Shown here: in pieces, positions 1-64,000 of the stretch
Position numbering within the stretch: the first letter of the stretch is position 1
Layout of the letters: the number at the start of each line of letters is the position of its first letter
Source of the DNA: Nematocida parisii ERTm1
Taxonomy: Eukaryota > Microsporidia
Direction of reading: 5' to 3'
NCBI RefSeq assembly: GCF_000250985.1
Contig: NW_013524646.1
Span: 186,001 to 250,000 of the forward strand
DNA: 64,000 bases
Notes under the pieces: model-generated
The model's database searches: none
Told to the model about the DNA's origin: nothing
What the model saw: only the letters and a program-made list of their open reading frames with translations
Translations under genes and position numbers: made by a program

Positions 1-1
1 G

Positions 2-913
2 CAAACAGAGCAGGCTCCCATCCCAAAGAAATTCCAGAGCTTGAATCTAAACTGGGTGAAGGGGTTTCTCAATCTTAAGAGAACTTGTTATGTAAGCAGC
101 CTTCTTCAATCAGTTCTGTCAATTGAAGTATTTATACAGAACTTATTAGAAGTGAACCACTCTATGAATGGGTGCAAGAGCACTGAGTGCATTTTGTGCT
201 CGCTTAATAGAATACTTTTCCAAATGTATAACAGCACCAGTGGGTATGTGGACATATCAGAGCTAATTAAAATATTCTGGGAAAATAATCCAGCATTTGC
301 AAAGAGTGAATACCAAGATGTACAGGAGTTTTTCATGTTTCTAAGCTCACAAGTACACGGTCTACTTGAGTGTAATCCAGCAGCAGACAAAAAATGTGCA
401 ATCCACAATACATTTGGTGGTGTGTTTATGTCCAGTATAATATGTGACTGTTCATTTACTGAAGTAATGACTGAACCATTCACATCCATAAGTATGGACA
501 TATTCGGAGGCACTCTTGAAAGCACATTAGATAAATACTTCCAAGAAGAAAAAGTTGTTATTCATAAAGAATGTAAATGCGGTAATACAGAATCATACAC
601 TAAAAAAGTAGAAATAAAAACTCTGCCAAATGTTCTGTGCCTGCACCTCAAGAGATACCAAGTGCAGAATAAGACGATATCAAAGATAGATACGGTTGTA
701 TCATATCCAGAAGAACTCACAGTGGGAGGCAAAGTATTTACACTCTCATCAACTATTATGCACAGTGGTGAAATAGATTCAGGACATTATATTGCTTATA
801 CAAGAAGAAACAGTCAATGGTACTTGACTAATGATGAGGAAATAATCAGAGTTTCATTAGTATATTTGCTAAATAAACCTGTTTATATTCTATTCTATAC
901 ATTAAATGCATAA
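2..913 (+). CDS. Ubiquitin carboxyl-terminal hydrolase (USP family), 5' end missing
   Basis: A cysteine protease that removes ubiquitin from proteins. The frame is open to the left edge with no ATG in the visible part, so the N-terminus lies outside the window. The Cys box is present: catalytic Cys codon at 86-88, in the context RTCYVSSLLQS, with an Asn five residues before it as in the family's oxyanion hole. The His box HSGEIDSGHYIAY has its catalytic His codon at 785-787 and is followed by WYLTNDEEI, which supplies the third catalytic residue. Two CxC pairs (CDC near 450, CKC near 575) match the zinc-binding fingers of USPs. The visible part is about 303 residues, enough for an almost bare catalytic domain. 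I cannot assign a specific orthologue. Confidence 0.9.
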   Translation, partial: QTEQAPIPKKFQSLNLNWVKGFLNLKRTCYVSSLLQSVLSIEVFIQNLLEVNHSMNGCKSTECILCSLNRILFQMYNSTSGYVDISELIKIFWENNPAFAKSEYQDVQEFFMFLSSQVHGLLECNPAADKKCAIHNTFGGVFMSSIICDCSFTEVMTEPFTSISMDIFGGTLESTLDKYFQEEKVVIHKECKCGNTESYTKKVEIKTLPNVLCLHLKRYQVQNKTISKIDTVVSYPEELTVGGKVFTLSSTIMHSGEIDSGHYIAYTRRNSQWYLTNDEEIIRVSLVYLLNKPVYILFYTLNA

Positions 914-1240
914 GAGATGTATACCAACATATATGTCTACTATATTATAAACAGGTCAGTCAGAATAATCCAATAATTAAATGCTACATGAATTTGTTTT
1001 TCAAATTATATTTTTATATTTATGTAAAAAGAAATAATTTATATTTCTGAATATACTAAAAAATCATTTTATTTCCTGCTATTATTATATTGTGCTATAA
1101 ACCCGGAAATTTATCTCTATGATATATTTATGATGAGATATAACCCGAATTCTTATAAAATAGATAATAATAGTCAAATTAATAAGAGTTACAAGTTTTT
1201 TCAGGTTATATCTAAGATTTAATTATTTTTATACAATTAT
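914..1240. other. Intergenic, no gene seen
   Basis: AT-rich spacer between two convergent genes. It holds one exact TAACCCGA motif at 1141-1148 inside GATATAACCCGAATTC. No RNA gene or small ORF is visible. Confidence 0.6.
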
Positions 1241-2050
1241 TCATTTGTATATGCTTTTGATAGATTTAAGCATTATCAAACTATTAGTACTATAACTATA
1301 TATAAGCACAATAAGACATAATATTATTACATTAATATAATGTATACCAATAATAGTCTTTAAAATAGCTAACTTTTTAGATCTACGAGTTTGAAATATT
1401 AAATATAGTGTTGTGCACATAAACATTACAGCAGATACTATAGGCAGACTCTGTGCAGTGGTTTTTATGATTCCATAATATTTTGTGCATTCAAAAATAT
1501 TTGGTAGTTCTATAATACCATAGAAGATAAGGCCTGCAACCATATATATCATTGCTGTTAATATGATATATACTATCGTGTTTCTTATCTTATATTTAGA
1601 ATGTTCCAATACATAAATCATAGGAATAAAAAACACGCATGCCCATGCACATATCCATATAACGTAGCATAAAAGCCTAACAATATAAAACCATGCAATT
1701 ACAATATTATATATTATATTTGGATTGTTGTTATGTACTTTAAACAAGAATTTAAATATTGTATTTTCAATTTTAGACAACCCACTAAATATTAATAAAA
1801 AGCAGGCCACAATTAGAATATACTTCGCATAGTATTTTAATAGCCAGCTCAAGCTCATTGGTACGGTGTAATAAGTATTTTCACTATTATTGGTTTTTTT
1901 TGCATCTTTTGAATTATTTAATGAATATGTTTCTACCAAACTAGCTACAATAGGCATTACACTCCATGGATGTGTTAGAGCTAACCTGTGCAGCCGCAAT
2001 AATAGTATGCTTATTCTTTTAGCAACTGGCATCTCTTCGTTTTGATCCAT
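1241..2050 (-). CDS. Multi-pass membrane protein, tandem paralogue A
   Basis: Function unknown. The 269-residue protein has a short polar N-terminus and about five or six hydrophobic segments (roughly residues 75-95, 115-150, 158-182, 195-220 and 232-255). It is clearly related to the next gene on the same strand. Shared blocks include the start (VAKRI/VAKRV then LTHPW/VTHPS), NTIVYIILTAMIY, GIIELPN and TKYY. Its ATG is preceded by TTTTTTGCTTAAAAAAAT, also present in the paralogue, so the duplication included the start region. There is no cleavable signal peptide and no catalytic motif. It looks like a lineage-specific membrane family. It is a real gene because similarity with its neighbour is at the protein level and continues over most of its length. 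Confidence 0.8.
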   Translation of the reverse strand: MDQNEEMPVAKRISILLLRLHRLALTHPWSVMPIVASLVETYSLNNSKDAKKTNNSENTYYTVPMSLSWLLKYYAKYILIVACFLLIFSGLSKIENTIFKFLFKVHNNNPNIIYNIVIAWFYIVRLLCYVIWICAWACVFFIPMIYVLEHSKYKIRNTIVYIILTAMIYMVAGLIFYGIIELPNIFECTKYYGIIKTTAQSLPIVSAVMFMCTTLYLIFQTRRSKKLAILKTIIGIHYINVIILCLIVLIYSYSTNSLIMLKSIKSIYK

Positions 2051-2281
2051 TTTATTTTTTTAAGCAAAAAACTCATTTTATATTTTTCGATATAACCCAA
2101 ATTTGTAAATAGTATTTATAAAGCATTATTTTTTGATGAGTTTTTACAAAGTTAATAATATAAGTTGCAATCATAGAATTAGTCAACAAAATACTTTAAT
2201 CTTTATTGAAATTTGAATGTAATATACGAGCAAAGCCAATTTCAAATTATTTTAACACAATATGTTAATAATAACTTTGAT

Positions 2282-3181
2282 TTAATTCATAATACTGTAT
2301 TTATGTAAACATTCAGATAATTCATTCACTACTATATTTATAGTAGTGCTAGCGTACAGTAAAATATTAGTATTATATTTATATATAAATATACAAAGAT
2401 ATAATAGAATTATACTAGACCAGCATACAACAAGTATCCAGTTTCTAATACTGTAGTCATCAATAGTGTCCTTTTTAGGCATGACAGATAAGAGTACGGT
2501 TATAAACGCCACAGCAGATAGCATAGGTAAATATTGTACGATAGTTGCTATCGCTTCATAATATTTTGTGCTTTCTAAAACATTTGGTAGTTCTATAATA
2601 CCAGAGAAGATAAAGCCTGCATCCGTATATATCATTGCTGTTAATATGATATATACTATCGTGTCTCTTATAGTAGATTTTAAATAGTTCATTTTATAAT
2701 TCATGCGAAAAAAGAATAGTCTAATATCTATATAATAATAAACTATAGAAATTATACATTCAAACACTCTAAATACGAATATATAAATATATATTCCCCA
2801 AATTAAAAATGTACTGATTTTAACTAGTCCAATTGGAATAATATACAATATATTTGAACTGTTTTCGTATGCTTCAAATAAGAATTCTAGGACTGTATTT
2901 GTCATTTTAGACATTCCATTAAATGCGAATAAAGCGCCAACTGAAACTAGAACAGCCTTTATATAGTATATCAGCAACCCGAAAAAATCCATCTTTAGGA
3001 GGTAATCTTCATCACCAGTAATATTTCTTGTAATATGTCGAGGGGGCTTTGTATAGTATAATTTTTTAAAGTTGTCTCGAATGGGAATTACAGTCGATGG
3101 ATGTGTTACCAAAAAGCTGCATATGTATATTAATACTGATTTTACTCTTTTAGCAACTGTTGTTTCTTTACTTTGATTCAT
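2282..3181 (-). CDS. Multi-pass membrane protein, tandem paralogue B
   Basis: This 299-residue protein is the partner of the gene at 1241-2050. The open frame extends 20 codons further upstream but only to a TTG. I chose the ATG at 3181 (MNQSKETTVAKRV) because it aligns with the paralogue's start (MDQNEEMPVAKRI) and both share the same T-rich and GCTTAAAAAAA leader. The central region is about 30 residues longer than in paralogue A. Roughly six hydrophobic segments are visible. Function unknown. The spacer between the two genes (2051-2281) has no gene and holds a degenerate copy of the TAACCC motif (TATAACCCAAATTT near 2091). Confidence 0.8.
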   Translation of the reverse strand: MNQSKETTVAKRVKSVLIYICSFLVTHPSTVIPIRDNFKKLYYTKPPRHITRNITGDEDYLLKMDFFGLLIYYIKAVLVSVGALFAFNGMSKMTNTVLEFLFEAYENSSNILYIIPIGLVKISTFLIWGIYIYIFVFRVFECIISIVYYYIDIRLFFFRMNYKMNYLKSTIRDTIVYIILTAMIYTDAGFIFSGIIELPNVLESTKYYEAIATIVQYLPMLSAVAFITVLLSVMPKKDTIDDYSIRNWILVVCWSSIILLYLCIFIYKYNTNILLYASTTINIVVNELSECLHKYSIMN

Positions 3182-3914
3182 TTTTTTAAGCAAAAAAATT
3201 GCAAATAACTTATTATCATGCCATGCTGGTGACAACTGCAACGTCTCTGTGTAGTATTACACTAATTTTCTGGCACGGCAATGCAGATAAATTATATTTT
3301 TTGATTAGTTATTTATTGCTTTCGTCTGTTACCTGTGTCTTCTGAGGTATATAAAATAAATTTAATTTATCTAGAAATGTCGGATATTACGCTTATAAAT
3401 ATTATTTCTGACGGGTTTTTACAAATTTAGTAATATTAAATTTATTTATACTAGTAAAGGATATATTCCATTCCAAACAATATTATACTAAATAGATAAA
3501 GACAATTAGTAAAAAAGACAATGGGAAAACCTCTCTTTATTTCTATCTTATTTGTCTGGCCATATGTATATGTAGACGTATTACCATGAAAATACTTGGT
3601 TTCTTTATCATTGACTCTTTACTATTTGCTGGTATAAGTGATACATAAATAATCTGTATTTTATTTGGTATTCTTAATAGTACTACGCCAATTTGTCTGA
3701 CTGTGTGTGAGTATTCTTACTATTTATCTAGTATTAGAGTCTGTGCGTATGGCAGTGTATACACATAGTTGTTACTTCTTAAATAGCTAATGTTTATGGT
3801 CTCTAGGCGTATAAATATTAATAATTGGTTTAATACATTTTTGGAGTATTTTTATAAACGAAATAATTTGAACTTCTTAGAGAAGGATATAATTCGATAT
3901 TTTTTATATTTTTA
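3182..3914. other. Long AT-rich spacer, no gene seen
   Basis: This 733-bp region separates the membrane paralogues from the SRP68-like gene. The stretch around 3395-3445 (TTTCTGACGGGTTTTTACAAA and on) resembles the spacer of the paralogue at about 2140-2170, so the tandem duplication probably included upstream DNA. The longest ATG frames are about 20 codons. No tRNA-like box A/B pair seen. Confidence 0.5.
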
Positions 3915-4832
3915 ATGACTGAGTTTATAGGATTTGGAAAAGTCTTGAGAAGATGCAAGTTAGATGGAATAATTGGCCTGGTGGTTGGATCCCCATCACA
4001 GCTAGAAATAAGAAATACTCGAGCAATGGAAATTTTGAGGGGGATGATGAAGCAACCAGAGAATTCTGGCTTAACCACTTATATGCAAATAGAGTGGGAA
4101 TTTTTAAAAGCGAGAGAAAAGTATTTGAAGACTGGCAAGTTGAAGTCATCTCTTCTAAAGCGGGCACTTCATATTGCAAAGGATAAGTGTGGAGGAGACA
4201 GTGATTTTGTTCAGTTTATAGATTTACGCTGCAAGGCATATACTGCCTATGCCAATGTAAAAACTGACAAAGAAATAATTAAGCAAATGAATGAGATTGT
4301 AGAAAAGGTTTCAATAAAGCCAGTGAGAAACACACTTTTAACAGAAATGGCACCATCTGCAGAGTATTCATACACGTTTGAAGGTGTTCCTTTAGTGTTC
4401 CATGATGAGGATATTATGAAGCAGTTTAAAGAGATGAACTACAAGAACGTTATTAGAAAATTACGGGGTAAAAGTGATTTTGACTCAATGATTGTAGCTG
4501 CAGTTGCGAGAGTAGAGAAGTTCAGAGATGGAATGCAGAGACTAGAAAAACAAAATGACAAAACATCAAAGAAAACCTTGCTAAGGTACATGTCCCAATG
4601 GAATTCTATATACACTACAACTATTGACTTGTTTTCTGCCAATTATATGGATGAAGATTATCTGCATAAAATCAACAAGGAGATATCTTACATCCCGCAG
4701 AACAGCTCCATTTTATTCCATCCTGTTACATATGACATCTCTTCTCTATATGTAGATATGCCACAAGAAACTCCCACACGCTCTGCTGGCCTGTCTGGTA
4801 TGCTGAGCAGAATGAGTCTCTTTAGGCGCTAG
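3915..4832 (+). CDS. SRP68-like subunit of the signal recognition particle
   Basis: SRP68 is a core protein of the signal recognition particle, which takes ribosomes making secreted proteins to the ER. The 305-residue product has a basic N-terminus (KVLRRCK), a helical segment with a long charged stretch (EWEFLKAREKYLKTGK then LLKRALHIAKD), the block LRCKAYTAYANV, and the block RNTLLTEMAPSAEYSYTF. Together these match in order the SRP68 N-terminal region, where a basic RNA-binding start is followed by repeated helices, a QAYTAYL-type block and an ISPNIRYC-type block. It is about half the length of fungal or animal SRP68, as expected for a reduced genome. The ATG is preceded by a T-rich tract. 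The identification rests on motif order, not on a catalytic signature. Confidence 0.55.
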   Translation: MTEFIGFGKVLRRCKLDGIIGLVVGSPSQLEIRNTRAMEILRGMMKQPENSGLTTYMQIEWEFLKAREKYLKTGKLKSSLLKRALHIAKDKCGGDSDFVQFIDLRCKAYTAYANVKTDKEIIKQMNEIVEKVSIKPVRNTLLTEMAPSAEYSYTFEGVPLVFHDEDIMKQFKEMNYKNVIRKLRGKSDFDSMIVAAVARVEKFRDGMQRLEKQNDKTSKKTLLRYMSQWNSIYTTTIDLFSANYMDEDYLHKINKEISYIPQNSSILFHPVTYDISSLYVDMPQETPTRSAGLSGMLSRMSLFRR

Positions 4833-4860
4833 TAGAAATAGTGAATATTTTTTCATACTT

Positions 4861-5352
4861 ATGTTTCTGTCTACAACAAAGAACAGACTCTCAAAAGCAA
4901 TAACAAAACAGATTAAATCTCAATTTGCAGCGGATCTGTCAACCTTACTGGGGAAAGAGGAAGTGCTAGAAACAATTAAAACAGAAGACAAAGACATGTT
5001 TGTGCTGCGCAACAATACGCCCATATTTAAAGTTTCTGGGAATTCTTTTATCCCTCTTGTAAAATGTGTGCACATTGTACCGGACATTCTACCACGAGTG
5101 GTTGTTGACACAGGAGCAATAAAGTACTTAATTAATGGAGCAGACCTCATGGCGCCAGGTCTACTACACAGTACATCCGAGTACCCATCTGTTTCAGTAG
5201 AAGATGTTGTGGCAGTATATGGGCATGGCAAAACCAATGCATTAGCTGTTGGAATAGTTGCCATGGATAACGAACAAGTAAATACTCAGAAAACAGGAAT
5301 GGCTATTAAGCTAATTAACAGGCTGGGAGACAAAATTTACTCACACGCTTAG
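4861..5352 (+). CDS. TMA20: MCT-1/Tma20-type PUA-domain translation factor
   Basis: MCT-1 (Tma20 in yeast) works with DENR/Tma22 in recycling 40S subunits and reinitiation. The 163-residue length is close to the family's about 180. The C-terminal half is a PUA RNA-binding domain: VVDTGAIKYLINGADLMAPGL (residues about 81-101) is the family's hallmark block, followed by VEDVVAVYGHGKTNALAVGIV. The N-terminal half (about 1-75) corresponds to the MCT-1 N domain, with IPLVKCVHIVPDILPRV before the PUA. It starts 28 bp after the SRP68-like gene, same strand. Confidence 0.88.
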   Translation: MFLSTTKNRLSKAITKQIKSQFAADLSTLLGKEEVLETIKTEDKDMFVLRNNTPIFKVSGNSFIPLVKCVHIVPDILPRVVVDTGAIKYLINGADLMAPGLLHSTSEYPSVSVEDVVAVYGHGKTNALAVGIVAMDNEQVNTQKTGMAIKLINRLGDKIYSHA

Positions 5353-5579
5353 AATAAATCTATCTTATTGAACTGCATTGTATTTATGAATATATAATAT
5401 TTCCATTTTTCAATAAAATTATTCCTAATAGTTTTTATAATGTACCCAAAAGCTCTCAGAATACCGCATAAAATAGACAAATTTATAATTTTCTTATAGT
5501 AATAGTATTATGCTTAAGAAGTGAATTTTTATAGGAGAAATAAAACAATAGTTATTTATACTCTGAATCACTCTAGAAT

Positions 5580-8500
5580 CTACAAATTCAATGTGTAACT
5601 TCTAAAGATAATATCACAAATATCATAATGTATACCAAGTTTAGATTTTGTATAATTAGTGTTTTTTACGCTTATAACAATGTCTGTCATTCCTTCAATA
5701 TTATTTATAATGGGAACATACTTATCTATAGACATGGTTAGTTGGTTTTTTAGTTTACTTATGAAGTGTCTAATAGTAGGGCATATAATGGGGAATGTAC
5801 CGGTTTCATTTTCATTTACTTTATTTCCAACTAATAATCCATAGCAAACCATATCCATAAACTCGGATTTTCGTTTCAGCATATTTAGAAATAAGTTAAG
5901 AGTGCGGTTTTTAGAGTTACTGCTGATTGAAGATTCACTACTGGAATTAGCGAAACTATGGCTTAAATCTAAGCAGTAATTAGTGTATTCTTCAATGGAT
6001 GTCGGCAAATGAGTCAGCCACTCTAAAATAACCTCATTTTCATTATCGGTTTCTTGTATAATATTCATGCTATAGCACCCACAATCTTCATATTTGCTCA
6101 TAAGACCAATTATAAAGAAATCAGTATAGTAATTCTTTATATATACAAAAGTATTATTTAGCTCAATTATTCTATATGGCTTAATAAATCGGGTTATTTC
6201 TTTAATAAGGTAGTGCAAAAACTCAACAGGAACAAGGTCTGTGTATGAGTCAATCTGCTTTACTTCATATTTGGTGGTTTTTAACCAATACGGGCTTAAA
6301 TGCACTGCAGATGATATAAACTTTGAGAAAAACAAAGGAATTCTTGGCTTTATTCCGTTTTTATCATCTTCTATCTGTTTTCTATTTTGGATTTCTAATT
6401 TACTAATAGCGAGGATTTTATCTGTGTATATATCCATGCTTATAGTATTAAACTGCACAAAAACAAACTCTGTGGTTTTTATGTTCTCTTCTATGTGGTA
6501 GAATATAACATCGTGCTTCAAATTGTGCATATCCAGCATTGTTTTGCTCAGAGTAATATCATCGCTTATTAAAGACCAGGTTTTTCTATTTCGGTTATAT
6601 TTGAATGGGTATACATTATTAGTGAATGGTGAGTCTTCAGGAGTTTGAATGCCAAATGTACTTTTCAAGTGCTCTACTATATCCTTAATGGTGTGAACAT
6701 ACAGATATTCTATAGTGCCGTTCGTTTTAGAGGTATAAAATGGAAGGTGCACAACATGCACTCTGTGCCTTGTGTTGTCTACAAACTGAATATGATAGTG
6801 GTGGTGAAAAGACAGTTGTACAGCAGTGTAGTTGCCAATGCAATATGTAAGTGGTTCACATATTCTTCTAAGTTTTTTGTCCACTCCCTTATAGTTAATT
6901 TCTTTTTTTATAATCTTTATTCTGCACTTCACATACATCTGCGAAACAATAGTCTCTTTTCCCAGGAACAGCATTCTGTAGTTAGAAGGAACAGGCGTGT
7001 GCTTCTTGTTGAATACAAATTCTGGCCGGTCCTTCTGGGTTTTTATTGGCAAGACTGATTCTGAAATGTCCGTTGTTGAACTGCCAAACGATTTTTTTAA
7101 AATATCTTGTTTAGTCATGCAGTAAATGGCACTAACATAGTTATAAAACATACAAAATACCCTATAGATTTCTATGTACATCTGTGTATCGGTATATGTG
7201 TACCAGTCATACTTAATAGCTAGCCGCTCTATTGCGGCATATGAAAAAAACATTGAATTCATATCTCCTTGCGTTTTATCAGATAAGTAACAGACAATCA
7301 TGAGGCATTCTAAAAACTTGGGCTTGTCCTGTAGCTTTAAACCAGGTATATCTTTGTCTATTTCTAGTACATTGCATTTTATATCTTCAAGCATAGACCT
7401 TGGCATGTAAAACAAATCTTCATATATTTCAGGTATGCCCAAAATTGCATGCAGTTGTCTTTTTAACTTTGTTTCTTTTGATAAATTGCCACCTATTTCT
7501 TTATTTAGAAAATATGCAATATAGAAAATACTCTCAGCGCACCATCCTATATTTAGCTCTCTTTTAATATAAATATTGCCCAGCGCCATCGCGTGCAAAA
7601 CAGAGCTTTTTTTCTTACACGAGGCACCTTCAAAAAATGGCCTATAGTAAGAGGGCGTGTTTTTAAGCAGGTACTCATATAAATCATACATAAATCCACT
7701 GTAATAAGGCAGCCCAACTGGGGCAAAAATAGAATCTGCAACTTCTTTGTTCCTTGAAAGTTCTTCAAGATTAAAAATAAGCTTTACTATATCATGCCCT
7801 TTACACTCATAGAGCACCATCCATAAAGTCTTTTTTGACTTTACAAAATCTCTCATAACAGGCCGAAGATTTCCATATCTATAATCAGACAACTTGGTGC
7901 TGTCATGTATTTTCTTATTCTTCTGCATAGATCTATTTTTGCTTGCGTATGATCGAGATTTATATCTCTTCATACTACTCATAAGATTGGTATACTCTGT
8001 AGAATAATTTTTTACAACAATTGTTTCTAATTGAGCTGCATCTGTATTCACTCCCATACTAGCACAGATCTCTATAAGTTCAGAATTAATGTCTTGATTG
8101 CTATTTGTATTTAATTCTAGATTCTTGCTGGTACTTGCTATGGATGGAGTGATTTTTATATTTTGTAATATATTAATCTTAGGTTCTTTGCCCAATCCCG
8201 TGCATAATTTTTTTCTTTCACTGCACATGTCTTCTATATTTATATTAGAATAATTAATACTCGTTTCTGTAGCTGTATCTGTATATCCAGTGTCTGTATA
8301 CTCATTGCCTGTATTCACATATGTATTATTATCTGGGATAGTCTGCATTATAACATAAGAAGGTGCTTCTTTCGCAATACCAGAATATAATTCAGAATAA
8401 GTTAATGGTTCCGTTTTTTCCTCGTTTTCCCATGTATTATATGCAGTATTTGGTACATACTCTATATAACTCGAAGATGGCCCCGCTGTGTTTAAATAAG

Positions 8501-8924
8501 AATCATTTATCTGTGCCTGTGTATGCTCCTCTATATTCTGGTATGATGTATTATCCGTACTTGTACATGGCAAATCAGACCAACTATAATATGGTGCTTC
8601 AGGTGGTGCGTATTCTGTATTATTTACACACGAGTGCTCTATATCGCACGCCCCTAAATAATAATCAGATGTTATCTCATTAGTATATCCATGTGAATAT
8701 GTATTATACATACTATCAAGTGTGTTTTGTGTATAATATGTATTCATCTCATCTGAGTGCTCTATAGGTATTAATCCATCTATATTTTCAGTATAACTGT
8801 CTGAGATTTGATATATAGGTTCCTCAGGCGCTGTGCATATAATTATTCTATTAAGCTTAGTGTATAAGTATGTTATTATTAATATTATAAATATTTTCTT
8901 CCTTTTCCCTCTCATTATCTTCAT
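5580..8924 (-). CDS. Large secreted or membrane-anchored protein with Tyr/Thr/Asn-rich N-terminal region
   Basis: I do not recognise a family. The 1,114-residue protein begins with a basic stretch (MRGKRKK) and a hydrophobic segment (about residues 11-30) that looks like a signal peptide or signal anchor. Residues about 35-300 are of low complexity, rich in Tyr, Thr, Asn, Ser and Glu, with many short YT-, NT- and TDT-type patterns. A basic patch follows (about 315-345, KRYKSRSYASKNRSMQKNKK). The remaining 770 residues look globular, with several Cys and conserved-looking hydrophobic blocks such as a HHHYHIQF run. Architecture (signal sequence, disordered acidic/Tyr-rich linker, large globular part) suggests export. 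Large lineage-specific families of this size are known in Nematocida; membership here is a guess. The TAACCCGA motif lies about 120 bp upstream. Confidence 0.75.
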   Translation of the reverse strand: MKIMRGKRKKIFIILIITYLYTKLNRIIICTAPEEPIYQISDSYTENIDGLIPIEHSDEMNTYYTQNTLDSMYNTYSHGYTNEITSDYYLGACDIEHSCVNNTEYAPPEAPYYSWSDLPCTSTDNTSYQNIEEHTQAQINDSYLNTAGPSSSYIEYVPNTAYNTWENEEKTEPLTYSELYSGIAKEAPSYVIMQTIPDNNTYVNTGNEYTDTGYTDTATETSINYSNINIEDMCSERKKLCTGLGKEPKINILQNIKITPSIASTSKNLELNTNSNQDINSELIEICASMGVNTDAAQLETIVVKNYSTEYTNLMSSMKRYKSRSYASKNRSMQKNKKIHDSTKLSDYRYGNLRPVMRDFVKSKKTLWMVLYECKGHDIVKLIFNLEELSRNKEVADSIFAPVGLPYYSGFMYDLYEYLLKNTPSYYRPFFEGASCKKKSSVLHAMALGNIYIKRELNIGWCAESIFYIAYFLNKEIGGNLSKETKLKRQLHAILGIPEIYEDLFYMPRSMLEDIKCNVLEIDKDIPGLKLQDKPKFLECLMIVCYLSDKTQGDMNSMFFSYAAIERLAIKYDWYTYTDTQMYIEIYRVFCMFYNYVSAIYCMTKQDILKKSFGSSTTDISESVLPIKTQKDRPEFVFNKKHTPVPSNYRMLFLGKETIVSQMYVKCRIKIIKKEINYKGVDKKLRRICEPLTYCIGNYTAVQLSFHHHYHIQFVDNTRHRVHVVHLPFYTSKTNGTIEYLYVHTIKDIVEHLKSTFGIQTPEDSPFTNNVYPFKYNRNRKTWSLISDDITLSKTMLDMHNLKHDVIFYHIEENIKTTEFVFVQFNTISMDIYTDKILAISKLEIQNRKQIEDDKNGIKPRIPLFFSKFISSAVHLSPYWLKTTKYEVKQIDSYTDLVPVEFLHYLIKEITRFIKPYRIIELNNTFVYIKNYYTDFFIIGLMSKYEDCGCYSMNIIQETDNENEVILEWLTHLPTSIEEYTNYCLDLSHSFANSSSESSISSNSKNRTLNLFLNMLKRKSEFMDMVCYGLLVGNKVNENETGTFPIICPTIRHFISKLKNQLTMSIDKYVPIINNIEGMTDIVISVKNTNYTKSKLGIHYDICDIIFRSYTLNL

Positions 8925-9059
8925 TCTTATAATTTCTGGTCACAAAAATAATTTTTATTTATGTACAGGAAATCCTTTGAAAATTTATTACTTTATTAAC
9001 GGCGATATAAGTATTAAAATAGAAAATTTCTGACAGCTTTAATTTCGGGTTATTTCGGA

Positions 9060-9761
9060 TTATTTATTCAAATATGATTCAATCTCTTCTGTAGTAAGTA
9101 AATGAACGCCTTCTTTCTTGCACACCATCACTTCACAGTTAGACTTGCTAATGGGGTCTTTCATTACAGACTTAAGAAGCATCAGAGTGCTATGTATTGT
9201 TTCTTCTATGCTTTTATCTTTATTATAAGTATTCTCTAGTTCTGCAGTGACTGCCTCAGCTGCAGATCCAATGGCTTTGGCCTTATACCCTCTGTACGTA
9301 CCAGATGCATCTAATGAGAATAGTCGTGGTTCACTGTCATACCCTGGGACAAGAATGGAAATACCAAATGGCCGACTGAATATTTTATTATCAGACTTAT
9401 CTGATGAAAAGTTCAGTGCAATCGATGCAAGGTATTGTGCGACCCCTTCAACTGGTATTTTTTCATTGTATATGAACTTGTGATTAATTGCATTGTCTCT
9501 TGCTTTAGTAATAATTGTTCGGGCATCTCCACTCAGCCCAGAAAATGCAAATCCACAGTGCTCGTATACTAAATGGTGCTTCTTTACACTGTCTGGTATC
9601 TGCAGATTAGTCACTATCTTCTTCTCTGAGACAACAACCACACCAGTCTCTATTTTTACTCCTATGGTAGTTGTTCCCAAAGAGGCAGCCTTCATTGCAT
9701 ATTCAAGTTGGTGTATTCTCCCATCTGTGCTGTACGCATTTACATTTCTTCCTGAGTTCAT
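9060..9761 (-). CDS. PUP2: 20S proteasome subunit alpha type 5
   Basis: A structural ring subunit of the 20S proteasome core. The N-terminus has the alpha-type signature (VNAYSTDGRIHQLEYAMKA). The block IFSRPFGISILVPGYD, the LDASGTYRGYKAKAIGSAAEA segment and the ending LLTTEEIESYL match alpha5 (Pup2/PSMA5) better than other alpha subunits: alpha5 has a Met-Ser-Arg-Pro-Phe-Gly block, an AIGSASEGA segment and a FTKEELE-type tail. Length 233 is close to the usual 240-260. The ATG follows TAAAATATTTTATATG, a typical start context in this window. TCGGGTTA at 9045-9052 lies just past its stop codon; TAACCCGA at 9865-9872 lies about 105 bp upstream. Confidence 0.9.
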   Translation of the reverse strand: MNSGRNVNAYSTDGRIHQLEYAMKAASLGTTTIGVKIETGVVVVSEKKIVTNLQIPDSVKKHHLVYEHCGFAFSGLSGDARTIITKARDNAINHKFIYNEKIPVEGVAQYLASIALNFSSDKSDNKIFSRPFGISILVPGYDSEPRLFSLDASGTYRGYKAKAIGSAAEAVTAELENTYNKDKSIEETIHSTLMLLKSVMKDPISKSNCEVMVCKKEGVHLLTTEEIESYLNK

Positions 9762-10114
9762 ATAAAATATTTTATTTGTTTGTTTCTTATATGTATTAAT
9801 TTACAAATTGTCATTTGTCTTCTCTCATATACTCAATGACACACAGACTGAATTCTTTTTATTATAACCCGAATTTCAATGGAATATCATTAGTTCTCCT
9901 TTATTTTAGTACGTTTTGTTAACTATACAGAAGTAATGCGATATAACAGCATTTATTCTGCTATGTATTCCTAAACCAGAAGACATCTAAGATTTTATTT
10001 TATGCTTTATATGGAAATTGCCTATATTTAGAGTGTTTCAGGCTATAAATAATCTCTGGTATAATTGTTACTTAAAGAACACATCTTTATTTCTATTGAA
10101 TTTTCAAGTTATTT
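9762..10114. other. Intergenic, one TAACCCGA motif
   Basis: This 353-bp spacer lies between the Ste24 stop and the proteasome alpha5 start, both genes on the minus strand. It contains TTATAACCCGAATTTC at about 9863-9878. Nothing else is seen. Confidence 0.6.
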
Positions 10115-11419
10115 CTATTTGGATAAGTAAGATATTCTAGTGGCAATCACAGGATGGTCCTGCGCATAGTACGTATATATTGTAGAGTGGAATAGAAGGC
10201 CTGTATTATCAACCACTAACTGATAAAGACCATTTGCCAAGGTTCTTCCAAATCCTAGTTTTTTTGCGTATAAGTCTGCATTTACTTCTGATAAAATGTA
10301 CAGGTTATTATAGAACATATTCGTTAACCCAGAGAATATGTACATATTTGCAAGTAATAAAAAAACAACAACAGAGAATTTAGAAACTCCTCTGTTCTCA
10401 TACTTTGGAGAAATAATGTGAAGAATACCTATCATCATACCACAGGATAGTCCAAGTCCTATCACAGATGCAAGCAATTTCTTTTCTGTACTGTAATCAT
10501 CTGCATGCCCTACTTCATGTGCAATGAATGAGATAAATTCATTCTTACCGTACTTAAGAAGATTTCCCATTACAAGAATATATTTAGAAGCCCCTGTCTT
10601 AACCAGTGCTGCATTCTCACTGGGTGTCTCTTGATCCCAGAATATTCTATCATCTAGTTTTAACCTAACTAATTCATTATATAATCCAGGGCCTAATTCC
10701 TTTGCTGGTATTTTTTCAAATCCCTCCAGGCCATCTGGTATTATAGAAGTACAGTTAGTTATAAAGATAAGTATAACAATTGAAACATACCCAGCAAATA
10801 TTAACCCACTTTTAGTCTTATTGTATACTGAGCTGAACAACCACATAAGGATAGGACATATTATAAGACACCTAATTATTTCTATAAGGGTAGCCATACA
10901 TAAATCCACAGAATTTCTAGATGATTTCACAATCCAGCTACCCAAAACACTTTTCATTCCCAGTGCCAGAAATGCCAGGCATATAAAATTATTATCCTGC
11001 ACTGACATGTGCGAAGAATTTATCTGCACAATCCCTTTAAATTTCCTTGTGTATCTCATTAGGTTTACTCGTATACCATGGGAGAAGAAAGATATAATTA
11101 TCATAAACTCAATTAATTTAGAGAATGTACTTTGTGCTCTACGCAGTGCCCACTTACCAGCCAATTTCCCCTGTGTTTTAAACACATTTATAACCTTTGT
11201 TGATAGGATTAGGTCCATTAAATATGGATTATTTTCAGGTAATTCTCTTTTTTTTAATGCCATCTGGCAGTACATTAGATAGAATATTTCACACAGCATG
11301 ATAATTATATGAAATAGGAACAGTGACAGCATAAAAACAATCAATCTACTGTTAAAGTACAGTTTATATGCTTTGTATGTATGTGTATTTTTTATCCTTT
11401 CTCCTAGTGTATTATTCAT
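10115..11419 (-). CDS. STE24: CAAX prenyl protease 1 (Ste24-type zinc metalloprotease)
   Basis: An ER or nuclear-envelope membrane metalloprotease that removes the last three residues of prenylated CAAX proteins. The 434-residue length matches fungal Ste24 (about 450). The zinc motif HEVGH is at residues 301-305, and a third ligand Glu about 73 residues later (Glu378 in LSEVNADLYAKKLGF), the usual spacing for M48 proteases. The ending AQDHPVIATRISYL matches the family's HPP-x-x-x-R-x-x-x-L tail. Several hydrophobic segments surround the catalytic site. Upstream are CACCCGATATAACCCGAA (11475-11492) and a palindrome-rich spacer. Confidence 0.93.
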   Translation of the reverse strand: MNNTLGERIKNTHTYKAYKLYFNSRLIVFMLSLFLFHIIIMLCEIFYLMYCQMALKKRELPENNPYLMDLILSTKVINVFKTQGKLAGKWALRRAQSTFSKLIEFMIIISFFSHGIRVNLMRYTRKFKGIVQINSSHMSVQDNNFICLAFLALGMKSVLGSWIVKSSRNSVDLCMATLIEIIRCLIICPILMWLFSSVYNKTKSGLIFAGYVSIVILIFITNCTSIIPDGLEGFEKIPAKELGPGLYNELVRLKLDDRIFWDQETPSENAALVKTGASKYILVMGNLLKYGKNEFISFIAHEVGHADDYSTEKKLLASVIGLGLSCGMMIGILHIISPKYENRGVSKFSVVVFLLLANMYIFSGLTNMFYNNLYILSEVNADLYAKKLGFGRTLANGLYQLVVDNTGLLFHSTIYTYYAQDHPVIATRISYLSK

Positions 11420-11754
11420 AAGAATAACAAACCTGAAATATTTAAATAATGTTTCAGAAATTCAGAATGTAAAACACCCGATATAACCCGAAGCATGGGG
11501 AGTGCATAGTACTAAATACACACTGTGTAATAAGTTATTATTATATAATACACAGTGTGTATTAAGTTTTATTATTATTATTTTATAGTATACAGTGTGT
11601 ATTAAGTTTTATTATTATTTTATATAAATTATTATTATTATATAGTATACAGTGTGCAATAAGTTATATAATATAGTATGCAGTGTGCAATAAGTTATAT
11701 TATTATAACCCGACATAACCCGAATATATTTATTATTTTTATTTTTATTTGGTA
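11420..11754. repeat. Spacer with repeated (A)CACAGTGTGTATTAAG palindromic units and paired TAACCCGA
   Basis: This divergent spacer between Ste24 and LSm1 contains at least five imperfect copies of a unit resembling ATACACAGTGTGTATTAAGTT or its shorter form (about 11517-11700), separated by TTATTATTA runs. The units are half-palindromes related to the TTATTACACA-N-TGTGTAATAA element elsewhere in the window. TAACCCGA occurs at 11484-11491, 11706-11713 and 11716-11723; the last two are exactly 10 bp apart. Confidence 0.75.
11706..11723 (+). repeat. TAACCCGA pair, 10 bp apart
   Basis: Exact octamers start at 11706 and 11716, 32 bp upstream of the LSm1 ATG. Confidence 0.85.
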
Positions 11755-12072
11755 ATGGACAGTCCTTCAACCGACTGTAAAGGAATAAGATTACTTGAAG
11801 AGTATTTAGATAAAGATATATTTGTGGTACTAAGGGATAATACGTACATTAAAGGCATTCTACGGTCATACGATCAATATTATAATATATTACTAGAAGA
11901 TATTACACAATACGTAATAAGTAATAATGAATATTTACTAACGGAGAGTGAGTCGGTTTTATTACGCGGTGAGAATATAATCCTACTGGGAGAGGGAACA
12001 TTCAATGAACAACCAGATATAACCCGATCTAACCCGAAATTCACAGATGATTTAAATTATATTACACTATAA
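11755..12072 (+). CDS. LSM1: LSm1-like Sm-fold protein
   Basis: LSm1 is the defining subunit of the cytoplasmic Lsm1-7 ring, which binds oligoadenylated mRNA and promotes decapping. The Sm1 motif is LDKDIFVVLRDNTYIKGILRSYDQYYNILLED and Sm2 is VLLRGENIILLGE. LRSYDQ and RGENI-LLGE are typical of LSm1. The open frame reaches back to a TTG; I use the ATG at 11755, giving 105 residues. The C-terminal tail is odd: the bases at 12020-12037 are two copies of TAACCCGA, 10 bp apart, read through as coding sequence (ITRSNPK). The stop is only 4 bp from the stop of the convergent small gene. Confidence 0.85.
   Translation: MDSPSTDCKGIRLLEEYLDKDIFVVLRDNTYIKGILRSYDQYYNILLEDITQYVISNNEYLLTESESVLLRGENIILLGEGTFNEQPDITRSNPKFTDDLNYITL
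12020..12037 (+). repeat. TAACCCGA pair inside the LSm1 coding end
   Basis: Exact octamers start at 12020 and 12030 within the C-terminal codons of LSm1. Confidence 0.85.
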
Positions 12073-12076
12073 GTAT

Positions 12077-12226
12077 TTATTTAAATAATTCTTTATGTAG
12101 TCCTTCTAATTGCCCTTCTATTTCTGAATCATATTCTGGTTTATTTGTAATTTCTGGCTTTATTGGTGAATTCTCTTCAAATGGGATATCGTACATGAGA
12201 AGTCTTGTGAATGCCTTCTTATCCAT
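12077..12226 (-). CDS. Small acidic protein of 49 residues
   Basis: I found this by translating the strand opposite LSm1. The product starts MDKKAFTRLLMYDIPFEE, is rich in Glu and Pro, and ends GLHKELFK. The ATG is preceded by ATTTTTTATATTT, the same T-rich leader seen at established genes in the window. The frame fits exactly between neighbouring genes (4 bp after LSm1, 56 bp before the next gene's stop), which argues for a real gene. No family recognised. It might be a short subunit of a complex, but nothing in the sequence shows this. Confidence 0.5.
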   Translation of the reverse strand: MDKKAFTRLLMYDIPFEENSPIKPEITNKPEYDSEIEGQLEGLHKELFK

Positions 12227-12282
12227 AAATATAAAAAATAAAATACACAAATACTCATAAGTCTTAATACTTATAAAACGGG

Positions 12283-12477
12283 TTAATTCGGGTTATAAGT
12301 TATTCTTTTATATATTTCAGAGAATCCTTCTAGTTCTTGCTTTATACTTTTAATAGATGCTTGCTCATCCCAACCCATCCCCCAATCTTCATCTGTATAC
12401 GAATTGATTGTAGTCATAACATTAGGAGTACTCTGTATAAAGTCGAATAAATCATTGAATGACTCAGTCGTATTCAT
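12283..12477 (-). CDS. Small acidic protein of 64 residues ending in TAACCCGAAT-encoded residues
   Basis: Function unknown. The product is acidic with two Trp (DEDWGMGWDEQ), predicted helical in its second half. The ATG follows AAAATATTTTATT, a usual start context here. The last codons and the stop (YNPN then TAA) are encoded by the minus-strand sequence TATAACCCGAATTAA, one of the dispersed TAACCCGA repeats, so the repeat sets the C-terminus. It lies just after the minisatellite on its 5' side. Length and position leave some doubt. Confidence 0.5.
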   Translation of the reverse strand: MNTTESFNDLFDFIQSTPNVMTTINSYTDEDWGMGWDEQASIKSIKQELEGFSEIYKRITYNPN

Positions 12478-13045
12478 AATAAAATATTTTATAATAAAAT
12501 AGACTAAATAGACTAATAGACTAATAGACTAACAGATGATTAATAGACTAATACAGTATACTAATAGACTAATAGACTAACAGATGATTAATAGACTAAT
12601 ACAGTATACTAATAGACTAATACAGTGCAGTATATTAATAGATGATTAATAGACTAATACAGTATACTAATAGACTAATACAGTGCAGTATACTAATAGA
12701 CTAATACAGTGCAGTATATTAATAGACTAATAGACTAACAGATGATTAATAGACTAATACAGTGCAGTATACTCATGTATATTATTCTTATTACTGTATA
12801 CTAATAGACTAATACATATATAATATACTCCTATTAATGTATACTATATATACTCCTGTATACTACTACACTAATACTTCTGTTATACTAATAGACTAAT
12901 ACTGTACATGACCCATACTCCTGCTACTCCTGTATACTACTACACTAATACTTCTGTTATACTAATAGACTAATACTGTACATGACCCATACTCCTGCTA
13001 CTCCTGTATACTACCCTATTACATATACTCTGATTATGCCATACA
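12478..13045. repeat. Minisatellite built on TATACTAATAGACTAATA
   Basis: The 12487-12830 part is an array of TAGACTAATA and ACAGTATACTAATAGACTAATA units with higher-order forms that include CAGATGATTAATAGACTAATA and CAGTGCAGTATACTAATAG. The 12843-13016 part carries a duplicated unit of about 73 bp (CTCCTGTATACTACTACACTAATAC and following). The same core motif recurs at about 25.1-25.4 kb. There is no coding frame. Confidence 0.9.
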
Positions 13046-14263
13046 TTAATCATATTTATATACATCTGGTATAGTATACGGAATAAGAGATACTTTATCT
13101 GAGAAATGCTCTGATAGTACTTTATCAAGTGGGTGATCCTTTGAGTTACCTTTACTGACTATAAATATGGACAGGTTTAATTTCTTAACTGACTGTATAT
13201 ACTTATCATAATCAACAGGAGATATCATAAATATATCTGTAAATGCATTACTACCTATAACACTAGATAATTGCATGAATTTACTCCTATAAGTATCTAT
13301 CCTACTGAATAATTCTATTACACACCTGAATAAGACAAGTGAACAGAAATAATTACACTCCGTGTAGAAGTAATTAGATACCTTATATAACATAAGGATA
13401 TCTTCTGATTTAATAAGGTATGATAATACATCTACTTCTAATCCTGACTGTGTTTTATACTCATTTGGTATGGTATTATGATACTCTTTAATGAACGTAT
13501 TAAACCCATGCTCATGTATTAAGTTAAAGTATGGGAGAGTGTCTGTTATGATACCTACTTCAACATCTCTTGATATATTTATATTATGCTTATTTAAGAA
13601 TGTACGTGTCCCTGGTGCACTGATTATTTCTATGTCATTTGATTTGAGTATTTCTACTTCATTATCCTTTGGTAGTATTAGGTTATCACCGATTAATTTC
13701 TTTGTTTTTAATGATTCTTGTAGGATTGGGTGGTTTAAGAACCCTTTCTGGGTTATTATTGCTTGTGATATAAAATAAAGCAGTCTTAAGTTATACCCGG
13801 TGTTACTCATCTCAATAAGTGACCAGCCCGTATAAAATGCATTGGGTAAGTCTTTTATCTGTAAGTATGCAAATATTATTACTTTTAGGATTGATTCTGT
13901 ATCTGATGGATCTGTGCTTAGTTTTACTGCTGTAGTATACTTATCTATGGATTCATTCACTTTGTTATTCCTGAGCAGATAATCACCGTATATTAAATAC
14001 GAAATGTGCGTATTATTATGTATATTAAGTACACTTAGTATATCTAATTCTGTTTTAGTTGTATCTAATAGAACTGTATACATATCTCGTATAACAGCAG
14101 GTGTATCTGGTTTATTTAGTACTTCTTTAACACCTACTGTATTATCCTCTGAAAGCATTCTTTCAATCTCTTCCCTGGTAGTATTCATAAAAATAAAAAG
14201 TACTGTGACTAACAGTACAAGAATGCATACACCAAGGAATAACCATAAATCAGCAACTAACAT
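13046..14263 (-). CDS. Membrane-anchored protein with TPR-like helices
   Basis: Function unknown. Starting at the ATG at 14263 (the longer frame begins with GTG) the protein has 405 residues. One strong hydrophobic segment (about residues 5-26, ADLWLFLGVCILVLLVTVLF) is followed by a helical body. Residues about 90-160 look like TPR repeats (YLIYGDYLLRNNKVNESIDKYTTAVKL). An N-terminal anchor followed by TPRs is the architecture of Tom70, the mitosomal import receptor kept by some microsporidia, so Tom70-like is one possibility, but the repeat signal is too weak to decide. The C-terminal half has no recognised domain. Confidence 0.7.
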   Translation of the reverse strand: MLVADLWLFLGVCILVLLVTVLFIFMNTTREEIERMLSEDNTVGVKEVLNKPDTPAVIRDMYTVLLDTTKTELDILSVLNIHNNTHISYLIYGDYLLRNNKVNESIDKYTTAVKLSTDPSDTESILKVIIFAYLQIKDLPNAFYTGWSLIEMSNTGYNLRLLYFISQAIITQKGFLNHPILQESLKTKKLIGDNLILPKDNEVEILKSNDIEIISAPGTRTFLNKHNINISRDVEVGIITDTLPYFNLIHEHGFNTFIKEYHNTIPNEYKTQSGLEVDVLSYLIKSEDILMLYKVSNYFYTECNYFCSLVLFRCVIELFSRIDTYRSKFMQLSSVIGSNAFTDIFMISPVDYDKYIQSVKKLNLSIFIVSKGNSKDHPLDKVLSEHFSDKVSLIPYTIPDVYKYD

Positions 14264-14617
14264 ATTATACACAGTATAAGTACTGTATAAGCATACCAGT
14301 AGTACAGTATAAGTACAGTATAAGTATGTTCAGATCTAATATACTGTAGTGTACTATTATATAAGTAGTATATGTGTCCGAGTTATATCTGTACTGTACT
14401 TGTACTATATTATACCCCTACTTTTACTTATACGGTTGTATTACTGGTATAATATTCAATTCTCATTGATATAATAGATTTATTAGCTTAAACCTTATTA
14501 GGTGTGTACTGCATATCGCTTATTTTATATTAATATGCATTCGGGTTATTTCGAAATTCTAATTAGTGCTATTACATCTTATACCAACAGAAATTCTGTG
14601 GTGGAGTAAATGATTCT
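14264..14617. repeat. Spacer with ACAGTATAAGT repeats
   Basis: The first 70 bp hold repeats of ACAGTATAAGTACAGTATAAG (about 14272-14330), then further GTACTATTATA/AAGTA patterns. TCGGGTTA occurs at 14541-14548. No gene. Confidence 0.65.
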
Positions 14618-15208
14618 TTAAGATAATGCTTTATCTATTTTATGGCGTACTCCCACTAACCTGCCTTCAAGTTCTCCCATAAGATCACTCTTTACAGTAC
14701 TTGTCTTTGATGTATCTTCTGTATTACTGCTTTTACTTGTATTATCACTCAGATTAGTAGAAAGTTTACTTGGGAGTATACCGCCCATGGGCATTGGTGG
14801 AGGTGGTGGTGGTAATGATGTGGTATGATCAGGTGTTTCTATTACAATGTTATTACATAATGGATTATTAACAATCTCTTCTGAACTAGGAGTACTTATA
14901 TGCTTAATAATTGGTTCTTGTATGGGTATGTCCTGCTCCGTATCTGTGTGTGGCACAGAAGTGTCTTTCTTATTACTATTCTCTTCTATTTCATTCGTAT
15001 TAGACGTATTCTCATTTACTTCTGTGTTATTACTCATTCTTATTGTTTCTATTACAGTAAGCCTGTCTTTAATAATACTTTCTAGTTCTATGAGCTTATT
15101 ATACTGTAATACTATTATGCACAGTGATATAACCGTAGGCACTAGAAGTATTAAATAACTCAGTTTATGTGTCATTGGTATCTTATCCGGCTTAATTAGA
15201 CTCACCAT
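14618..15208 (-). CDS. Membrane-anchored, disordered protein with a polyproline run
   Basis: Function unknown. The 196-residue protein has a hydrophobic segment near the N-terminus (about residues 16-36), then a disordered Asn/Thr/Ser/Glu-rich region, and a polyproline segment (LPPPPPPMPMGG, about residues 131-142). The last 30 residues look helical (GELEGRLVGVRHKIDKALS). Polyproline runs of this form bind profilin, EVH1 or SH3 domains in other proteins; that role here is inference. Another gene in the window has an SH3 domain (52301-52918). The ATG follows AAAAACATTTTTTTAAGA. Confidence 0.65.
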   Translation of the reverse strand: MVSLIKPDKIPMTHKLSYLILLVPTVISLCIIVLQYNKLIELESIIKDRLTVIETIRMSNNTEVNENTSNTNEIEENSNKKDTSVPHTDTEQDIPIQEPIIKHISTPSSEEIVNNPLCNNIVIETPDHTTSLPPPPPPMPMGGILPSKLSTNLSDNTSKSSNTEDTSKTSTVKSDLMGELEGRLVGVRHKIDKALS

Positions 15209-15653
15209 TCTTAAAAAAATGTTTTTATTCTTATCTATACCCCGATAGGGATAACCCGATATAACCCGAATTTATGGTATAAGTATATTACACTGATAAT
15301 ATTGCTAATAAGACTTATTATTATTAGATGTAACCCAAATCTATTTTATAATTAATATACACATATCATAACCCGAATTCTCTTTAAATTTCTCTTCTTT
15401 AGAAATTCTTTTTTATTTTTTTATTTTTATTTTCTATTTATAGTTTTAGTGCAATCCTTATTTTATTAGTTTAAAATTTAATAGTAATTGTGTTATAAGT
15501 TATACACAGATAGACTTACCATATAAGGAAATAATAAATATTTGGAGTATAAATAGAGAAATGAAAATTTAAAAAATTTATTAATCAAGAGACTTTAAGG
15601 CCAGAAAATAAATTAATTCCTCTGGCATATAAAATTTAAAATTTAACTGTTAA
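15209..15653. other. Divergent spacer with three TAACCCGA motifs
   Basis: This 445-bp AT-rich region holds TAACCCGA at 15252-15259 and 15262-15269 (10 bp apart) and at 15369-15376, plus the degenerate TAACCCAAAT near 15332. It lies between divergent genes and so presumably includes both promoters. No ORF. Confidence 0.65.
15252..15269 (+). repeat. TAACCCGA pair, 10 bp apart
   Basis: Exact octamers start at 15252 and 15262, upstream of the polyproline membrane protein gene. Confidence 0.85.
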
Positions 15654-15950
15654 ATGACAAATTCAGAAGCAATTAACCCAGAAGTACTACAAAATACAAT
15701 ATATACACAAGATGATAATCGGACCAATATAACAAATGAGTATCTAAAAAGGATTGTAAAAATAATTATTCTTATAATATTGGCAATTATAGCAATATAC
15801 GTTATACCCAAAAGAAGTGATGAATTAAGAATAGAAGAAAGACAACTAAGATTAGAAGAACAAATAAGAATAGATGATGAAAGATGCAGAGAGGACTTGA
15901 AAGAAGACAAAAGGCGCAGAGATGAAATAACCCAAAAATTACATGATTAA
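15654..15950 (+). CDS. Small membrane protein with charged coiled-coil tail
   Basis: Function unknown. The 98-residue protein has a polar N-terminus, a hydrophobic segment at about residues 34-51 (VKIIILIILAIIAIYVI), then a highly charged helix with heptad-like spacing (ERQLRLEEQIRIDDERCREDLKED). Its architecture (polar start, single membrane helix, charged coiled coil) is a shorter version of the two paralogues at 16328 and 19101, although I cannot align the sequences. Confidence 0.6.
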   Translation: MTNSEAINPEVLQNTIYTQDDNRTNITNEYLKRIVKIIILIILAIIAIYVIPKRSDELRIEERQLRLEEQIRIDDERCREDLKEDKRRRDEITQKLHD

Positions 15951-16327
15951 GCATATAATGCATACAGATGAACTCAAAGGCAGACTAAATATTTAAAAAT
16001 ATAACCCACATAAATACTCCTACAATTAAATTCAGTTTATTACTATAAGATATAAGTATAGAATGACTTAGTATACGTATACTTATATTATTCATTAATA
16101 TTCGGGGCATTACTGATTGAATTATCCCCTTGATACTCCTTATTTAAACAGGGGATGAGTGAAATTCGGGTTATATCGGGGTATACTTCTACATACTGAG
16201 TGGTTATATCGGGGTATAATACGTGTATAATTAATGAATTCATCAGAAAATCATTTAAATTTGATATAATTAATATTTATAACGATTTTTTAAAAGTATA
16301 AATATTGAAAATTTTTACAACCGTCAA
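15951..16327. other. Spacer including the start of a segmental duplication
   Basis: TCGGGTTA at 16166-16173 is followed by two TATATCGGGGTATA forms (about 16174 and 16206). From about 16223 the sequence is nearly identical to 18993-19100 and carries the common leader of the two paralogous genes. Confidence 0.7.
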
Positions 16328-17258
16328 ATGGTAAACACACAAACAGCAATACAAACAGCAATGAAAACCGTAACAGAAACAGCAACACAAGCAATAAATT
16401 TCATAAGAGAGAGTGTCTCTGAAATATCACTAGACGGTATTAAAGATATAATATACGCATCTACTGATGAGCAGATTGATTTAAGAAACAGATGTATACT
16501 AATCAGTATAGCAGCAATTACACTAATTATAGTCACATGTGTATACTGCATAATCAGAAACAAACTTAAAGCAGCAAAAGCAAGAAGACAAGCAGGACAA
16601 ACAGAAGCAGAGAGACAAGAAGAAAAAAGAAAAAAAGCAGATGCAAGAAGACAAGCACAAGCAAATGCAGCAGATACAATCGCAGAAGCACTTACACCAC
16701 AGATATTAATAGAAGCACAAGCACAGGCTGTCAAGCAAGTACAAGCAGAAGAAGAAAGAATACAAGCAGATGCAAGAAGACAAGCACATGCAAATGCAGC
16801 AGAAAGAAGACAAGCAGATGCAATAAAAAAACAAGAAGAAGAAAAAAGAATACAAGCAGAAGAAGCAAGAAAAAAACAAGAAGATGCAGATAAAATTGAA
16901 AAAGATAAAATAAGATATGAAAGGGGAAAAAAACAAGCAGAAGAAAGAAGAAGACAAAGAGAACAATTTAAATAAAAATTAATTATAACCCGACTAACAC
17001 CATCTTATATGAACATGACCAATTAATAACGATCGGGATCACAGGCAGACCAGGAACAGGTTAACTTATGACTATGTGATCTGAATAACCCGAATTTCGA
17101 GGGTCACTCATGGGGTATTAATGACTTATTCACTGGTCTACTATATGCGCATGTGTATTAATGGTGCATATTTAAAGTACTCCCGGAATATAATAAAGAA
17201 CCTTCTAGTAACTCATTATGCACTGATAATAAATCTATATTAATTATATTAATAATTG
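16223..17258. repeat. Segmental duplication, copy 1
   Basis: This segment matches 18993-20510: the leader, the start of the coding sequence, the segment after the stop (ACTAACACCATCTTATATG and following) and a trailing block ending in ATAAATCTATATTAATTATATTAATAA. The copies differ by in-frame expansions in the coding repeat and by a longer GATCGGGATC array in copy 2. Homology stops at about 17258, where a GC-richer LINE remnant begins. Confidence 0.85.
16328..16975 (+). CDS. Single-membrane-helix protein with Ala/Glu/Lys/Arg/Gln-rich coiled coil, paralogue 1
   Basis: Function unknown. This 215-residue product has a Thr/Ala-rich N-terminus, a hydrophobic segment at about residues 57-76 (CILISIAAITLIIVTCVYCI), then a continuous charged helix made of units such as ARRQAHANAAERRQADA and EEEKRIQAEEARKKQ. 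It resembles a TolA-like helical spacer in composition only. It is about 90% identical over shared parts to the gene at 19101, which has extra repeats. It sits in a segmental duplication. Confidence 0.75.
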   Translation: MVNTQTAIQTAMKTVTETATQAINFIRESVSEISLDGIKDIIYASTDEQIDLRNRCILISIAAITLIIVTCVYCIIRNKLKAAKARRQAGQTEAERQEEKRKKADARRQAQANAADTIAEALTPQILIEAQAQAVKQVQAEEERIQADARRQAHANAAERRQADAIKKQEEEKRIQAEEARKKQEDADKIEKDKIRYERGKKQAEERRRQREQFK

Positions 17259-17392
17259 ACGTGTCCCCGTTGCGGAAGCCGGTTGTAAGTAATGTAATAG
17301 TCAACTAGAGAAAGGAAATCTGAATATCCGAGTGTTCCTTTATTGAAATTCGGGTTATAGGGGTATTACTGATAGAATGATTCCCATAGTAA

Positions 17393-18161
17393 GTACGCTC
17401 GCGGCTGGAATACGGAATTATCCTGAGCAAGGGGAAGACGCGGTTGAAAAGATATGAAAGAGTCATGAACTCGTACCTAAGGAAAGCGGTAGGAGCCTAC
17501 CACAGGACGAGCCAGCTGAAGATGAGAGCAACAGCTCACACGGAAGACATGATCTATAGGACCCAACGCCTCTTTGAGGACTGGAGAATTAAGGTGATGA
17601 ATAGGCTGATACATGACAAGAGCTGCCTGATCTCTAGGACATGGAACTACTAGGAAAATCCACTCAGAGAATGGAGAGAAGTCACTAATAGGCTACGTAA
17701 ATCCCTGGACAGAATGGGAAAAAAAAGCAAAGACTAAAGAGCAAAGAGAACTATTGCCACAAGATTCTAAGAAGCATAGGGATGAAATATACTTCCCAGA
17801 AAGATGCTTGAAAGCACTGGGAATACAAAGAATTAAAAACCTAATTAAACCCATGTCTAAAGTCGGTCTATCTGGAGTCAGAATAAGAGCAATTAACAGA
17901 TGGATTATGGGATTATTGCCCGGAAAGCCAGGGCCCTGCAAATGCGGGATACACAAGCTTTCGCGGATTATGGATATGGTTAATTACCCATGGGTGCAAC
18001 AGAAAATACCCGGACTTTGCGATAAATACGCGAAGGGACATTATACGGAAAACTCCTCACTCGCCTTAAATGAGTGGGCAAAGAAGGTGGACTACGCTTT
18101 GGCCTTAACGGTAGGCCGGCCCAATTATTCAACCATACACAGGTTAGCACTAAAGCAATAG
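17393..18161 (+). pseudogene. Fragment of a non-LTR (LINE-type) retrotransposon ORF2, frameshifted
   Basis: Two overlapping open frames encode the part of a LINE reverse transcriptase that follows the polymerase domain. Frame 1 (17393-17653) reads LEYGIILSKGK...YLRKAVGAYHRTSQLKMRATAHTEDM, matching the post-RT region where LINE proteins carry an LEYG block and an LR-x-x-G-x-x-RT motif. Frame 2 (about 17650-18161) has NPWTEWEKK, a helical segment RIRAINRWIMGLLPGKPGPCKCG and then a His, resembling the C-terminal CxC zinc knuckle of LINEs. The frame change is near 17650. No reverse transcriptase catalytic YADD block is present, so it is truncated and broken. GC content is higher than in flanking DNA, a sign of foreign origin. 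Confidence 0.6.
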
Positions 18162-18716
18162 CCTGATAAAACTCGCGGCGGTGCAAGACATGATTGATAG
18201 CTATACTAGACGTCCAATAATATAGTGAAAGATAAAACCCAGCTGTAAATGGTCTGATGACTAGAGTAGAAACTTCCTGGATCTGGATGCTGAAAAGAAG
18301 GCACTTCTCTTAATTGCATGTAATCCTCCCTTGGGAGTGAAATGTAGTCCGTCTTATAAGGGCTGGATGGAAAGAAGAAAGAAAATGGAGAAAGAAGCTG
18401 CTAGCCCTTGTGAATAGTCCAGGGCAGTTTTAGTAACTGCTGGCTGGTACTTTTTGAATGGGATCCCGGTGATAGCGCACTTAACACCTGGAATAACCAT
18501 GGAAGTAGCCCATAATAACCAATTGTACTACGTGATTGTTTGATCCAAGAGAAAAGTCTATTTCTTGATTCTTTAATAATGGAATTAGTGGACCCCTGGA
18601 AGGTAGAAGGAACTTATTTAATTCTTTTAAAAGTCTGCTCATGTAGTAAAAATTAAATTTAAAGTGAAGAATTTAAAAATAAAAATAGAAATTTAAAAGA
18701 AATTCAATAAAAATAT

Positions 18717-18930
18717 ATTCTGACAAAAAAAGGACCAGATCTCTGAATCAGTGTATCAACTACTGACTAGCCACCTCGAGACATTCACATAATTTATGGG
18801 GAGACTCAGAAGAGCATTAACAGCTTACTTCAGCACCAGATCTAACACAGCTGTACTATTAATACTCCAAGTCTACACAGGCTTAGGCCGATTTCTAAAT
18901 AGAATAAACCCCCTTCTCCTTTCACTCTCT
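18717..18930 (+). repeat. 214-bp dispersed repeat, degenerate copy (inverted relative to 30111-30325)
   Basis: From ATTCTGACAAAA to CTCCTTTCACTCTCT this segment matches the reverse complement of 30111-30325 with a few substitutions and indels. In the 30-kb copy the stretch is an open frame; here it is broken by an in-frame TAA (CACATAATTT) and a one-base insertion (TATGGGGAG against TATGGAG). It is therefore a decayed copy. Confidence 0.8.
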
Positions 18931-19100
18931 TCTCTCTCTTGGCTACGTAGCAGGACGGCGGCGGCGTGACTCCCTGTGAGTACGTCAATCCATATGTGTA
19001 TAATTAATGAATTCATCAGAAAATCATTTAAATTTGATATAATTAATATTTATAACGGTTTTTTAAAAGTATAAATATTGAAAATTTTTACAACCGTCAA

Positions 19101-20012
19101 ATGGTAAACACACAAACAGCAATACAAACAGCAATGAAAACCGTAACAGAAACAGCAACAGAAACAGCAACACAAGCAATAAATTTCATAAGAGAGAGTG
19201 TCTCTGAAATATCACTAGACAGTATTAAAGATATAATATACGCATCTACTGATGAGCAGATTGATTTAAGAAACAGATGTATACTAATCAGTATAACAGC
19301 AATTACACTAATTATAGTCACATGTATATACTGCATAATCAGAAACAAACTTAAAGCAGCAAAAGCAAGAAGACAAGCAGGACAAACAGAAGCAGAGAGA
19401 CAAGAAGAAAAAAGAAAAAAAGCAGATGCAGATGCAGCAGAAAGAAGAAAAGCAGATGCAGAAGAAGCAGATAAATTAACAAAACAAGCAGAAGAAGAAA
19501 GAATACAAGCAGAAGAAGCAAGAAGACAAGCACATGCAAATGCAGCAGAAAGAAGACAAGCAGCTGCAATAAAAAAACAAGAAGAAGAAAAAAGAATACA
19601 AGCAGAAGAAGCAGATAAATTAACAAAACAAGCAGAAGAAAAAAGAATACAAGCAGAAGAAGCAGATAAATTAACAAAACAAGCAGAAGAAGCAAGAAGA
19701 CAAGCAGATGCAGCAGATACAATCGCAGAAGCACTTACACCACAGATATTAATAGAAGCACAAGCACAGGCTGTCAAGCAAGTACAAGCAGCAGCAATAA
19801 GACAAGCAGATGCAGATAAAAAAGAAGCAAAAGCAATAAAGAATAAAGAAATAAAAACTGTAAAGAGAATAAAAAAGAGACAGGAAGAAGCAAATAAAAT
19901 AAAAGTCAGAAAAATGAATAAAAGAGAAAGGCAGAAACAGAACAATATTAAAAAGAGACAGGCAGGAATAGAAAATCAGCAAAAGACAAAAGAAAAGAAG
20001 ACAAAAAAATAA
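19101..20012 (+). CDS. Single-membrane-helix protein with expanded coiled-coil repeats, paralogue 2
   Basis: The 303-residue protein has the same N-terminus and membrane helix as the gene at 16328. The coiled coil contains three copies of a 16-18 residue unit with core EEADKLTKQAEE followed by KRIQA or similar, which is absent from paralogue 1. The C-terminus is strongly basic (KKRQAGIENQQKTKEKKTKK), unlike paralogue 1. The repeat is preserved in frame and its units differ by multiples of three, so length change is tolerated by the protein. Function unknown; an adhesive or spacer role is inference. Confidence 0.75.
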   Translation: MVNTQTAIQTAMKTVTETATETATQAINFIRESVSEISLDSIKDIIYASTDEQIDLRNRCILISITAITLIIVTCIYCIIRNKLKAAKARRQAGQTEAERQEEKRKKADADAAERRKADAEEADKLTKQAEEERIQAEEARRQAHANAAERRQAAAIKKQEEEKRIQAEEADKLTKQAEEKRIQAEEADKLTKQAEEARRQADAADTIAEALTPQILIEAQAQAVKQVQAAAIRQADADKKEAKAIKNKEIKTVKRIKKRQEEANKIKVRKMNKRERQKQNNIKKRQAGIENQQKTKEKKTKK

Positions 20013-20570
20013 AAATTAAGCACAACCCGACTAACACCATCTTATATGAACATGACCAATTAATAACGATCGGGATCTATAGACCAGGAACAAGCTGATT
20101 AACTTATGACTGCCGATCGGAACCACAGACAGACCGGCTGGTTAACTAATAACGATCGGGATCATAGGCCAGCTGGTTAACTTATGACTGCCGATCGGGA
20201 TCACAGACAGACCAGCTGGTTAATTAATGCCGATCGGGATCGCAGACAGACCGGCTGGTTAACTTATGACTAATTAATGCCGATCGGGATCTATAGACCA
20301 GGAACAAGCTGGTTAACTTATGGCTATGTGACTTGAATAACCCGATTAACCCGATTTTGGTCACTTATGTCGTATTAATGACTTATTCACTGGTCTACTA
20401 TACGCACTATTATTACACATGTGCATATTTAAAGTACTCCCTGCGTATAATAAAGAACCAGTAACTCATTATGCACTGATAATAAATCTATATTAATTAT
20501 ATTAATAACGGTTATTTCCTAATATGGAAATTAAAATATTTAGTAATATATACAGTATTTATTAGTATAC
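20013..20570. repeat. Minisatellite with GATCGGGATC and AGCTGGTTAACTTATG units
   Basis: About 20035-20330 carries roughly six units of 40-50 bp. Each contains a form of TAATAACGATCGGGATC or TGCCGATCGGGATC, then ACAGACAGACC and AGCTGGTTAACTTATGACT. Copy 1 of the duplication (from about 17000) has a single unit. TAACCCGA occurs at 20338-20345 and 20347-20354. The rest is AT-rich spacer. Confidence 0.85.
20338..20354 (+). repeat. TAACCCGA pair, 9 bp apart
   Basis: Exact octamers start at 20338 and 20347, in the trailing part of duplication copy 2. Confidence 0.85.
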
Positions 20571-21275
20571 CTAAATATGCCCCAGTGACTTAGATATATC
20601 CTTCTGTGATACCATCTGGATAATATTCTTACCATCCACTTTCGTAATAACTGCACACGTAATCACATGCGGTAATATTCTCTTTCCCTCACTCGCCGTG
20701 GTAATCCCTTTAAATGCCAATTCAATCCCCTGGCTAAGTGGATTACTTGGCTTATGCTCATCTAATACTGCCAGGATCGCTTTATCACCCTCCCCGAATG
20801 CATGCGCTGTATAATCAGAGAGTGTCCCACTCGGATCCACTGAGTATAACGAATACTCACCCTTCGCATTCCACCCAGCAAACATGAACGATACACCAAA
20901 CGGTCGCATACCACCACCCTGCGTGTACTTCTGCATGGTCTTACAGAGTGCCATGGATATCTGCCGTGGTGACATATTCTGTTCATATTTCATTAAGTAC
21001 TCCTGTGCTATGACCCTGGTGTAATTAACCAGTAAGTTACTGTCTGCATATAATCCACTGACTATTACCACTGTATTATCGTTTATTTGGTATACCTTCT
21101 CATCCTGTGTCAGGGTGAGTGCGTCATCGATGGCCTTGCCAAGTAAAACAATTCCATCTGTGCACTTTATCCCTATGGCAGGACCAGCTGATGAGATACT
21201 TTTTATTGCGTATTCCACTTGGTGGATCCTTCCCTCCTCTGAGAATGTATTTGTGTGCTTATCCATGTCATCCAT
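20571..21275 (-). CDS. PRE9: 20S proteasome subunit alpha type 3 (PSMA4 / Pre9)
   Basis: A ring subunit of the proteasome core. The N-terminal alpha signature is NTFSEEGRIHQVEYAIKS. The following SSAGPAIGIKCTDGIVLLGKA, the block VNYTRVIAQEYLMKYEQ, and ALCKTMQKYTQGGGMRPFGVSFMFAGW match alpha3, where the family has a QRYLLQYQE block and QAYTQFGGKRPFGVSLLY. Length 234 is near the usual 250-260. ATG at 21275 follows TTGTTTTTTATTTTTA. A second in-frame Met occurs at residue 4. Codon use looks more GC-rich than in proteasome alpha5 at 9.1 kb. Confidence 0.88.
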   Translation of the reverse strand: MDDMDKHTNTFSEEGRIHQVEYAIKSISSAGPAIGIKCTDGIVLLGKAIDDALTLTQDEKVYQINDNTVVIVSGLYADSNLLVNYTRVIAQEYLMKYEQNMSPRQISMALCKTMQKYTQGGGMRPFGVSFMFAGWNAKGEYSLYSVDPSGTLSDYTAHAFGEGDKAILAVLDEHKPSNPLSQGIELAFKGITTASEGKRILPHVITCAVITKVDGKNIIQMVSQKDISKSLGHI

Positions 21276-21608
21276 TAAAAATAAAAAACAATTTATTATA
21301 TATTTATAATAATATTATAACAGAAAAATCGGGTTAAATCGGGTTATTATAATATTAAAATTTATTATGCATTGTGCAATAAATTATATGCAAATTCACA
21401 GTATGGGTTATTATAATATTAAAATTTATTATGCATTGTGTAATAAATTATATGCAATTCCGTTATATCACTGGATTTATTATGTGATGGGTCTCTATAG
21501 CCTCAGTATCTTATGATACGTATACGTATCGAGTCATTTTCTCTCTTTTATATGCCGGTAAATTTAACCCGCCTTTTTATATTTATTTTTTCTAGTATAT
21601 TTGCCTTT
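21276..21608. repeat. Divergent spacer with paired TCGGGTTA and a tandem duplication of about 65 bp
   Basis: TCGGGTTA at 21329-21336 and 21339-21346 (10 bp apart) is followed by a tandem duplication: GGGTTATTATAATATTAAAA with TTATGCATTGTGCAATAAAT occurs at about 21340-21395 and again at about 21405-21460. The units contain a GCATTGTGCAATAAAT palindrome-like motif. The region also includes the in-frame upstream extension of the Dbf4-like gene. Confidence 0.75.
21329..21346 (-). repeat. TAACCCGA pair (minus), 10 bp apart
   Basis: TCGGGTTA starts at 21329 and 21339, upstream of proteasome alpha3. Confidence 0.85.
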
Positions 21609-21947
21609 ATGCAGTACCACGTCTTCAGCCACCCGTACATCTTAATTGAAGATTCCACAGGCAGGCACCGACCCTTTCACAGGGAATATAAAAGGGACAG
21701 TAAGGACACGATGATCCCAGAAATAAACTTATCCCAGCAGACACTTCCAAAGAAGCAGCGATCTCTGAAGAAGCCAGGACTTTGTGAGCTATGTGTAATA
21801 AAATATGCAGACTATGACCAGCACATTACCACTGAGAAGCACTTAAAGGCAGAAGACCGCGTGGAGTATGGGGAATTAGAAATTATTGCAGAGTCACTGA
21901 GGGTGAAGGGAGAGAGGAGAAAACCAAGGAAACGGTTATTTATATAA
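21609..21947 (+). CDS. DBF4: Dbf4-like regulator of the Cdc7 kinase
   Basis: Dbf4 activates Cdc7 kinase, which starts DNA replication by phosphorylating MCM. Two hallmark regions are visible in the 112-residue product. Motif M is HPYILIEDSTGRHRPFHREY (about residues 8-27). Motif C is a CCHH zinc finger: GLCELCVIKYADYDQHITTEKH, with Cys59, Cys62, His72 and His78. A basic tail follows. Both match the order in fungal and animal Dbf4. The open frame continues upstream to an ATG at 21513, but that extension looks like translated spacer; I chose 21609 because it follows a T-rich leader and keeps both motifs. No BRCT-like motif N is present, so the protein is far shorter than the usual 650-700 residues. 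Confidence 0.75.
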   Translation: MQYHVFSHPYILIEDSTGRHRPFHREYKRDSKDTMIPEINLSQQTLPKKQRSLKKPGLCELCVIKYADYDQHITTEKHLKAEDRVEYGELEIIAESLRVKGERRKPRKRLFI

Positions 21948-22208
21948 TAAATATGAAAATATGAAAATATGAAAATATTTAACGGATTTTGAATTTTATA
22001 TCCTAAAAAGGAAATACAGTTATTAATAATTTTAATAAAAATAAAAATAACTGTTTTAATAAGGTTTAAATAAATTAAAAATTTTATACCCCTGCAGAAT
22101 AATTTAAGATAGCAATAAGTTATAGTATATTATTATTTATAGTACATACAGTAATAAGTTATAGTATAATATTATTTATAGTGGTTTATTCATCCGTTGT
22201 ATTATAGA

Positions 22209-22643
22209 CTAAGAGATTATCCCTACTAGAATACTCTTAGTCACTGATTTATTCTCACTGTTCTTACAGTATATTTGTACAGGGACATCAACAGAAGAAT
22301 ATCCCGATCCGTTTATGGATATCCCATCTATCTCCTCATCCTTTATCTTATCAACTGCCTGCCAGTCAGTACACCAGTAGATTAATCCTGTACCTGTGAA
22401 TAAGTTAACTGTACACTTTTTATTCAGTAGGATATCTCCTTCTATGTGTATGCACCGAGTGAACCTTTCCGGTGTACTGTCTTGTTCTTCATGTGTACTG
22501 CTGTTGAATATACTGTCTGATGAACTGCTTGTGTCCTGGGTGTCCTGTGTGCCCATTAAGGTATACTGCGTGGAGTCATCTTCATTCCTTATGCTCAGAG
22601 AGTCTTCTGATTTATTGGTCTCACCGTATGGGATTATGCCCAT
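22209..22643 (-). CDS. Hypothetical acidic protein
   Basis: Function unknown. The ATG at 22643 gives 144 residues and begins 2 bp after the stop of the upstream SMP gene; an ATG at 22691 would add 16 residues and overlap the SMP gene by 46 bp. Residues about 10-60 are Ser/Thr/Asp-rich and probably disordered. The second half (RCIHIEGDILLNKKCTVNLFTGTGLIYW and on) looks like a beta-rich domain. No family recognised. Same strand and near contact with the SMP gene suggest overlapping transcripts. Confidence 0.55.
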   Translation of the reverse strand: MGIIPYGETNKSEDSLSIRNEDDSTQYTLMGTQDTQDTSSSSDSIFNSSTHEEQDSTPERFTRCIHIEGDILLNKKCTVNLFTGTGLIYWCTDWQAVDKIKDEEIDGISINGSGYSSVDVPVQIYCKNSENKSVTKSILVGIIS

Positions 22644-22645
22644 CT

Positions 22646-24886
22646 CTAATTTTGCGTTTTTTTGGTTTTTATGGAAACCGTTATTTCGCATTTATTCTCA
22701 TTTTTGTACCTGAAAATAAAAGGAGTGCTGCTGATTAAAACCTCCTGATCAAAGGATATTTCATTCGGTACGGTTATCTGCATAGAGCACACCACGGGAA
22801 TATCCGATGCCATAACAAACCCAGAAGAGTCCTTCAAGGTTTCTACGAACTTCTTGGTTATTTCTTCTCTCTGTAGGGAGATAATCCTGTTCCTCTCCAG
22901 GAATGGGATGGCAAGCTTAACAAAGTTCTCTAAGTATAAGTCCTTTGTCCCGAATACGAATATGTGCAGGACCCCCTCTAAAATTTGTACTGCCGCTGTG
23001 ACTCCCTGGTACTCTTCTGATAATAAGATTCGTTCAATTAAGAGTGATTCTTCCTCACTGTAATAACTTAGCATTTGCACGTACTGTCCTGAAATATGTG
23101 CCATGGAACTGTTCCTTATGCTTCCTGTGAGTGGGATGTCCTCCATGAGCGTAAAGCACCCAAGGATTGCTGACCGTAAGAGTGAATTATTGAATATTTC
23201 AGAGATCTCCTTCTGCGTATACGGCAGGTTGATCACAAAATCAATATTCTGGTCTGGCCTGGCTAAGTTCTTCTGTATCTCTTTAAAGTGCGACTCAATT
23301 ATGCTTACTTCTGATGGATTATTCTCTGGTATGGACACGCACCCATCTGAAATGTACTTTTCCTTTAGCGTGTCCTTTACAGAGATCTGTGAGTGTGATT
23401 TGCTACTCTTCTGGGACTCTTTTTTATCTTCTGGTTTTGTCTTGAACATATCCTTGGTCTTCTTGGCTTGCTTAACTGAATAGTCCAAGAACTTGAAGAG
23501 TTTCACCGATCCAAGCACTTTCATTTCCTGTCTCTCTAATTTCTTTGCTAGTTTTTTTATTCTGAACTGGCCTAAGTAGAATGCTTCTGTCGTATTAACG
23601 TACTGCAGGACTGTTATCCCTCCGGTGGTCTCCTTTTTAAATGCAATGAATTGGGGTTCTTCTGGCTCTGTCCTTTGGTAGATAACGAGTTCATCCACTA
23701 TTATCCTGATGAACTCGTATATTTGATTGGCAATAATAATGTTAATTAAGTCCACTCCTACACCGAGTGACTCCACTACTTGGATCGATTCGTAGTCACT
23801 GATTACGTCTGAGAATACTTCAATACTCTCCCGGCTGAATAATTCTGTTATAATACTGTGCTTATTAATTAACTCAATCTCTGCCCTTTCCAATGCGGTG
23901 TTTGATGTGTTTACAGTACTCTTTGTTCTTCTGAATATGATATTCTCCCATTTCTTTACTATCCCGAAATCCAGGCTGAATAAATTCTGTACTTCCCTGG
24001 CCTGGTGCATTGGTCCTTCAATACTTCCACCTTCCCATGGGTAGTACGTATACAGGATTGTTTTTGCTCTGTACACTACCATTGGCAAGTAGTAATAGTA
24101 CCAATTCGGGAATATGTACATTTTAGAGATGTACTGGCAGAGTCTCTTTATCAAATGGCTGAGCGTATTCGTAAAGAATGCCGAGTCATTCTTAGAGAAT
24201 GATGCCTCCACGGAGAAGTTAAACCCAGGGTTCTTTATGAACGTAATCTCAAACCGTGTAGAGTAATTATTGGCAGGCATTCTTAGCAGAAGGTCTCCTT
24301 TGAATGGCTGTAACTTAACCATAATCGGGATCGAGTACCCTTTGATTAAGTCTGCATCTATAAATATACAATTATCATTGGCTGTGTAATCCATACTTAT
24401 CAGTAAGTATACTTGCTTAAAGTGTGCTGGCTTATTCTGGCTTAATTCCTTCTTATTAAGCAATTCTTCAATTTCATCCTCAGAGAGTGCCCGGATGCTT
24501 TTTATATACGGTGCTTCACTCCCGAATGAAATATCCTTAAACCGGACCCTTTTCAAGATACCTGTTGCAAATGCCATTGACATCTTCTTTATAAGCGTAG
24601 ATTTAACCTTCTCATAGAATGTGCTTGATTTAGTCAGTTCATAGAAGAACCTTTGTAATGAAATATTCAGCCATGCCAGGTCTGTGCACTCTTTTGTTGC
24701 AATACTCAGGAGACTGGCCAGTTCATTCGGTGGGTCTGTGAACAAGTCCTTATGGTACGTATCTGGATATTTCTTTTTTACAACAATCTTCCTAAGCCCA
24801 AATGCAATAAAAGACATTTGAAGGAATAGAAGAGTAAGAATACCAACGAATACTCCTGTAATAAACCCTTTATACTCTTCTGTCAT
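22646..24886 (-). CDS. SMP-domain lipid-transfer protein anchored in the ER
   Basis: SMP domains are tubular lipid-transfer modules at membrane contact sites (Mmm1, Mdm12, Nvj2/TEX2, tricalbins, PDZD8). The 746-residue product begins with a hydrophobic anchor (about residues 8-30). From about residue 52 to 270 it reads as an SMP domain: ECTDLAWLNISLQRFFYEL matches the SVEWLN-x-x-L-R-x-F start, and FKDISFGSEAPYIKSIRAL matches the L-x-LG-x-x-PP-I-x-x-I-R block. The segment ends near NWYYYYLPMVV. The rest (270-746) has no recognised domain, a Lys/Ser-rich linker near residue 480, and may contain degenerate C2 domains. Which SMP family member it is cannot be told. The ATG follows TATTTTTTATTTTT. 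Confidence 0.75.
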   Translation of the reverse strand: MTEEYKGFITGVFVGILTLLFLQMSFIAFGLRKIVVKKKYPDTYHKDLFTDPPNELASLLSIATKECTDLAWLNISLQRFFYELTKSSTFYEKVKSTLIKKMSMAFATGILKRVRFKDISFGSEAPYIKSIRALSEDEIEELLNKKELSQNKPAHFKQVYLLISMDYTANDNCIFIDADLIKGYSIPIMVKLQPFKGDLLLRMPANNYSTRFEITFIKNPGFNFSVEASFSKNDSAFFTNTLSHLIKRLCQYISKMYIFPNWYYYYLPMVVYRAKTILYTYYPWEGGSIEGPMHQAREVQNLFSLDFGIVKKWENIIFRRTKSTVNTSNTALERAEIELINKHSIITELFSRESIEVFSDVISDYESIQVVESLGVGVDLINIIIANQIYEFIRIIVDELVIYQRTEPEEPQFIAFKKETTGGITVLQYVNTTEAFYLGQFRIKKLAKKLERQEMKVLGSVKLFKFLDYSVKQAKKTKDMFKTKPEDKKESQKSSKSHSQISVKDTLKEKYISDGCVSIPENNPSEVSIIESHFKEIQKNLARPDQNIDFVINLPYTQKEISEIFNNSLLRSAILGCFTLMEDIPLTGSIRNSSMAHISGQYVQMLSYYSEEESLLIERILLSEEYQGVTAAVQILEGVLHIFVFGTKDLYLENFVKLAIPFLERNRIISLQREEITKKFVETLKDSSGFVMASDIPVVCSMQITVPNEISFDQEVLISSTPFIFRYKNENKCEITVSIKTKKTQN

Positions 24887-25452
24887 AAAAATAAAAAATA
24901 ACCCAAAGTATAAAAAGCAGTAAAACAGGACAAGTAAGGATAAGTAAGGATAAATATATAATATGTATAATATGTATAATATGTATTAATAAGGTGTATA
25001 TTACTGTACAGTGATAAGTAGTCATATAATGATAAGTACTAATAAGTAGTCATATAAGCATATAATAGTATACACTGATAAGTATAGATAAGTATAAATG
25101 TATACGTATACTGGTATACTAATAGACTGACTAATGATATGTATATGTATACTAATAGACTAATAGACTAATAGGCTGTATACTAATAGACTAATGGGTT
25201 ATATGTACTGATATACTAATAGGCTGTACATACTGGTATGCTGTGCGTACTTATATACTAATAGACTAATAGACTGTACGTACTGGTATACTGTATACAC
25301 TGATAAGTACTAATAGGCTGTATACTAATAGACTAATGATATATCTATACGTACTGGTATACACTGATAAGTACTAATAGGCTGTATATGTATACGTGTA
25401 TATACTAATAGGCTGTATACACTTGTCTTCTTGCCTTCTTGTACTCTCTTGA
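24887..25452. repeat. Minisatellite with ATACTAATAGACTAATAG and CACTGATAAGTA units
   Basis: Interspersed copies of TATACTAATAGACTAATAG, TATACTAATAGGCTGTA and ATACACTGATAAGTACTAAT fill about 24940-25430. It shares the CTAATAGACTAATA core with the 12.5-13.0 kb array, so the two spread from a common source. No coding frame. Confidence 0.85.
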
Positions 25453-27255
25453 TTATTTTCTATTTAAGAGTGTCTTATACTTATTCTGTATATACATCGG
25501 TTGTTTTATCAGGTACTCAGTCATTCTTTTTTTTAGTGTGTGTGATTCATTAAGGATTATCATAAAGTGGTCTTCATCTATTGATAATAATATTTCTGTT
25601 GCTGGCATGCCAATACTCTCCAATAGAATAATTAACTCATTTTGATTATTTCTGAATAATCTGCTCCACTCTCTTTTTATTAAATTCACCAAGAATGGCT
25701 TCATATTGGAGAATAATTTAAGTGAATTTCTAACGGTTTCCATAAACAGAATGGGTAATACTTCCATTTTAGACATCTCTTCAATTGCCACTGAAAGTAT
25801 CCTATCGGTGAATATTTCTGGTTTTGTAAAGCACAGTTGAATAATCCTGTTTCCTGTGTCTGTGTCTAATGTGTGTGCGTATATGAATATATCCTCTGGC
25901 TTCTTGATTATCCTTGTGAATAAGCTTAGTGATACGTCATCTACTAAATACTTCCCCATTAATTTATACTTCTGTACGTCCTTTAAGTACGGCATAACTG
26001 TAAATACGAATGAAGTTGTGGTATCTTCTGTGACTAATTCAGAGAGGACTTCTTTTACTGTATCAGAAGGTTGTTTTGCTTTAAATAAGCCTATACACAC
26101 TTTACTGAGCATATCCGCATCTATTTCATGTGATGGGACTATGAAATTAACTATTTCTGTATCTGTCCCGTTACTTAATTCTGATGCGAGTGCTGATATG
26201 AGGTTACTTAACCGCTTCTCTTTTTTTTGTGAATTTACTGGTTTCCTTTTCTTATCCTTCATCTCTGACTTAATCTCTGCCATCATCTTAAATGCATGAT
26301 TCAGCAGGACCTTGTTTCTCTCTGCTAATAAAAGCACTTCTTCACACCCCAGCCCAATCTCGGGTATTATGCCTAAGAAACATTCTAAATTCTCCCGTAT
26401 AAAATGAATGCTTTTTGTTCTTGACCCTGTCTTAATGTACTCTATAACCGTACTTACTATCTTGTCCCTATGAATCAGTCGTGTCTTAATGATTATATCC
26501 AGGGTTTTAAATACTGAACTGCTCTTGTACAGTCTACTTAATAATCCATCTATATCTATCTCTGGGAAATCAACCAGTGCTATTAAATCATTCGATGACT
26601 CCTTCCTTATAAATTCCTTTTGTAATGCGTCGTATACAGGCTTGTTGTTCAAGTACAGTGATAATAGGATTACTTTTGATAGGCTCTTTAAATACTTCAG
26701 TATAATCGGAATGTGTTCCTCTGATAATAGTGGTGTAACTATCCCCACTTGTCCCTTTACATCCCTATCACTTAATTTTGTTAGGTTGCATAAGATCTCT
26801 TCAATTACATCTTGTGATACATTCTTTTGTGTTTTTGTTTCTGTCCTGGGATCATTTATCTCTTCCTGTAAGTACGCATCAACTTGTCTCTCCATATCAG
26901 CCGTACTTGTTCTTATAAGTGTCTCTATCACTAAATTAATTAGTATCTCAACCCGGTTCTCCTCGGATTTTTCTTCTTTATATATCGTATACGTAGAATT
27001 ATCTATCATACTGCCCCACTCTTCCCCTGCTATGGTTTTAGCATGTACTTTTAACCTTCTGAATACATCTTCAAACTCTGTCCTGTCCCTCTCCGTCTCT
27101 GGTATGTTGATTATCTGCTCTTTTAATAGTAATATGTACACTATACAGTAATAATAGTTATCCTTACTGGTCCCCCCTATTAATTCCTTAATGTCCTGCA
27201 TACACCCAGGATATTCTATTGATTTACCAGAAATTCTGTTCATTAACTCTTCCAT
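25453..27255 (-). CDS. PTA1: Symplekin / Pta1-like scaffold of mRNA 3'-end processing
   Basis: Symplekin (Pta1 in yeast) is the HEAT-type scaffold of the cleavage and polyadenylation machinery. In this 600-residue protein the C-terminal region is the best match: LPILFMETVRNSLKLF followed by MKPFLVNLI and then IILLESIGMPATEILLSI corresponds in order and spacing to symplekin's LP-x-x-x-MRTVIQSL segment, its FV-x-N-I-L segment and a Leu-rich block. KPEDIFIYAHTLD corresponds to the P-x-ELL-x-ALH block. The N-terminal 450 residues look like HEAT-type helices, with a basic linker (KDKKRKPVNSQKKEKRLS) near residue 345. Its start is 29 bp from the divergent Phs1 gene. Confidence 0.72.
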   Translation of the reverse strand: MEELMNRISGKSIEYPGCMQDIKELIGGTSKDNYYYCIVYILLLKEQIINIPETERDRTEFEDVFRRLKVHAKTIAGEEWGSMIDNSTYTIYKEEKSEENRVEILINLVIETLIRTSTADMERQVDAYLQEEINDPRTETKTQKNVSQDVIEEILCNLTKLSDRDVKGQVGIVTPLLSEEHIPIILKYLKSLSKVILLSLYLNNKPVYDALQKEFIRKESSNDLIALVDFPEIDIDGLLSRLYKSSSVFKTLDIIIKTRLIHRDKIVSTVIEYIKTGSRTKSIHFIRENLECFLGIIPEIGLGCEEVLLLAERNKVLLNHAFKMMAEIKSEMKDKKRKPVNSQKKEKRLSNLISALASELSNGTDTEIVNFIVPSHEIDADMLSKVCIGLFKAKQPSDTVKEVLSELVTEDTTTSFVFTVMPYLKDVQKYKLMGKYLVDDVSLSLFTRIIKKPEDIFIYAHTLDTDTGNRIIQLCFTKPEIFTDRILSVAIEEMSKMEVLPILFMETVRNSLKLFSNMKPFLVNLIKREWSRLFRNNQNELIILLESIGMPATEILLSIDEDHFMIILNESHTLKKRMTEYLIKQPMYIQNKYKTLLNRK

Positions 27256-27284
27256 TTAAAATTATTTAAAAAGTTTTACTATTT
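27256..27284. promoter_or_regulatory. 29-bp divergent promoter region
   Basis: Symplekin (minus) and Phs1 (plus) start codons are separated only by these 29 bases, all but two of them A or T, including TTTAAAATTATTTAAAAAG. Whatever promotes either gene must lie here or within the other coding region. Confidence 0.6.
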
Positions 27285-27875
27285 ATGAATATTTCTGTCA
27301 GGAAGGCATTTATTCTCTCTTCTACTAGGATTCTTTTTAATATATTCGGAATGACAATTGCTTGGTCAGTGATTTCAATGGGATTGGATATTTTATGTGG
27401 TAAATTAAACCTGTCCATACCAAGGGATTATTTATACTTTATGAATGGGTATACAGCAAGTACTTATCATAAATTATTAATTATAACCCAGGAGATGTAC
27501 GTGTTTGAACTGATTCTGTCAGTGACTGGGATTACTTCACAGTCATTTATTACTTCACTTATGCAGATTGGGTCACGTGTGTTTATATCCAGGTGTGCGT
27601 GTACTAATAATAATTTAATTATAACAGGGATTATGATGATCGTATGGGGTGTATCTGACTTAATACGGTTTTTATACTATGGGTGTCCCATGCTTAAAAA
27701 GCCTCGTTATTTAGCCTCTTTAATTCTTTATCCAATTGGCATATTCTGTGAAGTATTCTTAATGGTTTACATGAGGAGTACGCTTACTTTAATTGGTTTA
27801 ATCACTTATATTCCTGGGTTTGTTTATTTATACGGTCGTATACGGCAGAAGAAGAAGTCAGCAGATGGATTATAA
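27285..27875 (+). CDS. PHS1: Very-long-chain 3-hydroxyacyl-CoA dehydratase (Phs1/HACD)
   Basis: This ER enzyme performs the third step of fatty-acid elongation, dehydrating 3-hydroxyacyl-CoA. The 196-residue product has about six membrane segments. VWGVSDLIRFLYYGC and LILYPIGIFCEVFLM are the family blocks. The catalytic pair is Tyr149 and Glu156 (LYPIGIFCE), with the spacing seen in yeast Phs1. Length is close to the family's 210-220. The ending KKKSADGL is Lys-rich but is not a clean KKXX retrieval signal. Confidence 0.88.
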   Translation: MNISVRKAFILSSTRILFNIFGMTIAWSVISMGLDILCGKLNLSIPRDYLYFMNGYTASTYHKLLIITQEMYVFELILSVTGITSQSFITSLMQIGSRVFISRCACTNNNLIITGIMMIVWGVSDLIRFLYYGCPMLKKPRYLASLILYPIGIFCEVFLMVYMRSTLTLIGLITYIPGFVYLYGRIRQKKKSADGL

Positions 27876-27909
27876 GTAGATTTTTCCAGTATTTATGATT
27901 CATTAAATT

Positions 27910-27927
27910 TCGGGTTATATCGGGTTA
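27910..27927 (-). repeat. TAACCCGA pair (minus), 10 bp apart
   Basis: TCGGGTTA starts at 27910 and 27920, just after the Phs1 stop. Confidence 0.85.
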
Positions 27928-27936
27928 TTGTTTGTT

Positions 27937-28240
27937 TACTTATGATACAATGTACATTTAATTTTATTAACAATTGTTTATTTATAATTCATTGTGTGTT
28001 TAATTTTGTCTTAATTAGTATCACTTTTATGTACACAATGTGTTATAATAAATATTAAATGTTTATAGAAGACTTAATACACAATATACTATAATAAACT
28101 GCCAATATAACTTACTTATTATTATTTATTACACAGTGTATAGTATGTTCTATTTATTACTCTATCATTAGTATATTCTATTATTTATTACACTATTATT
28201 ATTATATTCTGTGAGCTATGCATCCTTTATTAAAACTAAA
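27937..28240 (+). repeat. Dispersed direct repeat, copy 1
   Basis: The first about 103 bp, TACTTATGATACAATGTAC through GTACACAAT, are identical to 30497-30599. The similarity continues to about 28200 (CTATAATAAA-TGCCAATATAACTTACTT and TTATTACACAGTGTATAGTAT) with a 45-bp segment present only here. CTATGCATCCTTTA at 28217-28230 recurs at 30485-30498, at the front of copy 2 instead of the back. Confidence 0.85.
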
Positions 28241-28604
28241 ATACTATATAACTTATTACACAATGTATAACAAATACTATATAACTTATTACACAATGTA
28301 TAACACTGTCTCCACCCAGATAATACAGTCTAAAAATAAATACAGATAAAGATATACTCTTTATTATAATAATTATAGTATAAGGACGTACACATAGTCA
28401 TAGTAGTACTAGACCATGTACTGAACTGTCCCCATAGTTATATGATTTGTTTAATTATGTCCTACTAGTCTGAATTTGGTATACTTATTCTTATATATAG
28501 GCTCTTTATCTTAACATGATCACTGCATGTATTCGCACATTGGCAGATCAGTCTCGAATATACACCTACATATAACCCGAATAACTCAAAATTCATTTTT
28601 GCCT

Positions 28605-29873
28605 TTACATAATATTTAAAATATTCATAATTTTGTTTGTTTCATTAGGATATAAGAATATTATACTAAAAACAATCATTATAACAATCATAATTATTGC
28701 CATAAATATTATAGTTGTAGTGCGCATTCCTTTGATTGTAGTACCAGATGTATCTATAGTACCACCTGTTTCTTTGTTTTTAGATGTATCTATAGTACCG
28801 CCATTTCTATTTTTTGTATTCTCTTTTATAGATTTGCCTGTAATACCACAAACATCAGATATTATTGATTTTAAATAGCCAGGAAGTACGTTATTTCTAA
28901 AATTATTAATATTAAAATCTTTATGGTCTAATACATTACTGTGCTCACCTAATAGCGTTAGAATAGACTTATTATCTATAATATCAATACTTTCCATATT
29001 ATTCAGTTGATCTACGCATGTCTTAATTCTATCTTTGTTCTCATCTTTACCTAAACTAAATCCATGCTCCATAGTAGACATCTTATATATTGTATAATAT
29101 AACCACGCAATAGAAGTATGTAATTTTTTATCTTTATCTTGAACTTGAATTAAATTATAAATTAAACCATTTATAATGTCATAAGTAAAAGAATCAAAAT
29201 CCGAACGTTCTGTTCTTGCAAGTAATTGTAATGAATAAATATCATCGTCAGTTAGCTTTAAATCACTCACATTTGATTGTTCTTCTCCATCCTTATCAAC
29301 TATAGTTAGTTTATCACCATGTTTTATTAGTATATCTAACACTTTCTGTAATCTAGAACACTCTCCTGATTCAGTTAACTCATATAGTTTAAGTATTGCA
29401 TCTTCTGAAGGTATTTCTTCACCTAGTTCTGATCTGTCTGCTTTCTCACACAGTACATTAATAGAAGAATCATAGAAATTCTTTCTATGCCTATATACTG
29501 ATGCCATAATACTATGATTATTACTTATTAATTTATAAAATGCCTCTTTTTTACTTCCACTGTTTAATGCCTCTGCTTCTTCTTTAATCATATCTATAAT
29601 TTCAGATGTTTGGGTTATAGAATCATTGATTTCTGATATAATATCTTTATAATCACAGAAAAAAGTTCTATTATATATTTGCATGTAAAATATATTATAT
29701 GCCAAATTAGTCAGTGGTTCTGGTAAATCTTTAAATACTGGGGTTCTTTTGTTAATATCTATCACTATTTTATATATTTTTTCTATATCTTCATCTTCTA
29801 TTTCTCCTTCTTTTTCACCGAATTCTTTCTGTAATTCTATTCTTAATATTTCTTCATCAATATATCCTTCCAT
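28605..29873 (-). CDS. Tail-anchored helical protein of unknown function
   Basis: The 422-residue protein is acidic and mostly helical, with no signal peptide, and ends in one strong hydrophobic segment (about residues 388-410, TTIIFMAIIMIVIMIVFSIIFLY) followed by a short tail. Just before the anchor is a repeated NGGTIDTSKNKETGGTIDTSG linker (GGTIDTS twice). This topology (cytosolic domain, C-terminal anchor) resembles the frameshifted gene at 59229-61018, and a short stretch near the N-terminus looks alike, but I cannot show homology. It lies between two copies of a direct repeat (27937 and 30497). ATG follows AAATATTTTATTTTTT. Confidence 0.7.
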   Translation of the reverse strand: MEGYIDEEILRIELQKEFGEKEGEIEDEDIEKIYKIVIDINKRTPVFKDLPEPLTNLAYNIFYMQIYNRTFFCDYKDIISEINDSITQTSEIIDMIKEEAEALNSGSKKEAFYKLISNNHSIMASVYRHRKNFYDSSINVLCEKADRSELGEEIPSEDAILKLYELTESGECSRLQKVLDILIKHGDKLTIVDKDGEEQSNVSDLKLTDDDIYSLQLLARTERSDFDSFTYDIINGLIYNLIQVQDKDKKLHTSIAWLYYTIYKMSTMEHGFSLGKDENKDRIKTCVDQLNNMESIDIIDNKSILTLLGEHSNVLDHKDFNINNFRNNVLPGYLKSIISDVCGITGKSIKENTKNRNGGTIDTSKNKETGGTIDTSGTTIKGMRTTTIIFMAIIMIVIMIVFSIIFLYPNETNKIMNILNIM

Positions 29874-30029
29874 AAAAAATAAAATATTTTCTATATTTAT
29901 ACTTTTAAAAAAACGGAAAAATTAAAATATTTTATACAAACTGTAATTATTATACATTTATGATGGCCAAGGTAGTTAGTTAATGATACTACTGTAGTAC
30001 TGTAGCACATCCATATAACATAGTTGATT

Positions 30030-30392
30030 CTAGTGGTGTAATAGATATTTATGACGTATATTCACAGGGAGTAATGCTGTGGCTGTCCTGATACATAGCC
30101 AATATATATAAGAGAGTGAAAGGAGAAGGTGTTTTATTCTATTTAGAAATCGGCCTAAGCCTGTGCAGACTTGGAGTATTAATAGTACAGCTGCGTTAGA
30201 TCTGGTGCTGAAGTAAGCTGTTAATGCTCTTCTGAGTCTCTCCATAAATTGTGTGAATGTCTCAAGGTGGCTAGTCAGTAGTTGATACACTGATTCAGAG
30301 ATCCCGGCCTTTGTTTTGTCAGAATCACCGTGCGAGTTGACACACTGACATATCGCCATTGGATTCTCATACGAGAGTGGTGGTATCATCAT
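30030..30392 (-). CDS. ORF within a dispersed element, 120 residues
   Basis: The frame runs MMIPPLSYENPM and then GISESVYQLLTSHLETFTQF and ALTAYFSTRSNAAVLL. Its central part (30111-30325) is the intact version of the 214-bp repeat at 18717. The ATG is preceded by AAATTATATTT, a normal start context. Because the other copy sits in retroelement-derived DNA and is broken, this is more likely a mobile-element or expanding-family fragment than a housekeeping gene. A retroelement Gag-like or ORF1-like identity is possible but unsupported. Confidence 0.4.
   Translation of the reverse strand: MMIPPLSYENPMAICQCVNSHGDSDKTKAGISESVYQLLTSHLETFTQFMERLRRALTAYFSTRSNAAVLLILQVCTGLGRFLNRIKHLLLSLSYIYWLCIRTATALLPVNIRHKYLLHH
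30111..30325 (-). repeat. Dispersed repeat of about 215 bp (inverted copy of 18717-18930)
   Basis: The reverse complement matches 18717-18930. It begins at ATTCTGACAAAAC and ends at CTCCTTTCACTCTCT. Confidence 0.8.
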
Positions 30393-30987
30393 AAATATAA
30401 TTTGCTATAACTTATTACACAACATGCATTACTTATTACACATTAATCATTACTTATTGTACTATTATTATTATATTTAGTGAACTATGCATCCTTTACT
30501 TATGATACAATGTACATTTAATTTTATTAACAATTGTTTATTTATAATTCATTGTGTGTTTAATTTTGTCTTAATTAGTATCACTTTTATGTACACAATA
30601 TACTATAATAAATTACCAATATAACTTACTTGTCTTTATTTATTACACAGTGTGTAGTATATTCTATTATTTATTACACTATTATTAGTATATTCTATTA
30701 TTCTATTGTTATTTTATATATTATTTATTACTCTACCATTGGTATATTCTATTTATTACGTATTATGTAGTATGTTTTATATTATTTATTATATAATGTG
30801 TATTTTATTTTATTATTTTATATACTATATATTATAATTAATTTTATTTTATTGTTTATTATTTATTATACTTTGTCTATTATTTATTATTTATTACACT
30901 ATTGTTATTTAATTTTCCTTATTTGTAATAAGTTTAGTCTTATCTTATTATCTATATTTATTTATATTTTTTATTTACATAAACAGA
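30393..30987. repeat. Spacer with dispersed direct repeat copy 2 and TATTATTT runs
   Basis: Between 30497 and 30599 the sequence is identical to 27937-28039; related sequence continues to about 30700. Before it are ACTTATTACACAACATGC and TTATTACACATTAATC units. After it are TATTATTTATTATTTTATAT-type runs up to the RRM gene. No gene seen. Confidence 0.75.
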
Positions 30988-31560
30988 ATGCAACTGTACA
31001 TAGGAGGATTAAAGGAATTCTCACAGGAGAAGGAGATAGAAGAGTATCTCTCACAGTACGGCAAGGTACAATCACTGAAGATATACAATTCATACGGATT
31101 TGTCACAGTAGATGAAGTAATTGGTAATAAAATACTAGAAGATTCTCATGAAATGAATGGTAATAAGATAGTTATAGAGACAGCCAAGGGACAGAAAGGG
31201 AATGTATCAGAATATAACCGTAGATATATACAGAGGTATAAGAAACCAACGGTAAAAAGAGTCTCTAGACTAATTATAGAGAACCTTCCTAAGAATATTG
31301 ACTGGTCTGAATTACGCTCATTTATTCTTATGAGTGGTGCCAGACCAACTTATCTTAGGATACTTCCATCTGGTGATGGCTTATTAGAATTCATTAACAG
31401 GCAGGACAGGGATATTGCATTAGACAGGTTAAATAATCAGAATTTCTATGGTAAGAATATTTGTGCTAGGTTTGGCAGGAAACGGTCGGATATTATATCT
31501 GGAGTGAAGAACAATTCTTATTCTGATGACATATCTGAAGTAAATTTAGACAAAAAATAA
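30988..31560 (+). CDS. Two-RRM SR-like RNA-binding protein (Npl3/SRSF type)
   Basis: The 190-residue protein has two RNA-recognition motifs. The first (about residues 1-70) has RNP2 LYIGGL and RNP1 SYGFVTV. The second (about 92-162) has LIIENLPKNIDWSELRSFILMSGA and GLLEFINRQDRDIALDRLN. In place of canonical RNPs it shows the W-x-x-L-x-x-F form found in RRM2 of SR proteins (Npl3, SRSF1). No RS tail is present; the end is Ser/Asp/Asn-rich. Probable role in mRNA processing or export. ATG follows TATTTTTTATTTACATAAACAGA. Confidence 0.8.
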   Translation: MQLYIGGLKEFSQEKEIEEYLSQYGKVQSLKIYNSYGFVTVDEVIGNKILEDSHEMNGNKIVIETAKGQKGNVSEYNRRYIQRYKKPTVKRVSRLIIENLPKNIDWSELRSFILMSGARPTYLRILPSGDGLLEFINRQDRDIALDRLNNQNFYGKNICARFGRKRSDIISGVKNNSYSDDISEVNLDKK

Positions 31561-32147
31561 ATCAGATACTCTTACAGTATATATTACACAATTATTATAA
31601 AATAGAAGTTATCACACATAGTATACTAAATAATGCATATAACAGAATAATAACTTATTACACATAGTACACTAAATAGTACACATAATACACAACTTAT
31701 TACACATAATATACAACTTATTACACATACTATACTAAATAGTACATAACTTATTACACATAGTACATAACTTATTACACATAGTACATAAATTATTACA
31801 CATAGTACATAAATTATTACACATACTATACTAAATAGTACATAACATATTACACAATTATTATAAAATAGTATATGACTTATTAGACATAGTATACTAA
31901 ATAGTACACAACTTATTACACAATTGTTATAAAATAGAACATAACATATCATAACTTATTACACATACTATCACATAGTACATAACTTATTACACAATTA
32001 TTATAAAATAGTATAGAATTTATTACACATAGTACACAACTTATTACACATACTACCACATATCACAACTTATCACACATACTATCACATATATTAATTT
32101 TTATTTTTATTTTATTACTTATTATACTATGTGTAATAAGTATTACT
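31561..32147. repeat. Minisatellite with ACTTATTACACATAGTACATA units
   Basis: An array of roughly 20-bp units, ACTTATTACACATAGTACATA and variants (ACTATACTAAATAGTACAT, ACACAATTATTATAAAATAG), fills about 31615-32110. The core TTATTACACA is the arm of the dispersed palindrome; TATTATACTATGTGTAATAAG at about 32121 contains both arms. No gene. Confidence 0.9.
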
Positions 32148-32521
32148 TTATGCTATTAGCTCACTTATATTTACTTCCTGTACTGGCTGTATACATTCAC
32201 TTATTACACCCATCCTGTCTAATACGATATCCACCGTATACAGAATAATACTTAATGGATACTTTAATATATCCTGTACACTGGGATACATAAGTATAAC
32301 AATTCTTATAGGGTATAGCATAATAAGTAATGTACATATACCAAGTACAACAGATAATAGTACTTTAGCTGTATAAATAATGGACTCTGATGATTTCCTT
32401 ATGGCTTTAATGCGCCGTACCCTGATAAGGGAATAAAACGTAGGAATCACACAGAGTGCAGTAATTAATGATAATATTACATTAATTAAAATTTTTATAT
32501 CAGTAAAAAATACTTTAAAAA
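32148..32521 (-). CDS. 3' part of a frameshifted membrane-protein gene
   Basis: This frame has no start of its own: no ATG lies between the last upstream stop in this frame (32568-32570) and well into the coding segment. It continues the gene at 32495-33295 in the -1 frame for about 124 residues, with three hydrophobic segments (INVILSLITALCVIPTFY, VLLSVVLGICTLLIML, and a third). The shift must occur within 32495-32567. See the entry for the 5' part and the finding on slippery heptamers. Confidence 0.55.
32462..32488 (-). promoter_or_regulatory. Potential stem-loop downstream of the slippery sites
   Basis: Arms TAATTAATG and CATTAATTA are perfect complements (9 bp) around a 9-base loop. It starts about 24 nt after the second heptamer, longer than the 5-9 nt usual in known frameshift signals, and its pairs are mostly A-T, so it is weak. 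Confidence 0.3.
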
Positions 32522-33295
32522 TAAAAAAATAACGGTCATCCAATCCATAAATCCATAAATAACTGAATTAATTAATGAAAATTTTTGATTTACCTGTAAC
32601 CCGGTCAACCCTAATAATACCCATGATTTTATACCTGTAAGTACAGGACTTATCATACTATGCGTAATATCTGGTAGTATATACCCTACTACAACAGAAC
32701 CCAGCCATACAGAAATAAACCCGAATGTGATTAAGCAGCAGGACCTTAACCCAGCCATGAATATTTCATACCTCCCGTATGAAAAGATGCTTTTAAGTGC
32801 TCCTGTGGGCTTAATTGATACATTATACTGATTATTATGACCAAGTGAATCTTCTCTTATAAATCCGTGTGGGATTGACTCATTTGGGTAATTAAAGGCT
32901 TTCTCTAGTCCTACTGTACTTACTGCACTATTTACTGCTTCTCCTGATAGGAGTACAGTATTTATTACACAATGTGTAATAAGTAAATGTAGCACTGTAA
33001 AAAATAAAATAAAAATAGTCCCAATTTCTACATTTTTCATGAGTGAATTATTTCTTACCAAGTCAATTGAAGACAAATTTAAATTTTTATAAAAATTGCG
33101 GACTGCTTCATTAACTGATGAAATATTCGGGTTATTCCCCTTCTGGAGTATATCCAGCCATAACATAGCGACATTAAACACTACACCAAGACTGGCTGCT
33201 GCTACACCAATTATTGCACTGTTTGTGAATACACTTGGTATACTATTACTGAATATTCCAATGTCTGTTTGAGTGACTACTTCTGTGATGCTCAT
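32495..33295 (-). CDS. Multi-pass membrane protein, 5' part; continues in the -1 frame
   Basis: Function unknown. The frame gives 266 residues with about five hydrophobic segments; reading through a -1 shift would extend the gene to about 382 residues. Two canonical X-XXY-YYZ heptamers lie in the zero frame in the overlap: T-TTT-TTA (32522-32528) and T-TTA-AAG (32513-32519). Alternatively one T is missing from a run, by mutation or sequencing error. Two dispersed elements are read as protein: TCGGGTTA at 33127-33134 gives NNPN, and the palindrome TTATTACACA-N-TGTGTAATAA at 32962-32982 gives the ITHCVINT segment. ATG follows AATTTTTT. Confidence 0.6.
   Translation of the reverse strand: MSITEVVTQTDIGIFSNSIPSVFTNSAIIGVAAASLGVVFNVAMLWLDILQKGNNPNISSVNEAVRNFYKNLNLSSIDLVRNNSLMKNVEIGTIFILFFTVLHLLITHCVINTVLLSGEAVNSAVSTVGLEKAFNYPNESIPHGFIREDSLGHNNQYNVSIKPTGALKSIFSYGRYEIFMAGLRSCCLITFGFISVWLGSVVVGYILPDITHSMISPVLTGIKSWVLLGLTGLQVNQKFSLINSVIYGFMDWMTVIFLFLKYFLLI
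32962..32982. repeat. Perfect palindrome inside a coding sequence
   Basis: Arms TTATTACACA and TGTGTAATAA meet at one central base. This is the cleanest copy of a motif whose half-sites occur in minisatellites at 11.5, 28.2 and 31.6-32.1 kb. Confidence 0.8.
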
Positions 33296-34400
33296 AAAAA
33301 ATTTGCAAAAAAAATCAGAAATATATAGATTTATATTACTTATTACACAATGTATAAAAAATAATGTATAACAGATAATATAATATATAATACACTATAT
33401 ATAATAAGTAATATAATATAATACACTATATATAATAAGTAATATTTATAGGAGTATAAAATACACCAATCAGAGAATTATGAAATTAAATAAAAAGGGC
33501 CCCCAGCCCAGATAATATACGATCTACATAAATTATCTCAGAGACACTAAAGTTATACTAAATACTCTACAGTAAAGACAATGCGTGAATATAGATATAT
33601 ACATAATTCATCAGTGAATTTATATCTGTAACATACAGAATTATTCCATCAGAGTAGTATTATAATCATAATTATTGGAGAATTGCTGTACTGTGATGTA
33701 TATTAATATTATACTCCTTCGGATATAATATGAACAAACTGTAAACTCTGCACAGAATATTTCTAATTTCTAATGCATTTTTACTGTTTAAGTATATGCT
33801 CATTACTAAACTAGTAAATTATACAGAGTTGGTCCACCATCACAATATAAATACATAAAATATGAATTGTCTTATGTATTTATAGACAGATATTTACTAA
33901 ATATAGACTAATTCCTACTAATTACTAATTAAGGTATAATTAGTCTATAAATAGTGAAATAAATAGGTCTAGAACCTTCTACTTATAATTAAATATTTAT
34001 TAATATACTATAGTAGGGAAAGTAAATAATTAATAATTTATTATACGTACACAGAATAAATAATATAAAAAATAAATATACATATTAGAAAAATAAGGAA
34101 ATAGGAAAATAAGAAGAGGGGGATAAGAGAGAAGGAAGGAAGGAAGGAAGAGGGATAAGAAGAGGGGGATAAGAGAGAAAGAAGGAGAAAAGTACCGAAT
34201 GAACAAATGAGTAATTAAGGAGAATAAATAAGCAATTAAATGAGTAATTAAGGAGAATAGAAGAGTAATGAACGAATAAATGAGTAATTAAGGAGATAAA
34301 TATGTAAAGCACTAAGTAAGTAATTAAATGAGTAATTAAGGAGAAGAAAGTACTGAGTATGTATTAAATGAAACATGAATATATCAGATGAAAGATAGGT
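33296..34400. other. Long spacer with small repeats and a purine-rich tract
   Basis: This 1,105-bp region holds (a) duplicated TAATACACTATATATAATAAG at about 33388 and 33420; (b) a short GC cluster GGGCCCCCAGCCCAG near 33499; (c) a purine-rich tract at about 34093-34195 with GGAAGGAAGGAAGG and repeated AGAAGAGGGGGATAAGAGAG; (d) about five units of AAATGAGTAATTAAGGAGA at 34206-34345. No convincing gene. The MFS transporter ends at its right edge. Confidence 0.7.
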
Positions 34401-36146
34401 TTATTTAATATCTACCCTTTTTCTAAGCTGTAATTTTCGATCAATAATGCCGTATTTTATAATAACAATACAGCAGCACAGTAGTCCAAAAGTAGAAGAT
34501 GCATGGAATAGTGATCTAAAGTCTTTAAAGTGTCGAATAATGGCAATGCTGAGTAAAGAAGAGGCTAAAATGGATATTCCATTATAAAAACCACTGTAGA
34601 ATGTTTGTGCCATTGCTTTACTGTCATTATCAGCAAGTTCATCAACAATATTAACGGCACTGAACACAAGACAGGAAGAACTGATCCCTTTGAACATTTC
34701 ATTAATAGTTGCAAATAATATTGGATACGACTTTGAAAGGAATGCGTAATTAAAGTCTCTCATTGTGGCTGCCATTAAAGAAAAAAGGAGTAGCCAGTGA
34801 TATCCGAAGAATTTCAGAAGATGCTTACTGTAATAAAGTATGCACATCTCACTGAATGTTCTAATGCAAAGAATAGATGTAACTTTGGAAAATTCCACTC
34901 CAAAGTACACTGATAAATACGTGACTAAATAATGAGAAGAAATGCCTCTGGTTATACCAATCGAAGTAATCACAAAAATAAGAAATAAAAAGTCGCTATT
35001 TCTTAATAAACTCTTTGGCTTTTTTATGGTCTCGGATGTATCCAACTTACTTACATCTTCAGTTCCAGTGGTTTTCTCTGCTGTAGATGCCTTTTTCTTG
35101 TATAAAGTGCTGGAAATGTCTGTTTTTTCTTCTAGTGAAAAGTGCACAATTCCGACAAAGCACAGGGCACTTGCCACCACTACCACAATAAGAACTACAA
35201 ATAGACCCAATGGAACCTCTTTAGAAGAGGGTGTGTGTGAATTGCTAACAAGTGTCTTATACAGATAGGAAATAACCAGACCAGCAATTGCATGCCCAAT
35301 AGATGCCCATAGCCTAATCCTTGTGAATATTTCTTTTCTCTCACATACTTCCATTCCCGCGTACTCCTTCTCCATGTGGTTTAAAACCAGAACATCATAC
35401 AGTGGGAAAATTGCAGAAAGAACAATCACATAAAGCGCAAATATTCCATATATAACCAGCATTGAACGAGAATCACTGCTCAGTAGACGGATCACTAAAA
35501 ATAAACTGTATATAGCAGCAGAGACTAAAGACAGCCCAATTGTTGCTTTTTTAGTTGCTTTGTTTCTCTCTGCAAATGGCCCAATTATAGTATTTGCTAT
35601 ATAAAACACAGACATACACCCAAAGTACCCATAATCACATATTGCTAAGTCTAACTGACTATTAAAGAAGTGAAGAGAATAGGTGTGCGTAGAATATATT
35701 GAAATATTCAAGACTAAATATCCTATCTTAAAGTCCCAGTGTGAGTTAGGAGACAGCTCCTTTGAAAGGATAGAAATAACCGGTAATTTTTCCCAGACAA
35801 AAATACTCCCGCATATAAAATACACAAGAATATAGTGCTGTGCCATAGTACCCAGTCTTGCAATAATACTGTCTTTAACCAGCCTAGATACCATCATGTA
35901 CATAGCTGAGAATATGAATACCCCCCCAAATATTTTATGCAGTCTGTTAAGAATTTTTCTGTTGGTCATAAGAATGGCTGCTAGAATGATTAAAGACATA
36001 ACAGCATAATTACACGGCATAAACATCTGCTCAACTATTGCACTTTTCCCAAGTGCTAGCTTGTTTTTTAAAGCCATGCACACGGAGTATCCAGCACCAG
36101 CTGGAAATAAAAGAAGATGTGCTCCACTTCTGTCCTTTCTTGGCAT
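34401..36146 (-). CDS. Major facilitator superfamily transporter
   Basis: The 581-residue product has about twelve hydrophobic segments in two groups separated by a long cytosolic loop (about residues 345-385, Lys/Thr/Ser-rich) as in MFS carriers. The block TRIRLWASIGHAIAGL resembles the RLWG-S-x-G-[YF] motif of the MFS_1-like/LacY-like families. The N-terminal segment before the first membrane span is short and basic. The substrate cannot be predicted; nutrient uptake from the host is a reasonable inference for a parasite. Divergent with the small gene at 36203 (56-bp spacer). Confidence 0.8.
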   Translation of the reverse strand: MPRKDRSGAHLLLFPAGAGYSVCMALKNKLALGKSAIVEQMFMPCNYAVMSLIILAAILMTNRKILNRLHKIFGGVFIFSAMYMMVSRLVKDSIIARLGTMAQHYILVYFICGSIFVWEKLPVISILSKELSPNSHWDFKIGYLVLNISIYSTHTYSLHFFNSQLDLAICDYGYFGCMSVFYIANTIIGPFAERNKATKKATIGLSLVSAAIYSLFLVIRLLSSDSRSMLVIYGIFALYVIVLSAIFPLYDVLVLNHMEKEYAGMEVCERKEIFTRIRLWASIGHAIAGLVISYLYKTLVSNSHTPSSKEVPLGLFVVLIVVVVASALCFVGIVHFSLEEKTDISSTLYKKKASTAEKTTGTEDVSKLDTSETIKKPKSLLRNSDFLFLIFVITSIGITRGISSHYLVTYLSVYFGVEFSKVTSILCIRTFSEMCILYYSKHLLKFFGYHWLLLFSLMAATMRDFNYAFLSKSYPILFATINEMFKGISSSCLVFSAVNIVDELADNDSKAMAQTFYSGFYNGISILASSLLSIAIIRHFKDFRSLFHASSTFGLLCCCIVIIKYGIIDRKLQLRKRVDIK

Positions 36147-36202
36147 AATGAAATGAGAAATAATATTTTTTAGCGATTAATAAATAAGGCAGAAATATTC
36201 AA

Positions 36203-36400
36203 ATGAACAGAAATTTAGAATTAAGAATTTCAGAACTTCGAGTTATACCTATAAATCATAGAACATCCACAGTAGAGCTGAGTGGTTTTTATGACCAAAT
36301 ATTATACAAAATGTATAATAAAAACGAAAATACTTGGAAGTATAAACAAGTAGAAGGAATAAAGAGAAGAAAATATACTAATAAATACAGAATTAGATAA
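36203..36400 (+). CDS. Small basic protein of 65 residues
   Basis: Function unknown. The ATG follows AGAAATATTCAA, an AT-rich context shared with other starts here. The product is strongly basic, particularly its C-terminus (IKRRKYTNKYRIR), rich in Tyr, Asn and Arg. It could be a nucleic-acid-binding or ribosome-associated protein, which is inference only. The frame lies in a gap between two clear genes. Confidence 0.45.
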   Translation: MNRNLELRISELRVIPINHRTSTVELSGFYDQILYKMYNKNENTWKYKQVEGIKRRKYTNKYRIR

Positions 36401-36486
36401 ATTTGTATTCTTTGATTTTTATTCTTGTATGTTTTTGTTTAACTATAAGATACGAGAAAAATAGAAAAATAGAAAAAATGAATATT

Positions 36487-37533
36487 TTATAAGAGTTCCT
36501 TTGGGATTATGCTTTTATGCTGTGCTGCAAGCATTTGATAGCTTGATTGCTTTTGTTCTATTCTTTTAAGAAGCTTTTTGATTTTACTCTCTTCCAGCTC
36601 AATTCTTCTTTGGAAGTCTTCGCTGATACTGCTGCTCTTTTTTGTAAGAATATCAACTATCATCTTATTTCTGTGGTATGTCTCATAGTACTTGTCAGTC
36701 ACTTCAATCAAATCAACTAAATGCTGTGATATTAAAAGGTCCCGCAGTATTTTAATGTCACTTTCTGCTCTCGTAGAAGATACCCCGTATGCATACGGTC
36801 TGTTTGGTGAGGAGTACCCGAGGGGCATAAAATTAATCTCTACGACTTTCTTGCACTCATCAACATACATAGAGTCAAATAGTTGCACTTTGTTGGATAT
36901 CAGCGTAGAGAATATGCGCTCTTTCATTTCTTTATACTGCTCATCTGAAAGCATGTCTGCTTTTCCTATGATTGGAATGACATTCACTATTTGGCCCATT
37001 TCATACATAGAAGTTATGTCTATCTCCCGCATATTAGTAGTAGGACTAAGCATGTAAAGACACGCATGTATTCTCTTGTCGTTGTCTAGAATACCGCTGT
37101 CTTCTTCCATGTGGTACTCTTCATACCTATTCATAATTAAATTCTTAGCAGGCACCCAGTCAAATGAATTATAGACTGAGTCTCCAATCCCTCCAATTTC
37201 ATAGACTGTAAGATTCATTTGGATTCCGTTCTCATTTATGGTGTACCTAGACGCGGAAATGCTTGTGTTGTTCTTTTCTAAATTAATACTGTGCGTGCCC
37301 GTTAGCTGTGCTAGTGGGTTGGCAGTGCCTGCCATGTCGCACACTTCATGCAGTAGGTCATCACACCAGTTGGCCTGGGGCGACTCGCCAAGACAGAAGA
37401 TATTCTTAATTAGAGAACTCTTGCCCGAATAGCTCTCTCCCATTACTATTATATTGTAATTGATTGGTTTCTGCTCTATTGACCTAATTATCTGCTTAGG
37501 TAAAGTATTTAATAGCTGTCCTGGGTTGTTCAT
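36487..37533 (-). CDS. Septin GTPase
   Basis: Septins polymerise into filaments at division and membrane sites. The longest frame starts with GTG; I use the ATG at 37533 (MNNPGQLL), giving 348 residues, normal for a septin. The P-loop is GESYSGKSSL (about residues 31-40). The switch II region reads YEIGGIGDS in place of the usual DTPGFGD, so the DxxG Asp appears replaced. G4 is GKADML (family form AKAD). Septin-specific blocks follow: EMKERIFSTL, IIGKAD, and RAYAYGV-like RPYAYGV. The C-terminus is a coiled coil (RRIELEESKIKKLLKRIEQKQ). The stop of the upstream SNARE gene is 1 bp before this ATG. Confidence 0.85.
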   Translation of the reverse strand: MNNPGQLLNTLPKQIIRSIEQKPINYNIIVMGESYSGKSSLIKNIFCLGESPQANWCDDLLHEVCDMAGTANPLAQLTGTHSINLEKNNTSISASRYTINENGIQMNLTVYEIGGIGDSVYNSFDWVPAKNLIMNRYEEYHMEEDSGILDNDKRIHACLYMLSPTTNMREIDITSMYEMGQIVNVIPIIGKADMLSDEQYKEMKERIFSTLISNKVQLFDSMYVDECKKVVEINFMPLGYSSPNRPYAYGVSSTRAESDIKILRDLLISQHLVDLIEVTDKYYETYHRNKMIVDILTKKSSSISEDFQRRIELEESKIKKLLKRIEQKQSSYQMLAAQHKSIIPKELL

Positions 37534-37534
37534 T

Positions 37535-37849
37535 CTACGTGTATTTGTATGTGTATACACATAGACTAAATAATGAAATTGTTGTTAGGCAGAGTAAACA
37601 GAAAGAAAATGCCTTTTTGTTCTTTGACCTCCTTATAAGCACAGAAAGCTTCTTGCTCGCCCTTTTTAGTGTTACTTCTGTCTGGTTAATTTTCCTTTGG
37701 ATCTTTGCAAGTATTTCCCCCTGCGCAGATACAACGGAATTTATCTCAGAAAGTTCAACTGTTGCTTCCTTCAGGGATTTAATTGACCCATGCAATAGTA
37801 TGTCATGCTCTACCTTCTCTTCTTTCTCTAAATACGTCTGTGTTTGCAT
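37535..37849 (-). CDS. Tail-anchored Q-SNARE
   Basis: A vesicle-fusion protein of the Qb or Qc type. From the first ATG (37849) the product has 104 residues. A heptad-repeat SNARE motif runs from about residue 20 to 76, with a central-layer Gln at about residue 43 (SVVSAQGEILAKI). A single C-terminal anchor follows (FSFCLLCLTTISLFSLCVY) with six residues beyond it. The open frame continues upstream without ATG, reaching a GTG; that part reads as hydrophobic spacer. Length is typical for Bet1-like or Sft1-like Qc SNAREs, but I cannot name the type. The gene is almost fused with the septin gene. Confidence 0.7.
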   Translation of the reverse strand: MQTQTYLEKEEKVEHDILLHGSIKSLKEATVELSEINSVVSAQGEILAKIQRKINQTEVTLKRASKKLSVLIRRSKNKKAFSFCLLCLTTISLFSLCVYTYKYT

Positions 37850-38118
37850 TGCACGGTTTGTTTTAGCATGTTTTATAGCAGTAGACTTTGTTACAGTAGA
37901 GTGTAGCACATACACGCATAAAAACACAAACACGACCCAGGAAAACAGATTGTTTTAAACTAAGCAACAGTGCAATCTGTATGCTAGGGCATATAACAAA
38001 CTTAAATACTAAGAACTCAATAAAGAGACTTTAAGTTGTTCTTGTAGTAAAAATATAAATCATCAGAAACACACTATTATAACAAGGCAAAGCTAACCCG
38101 AAATTTATTCTCCATGTA

Positions 38119-39408
38119 TTAGCCAGTCTTGTTGCATGCATTTCTCAATTTATCTGCATCTTCATGAGTTGCCAGTTTTATTTTGTACAGTAAAGTACTA
38201 GAAGGGTCAACAAAGGCAAGTTCCTTGCGAGACTTGTCTGACTGAATCGATGACTTATTAAGAGAGACAGAAAGCATTTCTGTTTCTTTTTTCTTCTTAT
38301 TATTATCATATACAACAATATTTCTTTCCCCATCAATCACTCGCACTACTACCCGATGAAATCCAAGGTCCTCAAACCGCGTTGTTTTTCTGGCGAACAC
38401 TTTACATGTCAGGTCAAATAAAACTTCTGGAGATGCGGATGGAGCACTACTGCTCTGAACACTCTTTTCATTTTTAGAATCCTCCCTCTTTTTTGGAGAT
38501 TCTTCTTTTTTGTGGCTGGTTGGTGTCTCTATTTTCTTGGAGTGCTTGCCTTCTTTTTTATTATTGGCCTCGCTTGGATGCTTGATATCTTCATTGTCCG
38601 CCTTCTCACTAGTACTTAAGCTGCTCTTTTTATCTGCTGCATGGCTGTTAGCTTTTGCATTCTTTGCGGCTTTTGCTTCTTCTTTTACTTCTTTTGTAGT
38701 TTTTGTTTGATCCTTTACTTCTTTTATCTTTCTGTGTTCTTTCTCTATGGGCAGGTCTTCAGATTTTTCTGTTATTTCCATCTTTACACCTTGGGGCTGG
38801 TTAGTGCCCATGCGGTTGGCTTCACTGTTCAACAGCCCGCTGTTCATTGGGCTTTCATTATTATTCATGCCAAAAAGACCAGAAGTGTTTCCGCCACCAA
38901 TGCTTCCAAACAAGTTGTTGTTTGCACCGCCGTGCTGGCCTAGAATGAACTGGGCCATTTTCATCTGTGACTCATCGGGCTGTGCTGGTGCCTGGGCACT
39001 TGAACCAAGGCCAGCGCGCAGAATATTTGAAATGTCTTTCTTCTGCTCGCTGCTTAGAGGAGTTGTATTCTTAGAGTGCTCGCCGCTTCCCACTATGCCT
39101 TCTCTATACGTGGTATACTCATTGGATATCTCTGTAAAGTTGTATGTATTGTCTATGTTGTACGCCTTGCTCACAGACTCAATAAAGGACTGGTTAAGGC
39201 CTTTTAATTTCTGTTCTGTGGTGTACTGTTTTGCTGCAGGTTTTCCAAATAGGCTTGCTCTTGGCCCTGGGGCCCGCTCGTTCCTTCTTTTGGCTCTTAA
39301 GATCTTCTTGTTTGGATCAAATCTGATTTCTTCCTCTGCCGATGATGGGCATTCGTCATCAGCGGATTTCCTACATTTCTGCGATATTCTTCTTTTGCTT
39401 ACTGCCAT
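38119..39408 (-). CDS. Nup50/Nup2-like nucleoporin with Ran-binding domain
   Basis: Nup50/Nup2 is a mobile nuclear-basket nucleoporin assisting importin-alpha release. The longest frame begins at TTG; the ATG at 39408 gives 429 residues. The N-terminus is basic (MAVSKRRISQKCRK, then FDPNKKILRAKRRNERAPGPRASLFG), like the importin-binding start of Nup2/Nup50. The middle has a few FG-type repeats (LFG, NNLFGSI, SGLFGM) and a long Lys/Glu/Ala/Ser-rich charged linker (about 215-320). The C-terminus (about 325-429) resembles a Ran-binding domain: FDLTCKVFARKTTRFEDLGFHRVVVRV then NIVVYDN. Only 14 bp separates its ATG from the stop of the upstream gene. Confidence 0.72.
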   Translation of the reverse strand: MAVSKRRISQKCRKSADDECPSSAEEEIRFDPNKKILRAKRRNERAPGPRASLFGKPAAKQYTTEQKLKGLNQSFIESVSKAYNIDNTYNFTEISNEYTTYREGIVGSGEHSKNTTPLSSEQKKDISNILRAGLGSSAQAPAQPDESQMKMAQFILGQHGGANNNLFGSIGGGNTSGLFGMNNNESPMNSGLLNSEANRMGTNQPQGVKMEITEKSEDLPIEKEHRKIKEVKDQTKTTKEVKEEAKAAKNAKANSHAADKKSSLSTSEKADNEDIKHPSEANNKKEGKHSKKIETPTSHKKEESPKKREDSKNEKSVQSSSAPSASPEVLFDLTCKVFARKTTRFEDLGFHRVVVRVIDGERNIVVYDNNKKKKETEMLSVSLNKSSIQSDKSRKELAFVDPSSTLLYKIKLATHEDADKLRNACNKTG

Positions 39409-39422
39409 AAAAAAGAAAATAT

Positions 39423-40820
39423 TCAATTATTTATTCTTTTAAGAATCTCCTCAATCTCTGATTTATACTGAGTGTCCTTCACTACAACAGCGGATGCATC
39501 AACCTTTCTGTGGTTGCACTCAAGTATCTTTAAGCACCACAGCTTCATTTTCTCATTTTCTGTTGTCTTTAAAACGTCTAGTACTATTTCAATTTCAGAT
39601 GCATCCAGTGCATACGCTGTAAGTGTGCGCAGTGCATTCCACTTCACGCGGATATTTTTATTTTTCAGAAGCAACAGAACGTATGCCTTCTGAGACTCTA
39701 GTCCTGTGTAAAAGAGTATGCGACAGTACTCAATCCGAGTTCCATCTGAGTGCCTGTACAGTTTCTCTAGAAACTCTACCATAATGTCTGTATTAAGGCA
39801 CACGCCACTTATTGGTGTACCTCCGCAGTTTCCTATGGTTTTTTCTGTTTGTTCTATAATACCATTAATGCACTTTTTTTCCTTTATTATAACAGAGACG
39901 GGGGAGATAAGTACTGTATTTATATACTGGATCAGAACGTCCCCTTGATCATACAAAACACTCATTCCAGTATACTTTACCAGCAGGCGCAAGAATTGAT
40001 TAATGTTGAATAGCTCTGGCACTTTAGCTGCCATTTTCATACCACTAAGATACTCCTGAGGCAGCTTTTCATTTTCTAGCCGCGCCCACATGCGGTCTAG
40101 AAGGCCTGGAGGGCAGGAAAGGAGACACTCTCTAGAAGCACTATGTGCAATTATAAGGATAGGAATCTCTTTAATCTCAGACAAAACCTGAATCATAGAA
40201 ATAACAAACTGAGTATCTTCATTCCCAATTATTTCAGGGAATATTTTCGATACAAATAGGTCTAGATACCTCATTTGAAAGGTTTTTGTTAGCTCTGCAA
40301 GAAAAACAGCATCTCCTCTTTCTCTTTTATAAAGCCCAAAAATACTTCTAATAGCAGACTCCCCTATTAAATGATCCGCACTTGCAGAGCACTTAACCAG
40401 CTCAGATAGAAGTACTATCTCTTCTTCCTTCTTTAGCCGAACCATATGTGCATTGCTGCACACTTTTTCAATTATTTTCAGAAGATATACAGACTTAGTC
40501 CCTTCTAAAAACACTTTTATAACCGGATGAAAATCGCACTTGTGCGCGTCTTTATAGTTACACAGTATAAAAAATATCCCTGGGTGGCTTTCTGTGTCTT
40601 CTGAGTACATAATTAAAGTGGAAAGAATTCTCTCCACAGACTCTCTTAAACTATCCGCATAGGAAGCGTATGCAGTAGATGCACCACCAGTGGATAGAAT
40701 GGATAAAAACTTTTGTGATCGACCAAGTATTCTGGAAATTTCCTTTAAGCTGCTTTTTGGCTTCTTTAAGAGTCTGTTAAAGATAGATATCCAGTCTCTA
40801 TGCATGTTCTCATTTTCCAT
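39423..40820 (-). CDS. Alpha-helical, HEAT-like protein of unknown function
   Basis: The 465-residue protein is rich in Leu, Ile and charged residues in a pattern of repeated amphipathic helices. No motif allows assignment. HEAT-type scaffolds are common in nuclear pore, condensin, ribosome-assembly and trafficking complexes. ATG at 40820 follows ATTTTCAC. It is codirectional and in near contact with the Nup50-like gene downstream. Confidence 0.7.
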   Translation of the reverse strand: MENENMHRDWISIFNRLLKKPKSSLKEISRILGRSQKFLSILSTGGASTAYASYADSLRESVERILSTLIMYSEDTESHPGIFFILCNYKDAHKCDFHPVIKVFLEGTKSVYLLKIIEKVCSNAHMVRLKKEEEIVLLSELVKCSASADHLIGESAIRSIFGLYKRERGDAVFLAELTKTFQMRYLDLFVSKIFPEIIGNEDTQFVISMIQVLSEIKEIPILIIAHSASRECLLSCPPGLLDRMWARLENEKLPQEYLSGMKMAAKVPELFNINQFLRLLVKYTGMSVLYDQGDVLIQYINTVLISPVSVIIKEKKCINGIIEQTEKTIGNCGGTPISGVCLNTDIMVEFLEKLYRHSDGTRIEYCRILFYTGLESQKAYVLLLLKNKNIRVKWNALRTLTAYALDASEIEIVLDVLKTTENEKMKLWCLKILECNHRKVDASAVVVKDTQYKSEIEEILKRINN

Positions 40821-41622
40821 GTGAAAATCTTTACTAAATTATTTTCCATTATATTTACTACCATTACCAACCATAAAAGAGCCCAGACTAATCCAAAAAA
40901 GACAATAACTCAAACTAACCAAAAATAACAAATGAGTTCTCATAGATACAATTCTACAGGAATTAAAAGGTTTAATATACCCATAAATAATCAGAACCCG
41001 AATTTTCTAAATATAATATGCAAGTTTCTATAATTAATGAATATTTTAAATTGCCCAATGTATAAATTAAATCATAAGCCTATTCTCTTTATACCTCTAA
41101 ATTAAAACTGTAATACTTAATAGTACAAAGTCTAACCCGACTAAACTAAATAATCTTAATGTTCTTATAATTATAATTGCACATAATGACTATTTATATA
41201 AGAATTCTGAAATACCTCATGTTAACTCATTCACATCAGTTGATTCTCTGCTTAAATTTCAGAGTTATATCTCTGATTATTTCTGAGTATTTTAAAAGTT
41301 TCAGATGCATAGAAATAATCTACTAAATTTAAAAATAAAAATACAAAAAGATAAAATAGTTTATAAACCTTTCATTTAATTTACCTATCGGCAGAGAGGA
41401 TGCTACAAGACACATTGTCAGTAAAGCATAAGAATAAATTAGGAACAAGAAACACCCTGTAAACACCCAGAAACAATTATTTATCTTTATAAGAGATAAT
41501 TATACAGTTAAACTATTGGTAGAGTAATATAGAATGAGAATCACTGGTTATCTGTAATTAACACTATATAATACACAGTATGTAATTTTGGGTTGCTATA
41601 TGATTATGATAATTTTTAATTC
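40821..41622. other. 802-bp spacer, no gene seen
   Basis: AT-rich. It contains GAACCCGAATTTTC near 40995, TAACCCGA at 41133-41140 and a half-palindrome ATACACAGTATGTAAT near 41571. No ORF or RNA gene recognised. Confidence 0.5.
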
Positions 41623-42183
41623 CTATTTCTGTCTAGCTATCTTTACATAAGTATTCCATATTAAAGAAGCAGTGCTAATAAATAGCACACGCATCTCCAA
41701 TGGCACAAATAAGAAATTAATCATCTGTAGAACAGGCCAAATCTTATAGCTATCAAATAGTATAGTGAAATAATCTATTACAACTTTTCTTAAACCGAAA
41801 TTTGAACTATCAACTAAACTCGCAACAAATATAAACATAAACGTACCGATAGGAGACCACACTAGTTGGTCAAACAGCATTTTATAAAAAGCTATTTTAA
41901 CCCTCTGCGGTGTGAGCCCTCTCATCCGGTTGAATTTATCTGTGCTGTAGCTGTCCATGGTAGAGTACATTAAAAAACTTATATTTCCTGTTATAAATCC
42001 ATACAGTCCCATTAAAAGTGGCGTCTTAATGTAAGACATATTGGCCCCCACTATTATCTGGCCTAGAAGGTCTGAAACTGCTAGTATTATTGCTGTTGGC
42101 CCTCCCTGTAGTAGAAGGTCTTTAAATGTGAGCTTATTTGCTTTCTTTCTCTCTTCAATTATTCCTCGTTTGTTTATTTTCAT
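41623..42183 (-). CDS. Mpv17/PMP22-family membrane protein
   Basis: The family sits in the mitochondrial inner or peroxisomal membrane. The 186-residue product is of normal length. DQLVWSPIGTFMF (about residues 108-120) and the C-terminal signature KIWPVLQMINFLFVPLEMRVLF...ASLIWNTYV (about 145-182) match the family's W-P-x-x-Q-x-x-NF-x-x-VP-x-x-x-R and WN-x-Y blocks. About four membrane helices. In a microsporidian without peroxisomes or respiring mitochondria, the likely site is the mitosome, which is inference. Its ATG overlaps the stop of the upstream gene (ATGA). Confidence 0.85.
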   Translation of the reverse strand: MKINKRGIIEERKKANKLTFKDLLLQGGPTAIILAVSDLLGQIIVGANMSYIKTPLLMGLYGFITGNISFLMYSTMDSYSTDKFNRMRGLTPQRVKIAFYKMLFDQLVWSPIGTFMFIFVASLVDSSNFGLRKVVIDYFTILFDSYKIWPVLQMINFLFVPLEMRVLFISTASLIWNTYVKIARQK

Positions 42184-42383
42184 ATTGCTTCAAAAAATCC
42201 ACTTATTTTAGAATATCGGAGTTTTAATTGCTTCACGTTCACTCGAGTGCCCACAGAGGGATCATTGTACTTTTTAGGCGCAAACCGGTTCTCAACCGGG
42301 TAGATAAGTCGCTGGCCAAAGGTCTTTTGCTTTTTATTTAGACTTTCAAATTTTCTATCATTTGCCATTGATACAAACATCAT
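42180..42383 (-). CDS. Small basic protein of 67 residues overlapping the Mpv17 gene
   Basis: Function unknown. The protein is basic, with FESLNKKQKTFGQRLIYPVENRFAPKKY and a C-terminal LKLRYSKISGFFEAI. Start candidates are Met1, Met2 and Met6 (MANDRKFES). Its TGA overlaps the ATG of the Mpv17 gene by four bases. In a eukaryote this implies that the downstream gene has its own promoter inside this ORF, or coupled translation. The overlap and absence of a competing frame support a real gene. Confidence 0.55.
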   Translation of the reverse strand: MMFVSMANDRKFESLNKKQKTFGQRLIYPVENRFAPKKYNDPSVGTRVNVKQLKLRYSKISGFFEAI

Positions 42384-42777
42384 TACATAAAAAGCTATTT
42401 AATAGCTAAGATTAATCTAAGTATAATCCAGAATAATAAGGTTTTAATATACAAGGATATTCTGTGGTATGCAGAAATATACAAGAGCATTCGAGCACAT
42501 TCAGAGGTATAATCTTTAGAAAGAAGAAGTAACAGTGCGAATAGTAGTAATAACAGTTAATTTTCATGTTATTCAGAATTGTGATAGGAAATTAAGAAAT
42601 GATCAGAAATATCGGCACAATAGTATATTGTATTGCGAAATTGTACTGTGAATGGTGTGGGATTAGTCTGAAGTATTATAATATCCTGCTGTGGGTGGAG
42701 AGGGTAATTCGAGTCTAAACTTTACAATTTATTTATTTAAAATCCGAATATAACCCGGCGCTCCTGAATTATACTGG
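42384..42777. other. Spacer, no gene seen
   Basis: A degenerate TATAACCCGG motif lies near 42750-42759, just past the stop of the Tyr/Gly-rich gene. No further structure noticed. Confidence 0.5.
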
Positions 42778-43182
42778 CTAATATCCATATGGCGTTTCAT
42801 CACATAGACCCGATGAAAGACCCGCAGACACTCTGGAATATCTAGAATACCCAGAGGCGGCAGCTGCAGCAGCAGAGGCTGTGTCTGATGCACCAGCAGC
42901 GTATGCGCCACCACACGCACCATATGCTCTGCTTCCATATGCTGCATTTCTTCTTGCGTTGTGGTATGAACTGTGATATATATGACCATACGGAGTGCCG
43001 TACGGAGTTAAATATGCAGAACTGTACGCATGCAGTCTGCCGTGTTGTCTAAGATACTCCAATGAATGGTATGGGTGCGCATATGGGCCTAGTGGGTGAT
43101 ATCTTGAGCCTCTCCACCCTTCTGTATAATAGTACCCAGATATGTGCGCTGCATATAATATTATGACTAATAATACGTTCAT
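42778..43182 (-). CDS. Secreted Tyr/His/Gly/Ala/Ser-rich protein
   Basis: Function unknown. The 134-residue protein starts with a clear signal peptide (MNVLLVIILYAAHISG) and continues as a low-complexity chain rich in Tyr (about 20), His, Gly, Ser and Ala, with RYHPLGPYAHPYH, YLTPYGTPYGHIYH and an alanine run (SAAAAAASG). Composition resembles structural secreted proteins, for example spore wall or extracellular matrix proteins. This is inference from composition. ATG follows TTTTTTCGTA. Confidence 0.7.
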   Translation of the reverse strand: MNVLLVIILYAAHISGYYYTEGWRGSRYHPLGPYAHPYHSLEYLRQHGRLHAYSSAYLTPYGTPYGHIYHSSYHNARRNAAYGSRAYGACGGAYAAGASDTASAAAAAASGYSRYSRVSAGLSSGLCDETPYGY

Positions 43183-43469
43183 TACGAAAAAAGCCCAGTT
43201 TTATTTAAATTCTTTTTCTAGTGATTGTGTGTCTTATTCAGCGAATGAAAGCCCTGTGCAATAAAACACAAAAATGATTTATGTATAAAACACGGCAACA
43301 ATCTTTATATGTGCTTAGAAACATGCTTCAAACACGCCTGGTGGGTGGAAGATATTAATTTGTCTTTAAATTATATGAAACTTCTGATATGCATGAAACA
43401 CAACAAACAGAAAAACATACACAATGCAAATAACAGTAGAATTGCATACTCGCATAGATATAAAACTCT

Positions 43470-44138
43470 TTATTTCTCTGCCCTAATCATCATATCTAGC
43501 CATTTAAAAGCAAGCATAAACCCATTATTTGGGGTTGAAATAGAGTCTGTCACTACACAGCAATAATTAGCAGAAACTCTTCTTCCATTCTCTCCCTCTC
43601 CTACAACTATACCAAGTGTGTTGCATAAATGATTAAGATACATCTCATCTAGAACAGGCGCTGGCTCATTTGGATGGCGCGTAGACCATACTTTCTTCCA
43701 CATGTCTGTCTTGTTGAACAGCACGGCAACTGGAAGAGACTTTTTCCCTGACTTCTCCATAGTATAGAATAGCTGGGCATATGTCTTTGCTACTATTGCA
43801 TATCTGTCAAAGTCGGTTATGTCTATTAGGAATATTATCCCTTGTGAGTGCATAAAGTACATGCTCCACCCCAGCCTTGCTGCCTCGTGCCCTCCTAAGT
43901 CGTTTATTGTCACTTTCATATTTCCTATTTGAAGAGTTTCTTCTCTGACAGACTGAGTCGGTGCTACAGTGTGCACGGTGTCTGTTTTAAGCCTTAGCAG
44001 AAGGGTTGTTTTACCTGCATTATCAATCCCTAAAAACAAAATGTGTGTTTCTTTCCCGAATAGTCTCTCAAATATTGCTCTGGGCCCTTTTTCTATTAAA
44101 TCTAGTAATATCTGTTTACCTTTCTCATAATACTCCAT
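43470..44138 (-). CDS. SAR1: Sar1-type small GTPase
   Basis: Sar1 starts COPII coat assembly at ER exit sites. The longest frame begins at TTG; ATG at 44138 gives 222 residues. The P-loop is GIDNAGKTTL (about residues 37-46). The switch II segment NDLGGHEAARLGWSMYF (about 78-94) has the Sar1 form LGGHxxARxxW. G4 is NKTD. The N-terminus before the GTPase core is amphipathic, as Sar1 requires for membrane insertion, and has no myristoylation Gly as in Arf. Length is slightly above the usual 190-200. The end (FKWLDMMIRAEK) matches the Sar1 tail. Confidence 0.88.
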   Translation of the reverse strand: MEYYEKGKQILLDLIEKGPRAIFERLFGKETHILFLGIDNAGKTTLLLRLKTDTVHTVAPTQSVREETLQIGNMKVTINDLGGHEAARLGWSMYFMHSQGIIFLIDITDFDRYAIVAKTYAQLFYTMEKSGKKSLPVAVLFNKTDMWKKVWSTRHPNEPAPVLDEMYLNHLCNTLGIVVGEGENGRRVSANYCCVVTDSISTPNNGFMLAFKWLDMMIRAEK

Positions 44139-44692
44139 GTTAAACAAAGAAAATTCAAAGACAATTTAAAGAAAAATATGATTAAACAGCTATAATACAG
44201 CAGAATCAATAAGGTACGCTGAAATAATGCAAATAACACCATACATTCAATGCACACTCTATAAATATAGCAATAATATCACACACACATATTATCTGAA
44301 AAAACTCAGAGTACAACTGATAAATACATAAAAATGCTATAAGAACCCACGAATATCACATAATACACGAGAGAACTATCAAAGAACACAAAAATATGCA
44401 AAACATACAAAAATACAAATTATACACCCATTTCACAATAAGAGAGCAAATTATAAATTGTTCTTATGAATATGACATATACCATATACATATTTGTAGT
44501 TCTAGTATAGCTCTGAACAGTTCTGTAAATATTAACAGCACGCCGTAAATTGTGTATGAAAGAGTCCTACACGCAAATTAAATTGTTGGATTTAAAGTAG
44601 TTTGAGTTATTTTGTGCTATTTCTAGTAATATTTATTATATCTATTTCATTTCTCCTAAACTAGAAATACTCTTTGGTGGGTTTGCATTATT
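44139..44692. other. Spacer, no gene seen
   Basis: This 554-bp AT-rich region is upstream of Sar1 and downstream of the 153-residue gene. No repeat, motif or ORF stood out. Confidence 0.5.
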
Positions 44693-45154
44693 TTACTTTT
44701 TCAGTTGACTCCACCCGCAGACACTGCCAAGTGGATTCGTGAGGAGTTCAAACTCTTCATCTACCTCTGTCACCATAAAATAAAAAGTGTCTAAACACTT
44801 GAAGTATCTAGTAAGAACAGCATAGTGCATTTCAGAGTTGCACTCTATTTTTGCACAGTCTATTTTTATGTGAATAATCTTTCCGTCTTTTGTCTGGCTG
44901 GTTAGTGGCCCTTTAAAATTCACACATGCATTATTGTTAAAAACAAACTTCCACCCATTTTCTGTCATTTCCCATGATACAAGAAAGTTCTTCAATCCTC
45001 TTTTTATAGTAATTAATGAGAACGGAGATATAAAATACGTATTTACTCGAATATACCCATCTAATTTGAAATACTTTATCATTTCTTCTTGATCTAATCT
45101 GGTTATCAGCGAATTCACTTTCTTCAATAGCGCATTTCCTTCAATGGAATCCAT
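44693..45154 (-). CDS. Hypothetical protein, 153 residues
   Basis: Not recognised. The longest frame begins at TTG; ATG at 45154 (MDSIEGNALL) is used. It looks globular with mixed alpha/beta character, has an N-terminal helix (ALLKKVNSLITRLDQEEMIKYF) and a beta-rich body (WEMTENGWKFVFNNNACVNFKG). It is divergent from the GlcNAc-1-phosphate transferase gene with a 77-bp spacer. Confidence 0.6.
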   Translation of the reverse strand: MDSIEGNALLKKVNSLITRLDQEEMIKYFKLDGYIRVNTYFISPFSLITIKRGLKNFLVSWEMTENGWKFVFNNNACVNFKGPLTSQTKDGKIIHIKIDCAKIECNSEMHYAVLTRYFKCLDTFYFMVTEVDEEFELLTNPLGSVCGWSQLKK

Positions 45155-45231
45155 AGATAGCAGAAATAACAATTATTGAATTTATGAATATTTAATTCAT
45201 AAAAAATTTAATTGGGCGCTAAGCTTCGGAA
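45155..45231. promoter_or_regulatory. 77-bp divergent promoter region
   Basis: The spacer between two divergent start codons holds AATTATTGAATTTATGAATATTTAATTC and TTAATTGGGCGCTAAGCTTCGG. The GC-containing piece next to the plus-strand ATG is unusual for this window. Confidence 0.5.
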
Positions 45232-46569
45232 ATGATTGGTTCCTACATTACATATTTCGTGAGCGCTATTAATAATATTCCCCCTCGAATTACAAATGCA
45301 CAAAATAATTCTGTGCTCACTCCTAGGGACATACTCAGTGAGTCTTCTTCATATGCAGGACCTGTCAAAACAGGCATACCTGCAGTAAAAAAAACAATAG
45401 AGTTAAATATACATAGCATCACACACAGAACAGCTGGTTTTGTGGGTGTAAGTAAAACATGTGCACTGCTGAGTATTCCAATTATGTCTGGAATTATATC
45501 GTATAAACTCTCTCTATATTTTATGGCACTAAGCAGAACATTTGGTATAGATCACCATAAAAGAAGCAAAGAGAAGATACCAGAATCAATTGGATTGTCG
45601 TCCGCCATTTCCTTTGTGCTTTGTATATTTATTCTTTCTTCATTCTTTCCCAGCCACAAGGAGAGCCTTCTCATATTTTCCAATACAATCATTCTGAACA
45701 CTCTAATGGGGTATGTAGATGATACGGTGGATCTAAGCTGGTCTTGCAAACTGCTATTCCCAATTATTGCCACCTTTCCTTTGATTATAACGTACAGTGG
45801 AAGTACTTCAATGGTTGTTCCATTCTACGGTGTATATAACTTGGGAAATATTTTCTATGCATTGCTAATTTTACTGGGAATATACTTTACAAATGCTATT
45901 AATATTCTGAGTGGGATTAATGGAGTAGAGTGTGGTCAAATACTAGTAATTAGCAGTATGATGTGCGTTGATAGGTGTGCATTCCCAGATGACAAGAGTA
46001 CATTAAGCGCACTTCTCTGCCTATCACTATTTACATCTTCTTATGGATTATTTATGTGGAACAAGTATCCATCTAAATGCTTTGTTGGTGATGTATTCTG
46101 TTACTTCTCAGGATCAGCTCTTCTATGCATTGGGTTATTCGGAGGATTTATGAAAACTCTTTTCCTGTTTCTTATTCCACAGTTGTTTAATTTTGTGTTA
46201 AGTACGCCACAGATGTTTAAAATACTCCCATGCCCCAGACATCGAATGCCCTCTGTAAAGCATTTGGATGGGCCAGAAAGTATTACAGTTCTTGTTCCCT
46301 CAACCATGCAGTGCAAGAAGACTTACATTGCCACGGGATATTTGCGCCGGGCAATAGTAAGAGTATATAAATTCTTCAATCTTATATCATACACTGAAAA
46401 TGAAGAGACCATTGAAATCAGTAATTTTACTATTCTAAATGTTATTTTAGTATGGTGTGGCCCTATGCAAGAGAAAACTCTCTTTTTTATATATTCAGCT
46501 ATTCAGGCCGCAGTATGCACATTTGTTATACTAATTAAATTATACTTTGCCCCAAATGAGTCCGAGTAA
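45232..46569 (+). CDS. ALG7: UDP-GlcNAc:dolichyl-phosphate GlcNAc-1-phosphate transferase
   Basis: DPAGT1/Alg7 makes GlcNAc-PP-dolichol, the first step of lipid-linked oligosaccharide for N-glycosylation, at the ER membrane. The 445-residue product has about ten membrane segments and the family's loops: GIDHHKRSKEKIPESIGL (about 107-125), GYVDDTVDLSW with the Asp-Asp pair at about 163-164, NAINILSGINGVE (about 223-235), GDVFCYFSG (about 287-295) and CPRHRMP (about 337-343). Length and loop order match. Many microsporidia are reported to have lost most of the N-glycosylation pathway, so presence of this gene is worth noting. Confidence 0.87.
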   Translation: MIGSYITYFVSAINNIPPRITNAQNNSVLTPRDILSESSSYAGPVKTGIPAVKKTIELNIHSITHRTAGFVGVSKTCALLSIPIMSGIISYKLSLYFMALSRTFGIDHHKRSKEKIPESIGLSSAISFVLCIFILSSFFPSHKESLLIFSNTIILNTLMGYVDDTVDLSWSCKLLFPIIATFPLIITYSGSTSMVVPFYGVYNLGNIFYALLILLGIYFTNAINILSGINGVECGQILVISSMMCVDRCAFPDDKSTLSALLCLSLFTSSYGLFMWNKYPSKCFVGDVFCYFSGSALLCIGLFGGFMKTLFLFLIPQLFNFVLSTPQMFKILPCPRHRMPSVKHLDGPESITVLVPSTMQCKKTYIATGYLRRAIVRVYKFFNLISYTENEETIEISNFTILNVILVWCGPMQEKTLFFIYSAIQAAVCTFVILIKLYFAPNESE

Positions 46570-47276
46570 TCAGTACTAACTAAAAATACTTTAAGTTGTC
46601 TATAAAACAAGATTGAGCAACTGTGCAATAGATTTTAAGTCTAAAGCATATTCCTGCATGAAATTAATAAACACAGAATAGTTGTGTATTCTTAATAAAA
46701 CAGTTATATTTACACCAATTAACTACTATTTAAACCATTTGACACATTTATTGCAATTCGGGTTATACTTCAAATATTTAATCTATTTGTATTATAATTC
46801 TATTTTTATGACACATTTACTGTAAAATACTGCAGTGTTAAAGGTCTGCTTTTAATTTATATTCACTTAGAAAATATTAGCATTGCAATTGCAGTAGTAA
46901 TTTAGTCGAATTCTTTTTGGTTTAGTTTCGCATGTTTTTGCTATATTTTTATCATCTCTATCTATTTTGTTTTTACACTTCAATAAATGGCAGTATAACT
47001 ATCCCATTTAGACTTACATACTTCTAACTGGTTAGTTAATAAATTGCACAGCTTATATATGTCTCTGTGAAAACAAGTAACCAGTAGTAATAGAGCACTA
47101 TACCTCCACTGATCTCTTCTAGTTAGCCCACTGGTGTTTAATTGTCTTGTACTATCAGAAGAAAATATCAAATGCCAAACATCAAATATTAATTATATTT
47201 TATGGGGTAATCACTTTATCACTTTAATATATGCACTATAAATGATAGACAGATAATTTTTGTTTTTATTAAGCAA
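46570..47276. other. Spacer of 707 bp, no gene seen
   Basis: AT-rich; TCGGGTTA at 46758-46765. A reading frame on the minus strand near 46980-47171 begins only at TTG and was not accepted. Confidence 0.5.
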
Positions 47277-50108
47277 ATGCAAATTATACAAGATATATAC
47301 GTTATTCCTCTACAAATAATATTTCAACTAGCATTTCTTTCATATATAGTGCAGGGAATATTTCAAGAACATGAATTTAGACAATTTGAGTCAAATTTAG
47401 AATATAACAACGGAGCAGTGCTCAGAATAAATCCAGAAGGAGCACTGAATTTATTGCGCGGGCATATATTTAAGCTAAGAGGATTTATGCACAACAAGCG
47501 AAGTATGGATTTTCACGTATATATTAGATATACATTGAATGCAATCGAAAATAAGAAAGAGTTTATTTGTTCTTCTACAATTCTTTCATTTCATAGATTT
47601 GAATTTGGAGATTCTTTTTATATGGAAGAAAAAAAATATATATCCAGAATTCCCCAGAATGACCATAGTAAAAGTTATTTTACTTCATTAATTAGAATGT
47701 TTTCATCTATACTATATGATAATGCTTCTATAAAAACAAAAGGGCCTGATATTTCATTCACTGGATTCCTTCAAGAGAAAACTGTAGAGCCATTTTCATA
47801 TGACATATTAGCATCGCTTCTTCTTTTATCTGAAGGAATGCCACTTCCCATATGCATAGAAGGAGATCCAAGCAGCAAAAATCAGAAAAGAATAGTTCTA
47901 AAGAAAAAAAACATGCAAGATGAATACTTCTCTGTTAGCTTGGATATATCTGGTAGCAATGGAGAGAATCTATCCAATGCATATTATACTATAATTAGTG
48001 ATGTGTTTGATGTATTTACTACTAAGTGCAAAAAAAATAATTGTGTATACCATGCATCTTTAGACTCTTTAATTAACAGTATGCAGAGCTTTGAAGAAGG
48101 AGTATTTTTGGATAATGTTGGGTTTTTAATACAATCGTATCTCTATGAGTACTTAAGCGCAGACACAGCAATTCGGTTTTTTAATGCAGTGTACAACATA
48201 ATAAGTGAATATCTCCCAGAAAAAGGTATTTCTATTCTTAGCATACAGGAGACTGTGTATAAGAGAATATTTGAAAGACTTTTTATTTCTAAAGAATGTG
48301 CAAGTGATACCAGTTCATTTTCTTATTCTAAATTATTTGAGAACATAAATCTTACTTCAAGTAATTATAACTCTCACATACCATATACTATAGAGAATGA
48401 GACAGAGATAAACATATACAATGGACATAGTCCAGTAATATACTGGAAAAGCCATTTTAAAAAGCTATGCCCTTTCAGCAACATCAATGCTATATCCTAT
48501 AACTTACTTAGTCTATTCTGCTTCTTAATGTATGACCCTGATAAAGATGTGTATACCACTAACCACATAGCTTCAAAAACCAGCGATATTTTCAATTTCT
48601 TTTCTAATAACTATATGCCAGAATATCTATCCGAACTTGAAACAAAAAATGAATGGATGCAGATTATTTCTAATGTATTTAATGAGTGGAGTACGCTAAG
48701 CTGTATACAACCTCCATTAAATATTTTAAATATCCTATATATCATTTCTATTCTAACAGAAAATTACTCAAGTGAAAGGCATATTTTAGATAACTTTATG
48801 CATGACCTACATAATCCACTGATAAGTGCCAAAGATATTTATACTCGCATAGAAAAGTATACAGCCAAAAAAATTATTAGTCTTTGCCCGCCGTGGAATA
48901 AAGTGAATGTGCGCATAGAGTGGATGGAAAAGTGTAAAGAAACAAATGATAAGTTCAATCTTTTCGGGTCTATATATATAGAGTGCGTTAAAGGCAATGA
49001 TAGTGCTAATACTGGCATTAAAGACAAAAAATCGTCCTATTCAATTAATACACAAACAGAGACAAACTCTGTTTGGATATATACTATGCCACTGTATAAT
49101 CAGCCAGAAAAAAATCTATGCATAAGTACCTTTTTAAATCTAAAGATTCAATGCATTGACAATAACGACTCGTTTATAAAATATCTTCTTCTATACTACC
49201 TTGATGTAGAAGTCAGAAAGCTATATGAGATAAATACAGTTAATTCTCTGGCAAAGCATGAGATTAACAAATTTATGCAAAAAAAAGTACTACACTTAAA
49301 TAGGCTATTCCTATTAGATAAAATCCATGATAATACATATAAATGCAATTTAATCACATATATTTTTATGCACTGCATAGACAGTAAGATTCCTAGAACC
49401 CACATAATATTTAGATTTGTACTTAATATTCTAGGCAGCTGTTCTAAAGAAAAGCTAAATATTGTGCATAAAATGCTTGCAGGGCTAATATTCTATGATG
49501 GAGTAAACATATTCAGTAGACATAATAATAAAACTCTACTGTCTATGTATATACCAGAGCACAAGAATACACCCTTTAAAAATACTGCTTTTAATGTTTT
49601 ATCAAATGAATCGCTGAGAGCATCTATATTAAATTATGCGATGAGTCGATCCCCTAAAACACTCCTGCACTGTTTTAAAGTTATAGTGTGTGCATATTCT
49701 GATTCAAAAGTTCCTTTTAACGTATACAAATTATTTCATAAAAAAGAAGTGTTTGATTTTCTCACTCCGGGTGGAACCACTGAATACATTAAATTGTTTA
49801 GAACAATCAGTAAATCTTTAAATTCGAAAGAAACCGCTGCTTTAAACCGAACTTACTTTCACTGGTTTATTCTCGCATGTGAGATGAACACGCAAGCAAA
49901 CAATCTTATTATAATAACATACAAATTTATTAAAGGCCTAAACAAGCACGATTTCTTAGAAAAAGAACATTCTGAAAGGTACAAAAAGGCACTAACTGTT
50001 CTAAGCAAAATTAAAAATAATAATAAGATCACTACAAGCAGTGGAAGCCACAAAACTCCGGTTAATACGTCTAAAAAATCTAATTTTGTTTATTATTCAA
50101 TTGAGTGA
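47277..50108 (+). CDS. Large secreted or anchored protein of unknown family
   Basis: The 943-residue protein has an N-terminal hydrophobic segment (about residues 8-28, VIPLQIIFQLAFLSYIVQGIF) that suits a signal peptide or anchor. The body looks globular and helical with scattered Cys, no low complexity, and the block LLLLSEGMPLPICIEGD near residue 183. The C-terminus is basic and Ser/Asn-rich (KIKNNNKITTSSGSHKTPVN). I recognise no domain. Size, signal sequence and absence of relatives in known pathways resemble the large lineage-specific families of Nematocida; membership is a guess. The start follows TTTTTGTTTTTATTAAGCAA. Confidence 0.75.
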   Translation: MQIIQDIYVIPLQIIFQLAFLSYIVQGIFQEHEFRQFESNLEYNNGAVLRINPEGALNLLRGHIFKLRGFMHNKRSMDFHVYIRYTLNAIENKKEFICSSTILSFHRFEFGDSFYMEEKKYISRIPQNDHSKSYFTSLIRMFSSILYDNASIKTKGPDISFTGFLQEKTVEPFSYDILASLLLLSEGMPLPICIEGDPSSKNQKRIVLKKKNMQDEYFSVSLDISGSNGENLSNAYYTIISDVFDVFTTKCKKNNCVYHASLDSLINSMQSFEEGVFLDNVGFLIQSYLYEYLSADTAIRFFNAVYNIISEYLPEKGISILSIQETVYKRIFERLFISKECASDTSSFSYSKLFENINLTSSNYNSHIPYTIENETEINIYNGHSPVIYWKSHFKKLCPFSNINAISYNLLSLFCFLMYDPDKDVYTTNHIASKTSDIFNFFSNNYMPEYLSELETKNEWMQIISNVFNEWSTLSCIQPPLNILNILYIISILTENYSSERHILDNFMHDLHNPLISAKDIYTRIEKYTAKKIISLCPPWNKVNVRIEWMEKCKETNDKFNLFGSIYIECVKGNDSANTGIKDKKSSYSINTQTETNSVWIYTMPLYNQPEKNLCISTFLNLKIQCIDNNDSFIKYLLLYYLDVEVRKLYEINTVNSLAKHEINKFMQKKVLHLNRLFLLDKIHDNTYKCNLITYIFMHCIDSKIPRTHIIFRFVLNILGSCSKEKLNIVHKMLAGLIFYDGVNIFSRHNNKTLLSMYIPEHKNTPFKNTAFNVLSNESLRASILNYAMSRSPKTLLHCFKVIVCAYSDSKVPFNVYKLFHKKEVFDFLTPGGTTEYIKLFRTISKSLNSKETAALNRTYFHWFILACEMNTQANNLIIITYKFIKGLNKHDFLEKEHSERYKKALTVLSKIKNNNKITTSSGSHKTPVNTSKKSNFVYYSIE

Positions 50109-50520
50109 ATAAATTCATTAGAATTGTAAGTGAAACACCTGTATACCAAACACACAATAATCAATGAAAATAATACACGTTTGTTACTATGCAATTTTCC
50201 AAAATATGTCTCTCTACCTATGGAACTAATATTCTGTTGTCTTATACCCCTTGTTAATAGGTCTATTTTATTATTATACGTATATTTGGTGCACTTGTGC
50301 CATTATACAGTGTGTTTTATTGTATAGAAGCTTTTCAGAGAATAATTAGCAATGTTTACAGGCAACTTCAATGTTATTTATAAAAGATGGCGATTTTTGA
50401 CGTATTACTATGGAATGCATCAGTTAGACATTTTAGAACCTCATTGGGTCATTATACGGAGAAAGGGATTTAACGATGATTGGCTAGATAAAGTATAAAT
50501 ATAACCGAAAACTGTAAAGT
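50109..50520. other. Spacer, no gene seen
   Basis: This 412-bp spacer has no repeat or RNA gene noticed. A frame at 50130-50327 starts with GTG and reads as translated spacer. Confidence 0.5.
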
Positions 50521-51063
50521 ATGCATAACAATAATACTAACACCAACACTAATAGTACTACTAACACAAACAGCAACAGTAATAATAATACTAACACCTA
50601 TAGTGGCAGTAGTACTAACCCACACACTGATATGCACAGCTGCCATATGACTGGGAAAGACCACAAATCCTGCGACCACTCAGACAAAAAGTGTACTAAG
50701 TCTGATATGTGCCCAACAGAATATTGCAAAAATGGCATAGCAAACCCACAATTATCATCAAAAGGACAAATGAACTACAAAATGTGTCTTCCAACAGGAA
50801 TATCTCCAGAAGACGTAATAGTAAAAGAAGAAAAGAAAGGTAACAATGGAGAAATAAAAATATGCTACAAAAAAGAAAGCAAAATAGACAGAAATGACTT
50901 CAAACAATGCTGCCAGCAAGAAGGCGGCATTTGCTTTACAATTGATCCTAACCGAAAAATAAAATGCGCAAGAATAGAGAATGGAATGTTAGAAATTGAC
51001 TTAGAAGAAGGAGAGCCATCTAACAAAGAAATTACACTCTCTTTGCCGGATAAAAAGGAATAA
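50521..51063 (+). CDS. Hsp20/alpha-crystallin-like protein with Cys-rich insert and Asn/Thr-rich N-terminus
   Basis: Residues 1-33 are a run of Asn, Thr and Ser. Residues about 36-70 are Cys/His/Lys-rich (HSCHMTGKDHKSCDHSDKKCTKSDMCPTEYC). The remainder resembles an alpha-crystallin domain: MCLPTGISPEDVIVKEEKKG matches the LPG-x-x-PEDI-x-V-x start, IKICYKKES the following strand, and KCARIENGMLEIDLEEG the A-x-x-x-NG-x-L-x-I signature. Between these is a Cys cluster (FKQCCQQEGGICF). Hsp20 proteins are holdase chaperones. The eleven or so cysteines are unusual for the family and suggest metal or redox sensitivity, which is inference. Confidence 0.6.
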   Translation: MHNNNTNTNTNSTTNTNSNSNNNTNTYSGSSTNPHTDMHSCHMTGKDHKSCDHSDKKCTKSDMCPTEYCKNGIANPQLSSKGQMNYKMCLPTGISPEDVIVKEEKKGNNGEIKICYKKESKIDRNDFKQCCQQEGGICFTIDPNRKIKCARIENGMLEIDLEEGEPSNKEITLSLPDKKE

Positions 51064-51210
51064 ATTTTCTTGATTTATCAACTAGTTTTTACATATTCAT
51101 TGCTATTACACTCTTTTATATTTCTGTTTTTCTGTTTTTTAGTTATATTGAGTTATTAGGCAAAAGCCTTTCTATAATTCTGTTTATTCTCGGCTGTTTT
51201 TATTTTCTTT

Positions 51211-52260
51211 ATGAAAGTATTTGAATGCCAAATGGACGGAATGCGGTGTCTTGTTGCTGTGGATCGTAAGTACTTGAAAATATCGACAAAAGCAGAACTG
51301 CTCGGACTCGATGAAATCCTCTCAATTGATGTGGGGCACTTAGAGATCTCAATTACACTGAACAGTAAAAACACACATAAATTAACCCATCTTGACGAAG
51401 ATAATTTTAAAATGGTACAAGAGATAGTTAAAAGCCGTAGAATGATAAATAATGATGAAATATCTGATGCTATTAAGAAAAACATTCAGCTGCAAAATAC
51501 GTATAAGAATATTAATGAAAAAGAGCACAAAATATTCTACAGGATATTTGGAGAAATGCTTTTAAAAAATGTGAAAAGCCAAGGAATTTCTCAGATTGAG
51601 CAGCGGTCAAGCAGTGAGAAAGCTAAATTTCTTATGTCAAACAGAATCGTGATGAATGCATTTTTTAACTTAAACATCACATTCAGACTATTTGTAAACC
51701 ACTTTTATAATGGGTATCTTATGACGAGTGCATCTGAGAATGAGGTCGATGTAGAAATATTCCGGATTTTGAATAGGCCAATTAGTCTGATTGAGAGAGT
51801 TAATGTTCGATCCATGCTTCTTCTGGACACTCCTCCAGAGAAAAAGGAATTAGTTAAGGAAAAGCCAAAGCCTGCAAAAAAAGATCATCTTATAAACCCT
51901 GACTTAGTAAAGCTATTGAGTGAAACCACGCCCTCACTGCACACAGAAAATAATTTACAGAAAATCGATCCAATTGTCCTAACTCTTCCAAAATTTACTG
52001 TTTCTACAATCGCACCAATGAAGAGAGTGGGGGTCCCCGCAGACATTCTTCGCAGAATGAAAGAGATTTCCAAGCTTATATACAAAAACAAGTCGGCATC
52101 TGATGATTTAGAAGAAGTAAGTAACAATCTGCAGCAGTTTTTAAAGGATGAAATTAGACGCAAACTTCCTATTGATGAAGGAAATGCGGTAATTGCTGCA
52201 ATTGGTCGAATTATTCCATCGCGATTTCTTAACCATGTAAAGAACCAATCAAGCAAATGA
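51211..52260 (+). CDS. Possible TFIIH subunit Tfb1/p62-like protein
   Basis: The 349-residue protein has a beta-rich N-terminal third (about 1-75) that could be a PH-like fold, then a helical segment (about 95-160: NEKEHKIFYRIFGEMLLKN and following) that could be a BSD-type region, a Lys/Pro-rich linker near residue 215, and a helical C-terminus (ISKLIYKNKSASDDLEEVSNNLQQFLKDEIRRK). That order (PH, BSD, helical tail) is that of Tfb1/GTF2H1, but the BSD hallmark Phe-Trp pair is absent. I give this as a low-confidence idea; other PH-containing proteins are possible. Confidence 0.35.
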   Translation: MKVFECQMDGMRCLVAVDRKYLKISTKAELLGLDEILSIDVGHLEISITLNSKNTHKLTHLDEDNFKMVQEIVKSRRMINNDEISDAIKKNIQLQNTYKNINEKEHKIFYRIFGEMLLKNVKSQGISQIEQRSSSEKAKFLMSNRIVMNAFFNLNITFRLFVNHFYNGYLMTSASENEVDVEIFRILNRPISLIERVNVRSMLLLDTPPEKKELVKEKPKPAKKDHLINPDLVKLLSETTPSLHTENNLQKIDPIVLTLPKFTVSTIAPMKRVGVPADILRRMKEISKLIYKNKSASDDLEEVSNNLQQFLKDEIRRKLPIDEGNAVIAAIGRIIPSRFLNHVKNQSSK

Positions 52261-52300
52261 ATAAATTAAACATTTTATGGCCCCTGCTTAAATCAACATA

Positions 52301-52918
52301 ATGTATTTGAAAGAAACCAAAGTCTCTTTAGCAGTTGGAACTGTCTCACTACTAACTAGCGTCCGATTCTATTTTTGTGAAGAGTCTCATATGTACAGAT
52401 ACATACAAACGTGGCTTCCCTTTATATCTTGTGTTCTACATCTCATGCCATTTTTCCTTCCTTTCTTTATTTCTATGCCCTCCCGATTGAGAAGAATATT
52501 TAATGCGTCAATGTACATTATTTCCTGCCTTCTCAGTCTTATCGTATGTGGTGTTTTTATTTTCTGTAAAGATTTTAATGCTAAGTCTATTATAGCTGTC
52601 TTTGCTTACTTGGCATTCTCTCTTTTTGAGTCTACTCTTTATTTGGGCAAGTGGTACAACAGAAGCAAAAAACGAAGAGAACTAAGAAACAAGTCTTTAG
52701 TCAGAAGAAGATACGGGTCTGGCGATATACGAATGCCACCAATTGGTGTAAGTACAGAAACAAAGCATCTCCGAGCGAAATCTGACTTTATTTATAATGG
52801 AACTATCTATATTCGAAAGGGCGAGACAGTCGAACTTTTAAAAGTTATTGGGTCGTACTACTCTGTAAGAACATCCACCGGCGTGGAATATATCGTTCCA
52901 AAAGAAAACTTCTACTAG
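52301..52918 (+). CDS. Four-helix membrane protein with C-terminal SH3 domain (Sho1-like)
   Basis: The 205-residue product has four hydrophobic segments within about residues 8-112, then a basic linker (KKRRELRNKSLVRRRYG), then an SH3-type domain (about 154-205): LRAKSDFIYNGTIYIRKGETVELLKVIGSYYSVRT and ending EYIVPKENFY, which fits the A-x-x-[DY]F, KGE-x-v, and VP-x-N-[FY] landmarks. Fungal Sho1, the osmosensor of the HOG pathway, has exactly four N-terminal membrane helices plus a C-terminal SH3 domain, though it is longer (about 370). It starts 40 bp after the previous gene. Orthology is a proposal from architecture. Confidence 0.65.
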   Translation: MYLKETKVSLAVGTVSLLTSVRFYFCEESHMYRYIQTWLPFISCVLHLMPFFLPFFISMPSRLRRIFNASMYIISCLLSLIVCGVFIFCKDFNAKSIIAVFAYLAFSLFESTLYLGKWYNRSKKRRELRNKSLVRRRYGSGDIRMPPIGVSTETKHLRAKSDFIYNGTIYIRKGETVELLKVIGSYYSVRTSTGVEYIVPKENFY

Positions 52919-52940
52919 CCACCGCCTTTATTACATAAAT

Positions 52941-53297
52941 ATGAAAGAAATAAAAATGAAAATGACCACCCCAGGACCAGGCCGACAGCACACTCCGCTA
53001 AAAGACAAGACAAACACGCTCCACACAGAGAATGAAGCAAAACGAATCAGAGAAAAAGAAGCATTCCCACAACAAATCACAAATCCGAGTTTCATACAGT
53101 CCATAGAGGGCACTGATATACACAGCAGTCATAGGAATGAAAATGAACTGCAGAATAACAAAATTATCTCATGTAATACAGAAGAAATTGAGTATGCTTA
53201 TCCATATGAAGAGTATTTATTAGAGAATATTGAAGATATTCACAAAGAATCTGATCTGCTTCTTGAGGATATAATAAATCCTTATTTTCGGATATAG
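52941..53297 (+). CDS. Small disordered acidic protein of 118 residues
   Basis: Not recognised. Its N-terminus is basic and Pro/Thr-rich (TTPGPGRQHTPLKDKTNTL) and the C-terminus is acidic with Tyr/Leu/Ile (EEIEYAYPYEEYLLENIEDI). HTPLKDKTN resembles a destruction box (RxxLxxxxN) with His in place of Arg. The layout (basic disordered start with a degron-like motif, acidic end) is reminiscent of small regulators such as securin, but this is speculation. It starts 22 bp after the SH3 gene. Confidence 0.5.
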   Translation: MKEIKMKMTTPGPGRQHTPLKDKTNTLHTENEAKRIREKEAFPQQITNPSFIQSIEGTDIHSSHRNENELQNNKIISCNTEEIEYAYPYEEYLLENIEDIHKESDLLLEDIINPYFRI

Positions 53298-53489
53298 CCA
53301 AAAGTCAGAATAGGATTTTATTCAAATAAATGAACTGTATTATTAATTAGTCTGTATTGCATTTGGTATAGACTCATCCACACCACAGAGAATATTCCAC
53401 ATACCAAAAAATATTTCTTTAATTTTAATTCTGCATTTCACGCTGTGGCTCTAACACATGCTAATATACTGCGACTGTAAAATATTTTA

Positions 53490-53972
53490 ATGACTGTACA
53501 AATTATTCTTACAGTGCTATTAAGCCAAATTCCATTTATTGTGTATCTTATATATAGAAGAAATATTCTAGTGCACTGTTCAAACGGGAAGAGGCAAAGA
53601 AAGAGCACAAATGTTACCATTGATAGAAATAGACCTGTTAAGGGTGTATTAGTAGTGCGTAATGATTTAAAAATGGGAAAAGGTAAAATTGTATCACAGG
53701 CCATGCATGCGGCATACCAAGCAGCTACACAGGACAATCCATTAAACAGCATATGGAAGTACAATGGGTTTAAAAAAACTAGCCTGAAGGCAAATACAAA
53801 AGAAGAACTTGATGCAATAGTTGAACAAGTAGAAGCCCAGCACATCCCATATACATCAATTGTGGATGCGGGCAGAACGCAGGTAGAACCAAATACACAC
53901 ACTGTTACATTTATAGGCCCGTGGTATGAAGATGAAATAGATTTGATAACAGGAAATTTGAAACTTTTATAA
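53490..53972 (+). CDS. PTH2: Peptidyl-tRNA hydrolase 2 with N-terminal membrane anchor
   Basis: Pth2 frees stalled peptidyl-tRNAs. The 160-residue protein has an N-terminal hydrophobic segment (about residues 3-21) as in many eukaryotic Pth2, then the conserved domain: KGVLVVRNDLKMGKGKIVSQAMHAAY (about 50-75) and IVDAGRTQVEPNTHTVTFIGP (about 122-143). These are the family's defining blocks, including the DLKMGKGKI-x-x-Q segment and DAGRT. The start ATG at 53490 follows AAAATATTTTA. Confidence 0.92.
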   Translation: MTVQIILTVLLSQIPFIVYLIYRRNILVHCSNGKRQRKSTNVTIDRNRPVKGVLVVRNDLKMGKGKIVSQAMHAAYQAATQDNPLNSIWKYNGFKKTSLKANTKEELDAIVEQVEAQHIPYTSIVDAGRTQVEPNTHTVTFIGPWYEDEIDLITGNLKLL

Positions 53973-54339
53973 AGACTTTCTATAATCCATAATTTTAATT
54001 TTTACACTCTTACTTATTATTGTTTTATGAATACCCTGAAATAGCCCAAAACACTCTAAGAATACAGTTAAGAGAGCTTTAACAGATTCTGTTTCTGTTG
54101 CACCAGTTTCTATGTGTGTTTTACTAATTATTATAAATATATATGGTATGCTTTTCTTCTGTTTTGAGATATGCGTGTAATATTTTAATTGTATTGTTTT
54201 GCCGGCTTTTTAGCTGTTCTATTTACAAGTGCTATTCGTTTTTTTGGTAATTTCTTTAGTTTTCTTTATTTAAAGTGTTCATACACTGCTTTAAAAATAT
54301 AAATGTGTACGTTTTATTTATTTTATTTTTTAGCAAGAC
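53973..54339. other. Spacer, no gene seen
   Basis: This 367-bp AT-rich stretch precedes the Dph1 gene. It ends with TTTTATTTATTTTATTTTTTAG before the start codon, the usual T-rich leader. Confidence 0.5.
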
Positions 54340-55428
54340 ATGAACATATTGGGATCGGAGTATCTACCACCCAATTACAAGTTTGAGCTACAAAAGACAA
54401 TTCGGCAAATTGAAAGAAGAAAGAGCAAGCGGGTTGCTATTCAATTCCCGGAGGGAATTATACACCTTTCCACGGTTATTTCAGACATTATTAGAGCAAA
54501 CACCGATGTTGAAGCAGTCTTTATTCTGTCAGATGTGGTGTATGGCGCGTGTTGTATAGATGATGTCTCTGGGTATTTAATAGACTGTGATCTATTAATT
54601 CACTACGGGCACTCTTGTTTGTTTGAAGTAACCAAGTCTTTAATACAGGTTATGTACATATTTGTAGAGATTCAGTTTGACATAACGCACTGTCTTAAGA
54701 TGATAAACAAGCACATAAAAACAGAGAATTTGTCAATTCTAGGCACAATTCAGTACAACAGCACCGTAAGAAAGATAAAAAGAGAGCTAGAAGCAACAAC
54801 ACACCAAAATAAACTAGAGGACAAGGAGTGCCCGTGTGCTCCAAGCAGTGGATACTACATTCCAAGAATGCAGCCACTGAGTCCTGGTGAAGTATTAGGA
54901 TGTACATCACCAAAGGTTAGTACAGACACAATTCTGTTTATTGCAGAGGGAAGGTTTCATTTAGAGTCTTTGATGATACATAATCCAAACAAAACATACT
55001 ATAAATACTGCCCATCATCAAAGAAGCTGTCACTAGAGACGCATGACTATGGCAGATTTTTAGAAATACGGAAGAGTATAAAGCGCACATCACTTAACAC
55101 ACAAGAGTACGTGATAATATTTGGAACCCTTGGCAGACAGGGCAGCGCAGGAATACTTAAAAGACTTGTGGACGATTTAAACCAGCGGAACAGAAAGTAT
55201 TATGTTGTATTTCTGTCAGAGGTCGATGAGACATTTGTTGAATCTCTTAAGAATGTGACTGTAATAGAAGTGGCCTGCCCAAGAATAGCAATTGATTGGG
55301 GGACCACCTTCGAAATACCAATAATTACACCATTTGAGTATTTTAGCAGCGATCTTAAAAACTATCCAATGGACTACTATATGAAAGAAGAAGAGGGGCA
55401 GAGGAAGCCATGGCAGAGTCTTCACTAG
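54340..55428 (+). CDS. DPH1: Diphthamide synthase subunit Dph1
   Basis: Dph1 (with Dph2) is an iron-sulfur radical enzyme performing the first step of diphthamide synthesis on elongation factor 2. The 362-residue product shows the Dph1 form at each block: LPPNYKFELQKTI, AIQFPEGI, DVVYGACCIDD, HYGHSC, MQPLSPGEVLGCTSP, EGRFHLESLMIHNPN, GTLGRQGS and VACPRIAIDWG. The three cluster cysteines correspond to Cys71 or Cys72, Cys188 and Cys313. Length is somewhat shorter than the usual 400-440. GRQGS is Dph1-specific compared with Dph2. Confidence 0.93.
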   Translation: MNILGSEYLPPNYKFELQKTIRQIERRKSKRVAIQFPEGIIHLSTVISDIIRANTDVEAVFILSDVVYGACCIDDVSGYLIDCDLLIHYGHSCLFEVTKSLIQVMYIFVEIQFDITHCLKMINKHIKTENLSILGTIQYNSTVRKIKRELEATTHQNKLEDKECPCAPSSGYYIPRMQPLSPGEVLGCTSPKVSTDTILFIAEGRFHLESLMIHNPNKTYYKYCPSSKKLSLETHDYGRFLEIRKSIKRTSLNTQEYVIIFGTLGRQGSAGILKRLVDDLNQRNRKYYVVFLSEVDETFVESLKNVTVIEVACPRIAIDWGTTFEIPIITPFEYFSSDLKNYPMDYYMKEEEGQRKPWQSLH

Positions 55429-55694
55429 AATCATATGATTACATAGTATACCACATCATATAAATTGCTTATTATGAAATACGCATAATTTAGTGCACAT
55501 TTCTATACAGAGTGACATAAGAAATATTCAGAAATGGCCCAAAATTACCAGATGAAAAACCATAAAAATGTTTCGAGAGCATATCAAGCCGTGCTTTGCA
55601 CTAAAGAAGTAATTGATTTGTGAAGATTTTTGGCCAATTAGTGGTAGAACAATAAATGGCCGGCTTAAAAATATAAAAGAGATTTTTTATTTGT

Positions 55695-58637
55695 ATGGTA
55701 ATGTCCATTTATTCGATTTTACTTATGGCCTTATCCGCTGTGGTGGCGATAGTGGCGGCAGCACTTACAAAGAAACTGTTTAGAAGACCACAAGAGCCAG
55801 TGATAAAATCAACAGAAACCAGCTCTCTTCCTGTCAAGCCCGCAGAAGGTTTGTTTAATTACTTATTAAAGGACACTGACGTGGTAATTAACAGGATATG
55901 CACAACAGAGGACATAGAAGTATCAACAGGAGAAACACTGTACTATTTAATAGAAGGGGTGGTAGAGGTAATATATGATCGGGTGGTTATAATCAAGAAA
56001 ACTGAGGACTTCTTTGTTTACTCCATAAACTGGCTTCTTGGCGTAAGCTCAAAGCAACATATGACGTATAAAATACAGCGCAACAGTCAGTTATACCAAA
56101 TCAACAAAAATGATGCAACTGTTCGGTATTTATTGCTAAACAGGTTTTTCAAGGGGACACTTTACATCATGGTAAATTATTTGGAGGAAGGGATGCAATT
56201 AGACATAAAACAAATATCGGTCAGTGCAGGAGAGTCGCATAAAGAGCTAGTACAAAAAATAAAAGAAAAAATAGAATTGGTAAAGCCTGTGGAAAGAGCA
56301 GAGGAGATAGTGATTGATGGAAGATATGAGATGAGTCCAAACACTCTTTTGTATATAATAGAGGGGAGTGGAGAGGTAGAGTATACAAGAGACAGTAAAA
56401 AATCTTTTCAAAAAGGCGATATAATAGGGTGTTTAGAGCGGGTGTGCTCTTTAAAGAACAATAGGGTTATTGTGGCAAAGGAGAAAACAGTAGGAACGCT
56501 GATTAAATTAGAACCAAGTTTAGAGGCAAGCACAGAGTCACTTGAAGTAGTTTTGCAGGATATACTGAATGGGCAAGCACCAGTAGAACAGCTAGAAATG
56601 ACAGATGTAATGGTGGACTGGCGAATAATACAGCCAGGAGGGAGGCTATCATCAGAAGAGCCAAGTAAATCTATCAAAGTAATAACAAACGGATACTTTT
56701 TGAAGAATGGGGATGTGAAGTACTTTGGAATATCCAGCAGGAACATATTATTTGAAAAAGAAGTCCTTTTAGAACAGCCGTCTGCATTTGAGCTAACAGC
56801 GACGCGTATTTCTGAAGTAATTGAAATACCAAAGGAATACATCACAACAATTGCGTCTAATTTTCCTGCCCTCTCGAATGGTCTTTATAAAAGGATACTA
56901 GAAAGAACAGGGATTGAACAGGAGTTAGAGCAGCCATCTATAATCACGTTCATACCAAATGACAAAAAAGAAACCCAGTTAGAGATATTTACACACTTTT
57001 TATGCAAAGAGATGGCAAAGAACGACTCTTGTTTTATTCTATCCTCTACCGAGATAGAAAATAAGCTGAAATCTGTGCAGAAGACGAAAAGCGCAGTGCT
57101 ATCCCTTCTAAATTACATAAGCGATTTACAGAGAGAATACTCCTATATACTAATCCCAATTGTAGACCCAAACCGCACTATAACATGCACAGCACAGAGT
57201 CTGCCCCAGCCAACAAAGCCAGAAGAAAGCAGCGCAGACCGTGTGAACTCAGACCCGGCAGAAACCACAGAAGATACTAAAAAAGACTCTATGGGTGGCG
57301 CAGAAAGCAAAGAAAAAGAAAAGCCACTATCCTCTGAAGATAATGAAGTTTTAGATAAATCAAAAGCTTCTGAGATAGAAGAAGGGAGTGTAGAAAAATC
57401 AGAAGAGAAGAAGGAAGCAGATCTAGACCCAATTTTACTCTCAGAAATCATGTTTTATGTGATAACAAATGGAGACCGCAGGTCAATGAATATAAATAAG
57501 GAAGTCTTTTGCAAAATAGATACACTAATACTGCACCGGGACAGTCGGATGAAGGTATATGGAGGCAATTACTATGGACAGAGACACAATGTAGAGTTTC
57601 CCATTATAGACATTCCTCTTTCTATTATTAAAAGCAGAGATTCCGTAAACTATACAAATAAGCACTGCAAACTAACTGGGCACAGCAACGACTGGATTCC
57701 ATACTTTCCGTTGAACGATATGCATCGGTTTATTAGAACCCTCAAGGGAACAAATGTTGGGCTAGTGCTTGGAGGTGGAGGTGCCCGGGGAATAGCGCAC
57801 ATAGGAATCATTGAAGCGCTTGAAGAAGCAAATATACCAATAGATGCAATAGGGGGAACATCAATGGGAGCCTTTGTGGGGGCACTCTATGCAGAGAGAA
57901 CAAATAACAAAGAAGTATTTATCCGAGCAAAAAGGCTTACTGGTCTGATAGGAAGTGTTTGGAGAGTGATTTTTGACATGACATACCCAATATGCGCAAT
58001 GTTCACTGGAAAGAGCTTTAACTGGGCGCTCCGGCTTATTTTTAAAAATCAGAGAATCGAAGACTTATGGCTTCCGTACTACTGCATTACAACAGATATT
58101 TCCGGATTTGAAGAAAAAAAACACACCGATGGAATTTTATGGAGATATGTTAGAGCAAGTATGAGTCTGTCAGGGTATCTACCCCCACTATGTGACAACG
58201 GATCCTTTTTACTCGATGGCGGGTATATGAATAATGTCCCAGCAGATGCCATGCGCTCAATGGGAATTAGAAATATCATTGCAGTAGATGTGGGGAGTGA
58301 AGTAGAAACAACTTTCGCTGATTACGGAGACAGTATTAATGGATTTTATATTCTGTTCCAAAAGATATTTAGTACAAAAAAGTTCTTGTCTCTAACTGAA
58401 ATACAGTATCGACTGGCGTATCTCACAAGCATGCACAAAGAACGCTCATTAAAGTCAGATGTCTCAATTAAGTACATCAGACCAGACCTAGCAGGCTATA
58501 AAACAATGAATTTCAGACAGTTTGATGAAATAGTTGCACATGGATATCAATACGGCAAAAAGGTAATCGCAGAGTGGAAGAATACAGGAGAGTACTCCGA
58601 GCTAACCACACTAACCAGAGCACCCAGCAGAAAGTAG
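55695..58637 (+). CDS. NTE1: NTE-type patatin-like lysophospholipase (Nte1)
   Basis: Nte1 is an ER serine esterase that deacylates phosphatidylcholine to glycerophosphocholine. The 980-residue product has an N-terminal membrane anchor (about residues 3-25), two or more cyclic-nucleotide-binding-like modules (GETLYYLIEGVVEVIYD near 75, NTLLYIIEGSGEVEYT near 218), a low-complexity Glu/Ser/Lys-rich insert (about 505-575), and a C-terminal patatin domain (about 685-870). In the latter GLVLGGGGARGIAHIG forms the oxyanion hole, GTSMG carries the catalytic Ser at about 723, and LLDGGYMNN the catalytic Asp at about 841. Normal yeast Nte1 is about 1,680 residues, so this is reduced. Start has two close Met codons. 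Confidence 0.92.
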   Translation: MVMSIYSILLMALSAVVAIVAAALTKKLFRRPQEPVIKSTETSSLPVKPAEGLFNYLLKDTDVVINRICTTEDIEVSTGETLYYLIEGVVEVIYDRVVIIKKTEDFFVYSINWLLGVSSKQHMTYKIQRNSQLYQINKNDATVRYLLLNRFFKGTLYIMVNYLEEGMQLDIKQISVSAGESHKELVQKIKEKIELVKPVERAEEIVIDGRYEMSPNTLLYIIEGSGEVEYTRDSKKSFQKGDIIGCLERVCSLKNNRVIVAKEKTVGTLIKLEPSLEASTESLEVVLQDILNGQAPVEQLEMTDVMVDWRIIQPGGRLSSEEPSKSIKVITNGYFLKNGDVKYFGISSRNILFEKEVLLEQPSAFELTATRISEVIEIPKEYITTIASNFPALSNGLYKRILERTGIEQELEQPSIITFIPNDKKETQLEIFTHFLCKEMAKNDSCFILSSTEIENKLKSVQKTKSAVLSLLNYISDLQREYSYILIPIVDPNRTITCTAQSLPQPTKPEESSADRVNSDPAETTEDTKKDSMGGAESKEKEKPLSSEDNEVLDKSKASEIEEGSVEKSEEKKEADLDPILLSEIMFYVITNGDRRSMNINKEVFCKIDTLILHRDSRMKVYGGNYYGQRHNVEFPIIDIPLSIIKSRDSVNYTNKHCKLTGHSNDWIPYFPLNDMHRFIRTLKGTNVGLVLGGGGARGIAHIGIIEALEEANIPIDAIGGTSMGAFVGALYAERTNNKEVFIRAKRLTGLIGSVWRVIFDMTYPICAMFTGKSFNWALRLIFKNQRIEDLWLPYYCITTDISGFEEKKHTDGILWRYVRASMSLSGYLPPLCDNGSFLLDGGYMNNVPADAMRSMGIRNIIAVDVGSEVETTFADYGDSINGFYILFQKIFSTKKFLSLTEIQYRLAYLTSMHKERSLKSDVSIKYIRPDLAGYKTMNFRQFDEIVAHGYQYGKKVIAEWKNTGEYSELTTLTRAPSRK

Positions 58638-59228
58638 TTATAACCTGAAATGTGCCAATTGATACAGTTTCTGATTCTAATAGACATAATTTTCTGTTTC
58701 TACCCTAGAGCATACTCAAACCTAGAAAAGGCCATTTCTAACTCACAATGTGCTCTGGCATAGAAAACAGAAAATTTAAAATACCCAAAAATAATAAAAT
58801 TGTAATTTTAAATAGAATTTCGGGTTATTAACAATATTTAGTGTGTTAACTATGGTGGCATCAATGCAGTGTAATAATTCAATTTTCCTCTAATCCAGCA
58901 TTGTGCTATTCTAATAAAATATCTAAATATTTCAATGTATATTAAAATATTCATTATCTCTGTTATAATCTATTATATAGTAGTATGCCATGAGTTAGCC
59001 TAATTATACGCTCAAAGTATTTTAATTGTAACACTTCAAGCATAATTATTTCAATAACTAGAGCGGGGTTTCCCCCTTCCTCGTAAATATGAACTCCTAT
59101 TGATCATCTTAATTTCATCTTTATTAAATTACAGAAACTCTTATATAGTTTCTGCCCCCATTATTTGTGATCACGGCATGCATATCCATATCAAAAAATG
59201 GTGTGCACACATATTACTATCACACTAA
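58638..59228. other. Convergent spacer, no gene seen
   Basis: This 591-bp AT-rich region holds TTTCGGGTTATTAAC at about 58818-58832. The other parts show no repeat or RNA gene. Confidence 0.55.
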
Positions 59229-60749
59229 TTATTTTATTGTTCCACAGGGCATAATACCACTGCTGAGGAATATATGGTTTCCGAATGCGCGCAGAGAACC
59301 AACAATTAGTAATAATAATAAAACTAGAATAATCCCCTTTACAGTTGTTATTCTGCTTCTTTCAGGTTCTGGTGGTGTATATTTAGATAAAAATACCCAA
59401 ATATTTAACAATTTCATTTTTATATATTTCAATGGATTTATATAAAATAGAACTTTCTGTAATTTTTCATTTTCTTTTTTTGTTCTTTCTAATAATTTTT
59501 GTATGTCTTCTGTATATTTTTTAACATCATTAGTATTCTCAGCACTATTTTCTATATCGAAACTGAAGTTTGCACCGAATAAATTCGTGTACTTCTCTGC
59601 AATTTTATATATGTATACCTTCTGACTGCTTTCTAAATCTGGTATGTTTTGAGTTGTTTTTACTATAGTATTAAGACTATTGAATATATAAGAATTATTC
59701 CTTGCTATAGTCATATTAATAAGTAAATCATCTACATATGATTTATGTGATATGATTTCATTCACAATCTTTGTTAAGTATTCAGATTGTATATTCTGTT
59801 TATAGTTAAGAAGTTTATCTAGGCTTAATTGTCTTATTGAAGTCTCTGATATGCTGCCTTTGCTCTCTTTAATAAGTCTTTTAATGTATGCCTCCTTTAG
59901 TCTGTTAATAGCTGTGTTTTTGCATAGAATGATTTCTTTGTAACGGCATAGTAACTTACATAACTCAGTGCTAATTTCACTTATCTGCTCTGCGTTCATC
60001 TGCTTGCTAAGTAATTGATATAATGTGCACTTCCAAAATATTCCATTGTGTAATGGGGCCGTTCTATTATCAGTTTTTTCATTGCTTTCTAAAATTGTGC
60101 CGGTATAATTGATTTCATCTAAAATCGTGTCATATACGTACCTTTCAACTCTAAAAATATTAAAGAACCACTTTCTTTCAGAAAATATTTTTTCTATGTG
60201 CTTGTGTATACTTCTTATTAGTCTTACTTTATCCAATTTAAATATATGATTTGCCCTGTAACACTGAATACCAACATCTAAATCTGTATTAAATGCATTG
60301 TATAGTCTATCTGCTTCATTATATACACCTTTGTTAGTATAGATGTACTTAAGCCCTTGTTCTAGCTTTGTTTCGCCTGTGAATTCATCTATTTCATATA
60401 ACTCATCTATTGTATATGGGTATATATCTGGAATATGTTCGGGATGATGACATAATAAATCTATTTTTTCTTTGTTATTTCCGTTATTTATAAACTCTTT
60501 AAAGTTTTGTAAATACAAAATATTTTCTAACTGATTTGATATGAATTTTTCTACTTCTGGGGTATCATGCACTTTAGAATTTGAAATAATTCTGTCTAGC
60601 TTTTTCTTAATCTCTTGTATCATCAATGAGTCTGGGTGTAAATACGATTTAAGCAATTCAAAGCATGCAGATTTTTTGTTATCAGTAGATTCTGTACTGT
60701 ACACATCTATAAAAGCGTTAATAATCTCATCTGTTATTTTTTGTGTGCT
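59229..60749 (-). CDS. C-terminal part of a frameshifted tail-anchored protein
   Basis: This frame encodes about 506 residues from its first open codon at 60749; the first start-like codon is a GTG at 60704. No ATG precedes it in frame before the coding body. It is the continuation of the N-terminal part at 60734-61018 after a -1 shift. The body is helical, Lys/Glu/Asn/Ile-rich, with a coiled coil (ENTNDVKKYTEDIQKLLERTKKENEKL) followed by two hydrophobic segments near the end (IKMKLLNIWVFL and KGIILVLLLLLIVGSL) and a short tail. Function unknown. The shift most likely reflects one missing base in the A6/T6 run at 60737-60742. Confidence 0.65.
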   Translation of the reverse strand, partial: STQKITDEIINAFIDVYSTESTDNKKSACFELLKSYLHPDSLMIQEIKKKLDRIISNSKVHDTPEVEKFISNQLENILYLQNFKEFINNGNNKEKIDLLCHHPEHIPDIYPYTIDELYEIDEFTGETKLEQGLKYIYTNKGVYNEADRLYNAFNTDLDVGIQCYRANHIFKLDKVRLIRSIHKHIEKIFSERKWFFNIFRVERYVYDTILDEINYTGTILESNEKTDNRTAPLHNGIFWKCTLYQLLSKQMNAEQISEISTELCKLLCRYKEIILCKNTAINRLKEAYIKRLIKESKGSISETSIRQLSLDKLLNYKQNIQSEYLTKIVNEIISHKSYVDDLLINMTIARNNSYIFNSLNTIVKTTQNIPDLESSQKVYIYKIAEKYTNLFGANFSFDIENSAENTNDVKKYTEDIQKLLERTKKENEKLQKVLFYINPLKYIKMKLLNIWVFLSKYTPPEPERSRITTVKGIILVLLLLLIVGSLRAFGNHIFLSSGIMPCGTIK

Positions 60750-61018
60750 TTATCTGAGCTGTCACTGAATATATTTCTTATTATAAAAATAAGTGCACTG
60801 TTATAGTATTTTAGTCTGTCCTCTGTAATATCATAATGCTCTACGCTTAAGCCATCCTCAAATACATTTCGTATTATATATTCTGCTTGCTTTTTAGTTA
60901 TTTCGCTTTCTCCATTGTGTAGATCATTAAGTATTCTTTCGTATAAGTTGTTGCTAGTTTCTATGTTACTGATTAGCTTATAGCCAATGTTCTCTCTTTT
61001 AAGTAATTCTTCTTGCAT
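60734..61018 (-). CDS. N-terminal part of the frameshifted tail-anchored protein
   Basis: ATG at 61018 follows AAATTTTATATAA. The frame gives 94 residues, helical and charged, ending at a TAA right after an A6 run (60737-60742). The -1 frame, open from 60749, carries the rest. The overlap in which the switch must happen is only 16 bases. Together both parts would give about 600 residues. No slippery heptamer of the X-XXY-YYZ form is in frame here, so a base lost by mutation or sequencing error is the likely cause. Confidence 0.65.
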   Translation of the reverse strand: MQEELLKRENIGYKLISNIETSNNLYERILNDLHNGESEITKKQAEYIIRNVFEDGLSVEHYDITEDRLKYYNSALIFIIRNIFSDSSDKAHKK

Positions 61019-61151
61019 TTATATAAAATTTTATTGATTAGTACATTTATATGTAAAGACGATTTAATCGCTAAAAAATCAATTTTTATTGGAATTACTA
61101 TTTGAGCATATGATTAATAGAAATAGAATCTGAAATAGCCCAAAAAATCAA

Positions 61152-61982
61152 TTATATTCGGATTATTCTTCCGTATGGCACTGCTTGAATAGCAGATACT
61201 TTGCCTTCTGTTACTTCATATAGCAAGCTAATAAAGTCTGCGAGTCTTTGATTGCTTGTAGCAATAGGAATGCTATTTGAGATCGGAATGGACATACTTC
61301 TGTCCATTAAAAGTACATCATCTGTTTGCTCTGAAGAATATCTTCTTATAGCTTCAATTGAAGATATATCAGCAGGCGTATCTGGTTCATAGTATTCTGA
61401 TGAATTGAGTATAATGGCATCTATCATGCTCTGATACCACTTTGTACTAGAACACTCCCTTCCTACCACTGTCTCTCTAGATATATCTATTGTTTTATCT
61501 AATTTAATTCTTTTAACTGTCTCTTCTGCTTGGGGCGCTGTATACATATCATGCATTGAGTGTGTGCTCTGTGTAATACTCTCTGCTAAAATTATAGACC
61601 CGCCTCTCATGCATTCTATATCTTCTGTAGGTAATTGTATAGTGTAGTTAATAGTGCTGCACAGTACATTTATATTATACTTATATGTAATTGCATTTTT
61701 ACTTGCTACTCTACTAGATACCGTCTTATCTATACGCACATCCTTACCTATTATTTTGACAAGCGCAGAAAGTGTCTGTCTGTAGTGAAAAAGAAGACTA
61801 CTTGCCACAGAAATCATCAGTCTAGACTGCAGTCTTAGAGACAAGTTGTTTGCATCTACAGTAGAAAAACACTCTTTTAATGAATCTATGGGTATTACTG
61901 TATTAACTCTTCTTATACAGGAATGAACGTACATTCTGTATAGCAAACTGTCTTTAGATACAAATACACCTGGATAAAACAT
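61152..61982 (-). CDS. Kleisin (Rad21/Scc1/Rec8-type cohesin subunit)
   Basis: Kleisins close the cohesin ring by binding SMC1 and SMC3. The longest frame begins at TTG; ATG at 61982 begins MFYPGVFVSKDSLLYRMYVHS, matching the family's MFYS-x-x-LL-x-x-x-GPLA-x-x-WLAAH start. It continues with LSLRLQSRLMISVASSLLFHYRQTLSALV, matching the ALRL-x-x-HLLLG-V-R-IY-x-x-K-x-x-YLL block. The C-terminus (ADFISLLYEVTEGKVSAIQAVPYGRIIRI) resembles the winged-helix tail. Length is 276, against the usual 450-650, so the separase-cut linker is short. Scc1 or Rec8 cannot be decided. Start options at 61997 and 62018 also exist. Confidence 0.72.
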   Translation of the reverse strand: MFYPGVFVSKDSLLYRMYVHSCIRRVNTVIPIDSLKECFSTVDANNLSLRLQSRLMISVASSLLFHYRQTLSALVKIIGKDVRIDKTVSSRVASKNAITYKYNINVLCSTINYTIQLPTEDIECMRGGSIILAESITQSTHSMHDMYTAPQAEETVKRIKLDKTIDISRETVVGRECSSTKWYQSMIDAIILNSSEYYEPDTPADISSIEAIRRYSSEQTDDVLLMDRSMSIPISNSIPIATSNQRLADFISLLYEVTEGKVSAIQAVPYGRIIRI

Positions 61983-62321
61983 GCATAAAAATTTCATCCT
62001 ACTGTATATATTGTGCATAATCAATTCGATCTTTGTTAAAGTATTGATTTTCTGGGTATATCTATAGTGAAGTGATATCCTGCTTTTGTTTTTACAGAAA
62101 ATATTATAACAGAATTTTCTATTTATAGCATGAAGTACTTAAACTACCTGAAAACAAAACCAACTGACACGCTCAGAAATAACTGCCGTGATGGGCTGTT
62201 GCTGGAATAAACTAGTATGCCCGCTTTATGAATTAATTTCTGCTTTTGTTTAATAGATAATCTTTGTTTATACTAAATTTATGTATTTTAGTATTTTGTT
62301 TATTTGTTTTCTACTTGAATT
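61983..62321. promoter_or_regulatory. Divergent spacer, kleisin and HEAT-like gene
   Basis: No gene seen. T-rich tracts (TTTTAGTATTTTGTTTATTTG) precede the plus-strand ATG. It presumably contains both promoters. Confidence 0.45.
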
Positions 62322-64000
62322 ATGATGAGTGCTCAAGATAATTATACAGGTATTCCACCAACCATAAAGAAATTGTTAGTGAATCTTCTGCGGGTGCACG
62401 GCCATGCAGAATTAGTAAATGAAAAAGAGTCATTGCAAAAAAAATCCGACCAGCTATTACCTATTCTACTGAGCATGATATTCAACAAAGACATTCCCAT
62501 TCCCTCCAGAATTGTCATTCTACAAGCATACAGATATTTAATGGTTTCTTTAAAGATTCCAGATGAATTTGTAGAGCTAATAATTGAATCTATTCAGACT
62601 GAACAGTGCCCCAATTGGATTAGTGAATTACTCACCGCGTGTATAGGGTTTTCAGTTGAATCTGAGCACGGCCTAAAACTATTCCAGTGCAAAGAGTTCT
62701 TTATGTGTATTCAGTCAATCTATCTTACGGCACCGTACAAAGCAGGTATGCTTCTTGTTTGTATAATCAACAAAAAACTTGCTGCATATTTCGACAGAAA
62801 TATTTTTACCATAGCTCTTCTTCACTCTAGCTATGGGATTATACAAAAAAATTTAGGCGTACTTATCGGATATGCAGAAGGGTATAAAGAACTGTCTTTG
62901 GAACTTCCAGAAAAAAGTAACTTTTTAATAAGCATAACAGCAAAAGACTTTAGCAAAACAGATCTTGGTTATATTTTTATCTGGCTATGTAAAGTGGAAA
63001 AGTCTGCTTTGATGTTTCCATCAATTATATTTCTGGCAAAGCAATCTAGAGAAGCAATGTACTATTTAGACAGACTTGGTGGCTTTGTTGAAATAATGAG
63101 AAAAGAGCTAAACCTCCTGTCACTTAACCCAGAGAACACAATAATTTATCTTAGACTAAACCATTTCTTAGAGAACCTTCTTCCTCTGTCAGAGCGATTC
63201 CAGCATATAGTTTCCGAGCTGGAATATATCGATGTAATTATGCAAATGATAGAAAATGAAATGAAAAAAGAAATATTTTCGGCTGTTTCATTCTCATCCT
63301 TTCAGATTTTAAAAATACTTTCCCGTACGCAGGAAATTACTGTTGACTACCTCTCTACCTACAGAATGACAAATCTAGTTGAAAATATTGCTATGACAGC
63401 GCACAACTACTTTAAGGAGGATAGATACCCAGAACTATGCATAAGCATTATTGAGTTCTTCTTTTATGTTGGGAATCTTGTGGTGTACAACCACCACTGG
63501 AAGGAAATCGCCATAAATAGCATTATTCCATATGTGCACAGATACTTGCCAATCCAAGAGTTTCAAGACTGCGTAATGAAATTCATGTGCGATATTCTAT
63601 TTGAATCCACATCGGAAATAACACAGACATTCATTCAGCACATAAAATTACAGGAAATTCAAGAAAGGGCGACTTCTCTAGAAAGAAAGATTGTTTTTAT
63701 GTCTATTCTAAAGAATATCCTTGCAAATTCTAAAGGAATTGCAGTTCTTCCCTCTCTTGTTGAGGATATTCTGAGTGAGATTTTGCTTGTGGCAAATGCA
63801 GACTCTAGTACAATAATTGATGTGGGTAACGATCATAATACTTCACTCTCAATGCTCTGCAGTGAAATAATACTAATACTAGCAAATATCGCAATTGTAT
63901 CTCCGCTGCATGGCATTAAAAAAGAAATTGTTGAGCTTTCAGTTGATATGTTCAGAAAGGCGCCTACATCTGAAGTATTCCTTTCATTCCTTTCGTATCT
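62322..64000 (+). CDS. HEAT-like helical protein, 3' end beyond the window
   Basis: The frame is open from ATG at 62322 (MMSAQDNYTGIPPTIKKLLV) to the right edge without a stop, at least 559 codons. It is predicted helical throughout, with Leu/Ile-rich repeats such as LLPILLSMIF and alternating amphipathic helices, the pattern of HEAT/ARM solenoids (exportins, condensin or cohesin subunits, nuclear pore scaffolds). No unique motif is seen. Its divergence from the kleisin gene is suggestive for chromosome-related function but not evidence. Confidence 0.75.
   Translation, partial: MMSAQDNYTGIPPTIKKLLVNLLRVHGHAELVNEKESLQKKSDQLLPILLSMIFNKDIPIPSRIVILQAYRYLMVSLKIPDEFVELIIESIQTEQCPNWISELLTACIGFSVESEHGLKLFQCKEFFMCIQSIYLTAPYKAGMLLVCIINKKLAAYFDRNIFTIALLHSSYGIIQKNLGVLIGYAEGYKELSLELPEKSNFLISITAKDFSKTDLGYIFIWLCKVEKSALMFPSIIFLAKQSREAMYYLDRLGGFVEIMRKELNLLSLNPENTIIYLRLNHFLENLLPLSERFQHIVSELEYIDVIMQMIENEMKKEIFSAVSFSSFQILKILSRTQEITVDYLSTYRMTNLVENIAMTAHNYFKEDRYPELCISIIEFFFYVGNLVVYNHHWKEIAINSIIPYVHRYLPIQEFQDCVMKFMCDILFESTSEITQTFIQHIKLQEIQERATSLERKIVFMSILKNILANSKGIAVLPSLVEDILSEILLVANADSSTIIDVGNDHNTSLSMLCSEIILILANIAIVSPLHGIKKEIVELSVDMFRKAPTSEVFLSFLSY

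Follow-up and report, generated by a model that had tools for sequence, protein, structure and literature searches.

The stretch of DNA analysed here, termed the window, spans 64,000 nucleotides (C1:186001-250000) of the genome of Nematocida parisii, which is described as a natural parasite of C. elegans. Among its genes are two encoding proteasome alpha subunits and one (45232-46569) encoding a GlcNAc-1-phosphate transferase with 94% identity to a Nematocida protein. The octamer TAACCCGA occurs in the window in 30 exact copies, distributed over both strands. A preliminary description of this DNA listed 29 of these start positions, all of them correctly, and overlooked a thirtieth at 6189-6196 on the minus strand. 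Its placing of the copies at gene edges holds in that 25 of the 30 lie outside called ORFs, but a preferred distance to start codons is absent. The remark that the octamer is frequently followed by AATT is a fair one, with ATT or AATT following 14 of the 30 copies.

The five pairs exactly 10 bp apart and the one pair at 9 bp that had been noted in the window are all present. The exact-match search places a pair of the form TAACCCGA-N2-TAACCCGA, in 10-bp phase, at 11706-11723 on the plus strand. On the same strand, the 10-bp pair that starts at 12020 and 12030 is preceded by an imperfect third unit, CAACCAGA, at 12010, and the whole element (12010-12037) falls in a doubtful 105-aa ORF. The 10-bp pair at 15252-15269 (plus) is located 43-53 bp upstream of the start of a minus-strand ORF (14618-15208) and is in opposite orientation to it, while the pair at 20338-20354 (plus) is the one in 9-bp phase and has a diverged local duplicate at 17086 with a single unit. 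Two 10-bp pairs are on the minus strand: that at 21329-21346 is 53-63 bp upstream of, and in the same orientation as, a proteasome alpha-subunit gene (20571-21275, minus), and that at 27910-27927 has convergent ORFs on either side.

Other copies in the window are accompanied by imperfect partners. An imperfect upstream partner in 10-bp phase is found beside the octamers at 9045-9052 (TAATCCGA; element 9045-9062, minus), 11484-11491 (ACACCCGA; 11474-11491, plus) and 16166-16173 (TACCCCGA; 16166-16183, minus), and an imperfect downstream partner in the same phase, TAACCCGT, beside the octamer at 12288-12295 (12278-12295, minus). Weak downstream partners with two mismatches and a 9-bp phase follow the plus-strand octamers at 16986-16993 (TAACACCA; 16986-17002) and 28573-28580 (TAACTCAA; 28573-28589). 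The remaining copies are single. Convergent ORFs flank those at 1141-1148 (plus) and 58820-58827 (minus); tandem intergenic regions hold those at 14541-14548 (minus), 17350-17357 (minus), 38094-38101 (plus), 41133-41140 (plus) and 46758-46765 (minus); and a divergent region holds the copy at 15369-15376 (plus). The octamer at 9865-9872 (plus) precedes a proteasome alpha-5-like gene (9060-9761, minus) by about 100 bp and is in opposite orientation to it, and that at 17086-17093 (plus) lies in a local duplicate that is 82% identical to the stretch at 20266. The overlooked copy at 6189-6196 is within a 1114-aa ORF (5580-8924), and the copy at 33127-33134 (minus) is within the ORF 32495-33295, 161 nt from its ATG.

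The excess over chance that had been claimed for the octamer is confirmed. In dinucleotide shuffles of the window (n=100) the octamer averages 0.45 copies and never exceeds 3. The 3.98-Mb Nematocida genome, assembled in 11 contigs, holds 1052 copies (517 plus, 535 minus) against 80 of the word read backwards, and is thus far from the near-random count that would have undermined the observation; 1052 is a lower bound because stretches of the assembly read N. Background models were applied to a sample of 270,167 bases, about 7% of the genome, drawn from contig ends, the window and the opening 100 kb of C1. Ranked by excess under an order-2 model, TAACCCGA is the top 8-mer of all, with 108 copies seen and 2.06 expected, and it is also first under an order-4 model (16.1 expected). 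It is therefore the strongest over-represented 8-mer of the sampled genome, a single exact word with a defined dimer grammar. The intergenic part of the sample (94,388 bases) contains 85 copies against 0.96 expected, and in these bases none of the 24 one-base variants exceeds 15 copies, the number reached by the commonest, TAACCCAA. A weaker preference extends into the flanks: in the sample, A precedes 89 and follows 83 of the 108 copies, and A or T comes next. Together, the shuffles, the reversed-word control and the 8-mer background models rule out chance or composition as the source of the excess. Neither is the word limited to contig ends, with 42 copies in ten 10-kb contig-end blocks and 62 in 154 kb of interior.

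Several other words are over-represented locally. CTTATTAC and GTGTAATA are packed in a few AT-rich blocks (window 28001-36000 and C1:32001-48000) that look like a local repeat array; the window bin at 28-32 kb contains 14 and 22 copies of them, respectively, and both reach their highest density between convergent genes. TAGACTAA forms dense blocks at window 12001-16000 and C1:32001-36000; a single 4-kb bin of the window contains 18 copies, and of its 31 copies in tandem regions 26 are antisense.

Pairing of the octamer follows a strict grammar throughout the genome. With spacers of 0-14 bases allowed, 117 same-strand exact pairs are found, and none with the reversed pattern. Among the 100 of these 117 pairs that are listed, the spacer is two bases in 76, one base in 17 and three bases in 7, while spacers of 0 or 4-14 bases do not occur, so that the period is 9-11 bp in all 100. 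The two-base spacers are of ten kinds, with TA (40) and CA (19) the commonest. Exact copies in the sample that lie within 48 bp of each other are always on the same strand and 9, 10 or 11 bp apart, and no opposite-strand pair nearer than 49 bp is present in these 270 kb. When partners with up to two mismatches are admitted, phased pairs take in 55 of 120 sites in the sample and 18 of the window's 30; for comparison, control distances yield such a neighbour at about 0.4-0.5 of 126 sites per offset. Association appears to stop at two units, as a partner on each side is found for only 2 of 120 sample sites (6.8 expected) and only one exact triple of TAACCCGA exists genome-wide. The same phased-pair scan, run as a background comparison only, matched 62 scattered stretches in viral contigs and at least 119 in bacterial and archaeal contigs; among the matches listed (142 loci) spacers of one, two and three bases stand at 116:35:23, compared with 17:76:7 in Nematocida.

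Imperfect partners vary in a manner that depends on their position in the pair. Genome-wide, the octamer is followed by TAACCC and a base other than G in 53 cases, of which 52 are in phase and 34 have TAACCCTA as the partner (reversed control 0), whereas the opposite order, sought with a slightly looser pattern, gives 6 cases with 3 in phase (reversed control 2). An upstream unit altered at its first base, the second being left free, precedes the octamer in 36 cases, all with a spacer of 1-2 bases (reversed control 0, genome-wide); none of the 15 imperfect downstream partners in the sample is altered at the first base. In the sample, mismatches at positions 1-3 and 6-8 number 10 and 3 in upstream partners (n=12) and 0 and 16 in downstream partners (n=15), a contrast with a Fisher p of 1.4e-5 when counted on mismatches. 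Downstream partners thus vary in the 3′ half only, position 5 included, and upstream partners mainly at the 5′ edge. From this polar pattern follows a composite site, nAACCCGA-N1-3-TAACCCnA, in which the inner parts are fixed and the outer edges are tolerant. Near-matches had been ascribed to decay; for those in phase with a full copy, edge-specific variation is found instead. Two proteins or domains lying abreast on one helix face would leave such fixed inner and tolerant outer edges, a polarity that neither slippage nor telomerase would be expected to produce.

The possibility that the octamers belong to dispersed repeat families, with the pairs arising as tandem slippage products that decay at random, is scarcely credible. 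Within 250 bp of 61 of the 108 sites there is some resemblance to sequence elsewhere in the sample, which spans the site in 23, and some of these copies are in a subtelomeric coding family. Since similarity spans only 23 sites, TAACCCGA is not one repeat family, an outcome that had been named as a reason to discount the observation; the other 85 sites are without spanning similarity within the 270-kb sample, about 7% of the genome. Moreover, slippage would give neither ten kinds of two-base spacer at one period nor polar variation at the edges. Dispersed repeats and slippage were rejected on these two grounds, the comparison of flanks and the polar variation of partners.

Duplicated segments indicate how the word evolves. 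In five comparisons between duplicates with at least 90% local identity outside called ORFs (L011/L012 twice, L029/L010, and L029/L019 twice), a hand count shows that the octamer is kept in none, and 15 of 40 octamer positions are changed (13 of 40 with L013 in place of L019), which is faster than in the flanks; the set is small and comes mostly from contig ends where gene calls are incomplete. Less similar duplicates are mixed. The octamer is kept between 17086 and 20338 (82% identity) and has one change at 16986 (73%), and it is lost or changed in the second unit of the 20338 pair and at L013:269, L019:7245 and L019:9394. The window stretches at about 16986-17350 and 19779-20518 form a diverged duplication, 73-82% identical, with a single octamer in one and the 9-bp pair in the other. 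A subtelomeric coding family at the contig ends L010, L013, L015, L019 and L029 carries the octamer or near-forms of it antisense in a conserved stretch, where they probably arose by chance and were then copied by duplication. In one such family, four copies retain the word and two have it altered. The comparisons suggest, at the level of sequence, that the octamer is gained or lost rapidly, which fits the turnover of binding sites and yet remains the main oddity of the element.

The core TAACCC, and the prominence of TAACCCTA among imperfect downstream partners, bear on a possible relation to telomeres. The repeat TTAGGG has been reported from several microsporidia, and the unit is TTAGGG, TTAGG or TTAG depending on the lineage (PMC12449221, PMC13174016); the accessible portions of these two papers give no telomere repeat for Nematocida. 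The preliminary description had offered scattered telomere-like repeats as one of its candidates. That suggestion survives as regards the core and TAACCCTA, the partner in 34 of 53 imperfect downstream cases, and fails as regards arrays, there being 0 matches to TAACCCTAACCCTAA and 0 to three TTAGG(N) units. A telomeric array is ruled out by these zero matches and by the single exact triple, and the telomere-type word TAACCCTA is itself little enriched overall (5 seen against 2.2 expected in the 94,388 intergenic bases). It is conceivable that the octamers are interstitial telomere-like units that telomerase or break repair left as scars, copied into the genome from an RNA template. Besides the shared core, the commonest imperfect partner and the microsporidian telomere repeat, such an origin could claim the frequent presence of the octamer in one duplicate and its absence from the other. 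However, octamer-present and octamer-absent duplicates of at least 90% identity differ mainly by substitutions, with a length change of at most one base, and neither the single triple, the polar partner variation nor the want of arrays in the searches is what scars of this kind would predict; we regard the idea as very improbable.

The position of the octamer relative to genes was assessed with home-made gene calls (ORF plus coding score), which comprise 141 genes in the sample and are incomplete at contig ends. Density is the same in convergent regions (1.52 per kb; 17 in 11.2 kb) as in divergent regions (1.53 per kb; 16 in 10.4 kb), and is 0.80 per kb in tandem regions (34 in 42.4 kb), where 13 copies are sense and 21 antisense. 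Octamers within 75 bp of an ATG number 10 of 66, with 9.9 expected from random placement in the same regions, and in the sample no preferred distance or strand relative to called genes is seen. For the 107 genes that encode 150 aa or more, the 350 bp upstream contain an octamer in 25 cases and the 350 bp downstream in 30. Paired copies are in divergent or convergent regions in 27 of 42 intergenic cases and single copies in 16 of 37 (both members of a pair counted, sample edges left out). Called ORFs of at least 250 aa in the sample contain 16 octamers, at least two of which are copies in one coding family. The coding-sequence octamers are mostly sense (11 of 16), and the sense copies translate as ITR or with NNP or NP. 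An RNA-level element was considered and rejected for the lack of strand bias in tandem regions, yet in these longer ORFs the count is 11 sense against 5 antisense.

On these distributions in the sample a core promoter element was rejected, by position and by the octamer-rich convergent regions. The octamer is also not the known microsporidian CCC signal, because it has no gene-relative position and is as dense in convergent as in divergent regions; the C-rich promoter element that had been proposed for it is for the same reasons not supported. The data instead support the view that the octamer is placed as an architectural or general regulatory element would be, and unlike a start-codon signal.

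In one alternative, the octamer would be an ordinary promoter element serving a stage-specific regulon, with the phased pair bound by a transcription factor upstream of its genes and the other copies due to chance or distal, and some strong clusters do lie where this would place them. At L031, a ubiquitin-activating E1 gene is preceded at 49-96 bp by a pair and a single copy in sense orientation, a PSMD12-like gene at 72-82 bp by another sense pair, and a SWIRM/Myb gene by two sense pairs; one of the window's proteasome alpha genes likewise has a sense pair upstream. Elements of the PACE-like type, which control proteasome regulons, are found upstream of most proteasome genes. The octamer is upstream of 5 of 14 proteasome (PF00227) genes compared with 25 of 107 genes generally. 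A proteasome/ubiquitin regulon, a candidate prompted by the two window genes and L031, was therefore rejected, with 9 of the 14 genes lacking the octamer in upstream stretches of 341-511 bp, one of them common to two divergent genes; sites farther away are possible. Against the promoter element speak the convergent regions, which should be promoter-free but are as dense as divergent ones, the want of strand or distance preference, and a further L031 pair that sits inside the PSMD12-like ORF, and we hold this alternative to be unlikely.

The pairs are unevenly distributed along the contigs. On C1-C5, 97 exact pairs (after removal of two close neighbours) show a variance-to-mean ratio of 3.09 in 50-kb bins, compared with an average of 0.98 and a maximum of 1.78 in 2000 random pair sets. 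Among the 100 listed exact pairs, 18 fall in C4:382-472 kb and 1 in C4:30-382 kb. Imperfect pairs (71 on C1-C5 of 88 in phase; a separate set, some of which are within 100 bp of an exact pair) track the exact-pair bins with a Pearson coefficient of 0.50, a value as high being reached in 7 of 5000 permutations. Octamers might accordingly mark chromosome domains for replication timing or meiotic recombination, by analogy with Taz1; internal telomere-like sites bound by Taz1 in fission yeast are thought to act near late origins (see also PMC4737732, in its accessible part). The region C4:410-420k, with 11 copies, and C4:200-210k, with one, have similar coding fractions (0.63 and 0.56), although they were chosen post hoc for contrast and coding density was compared for this one contrast only (L031 against L032). 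However, single loci cluster less (variance-to-mean 1.98 against a 99% limit of 1.84, C1 plus strand only), and the number of intergenic regions in the sample that hold an octamer, 42 of 114, is what their lengths predict (41.5). A role in marking domains is possible but doubtful.

Of the three candidates in the preliminary description, the DNA-binding-protein site is thus the best supported, by strict 9-11 bp phasing, one orientation and polar degeneracy, and it outlasts both the C-rich promoter element and telomere-like arrays. The octamer is probably the recognition site of one abundant DNA-binding protein, a general regulatory or architectural factor acting between genes. From the sequence pattern we infer that a protein reads the octamer and binds head-to-tail with cooperativity: one protein would bind TAACCCGA singly or as a head-to-tail pair on one helix face, and binding at a phased pair would be cooperative. 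The bound factor would keep intergenic DNA open or bounded, in a nucleosome-exclusion, insulator or polymerase-roadblock role, and would not switch one particular set of genes. Eukaryotic factor sites normally include many weak variants, and the near-digital specificity of the octamer is unusual and counts against reading it as a protein site. The octamers in called ORFs, the loss between duplicates and the weak TRF match described below also weigh against this explanation.

The reader of the octamer may be a Myb protein of the TRF/Tbf1 type. Ten Myb-domain matches are present in the genome, and one candidate is a 345-aa protein (L039:643-1680) with a single C-terminal Myb domain (Pfam E 5.6e-6) and 100% identity to N. 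parisii NEPAR06_1596. Its best PDB match is weak (E 0.047) and is to the zebrafish TRF protein Terfa. The N-terminal part has no family match, the single-sequence fold is poor (mean pLDDT 45), and a homology search returned its own N. parisii cluster only. The TRF-like domain order, read from sequence, is suggestive only, and the assignment of NEPAR06_1596 as the octamer-reading protein is tentative; a strong c-Myb type protein in the same genome is a competitor. Five octamers occur past the stop codon of the 345-aa gene, one of them within TAACCCTAACCCGA, and the dense group at L039:1680-2100 that includes TAACCCTAACCCGA has a 6-bp step there in place of the usual 9-11 bp. A bolder proposal would have a telomere-type Myb protein recognise a polar dimer code in fixed phase, AACCCGA-N2-TAACCC, and, having left the telomere, act as the main organiser of the genome, with pairs bounding domains of 50-100 kb. 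We think this improbable; if it is true, we know of no earlier description of a general regulatory factor system in microsporidia.

To our knowledge, the organisation of microsporidian gene expression beyond start-codon signals is little understood. The octamer provides a ready bait (for example, TAACCCGATATAACCCGA) for a genome-wide DNA-binding factor of the phylum, and makes it possible to ask whether telomere-type Myb factors have taken on general regulatory roles outside yeasts. A description of it was not found in the microsporidian and Nematocida motif literature as represented by titles and the beginnings of abstracts, mostly outside subscription journals (PMC4589312 and PMC5423893 included, in part).

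With regard to known systems, the sites of general regulatory factors occur in hundreds of copies, are enriched between genes, stand in either orientation and are found at promoters and gene ends, and the core of the Reb1 site is TTACCCG. The octamer resembles such sites in its 1052 copies and intergenic excess (85 against 0.96), as it resembles the yeast Reb1, Rap1, Abf1 and Tbf1 sites in being present at many places genome-wide; its core, TAACCCG, is one base different from that of Reb1, and its placement in either orientation, equally dense in convergent and divergent regions, is also that of a general regulatory factor site. Yeast general regulatory factors are reported to exclude nucleosomes, with insulator capacity for Rap1 and Tbf1 (PMC6410037, PMC2897762, in their accessible parts). 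Unlike the sites of these factors, octamers form phased polar pairs, have few weak variants and belong to a microsporidian clade, and their factor is only putative. Telobox or TRF-type sites (TRF1/2, Tbf1, Taz1) share TAACCC with the octamer, and a TRF protein is the best, though weak, PDB match of the candidate Myb protein, but the dominant word here has GA, not TA, at its end, enrichment of TAACCCTA is slight and the searches found no arrays.

Rap1-type tandem half-sites are two, close together and in the same orientation. The octamer pairs are similar in their close spacing and one orientation, and differ in that octamers occur more often singly than in exact pairs, and in that a pair may consist of two full octamers. 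CCC-like and GGG-like signals have been reported from five microsporidian species including Encephalitozoon, and the CCC-like signal is directly upstream of the start codon in most E. cuniculi genes (PMC2803860, in its accessible part). This signal and the octamer both contain a cytosine triplet in an AT-rich intergenic setting; unlike the CCC-like signal, the octamer has no start-codon position and is upstream in 25 of 107 genes only.
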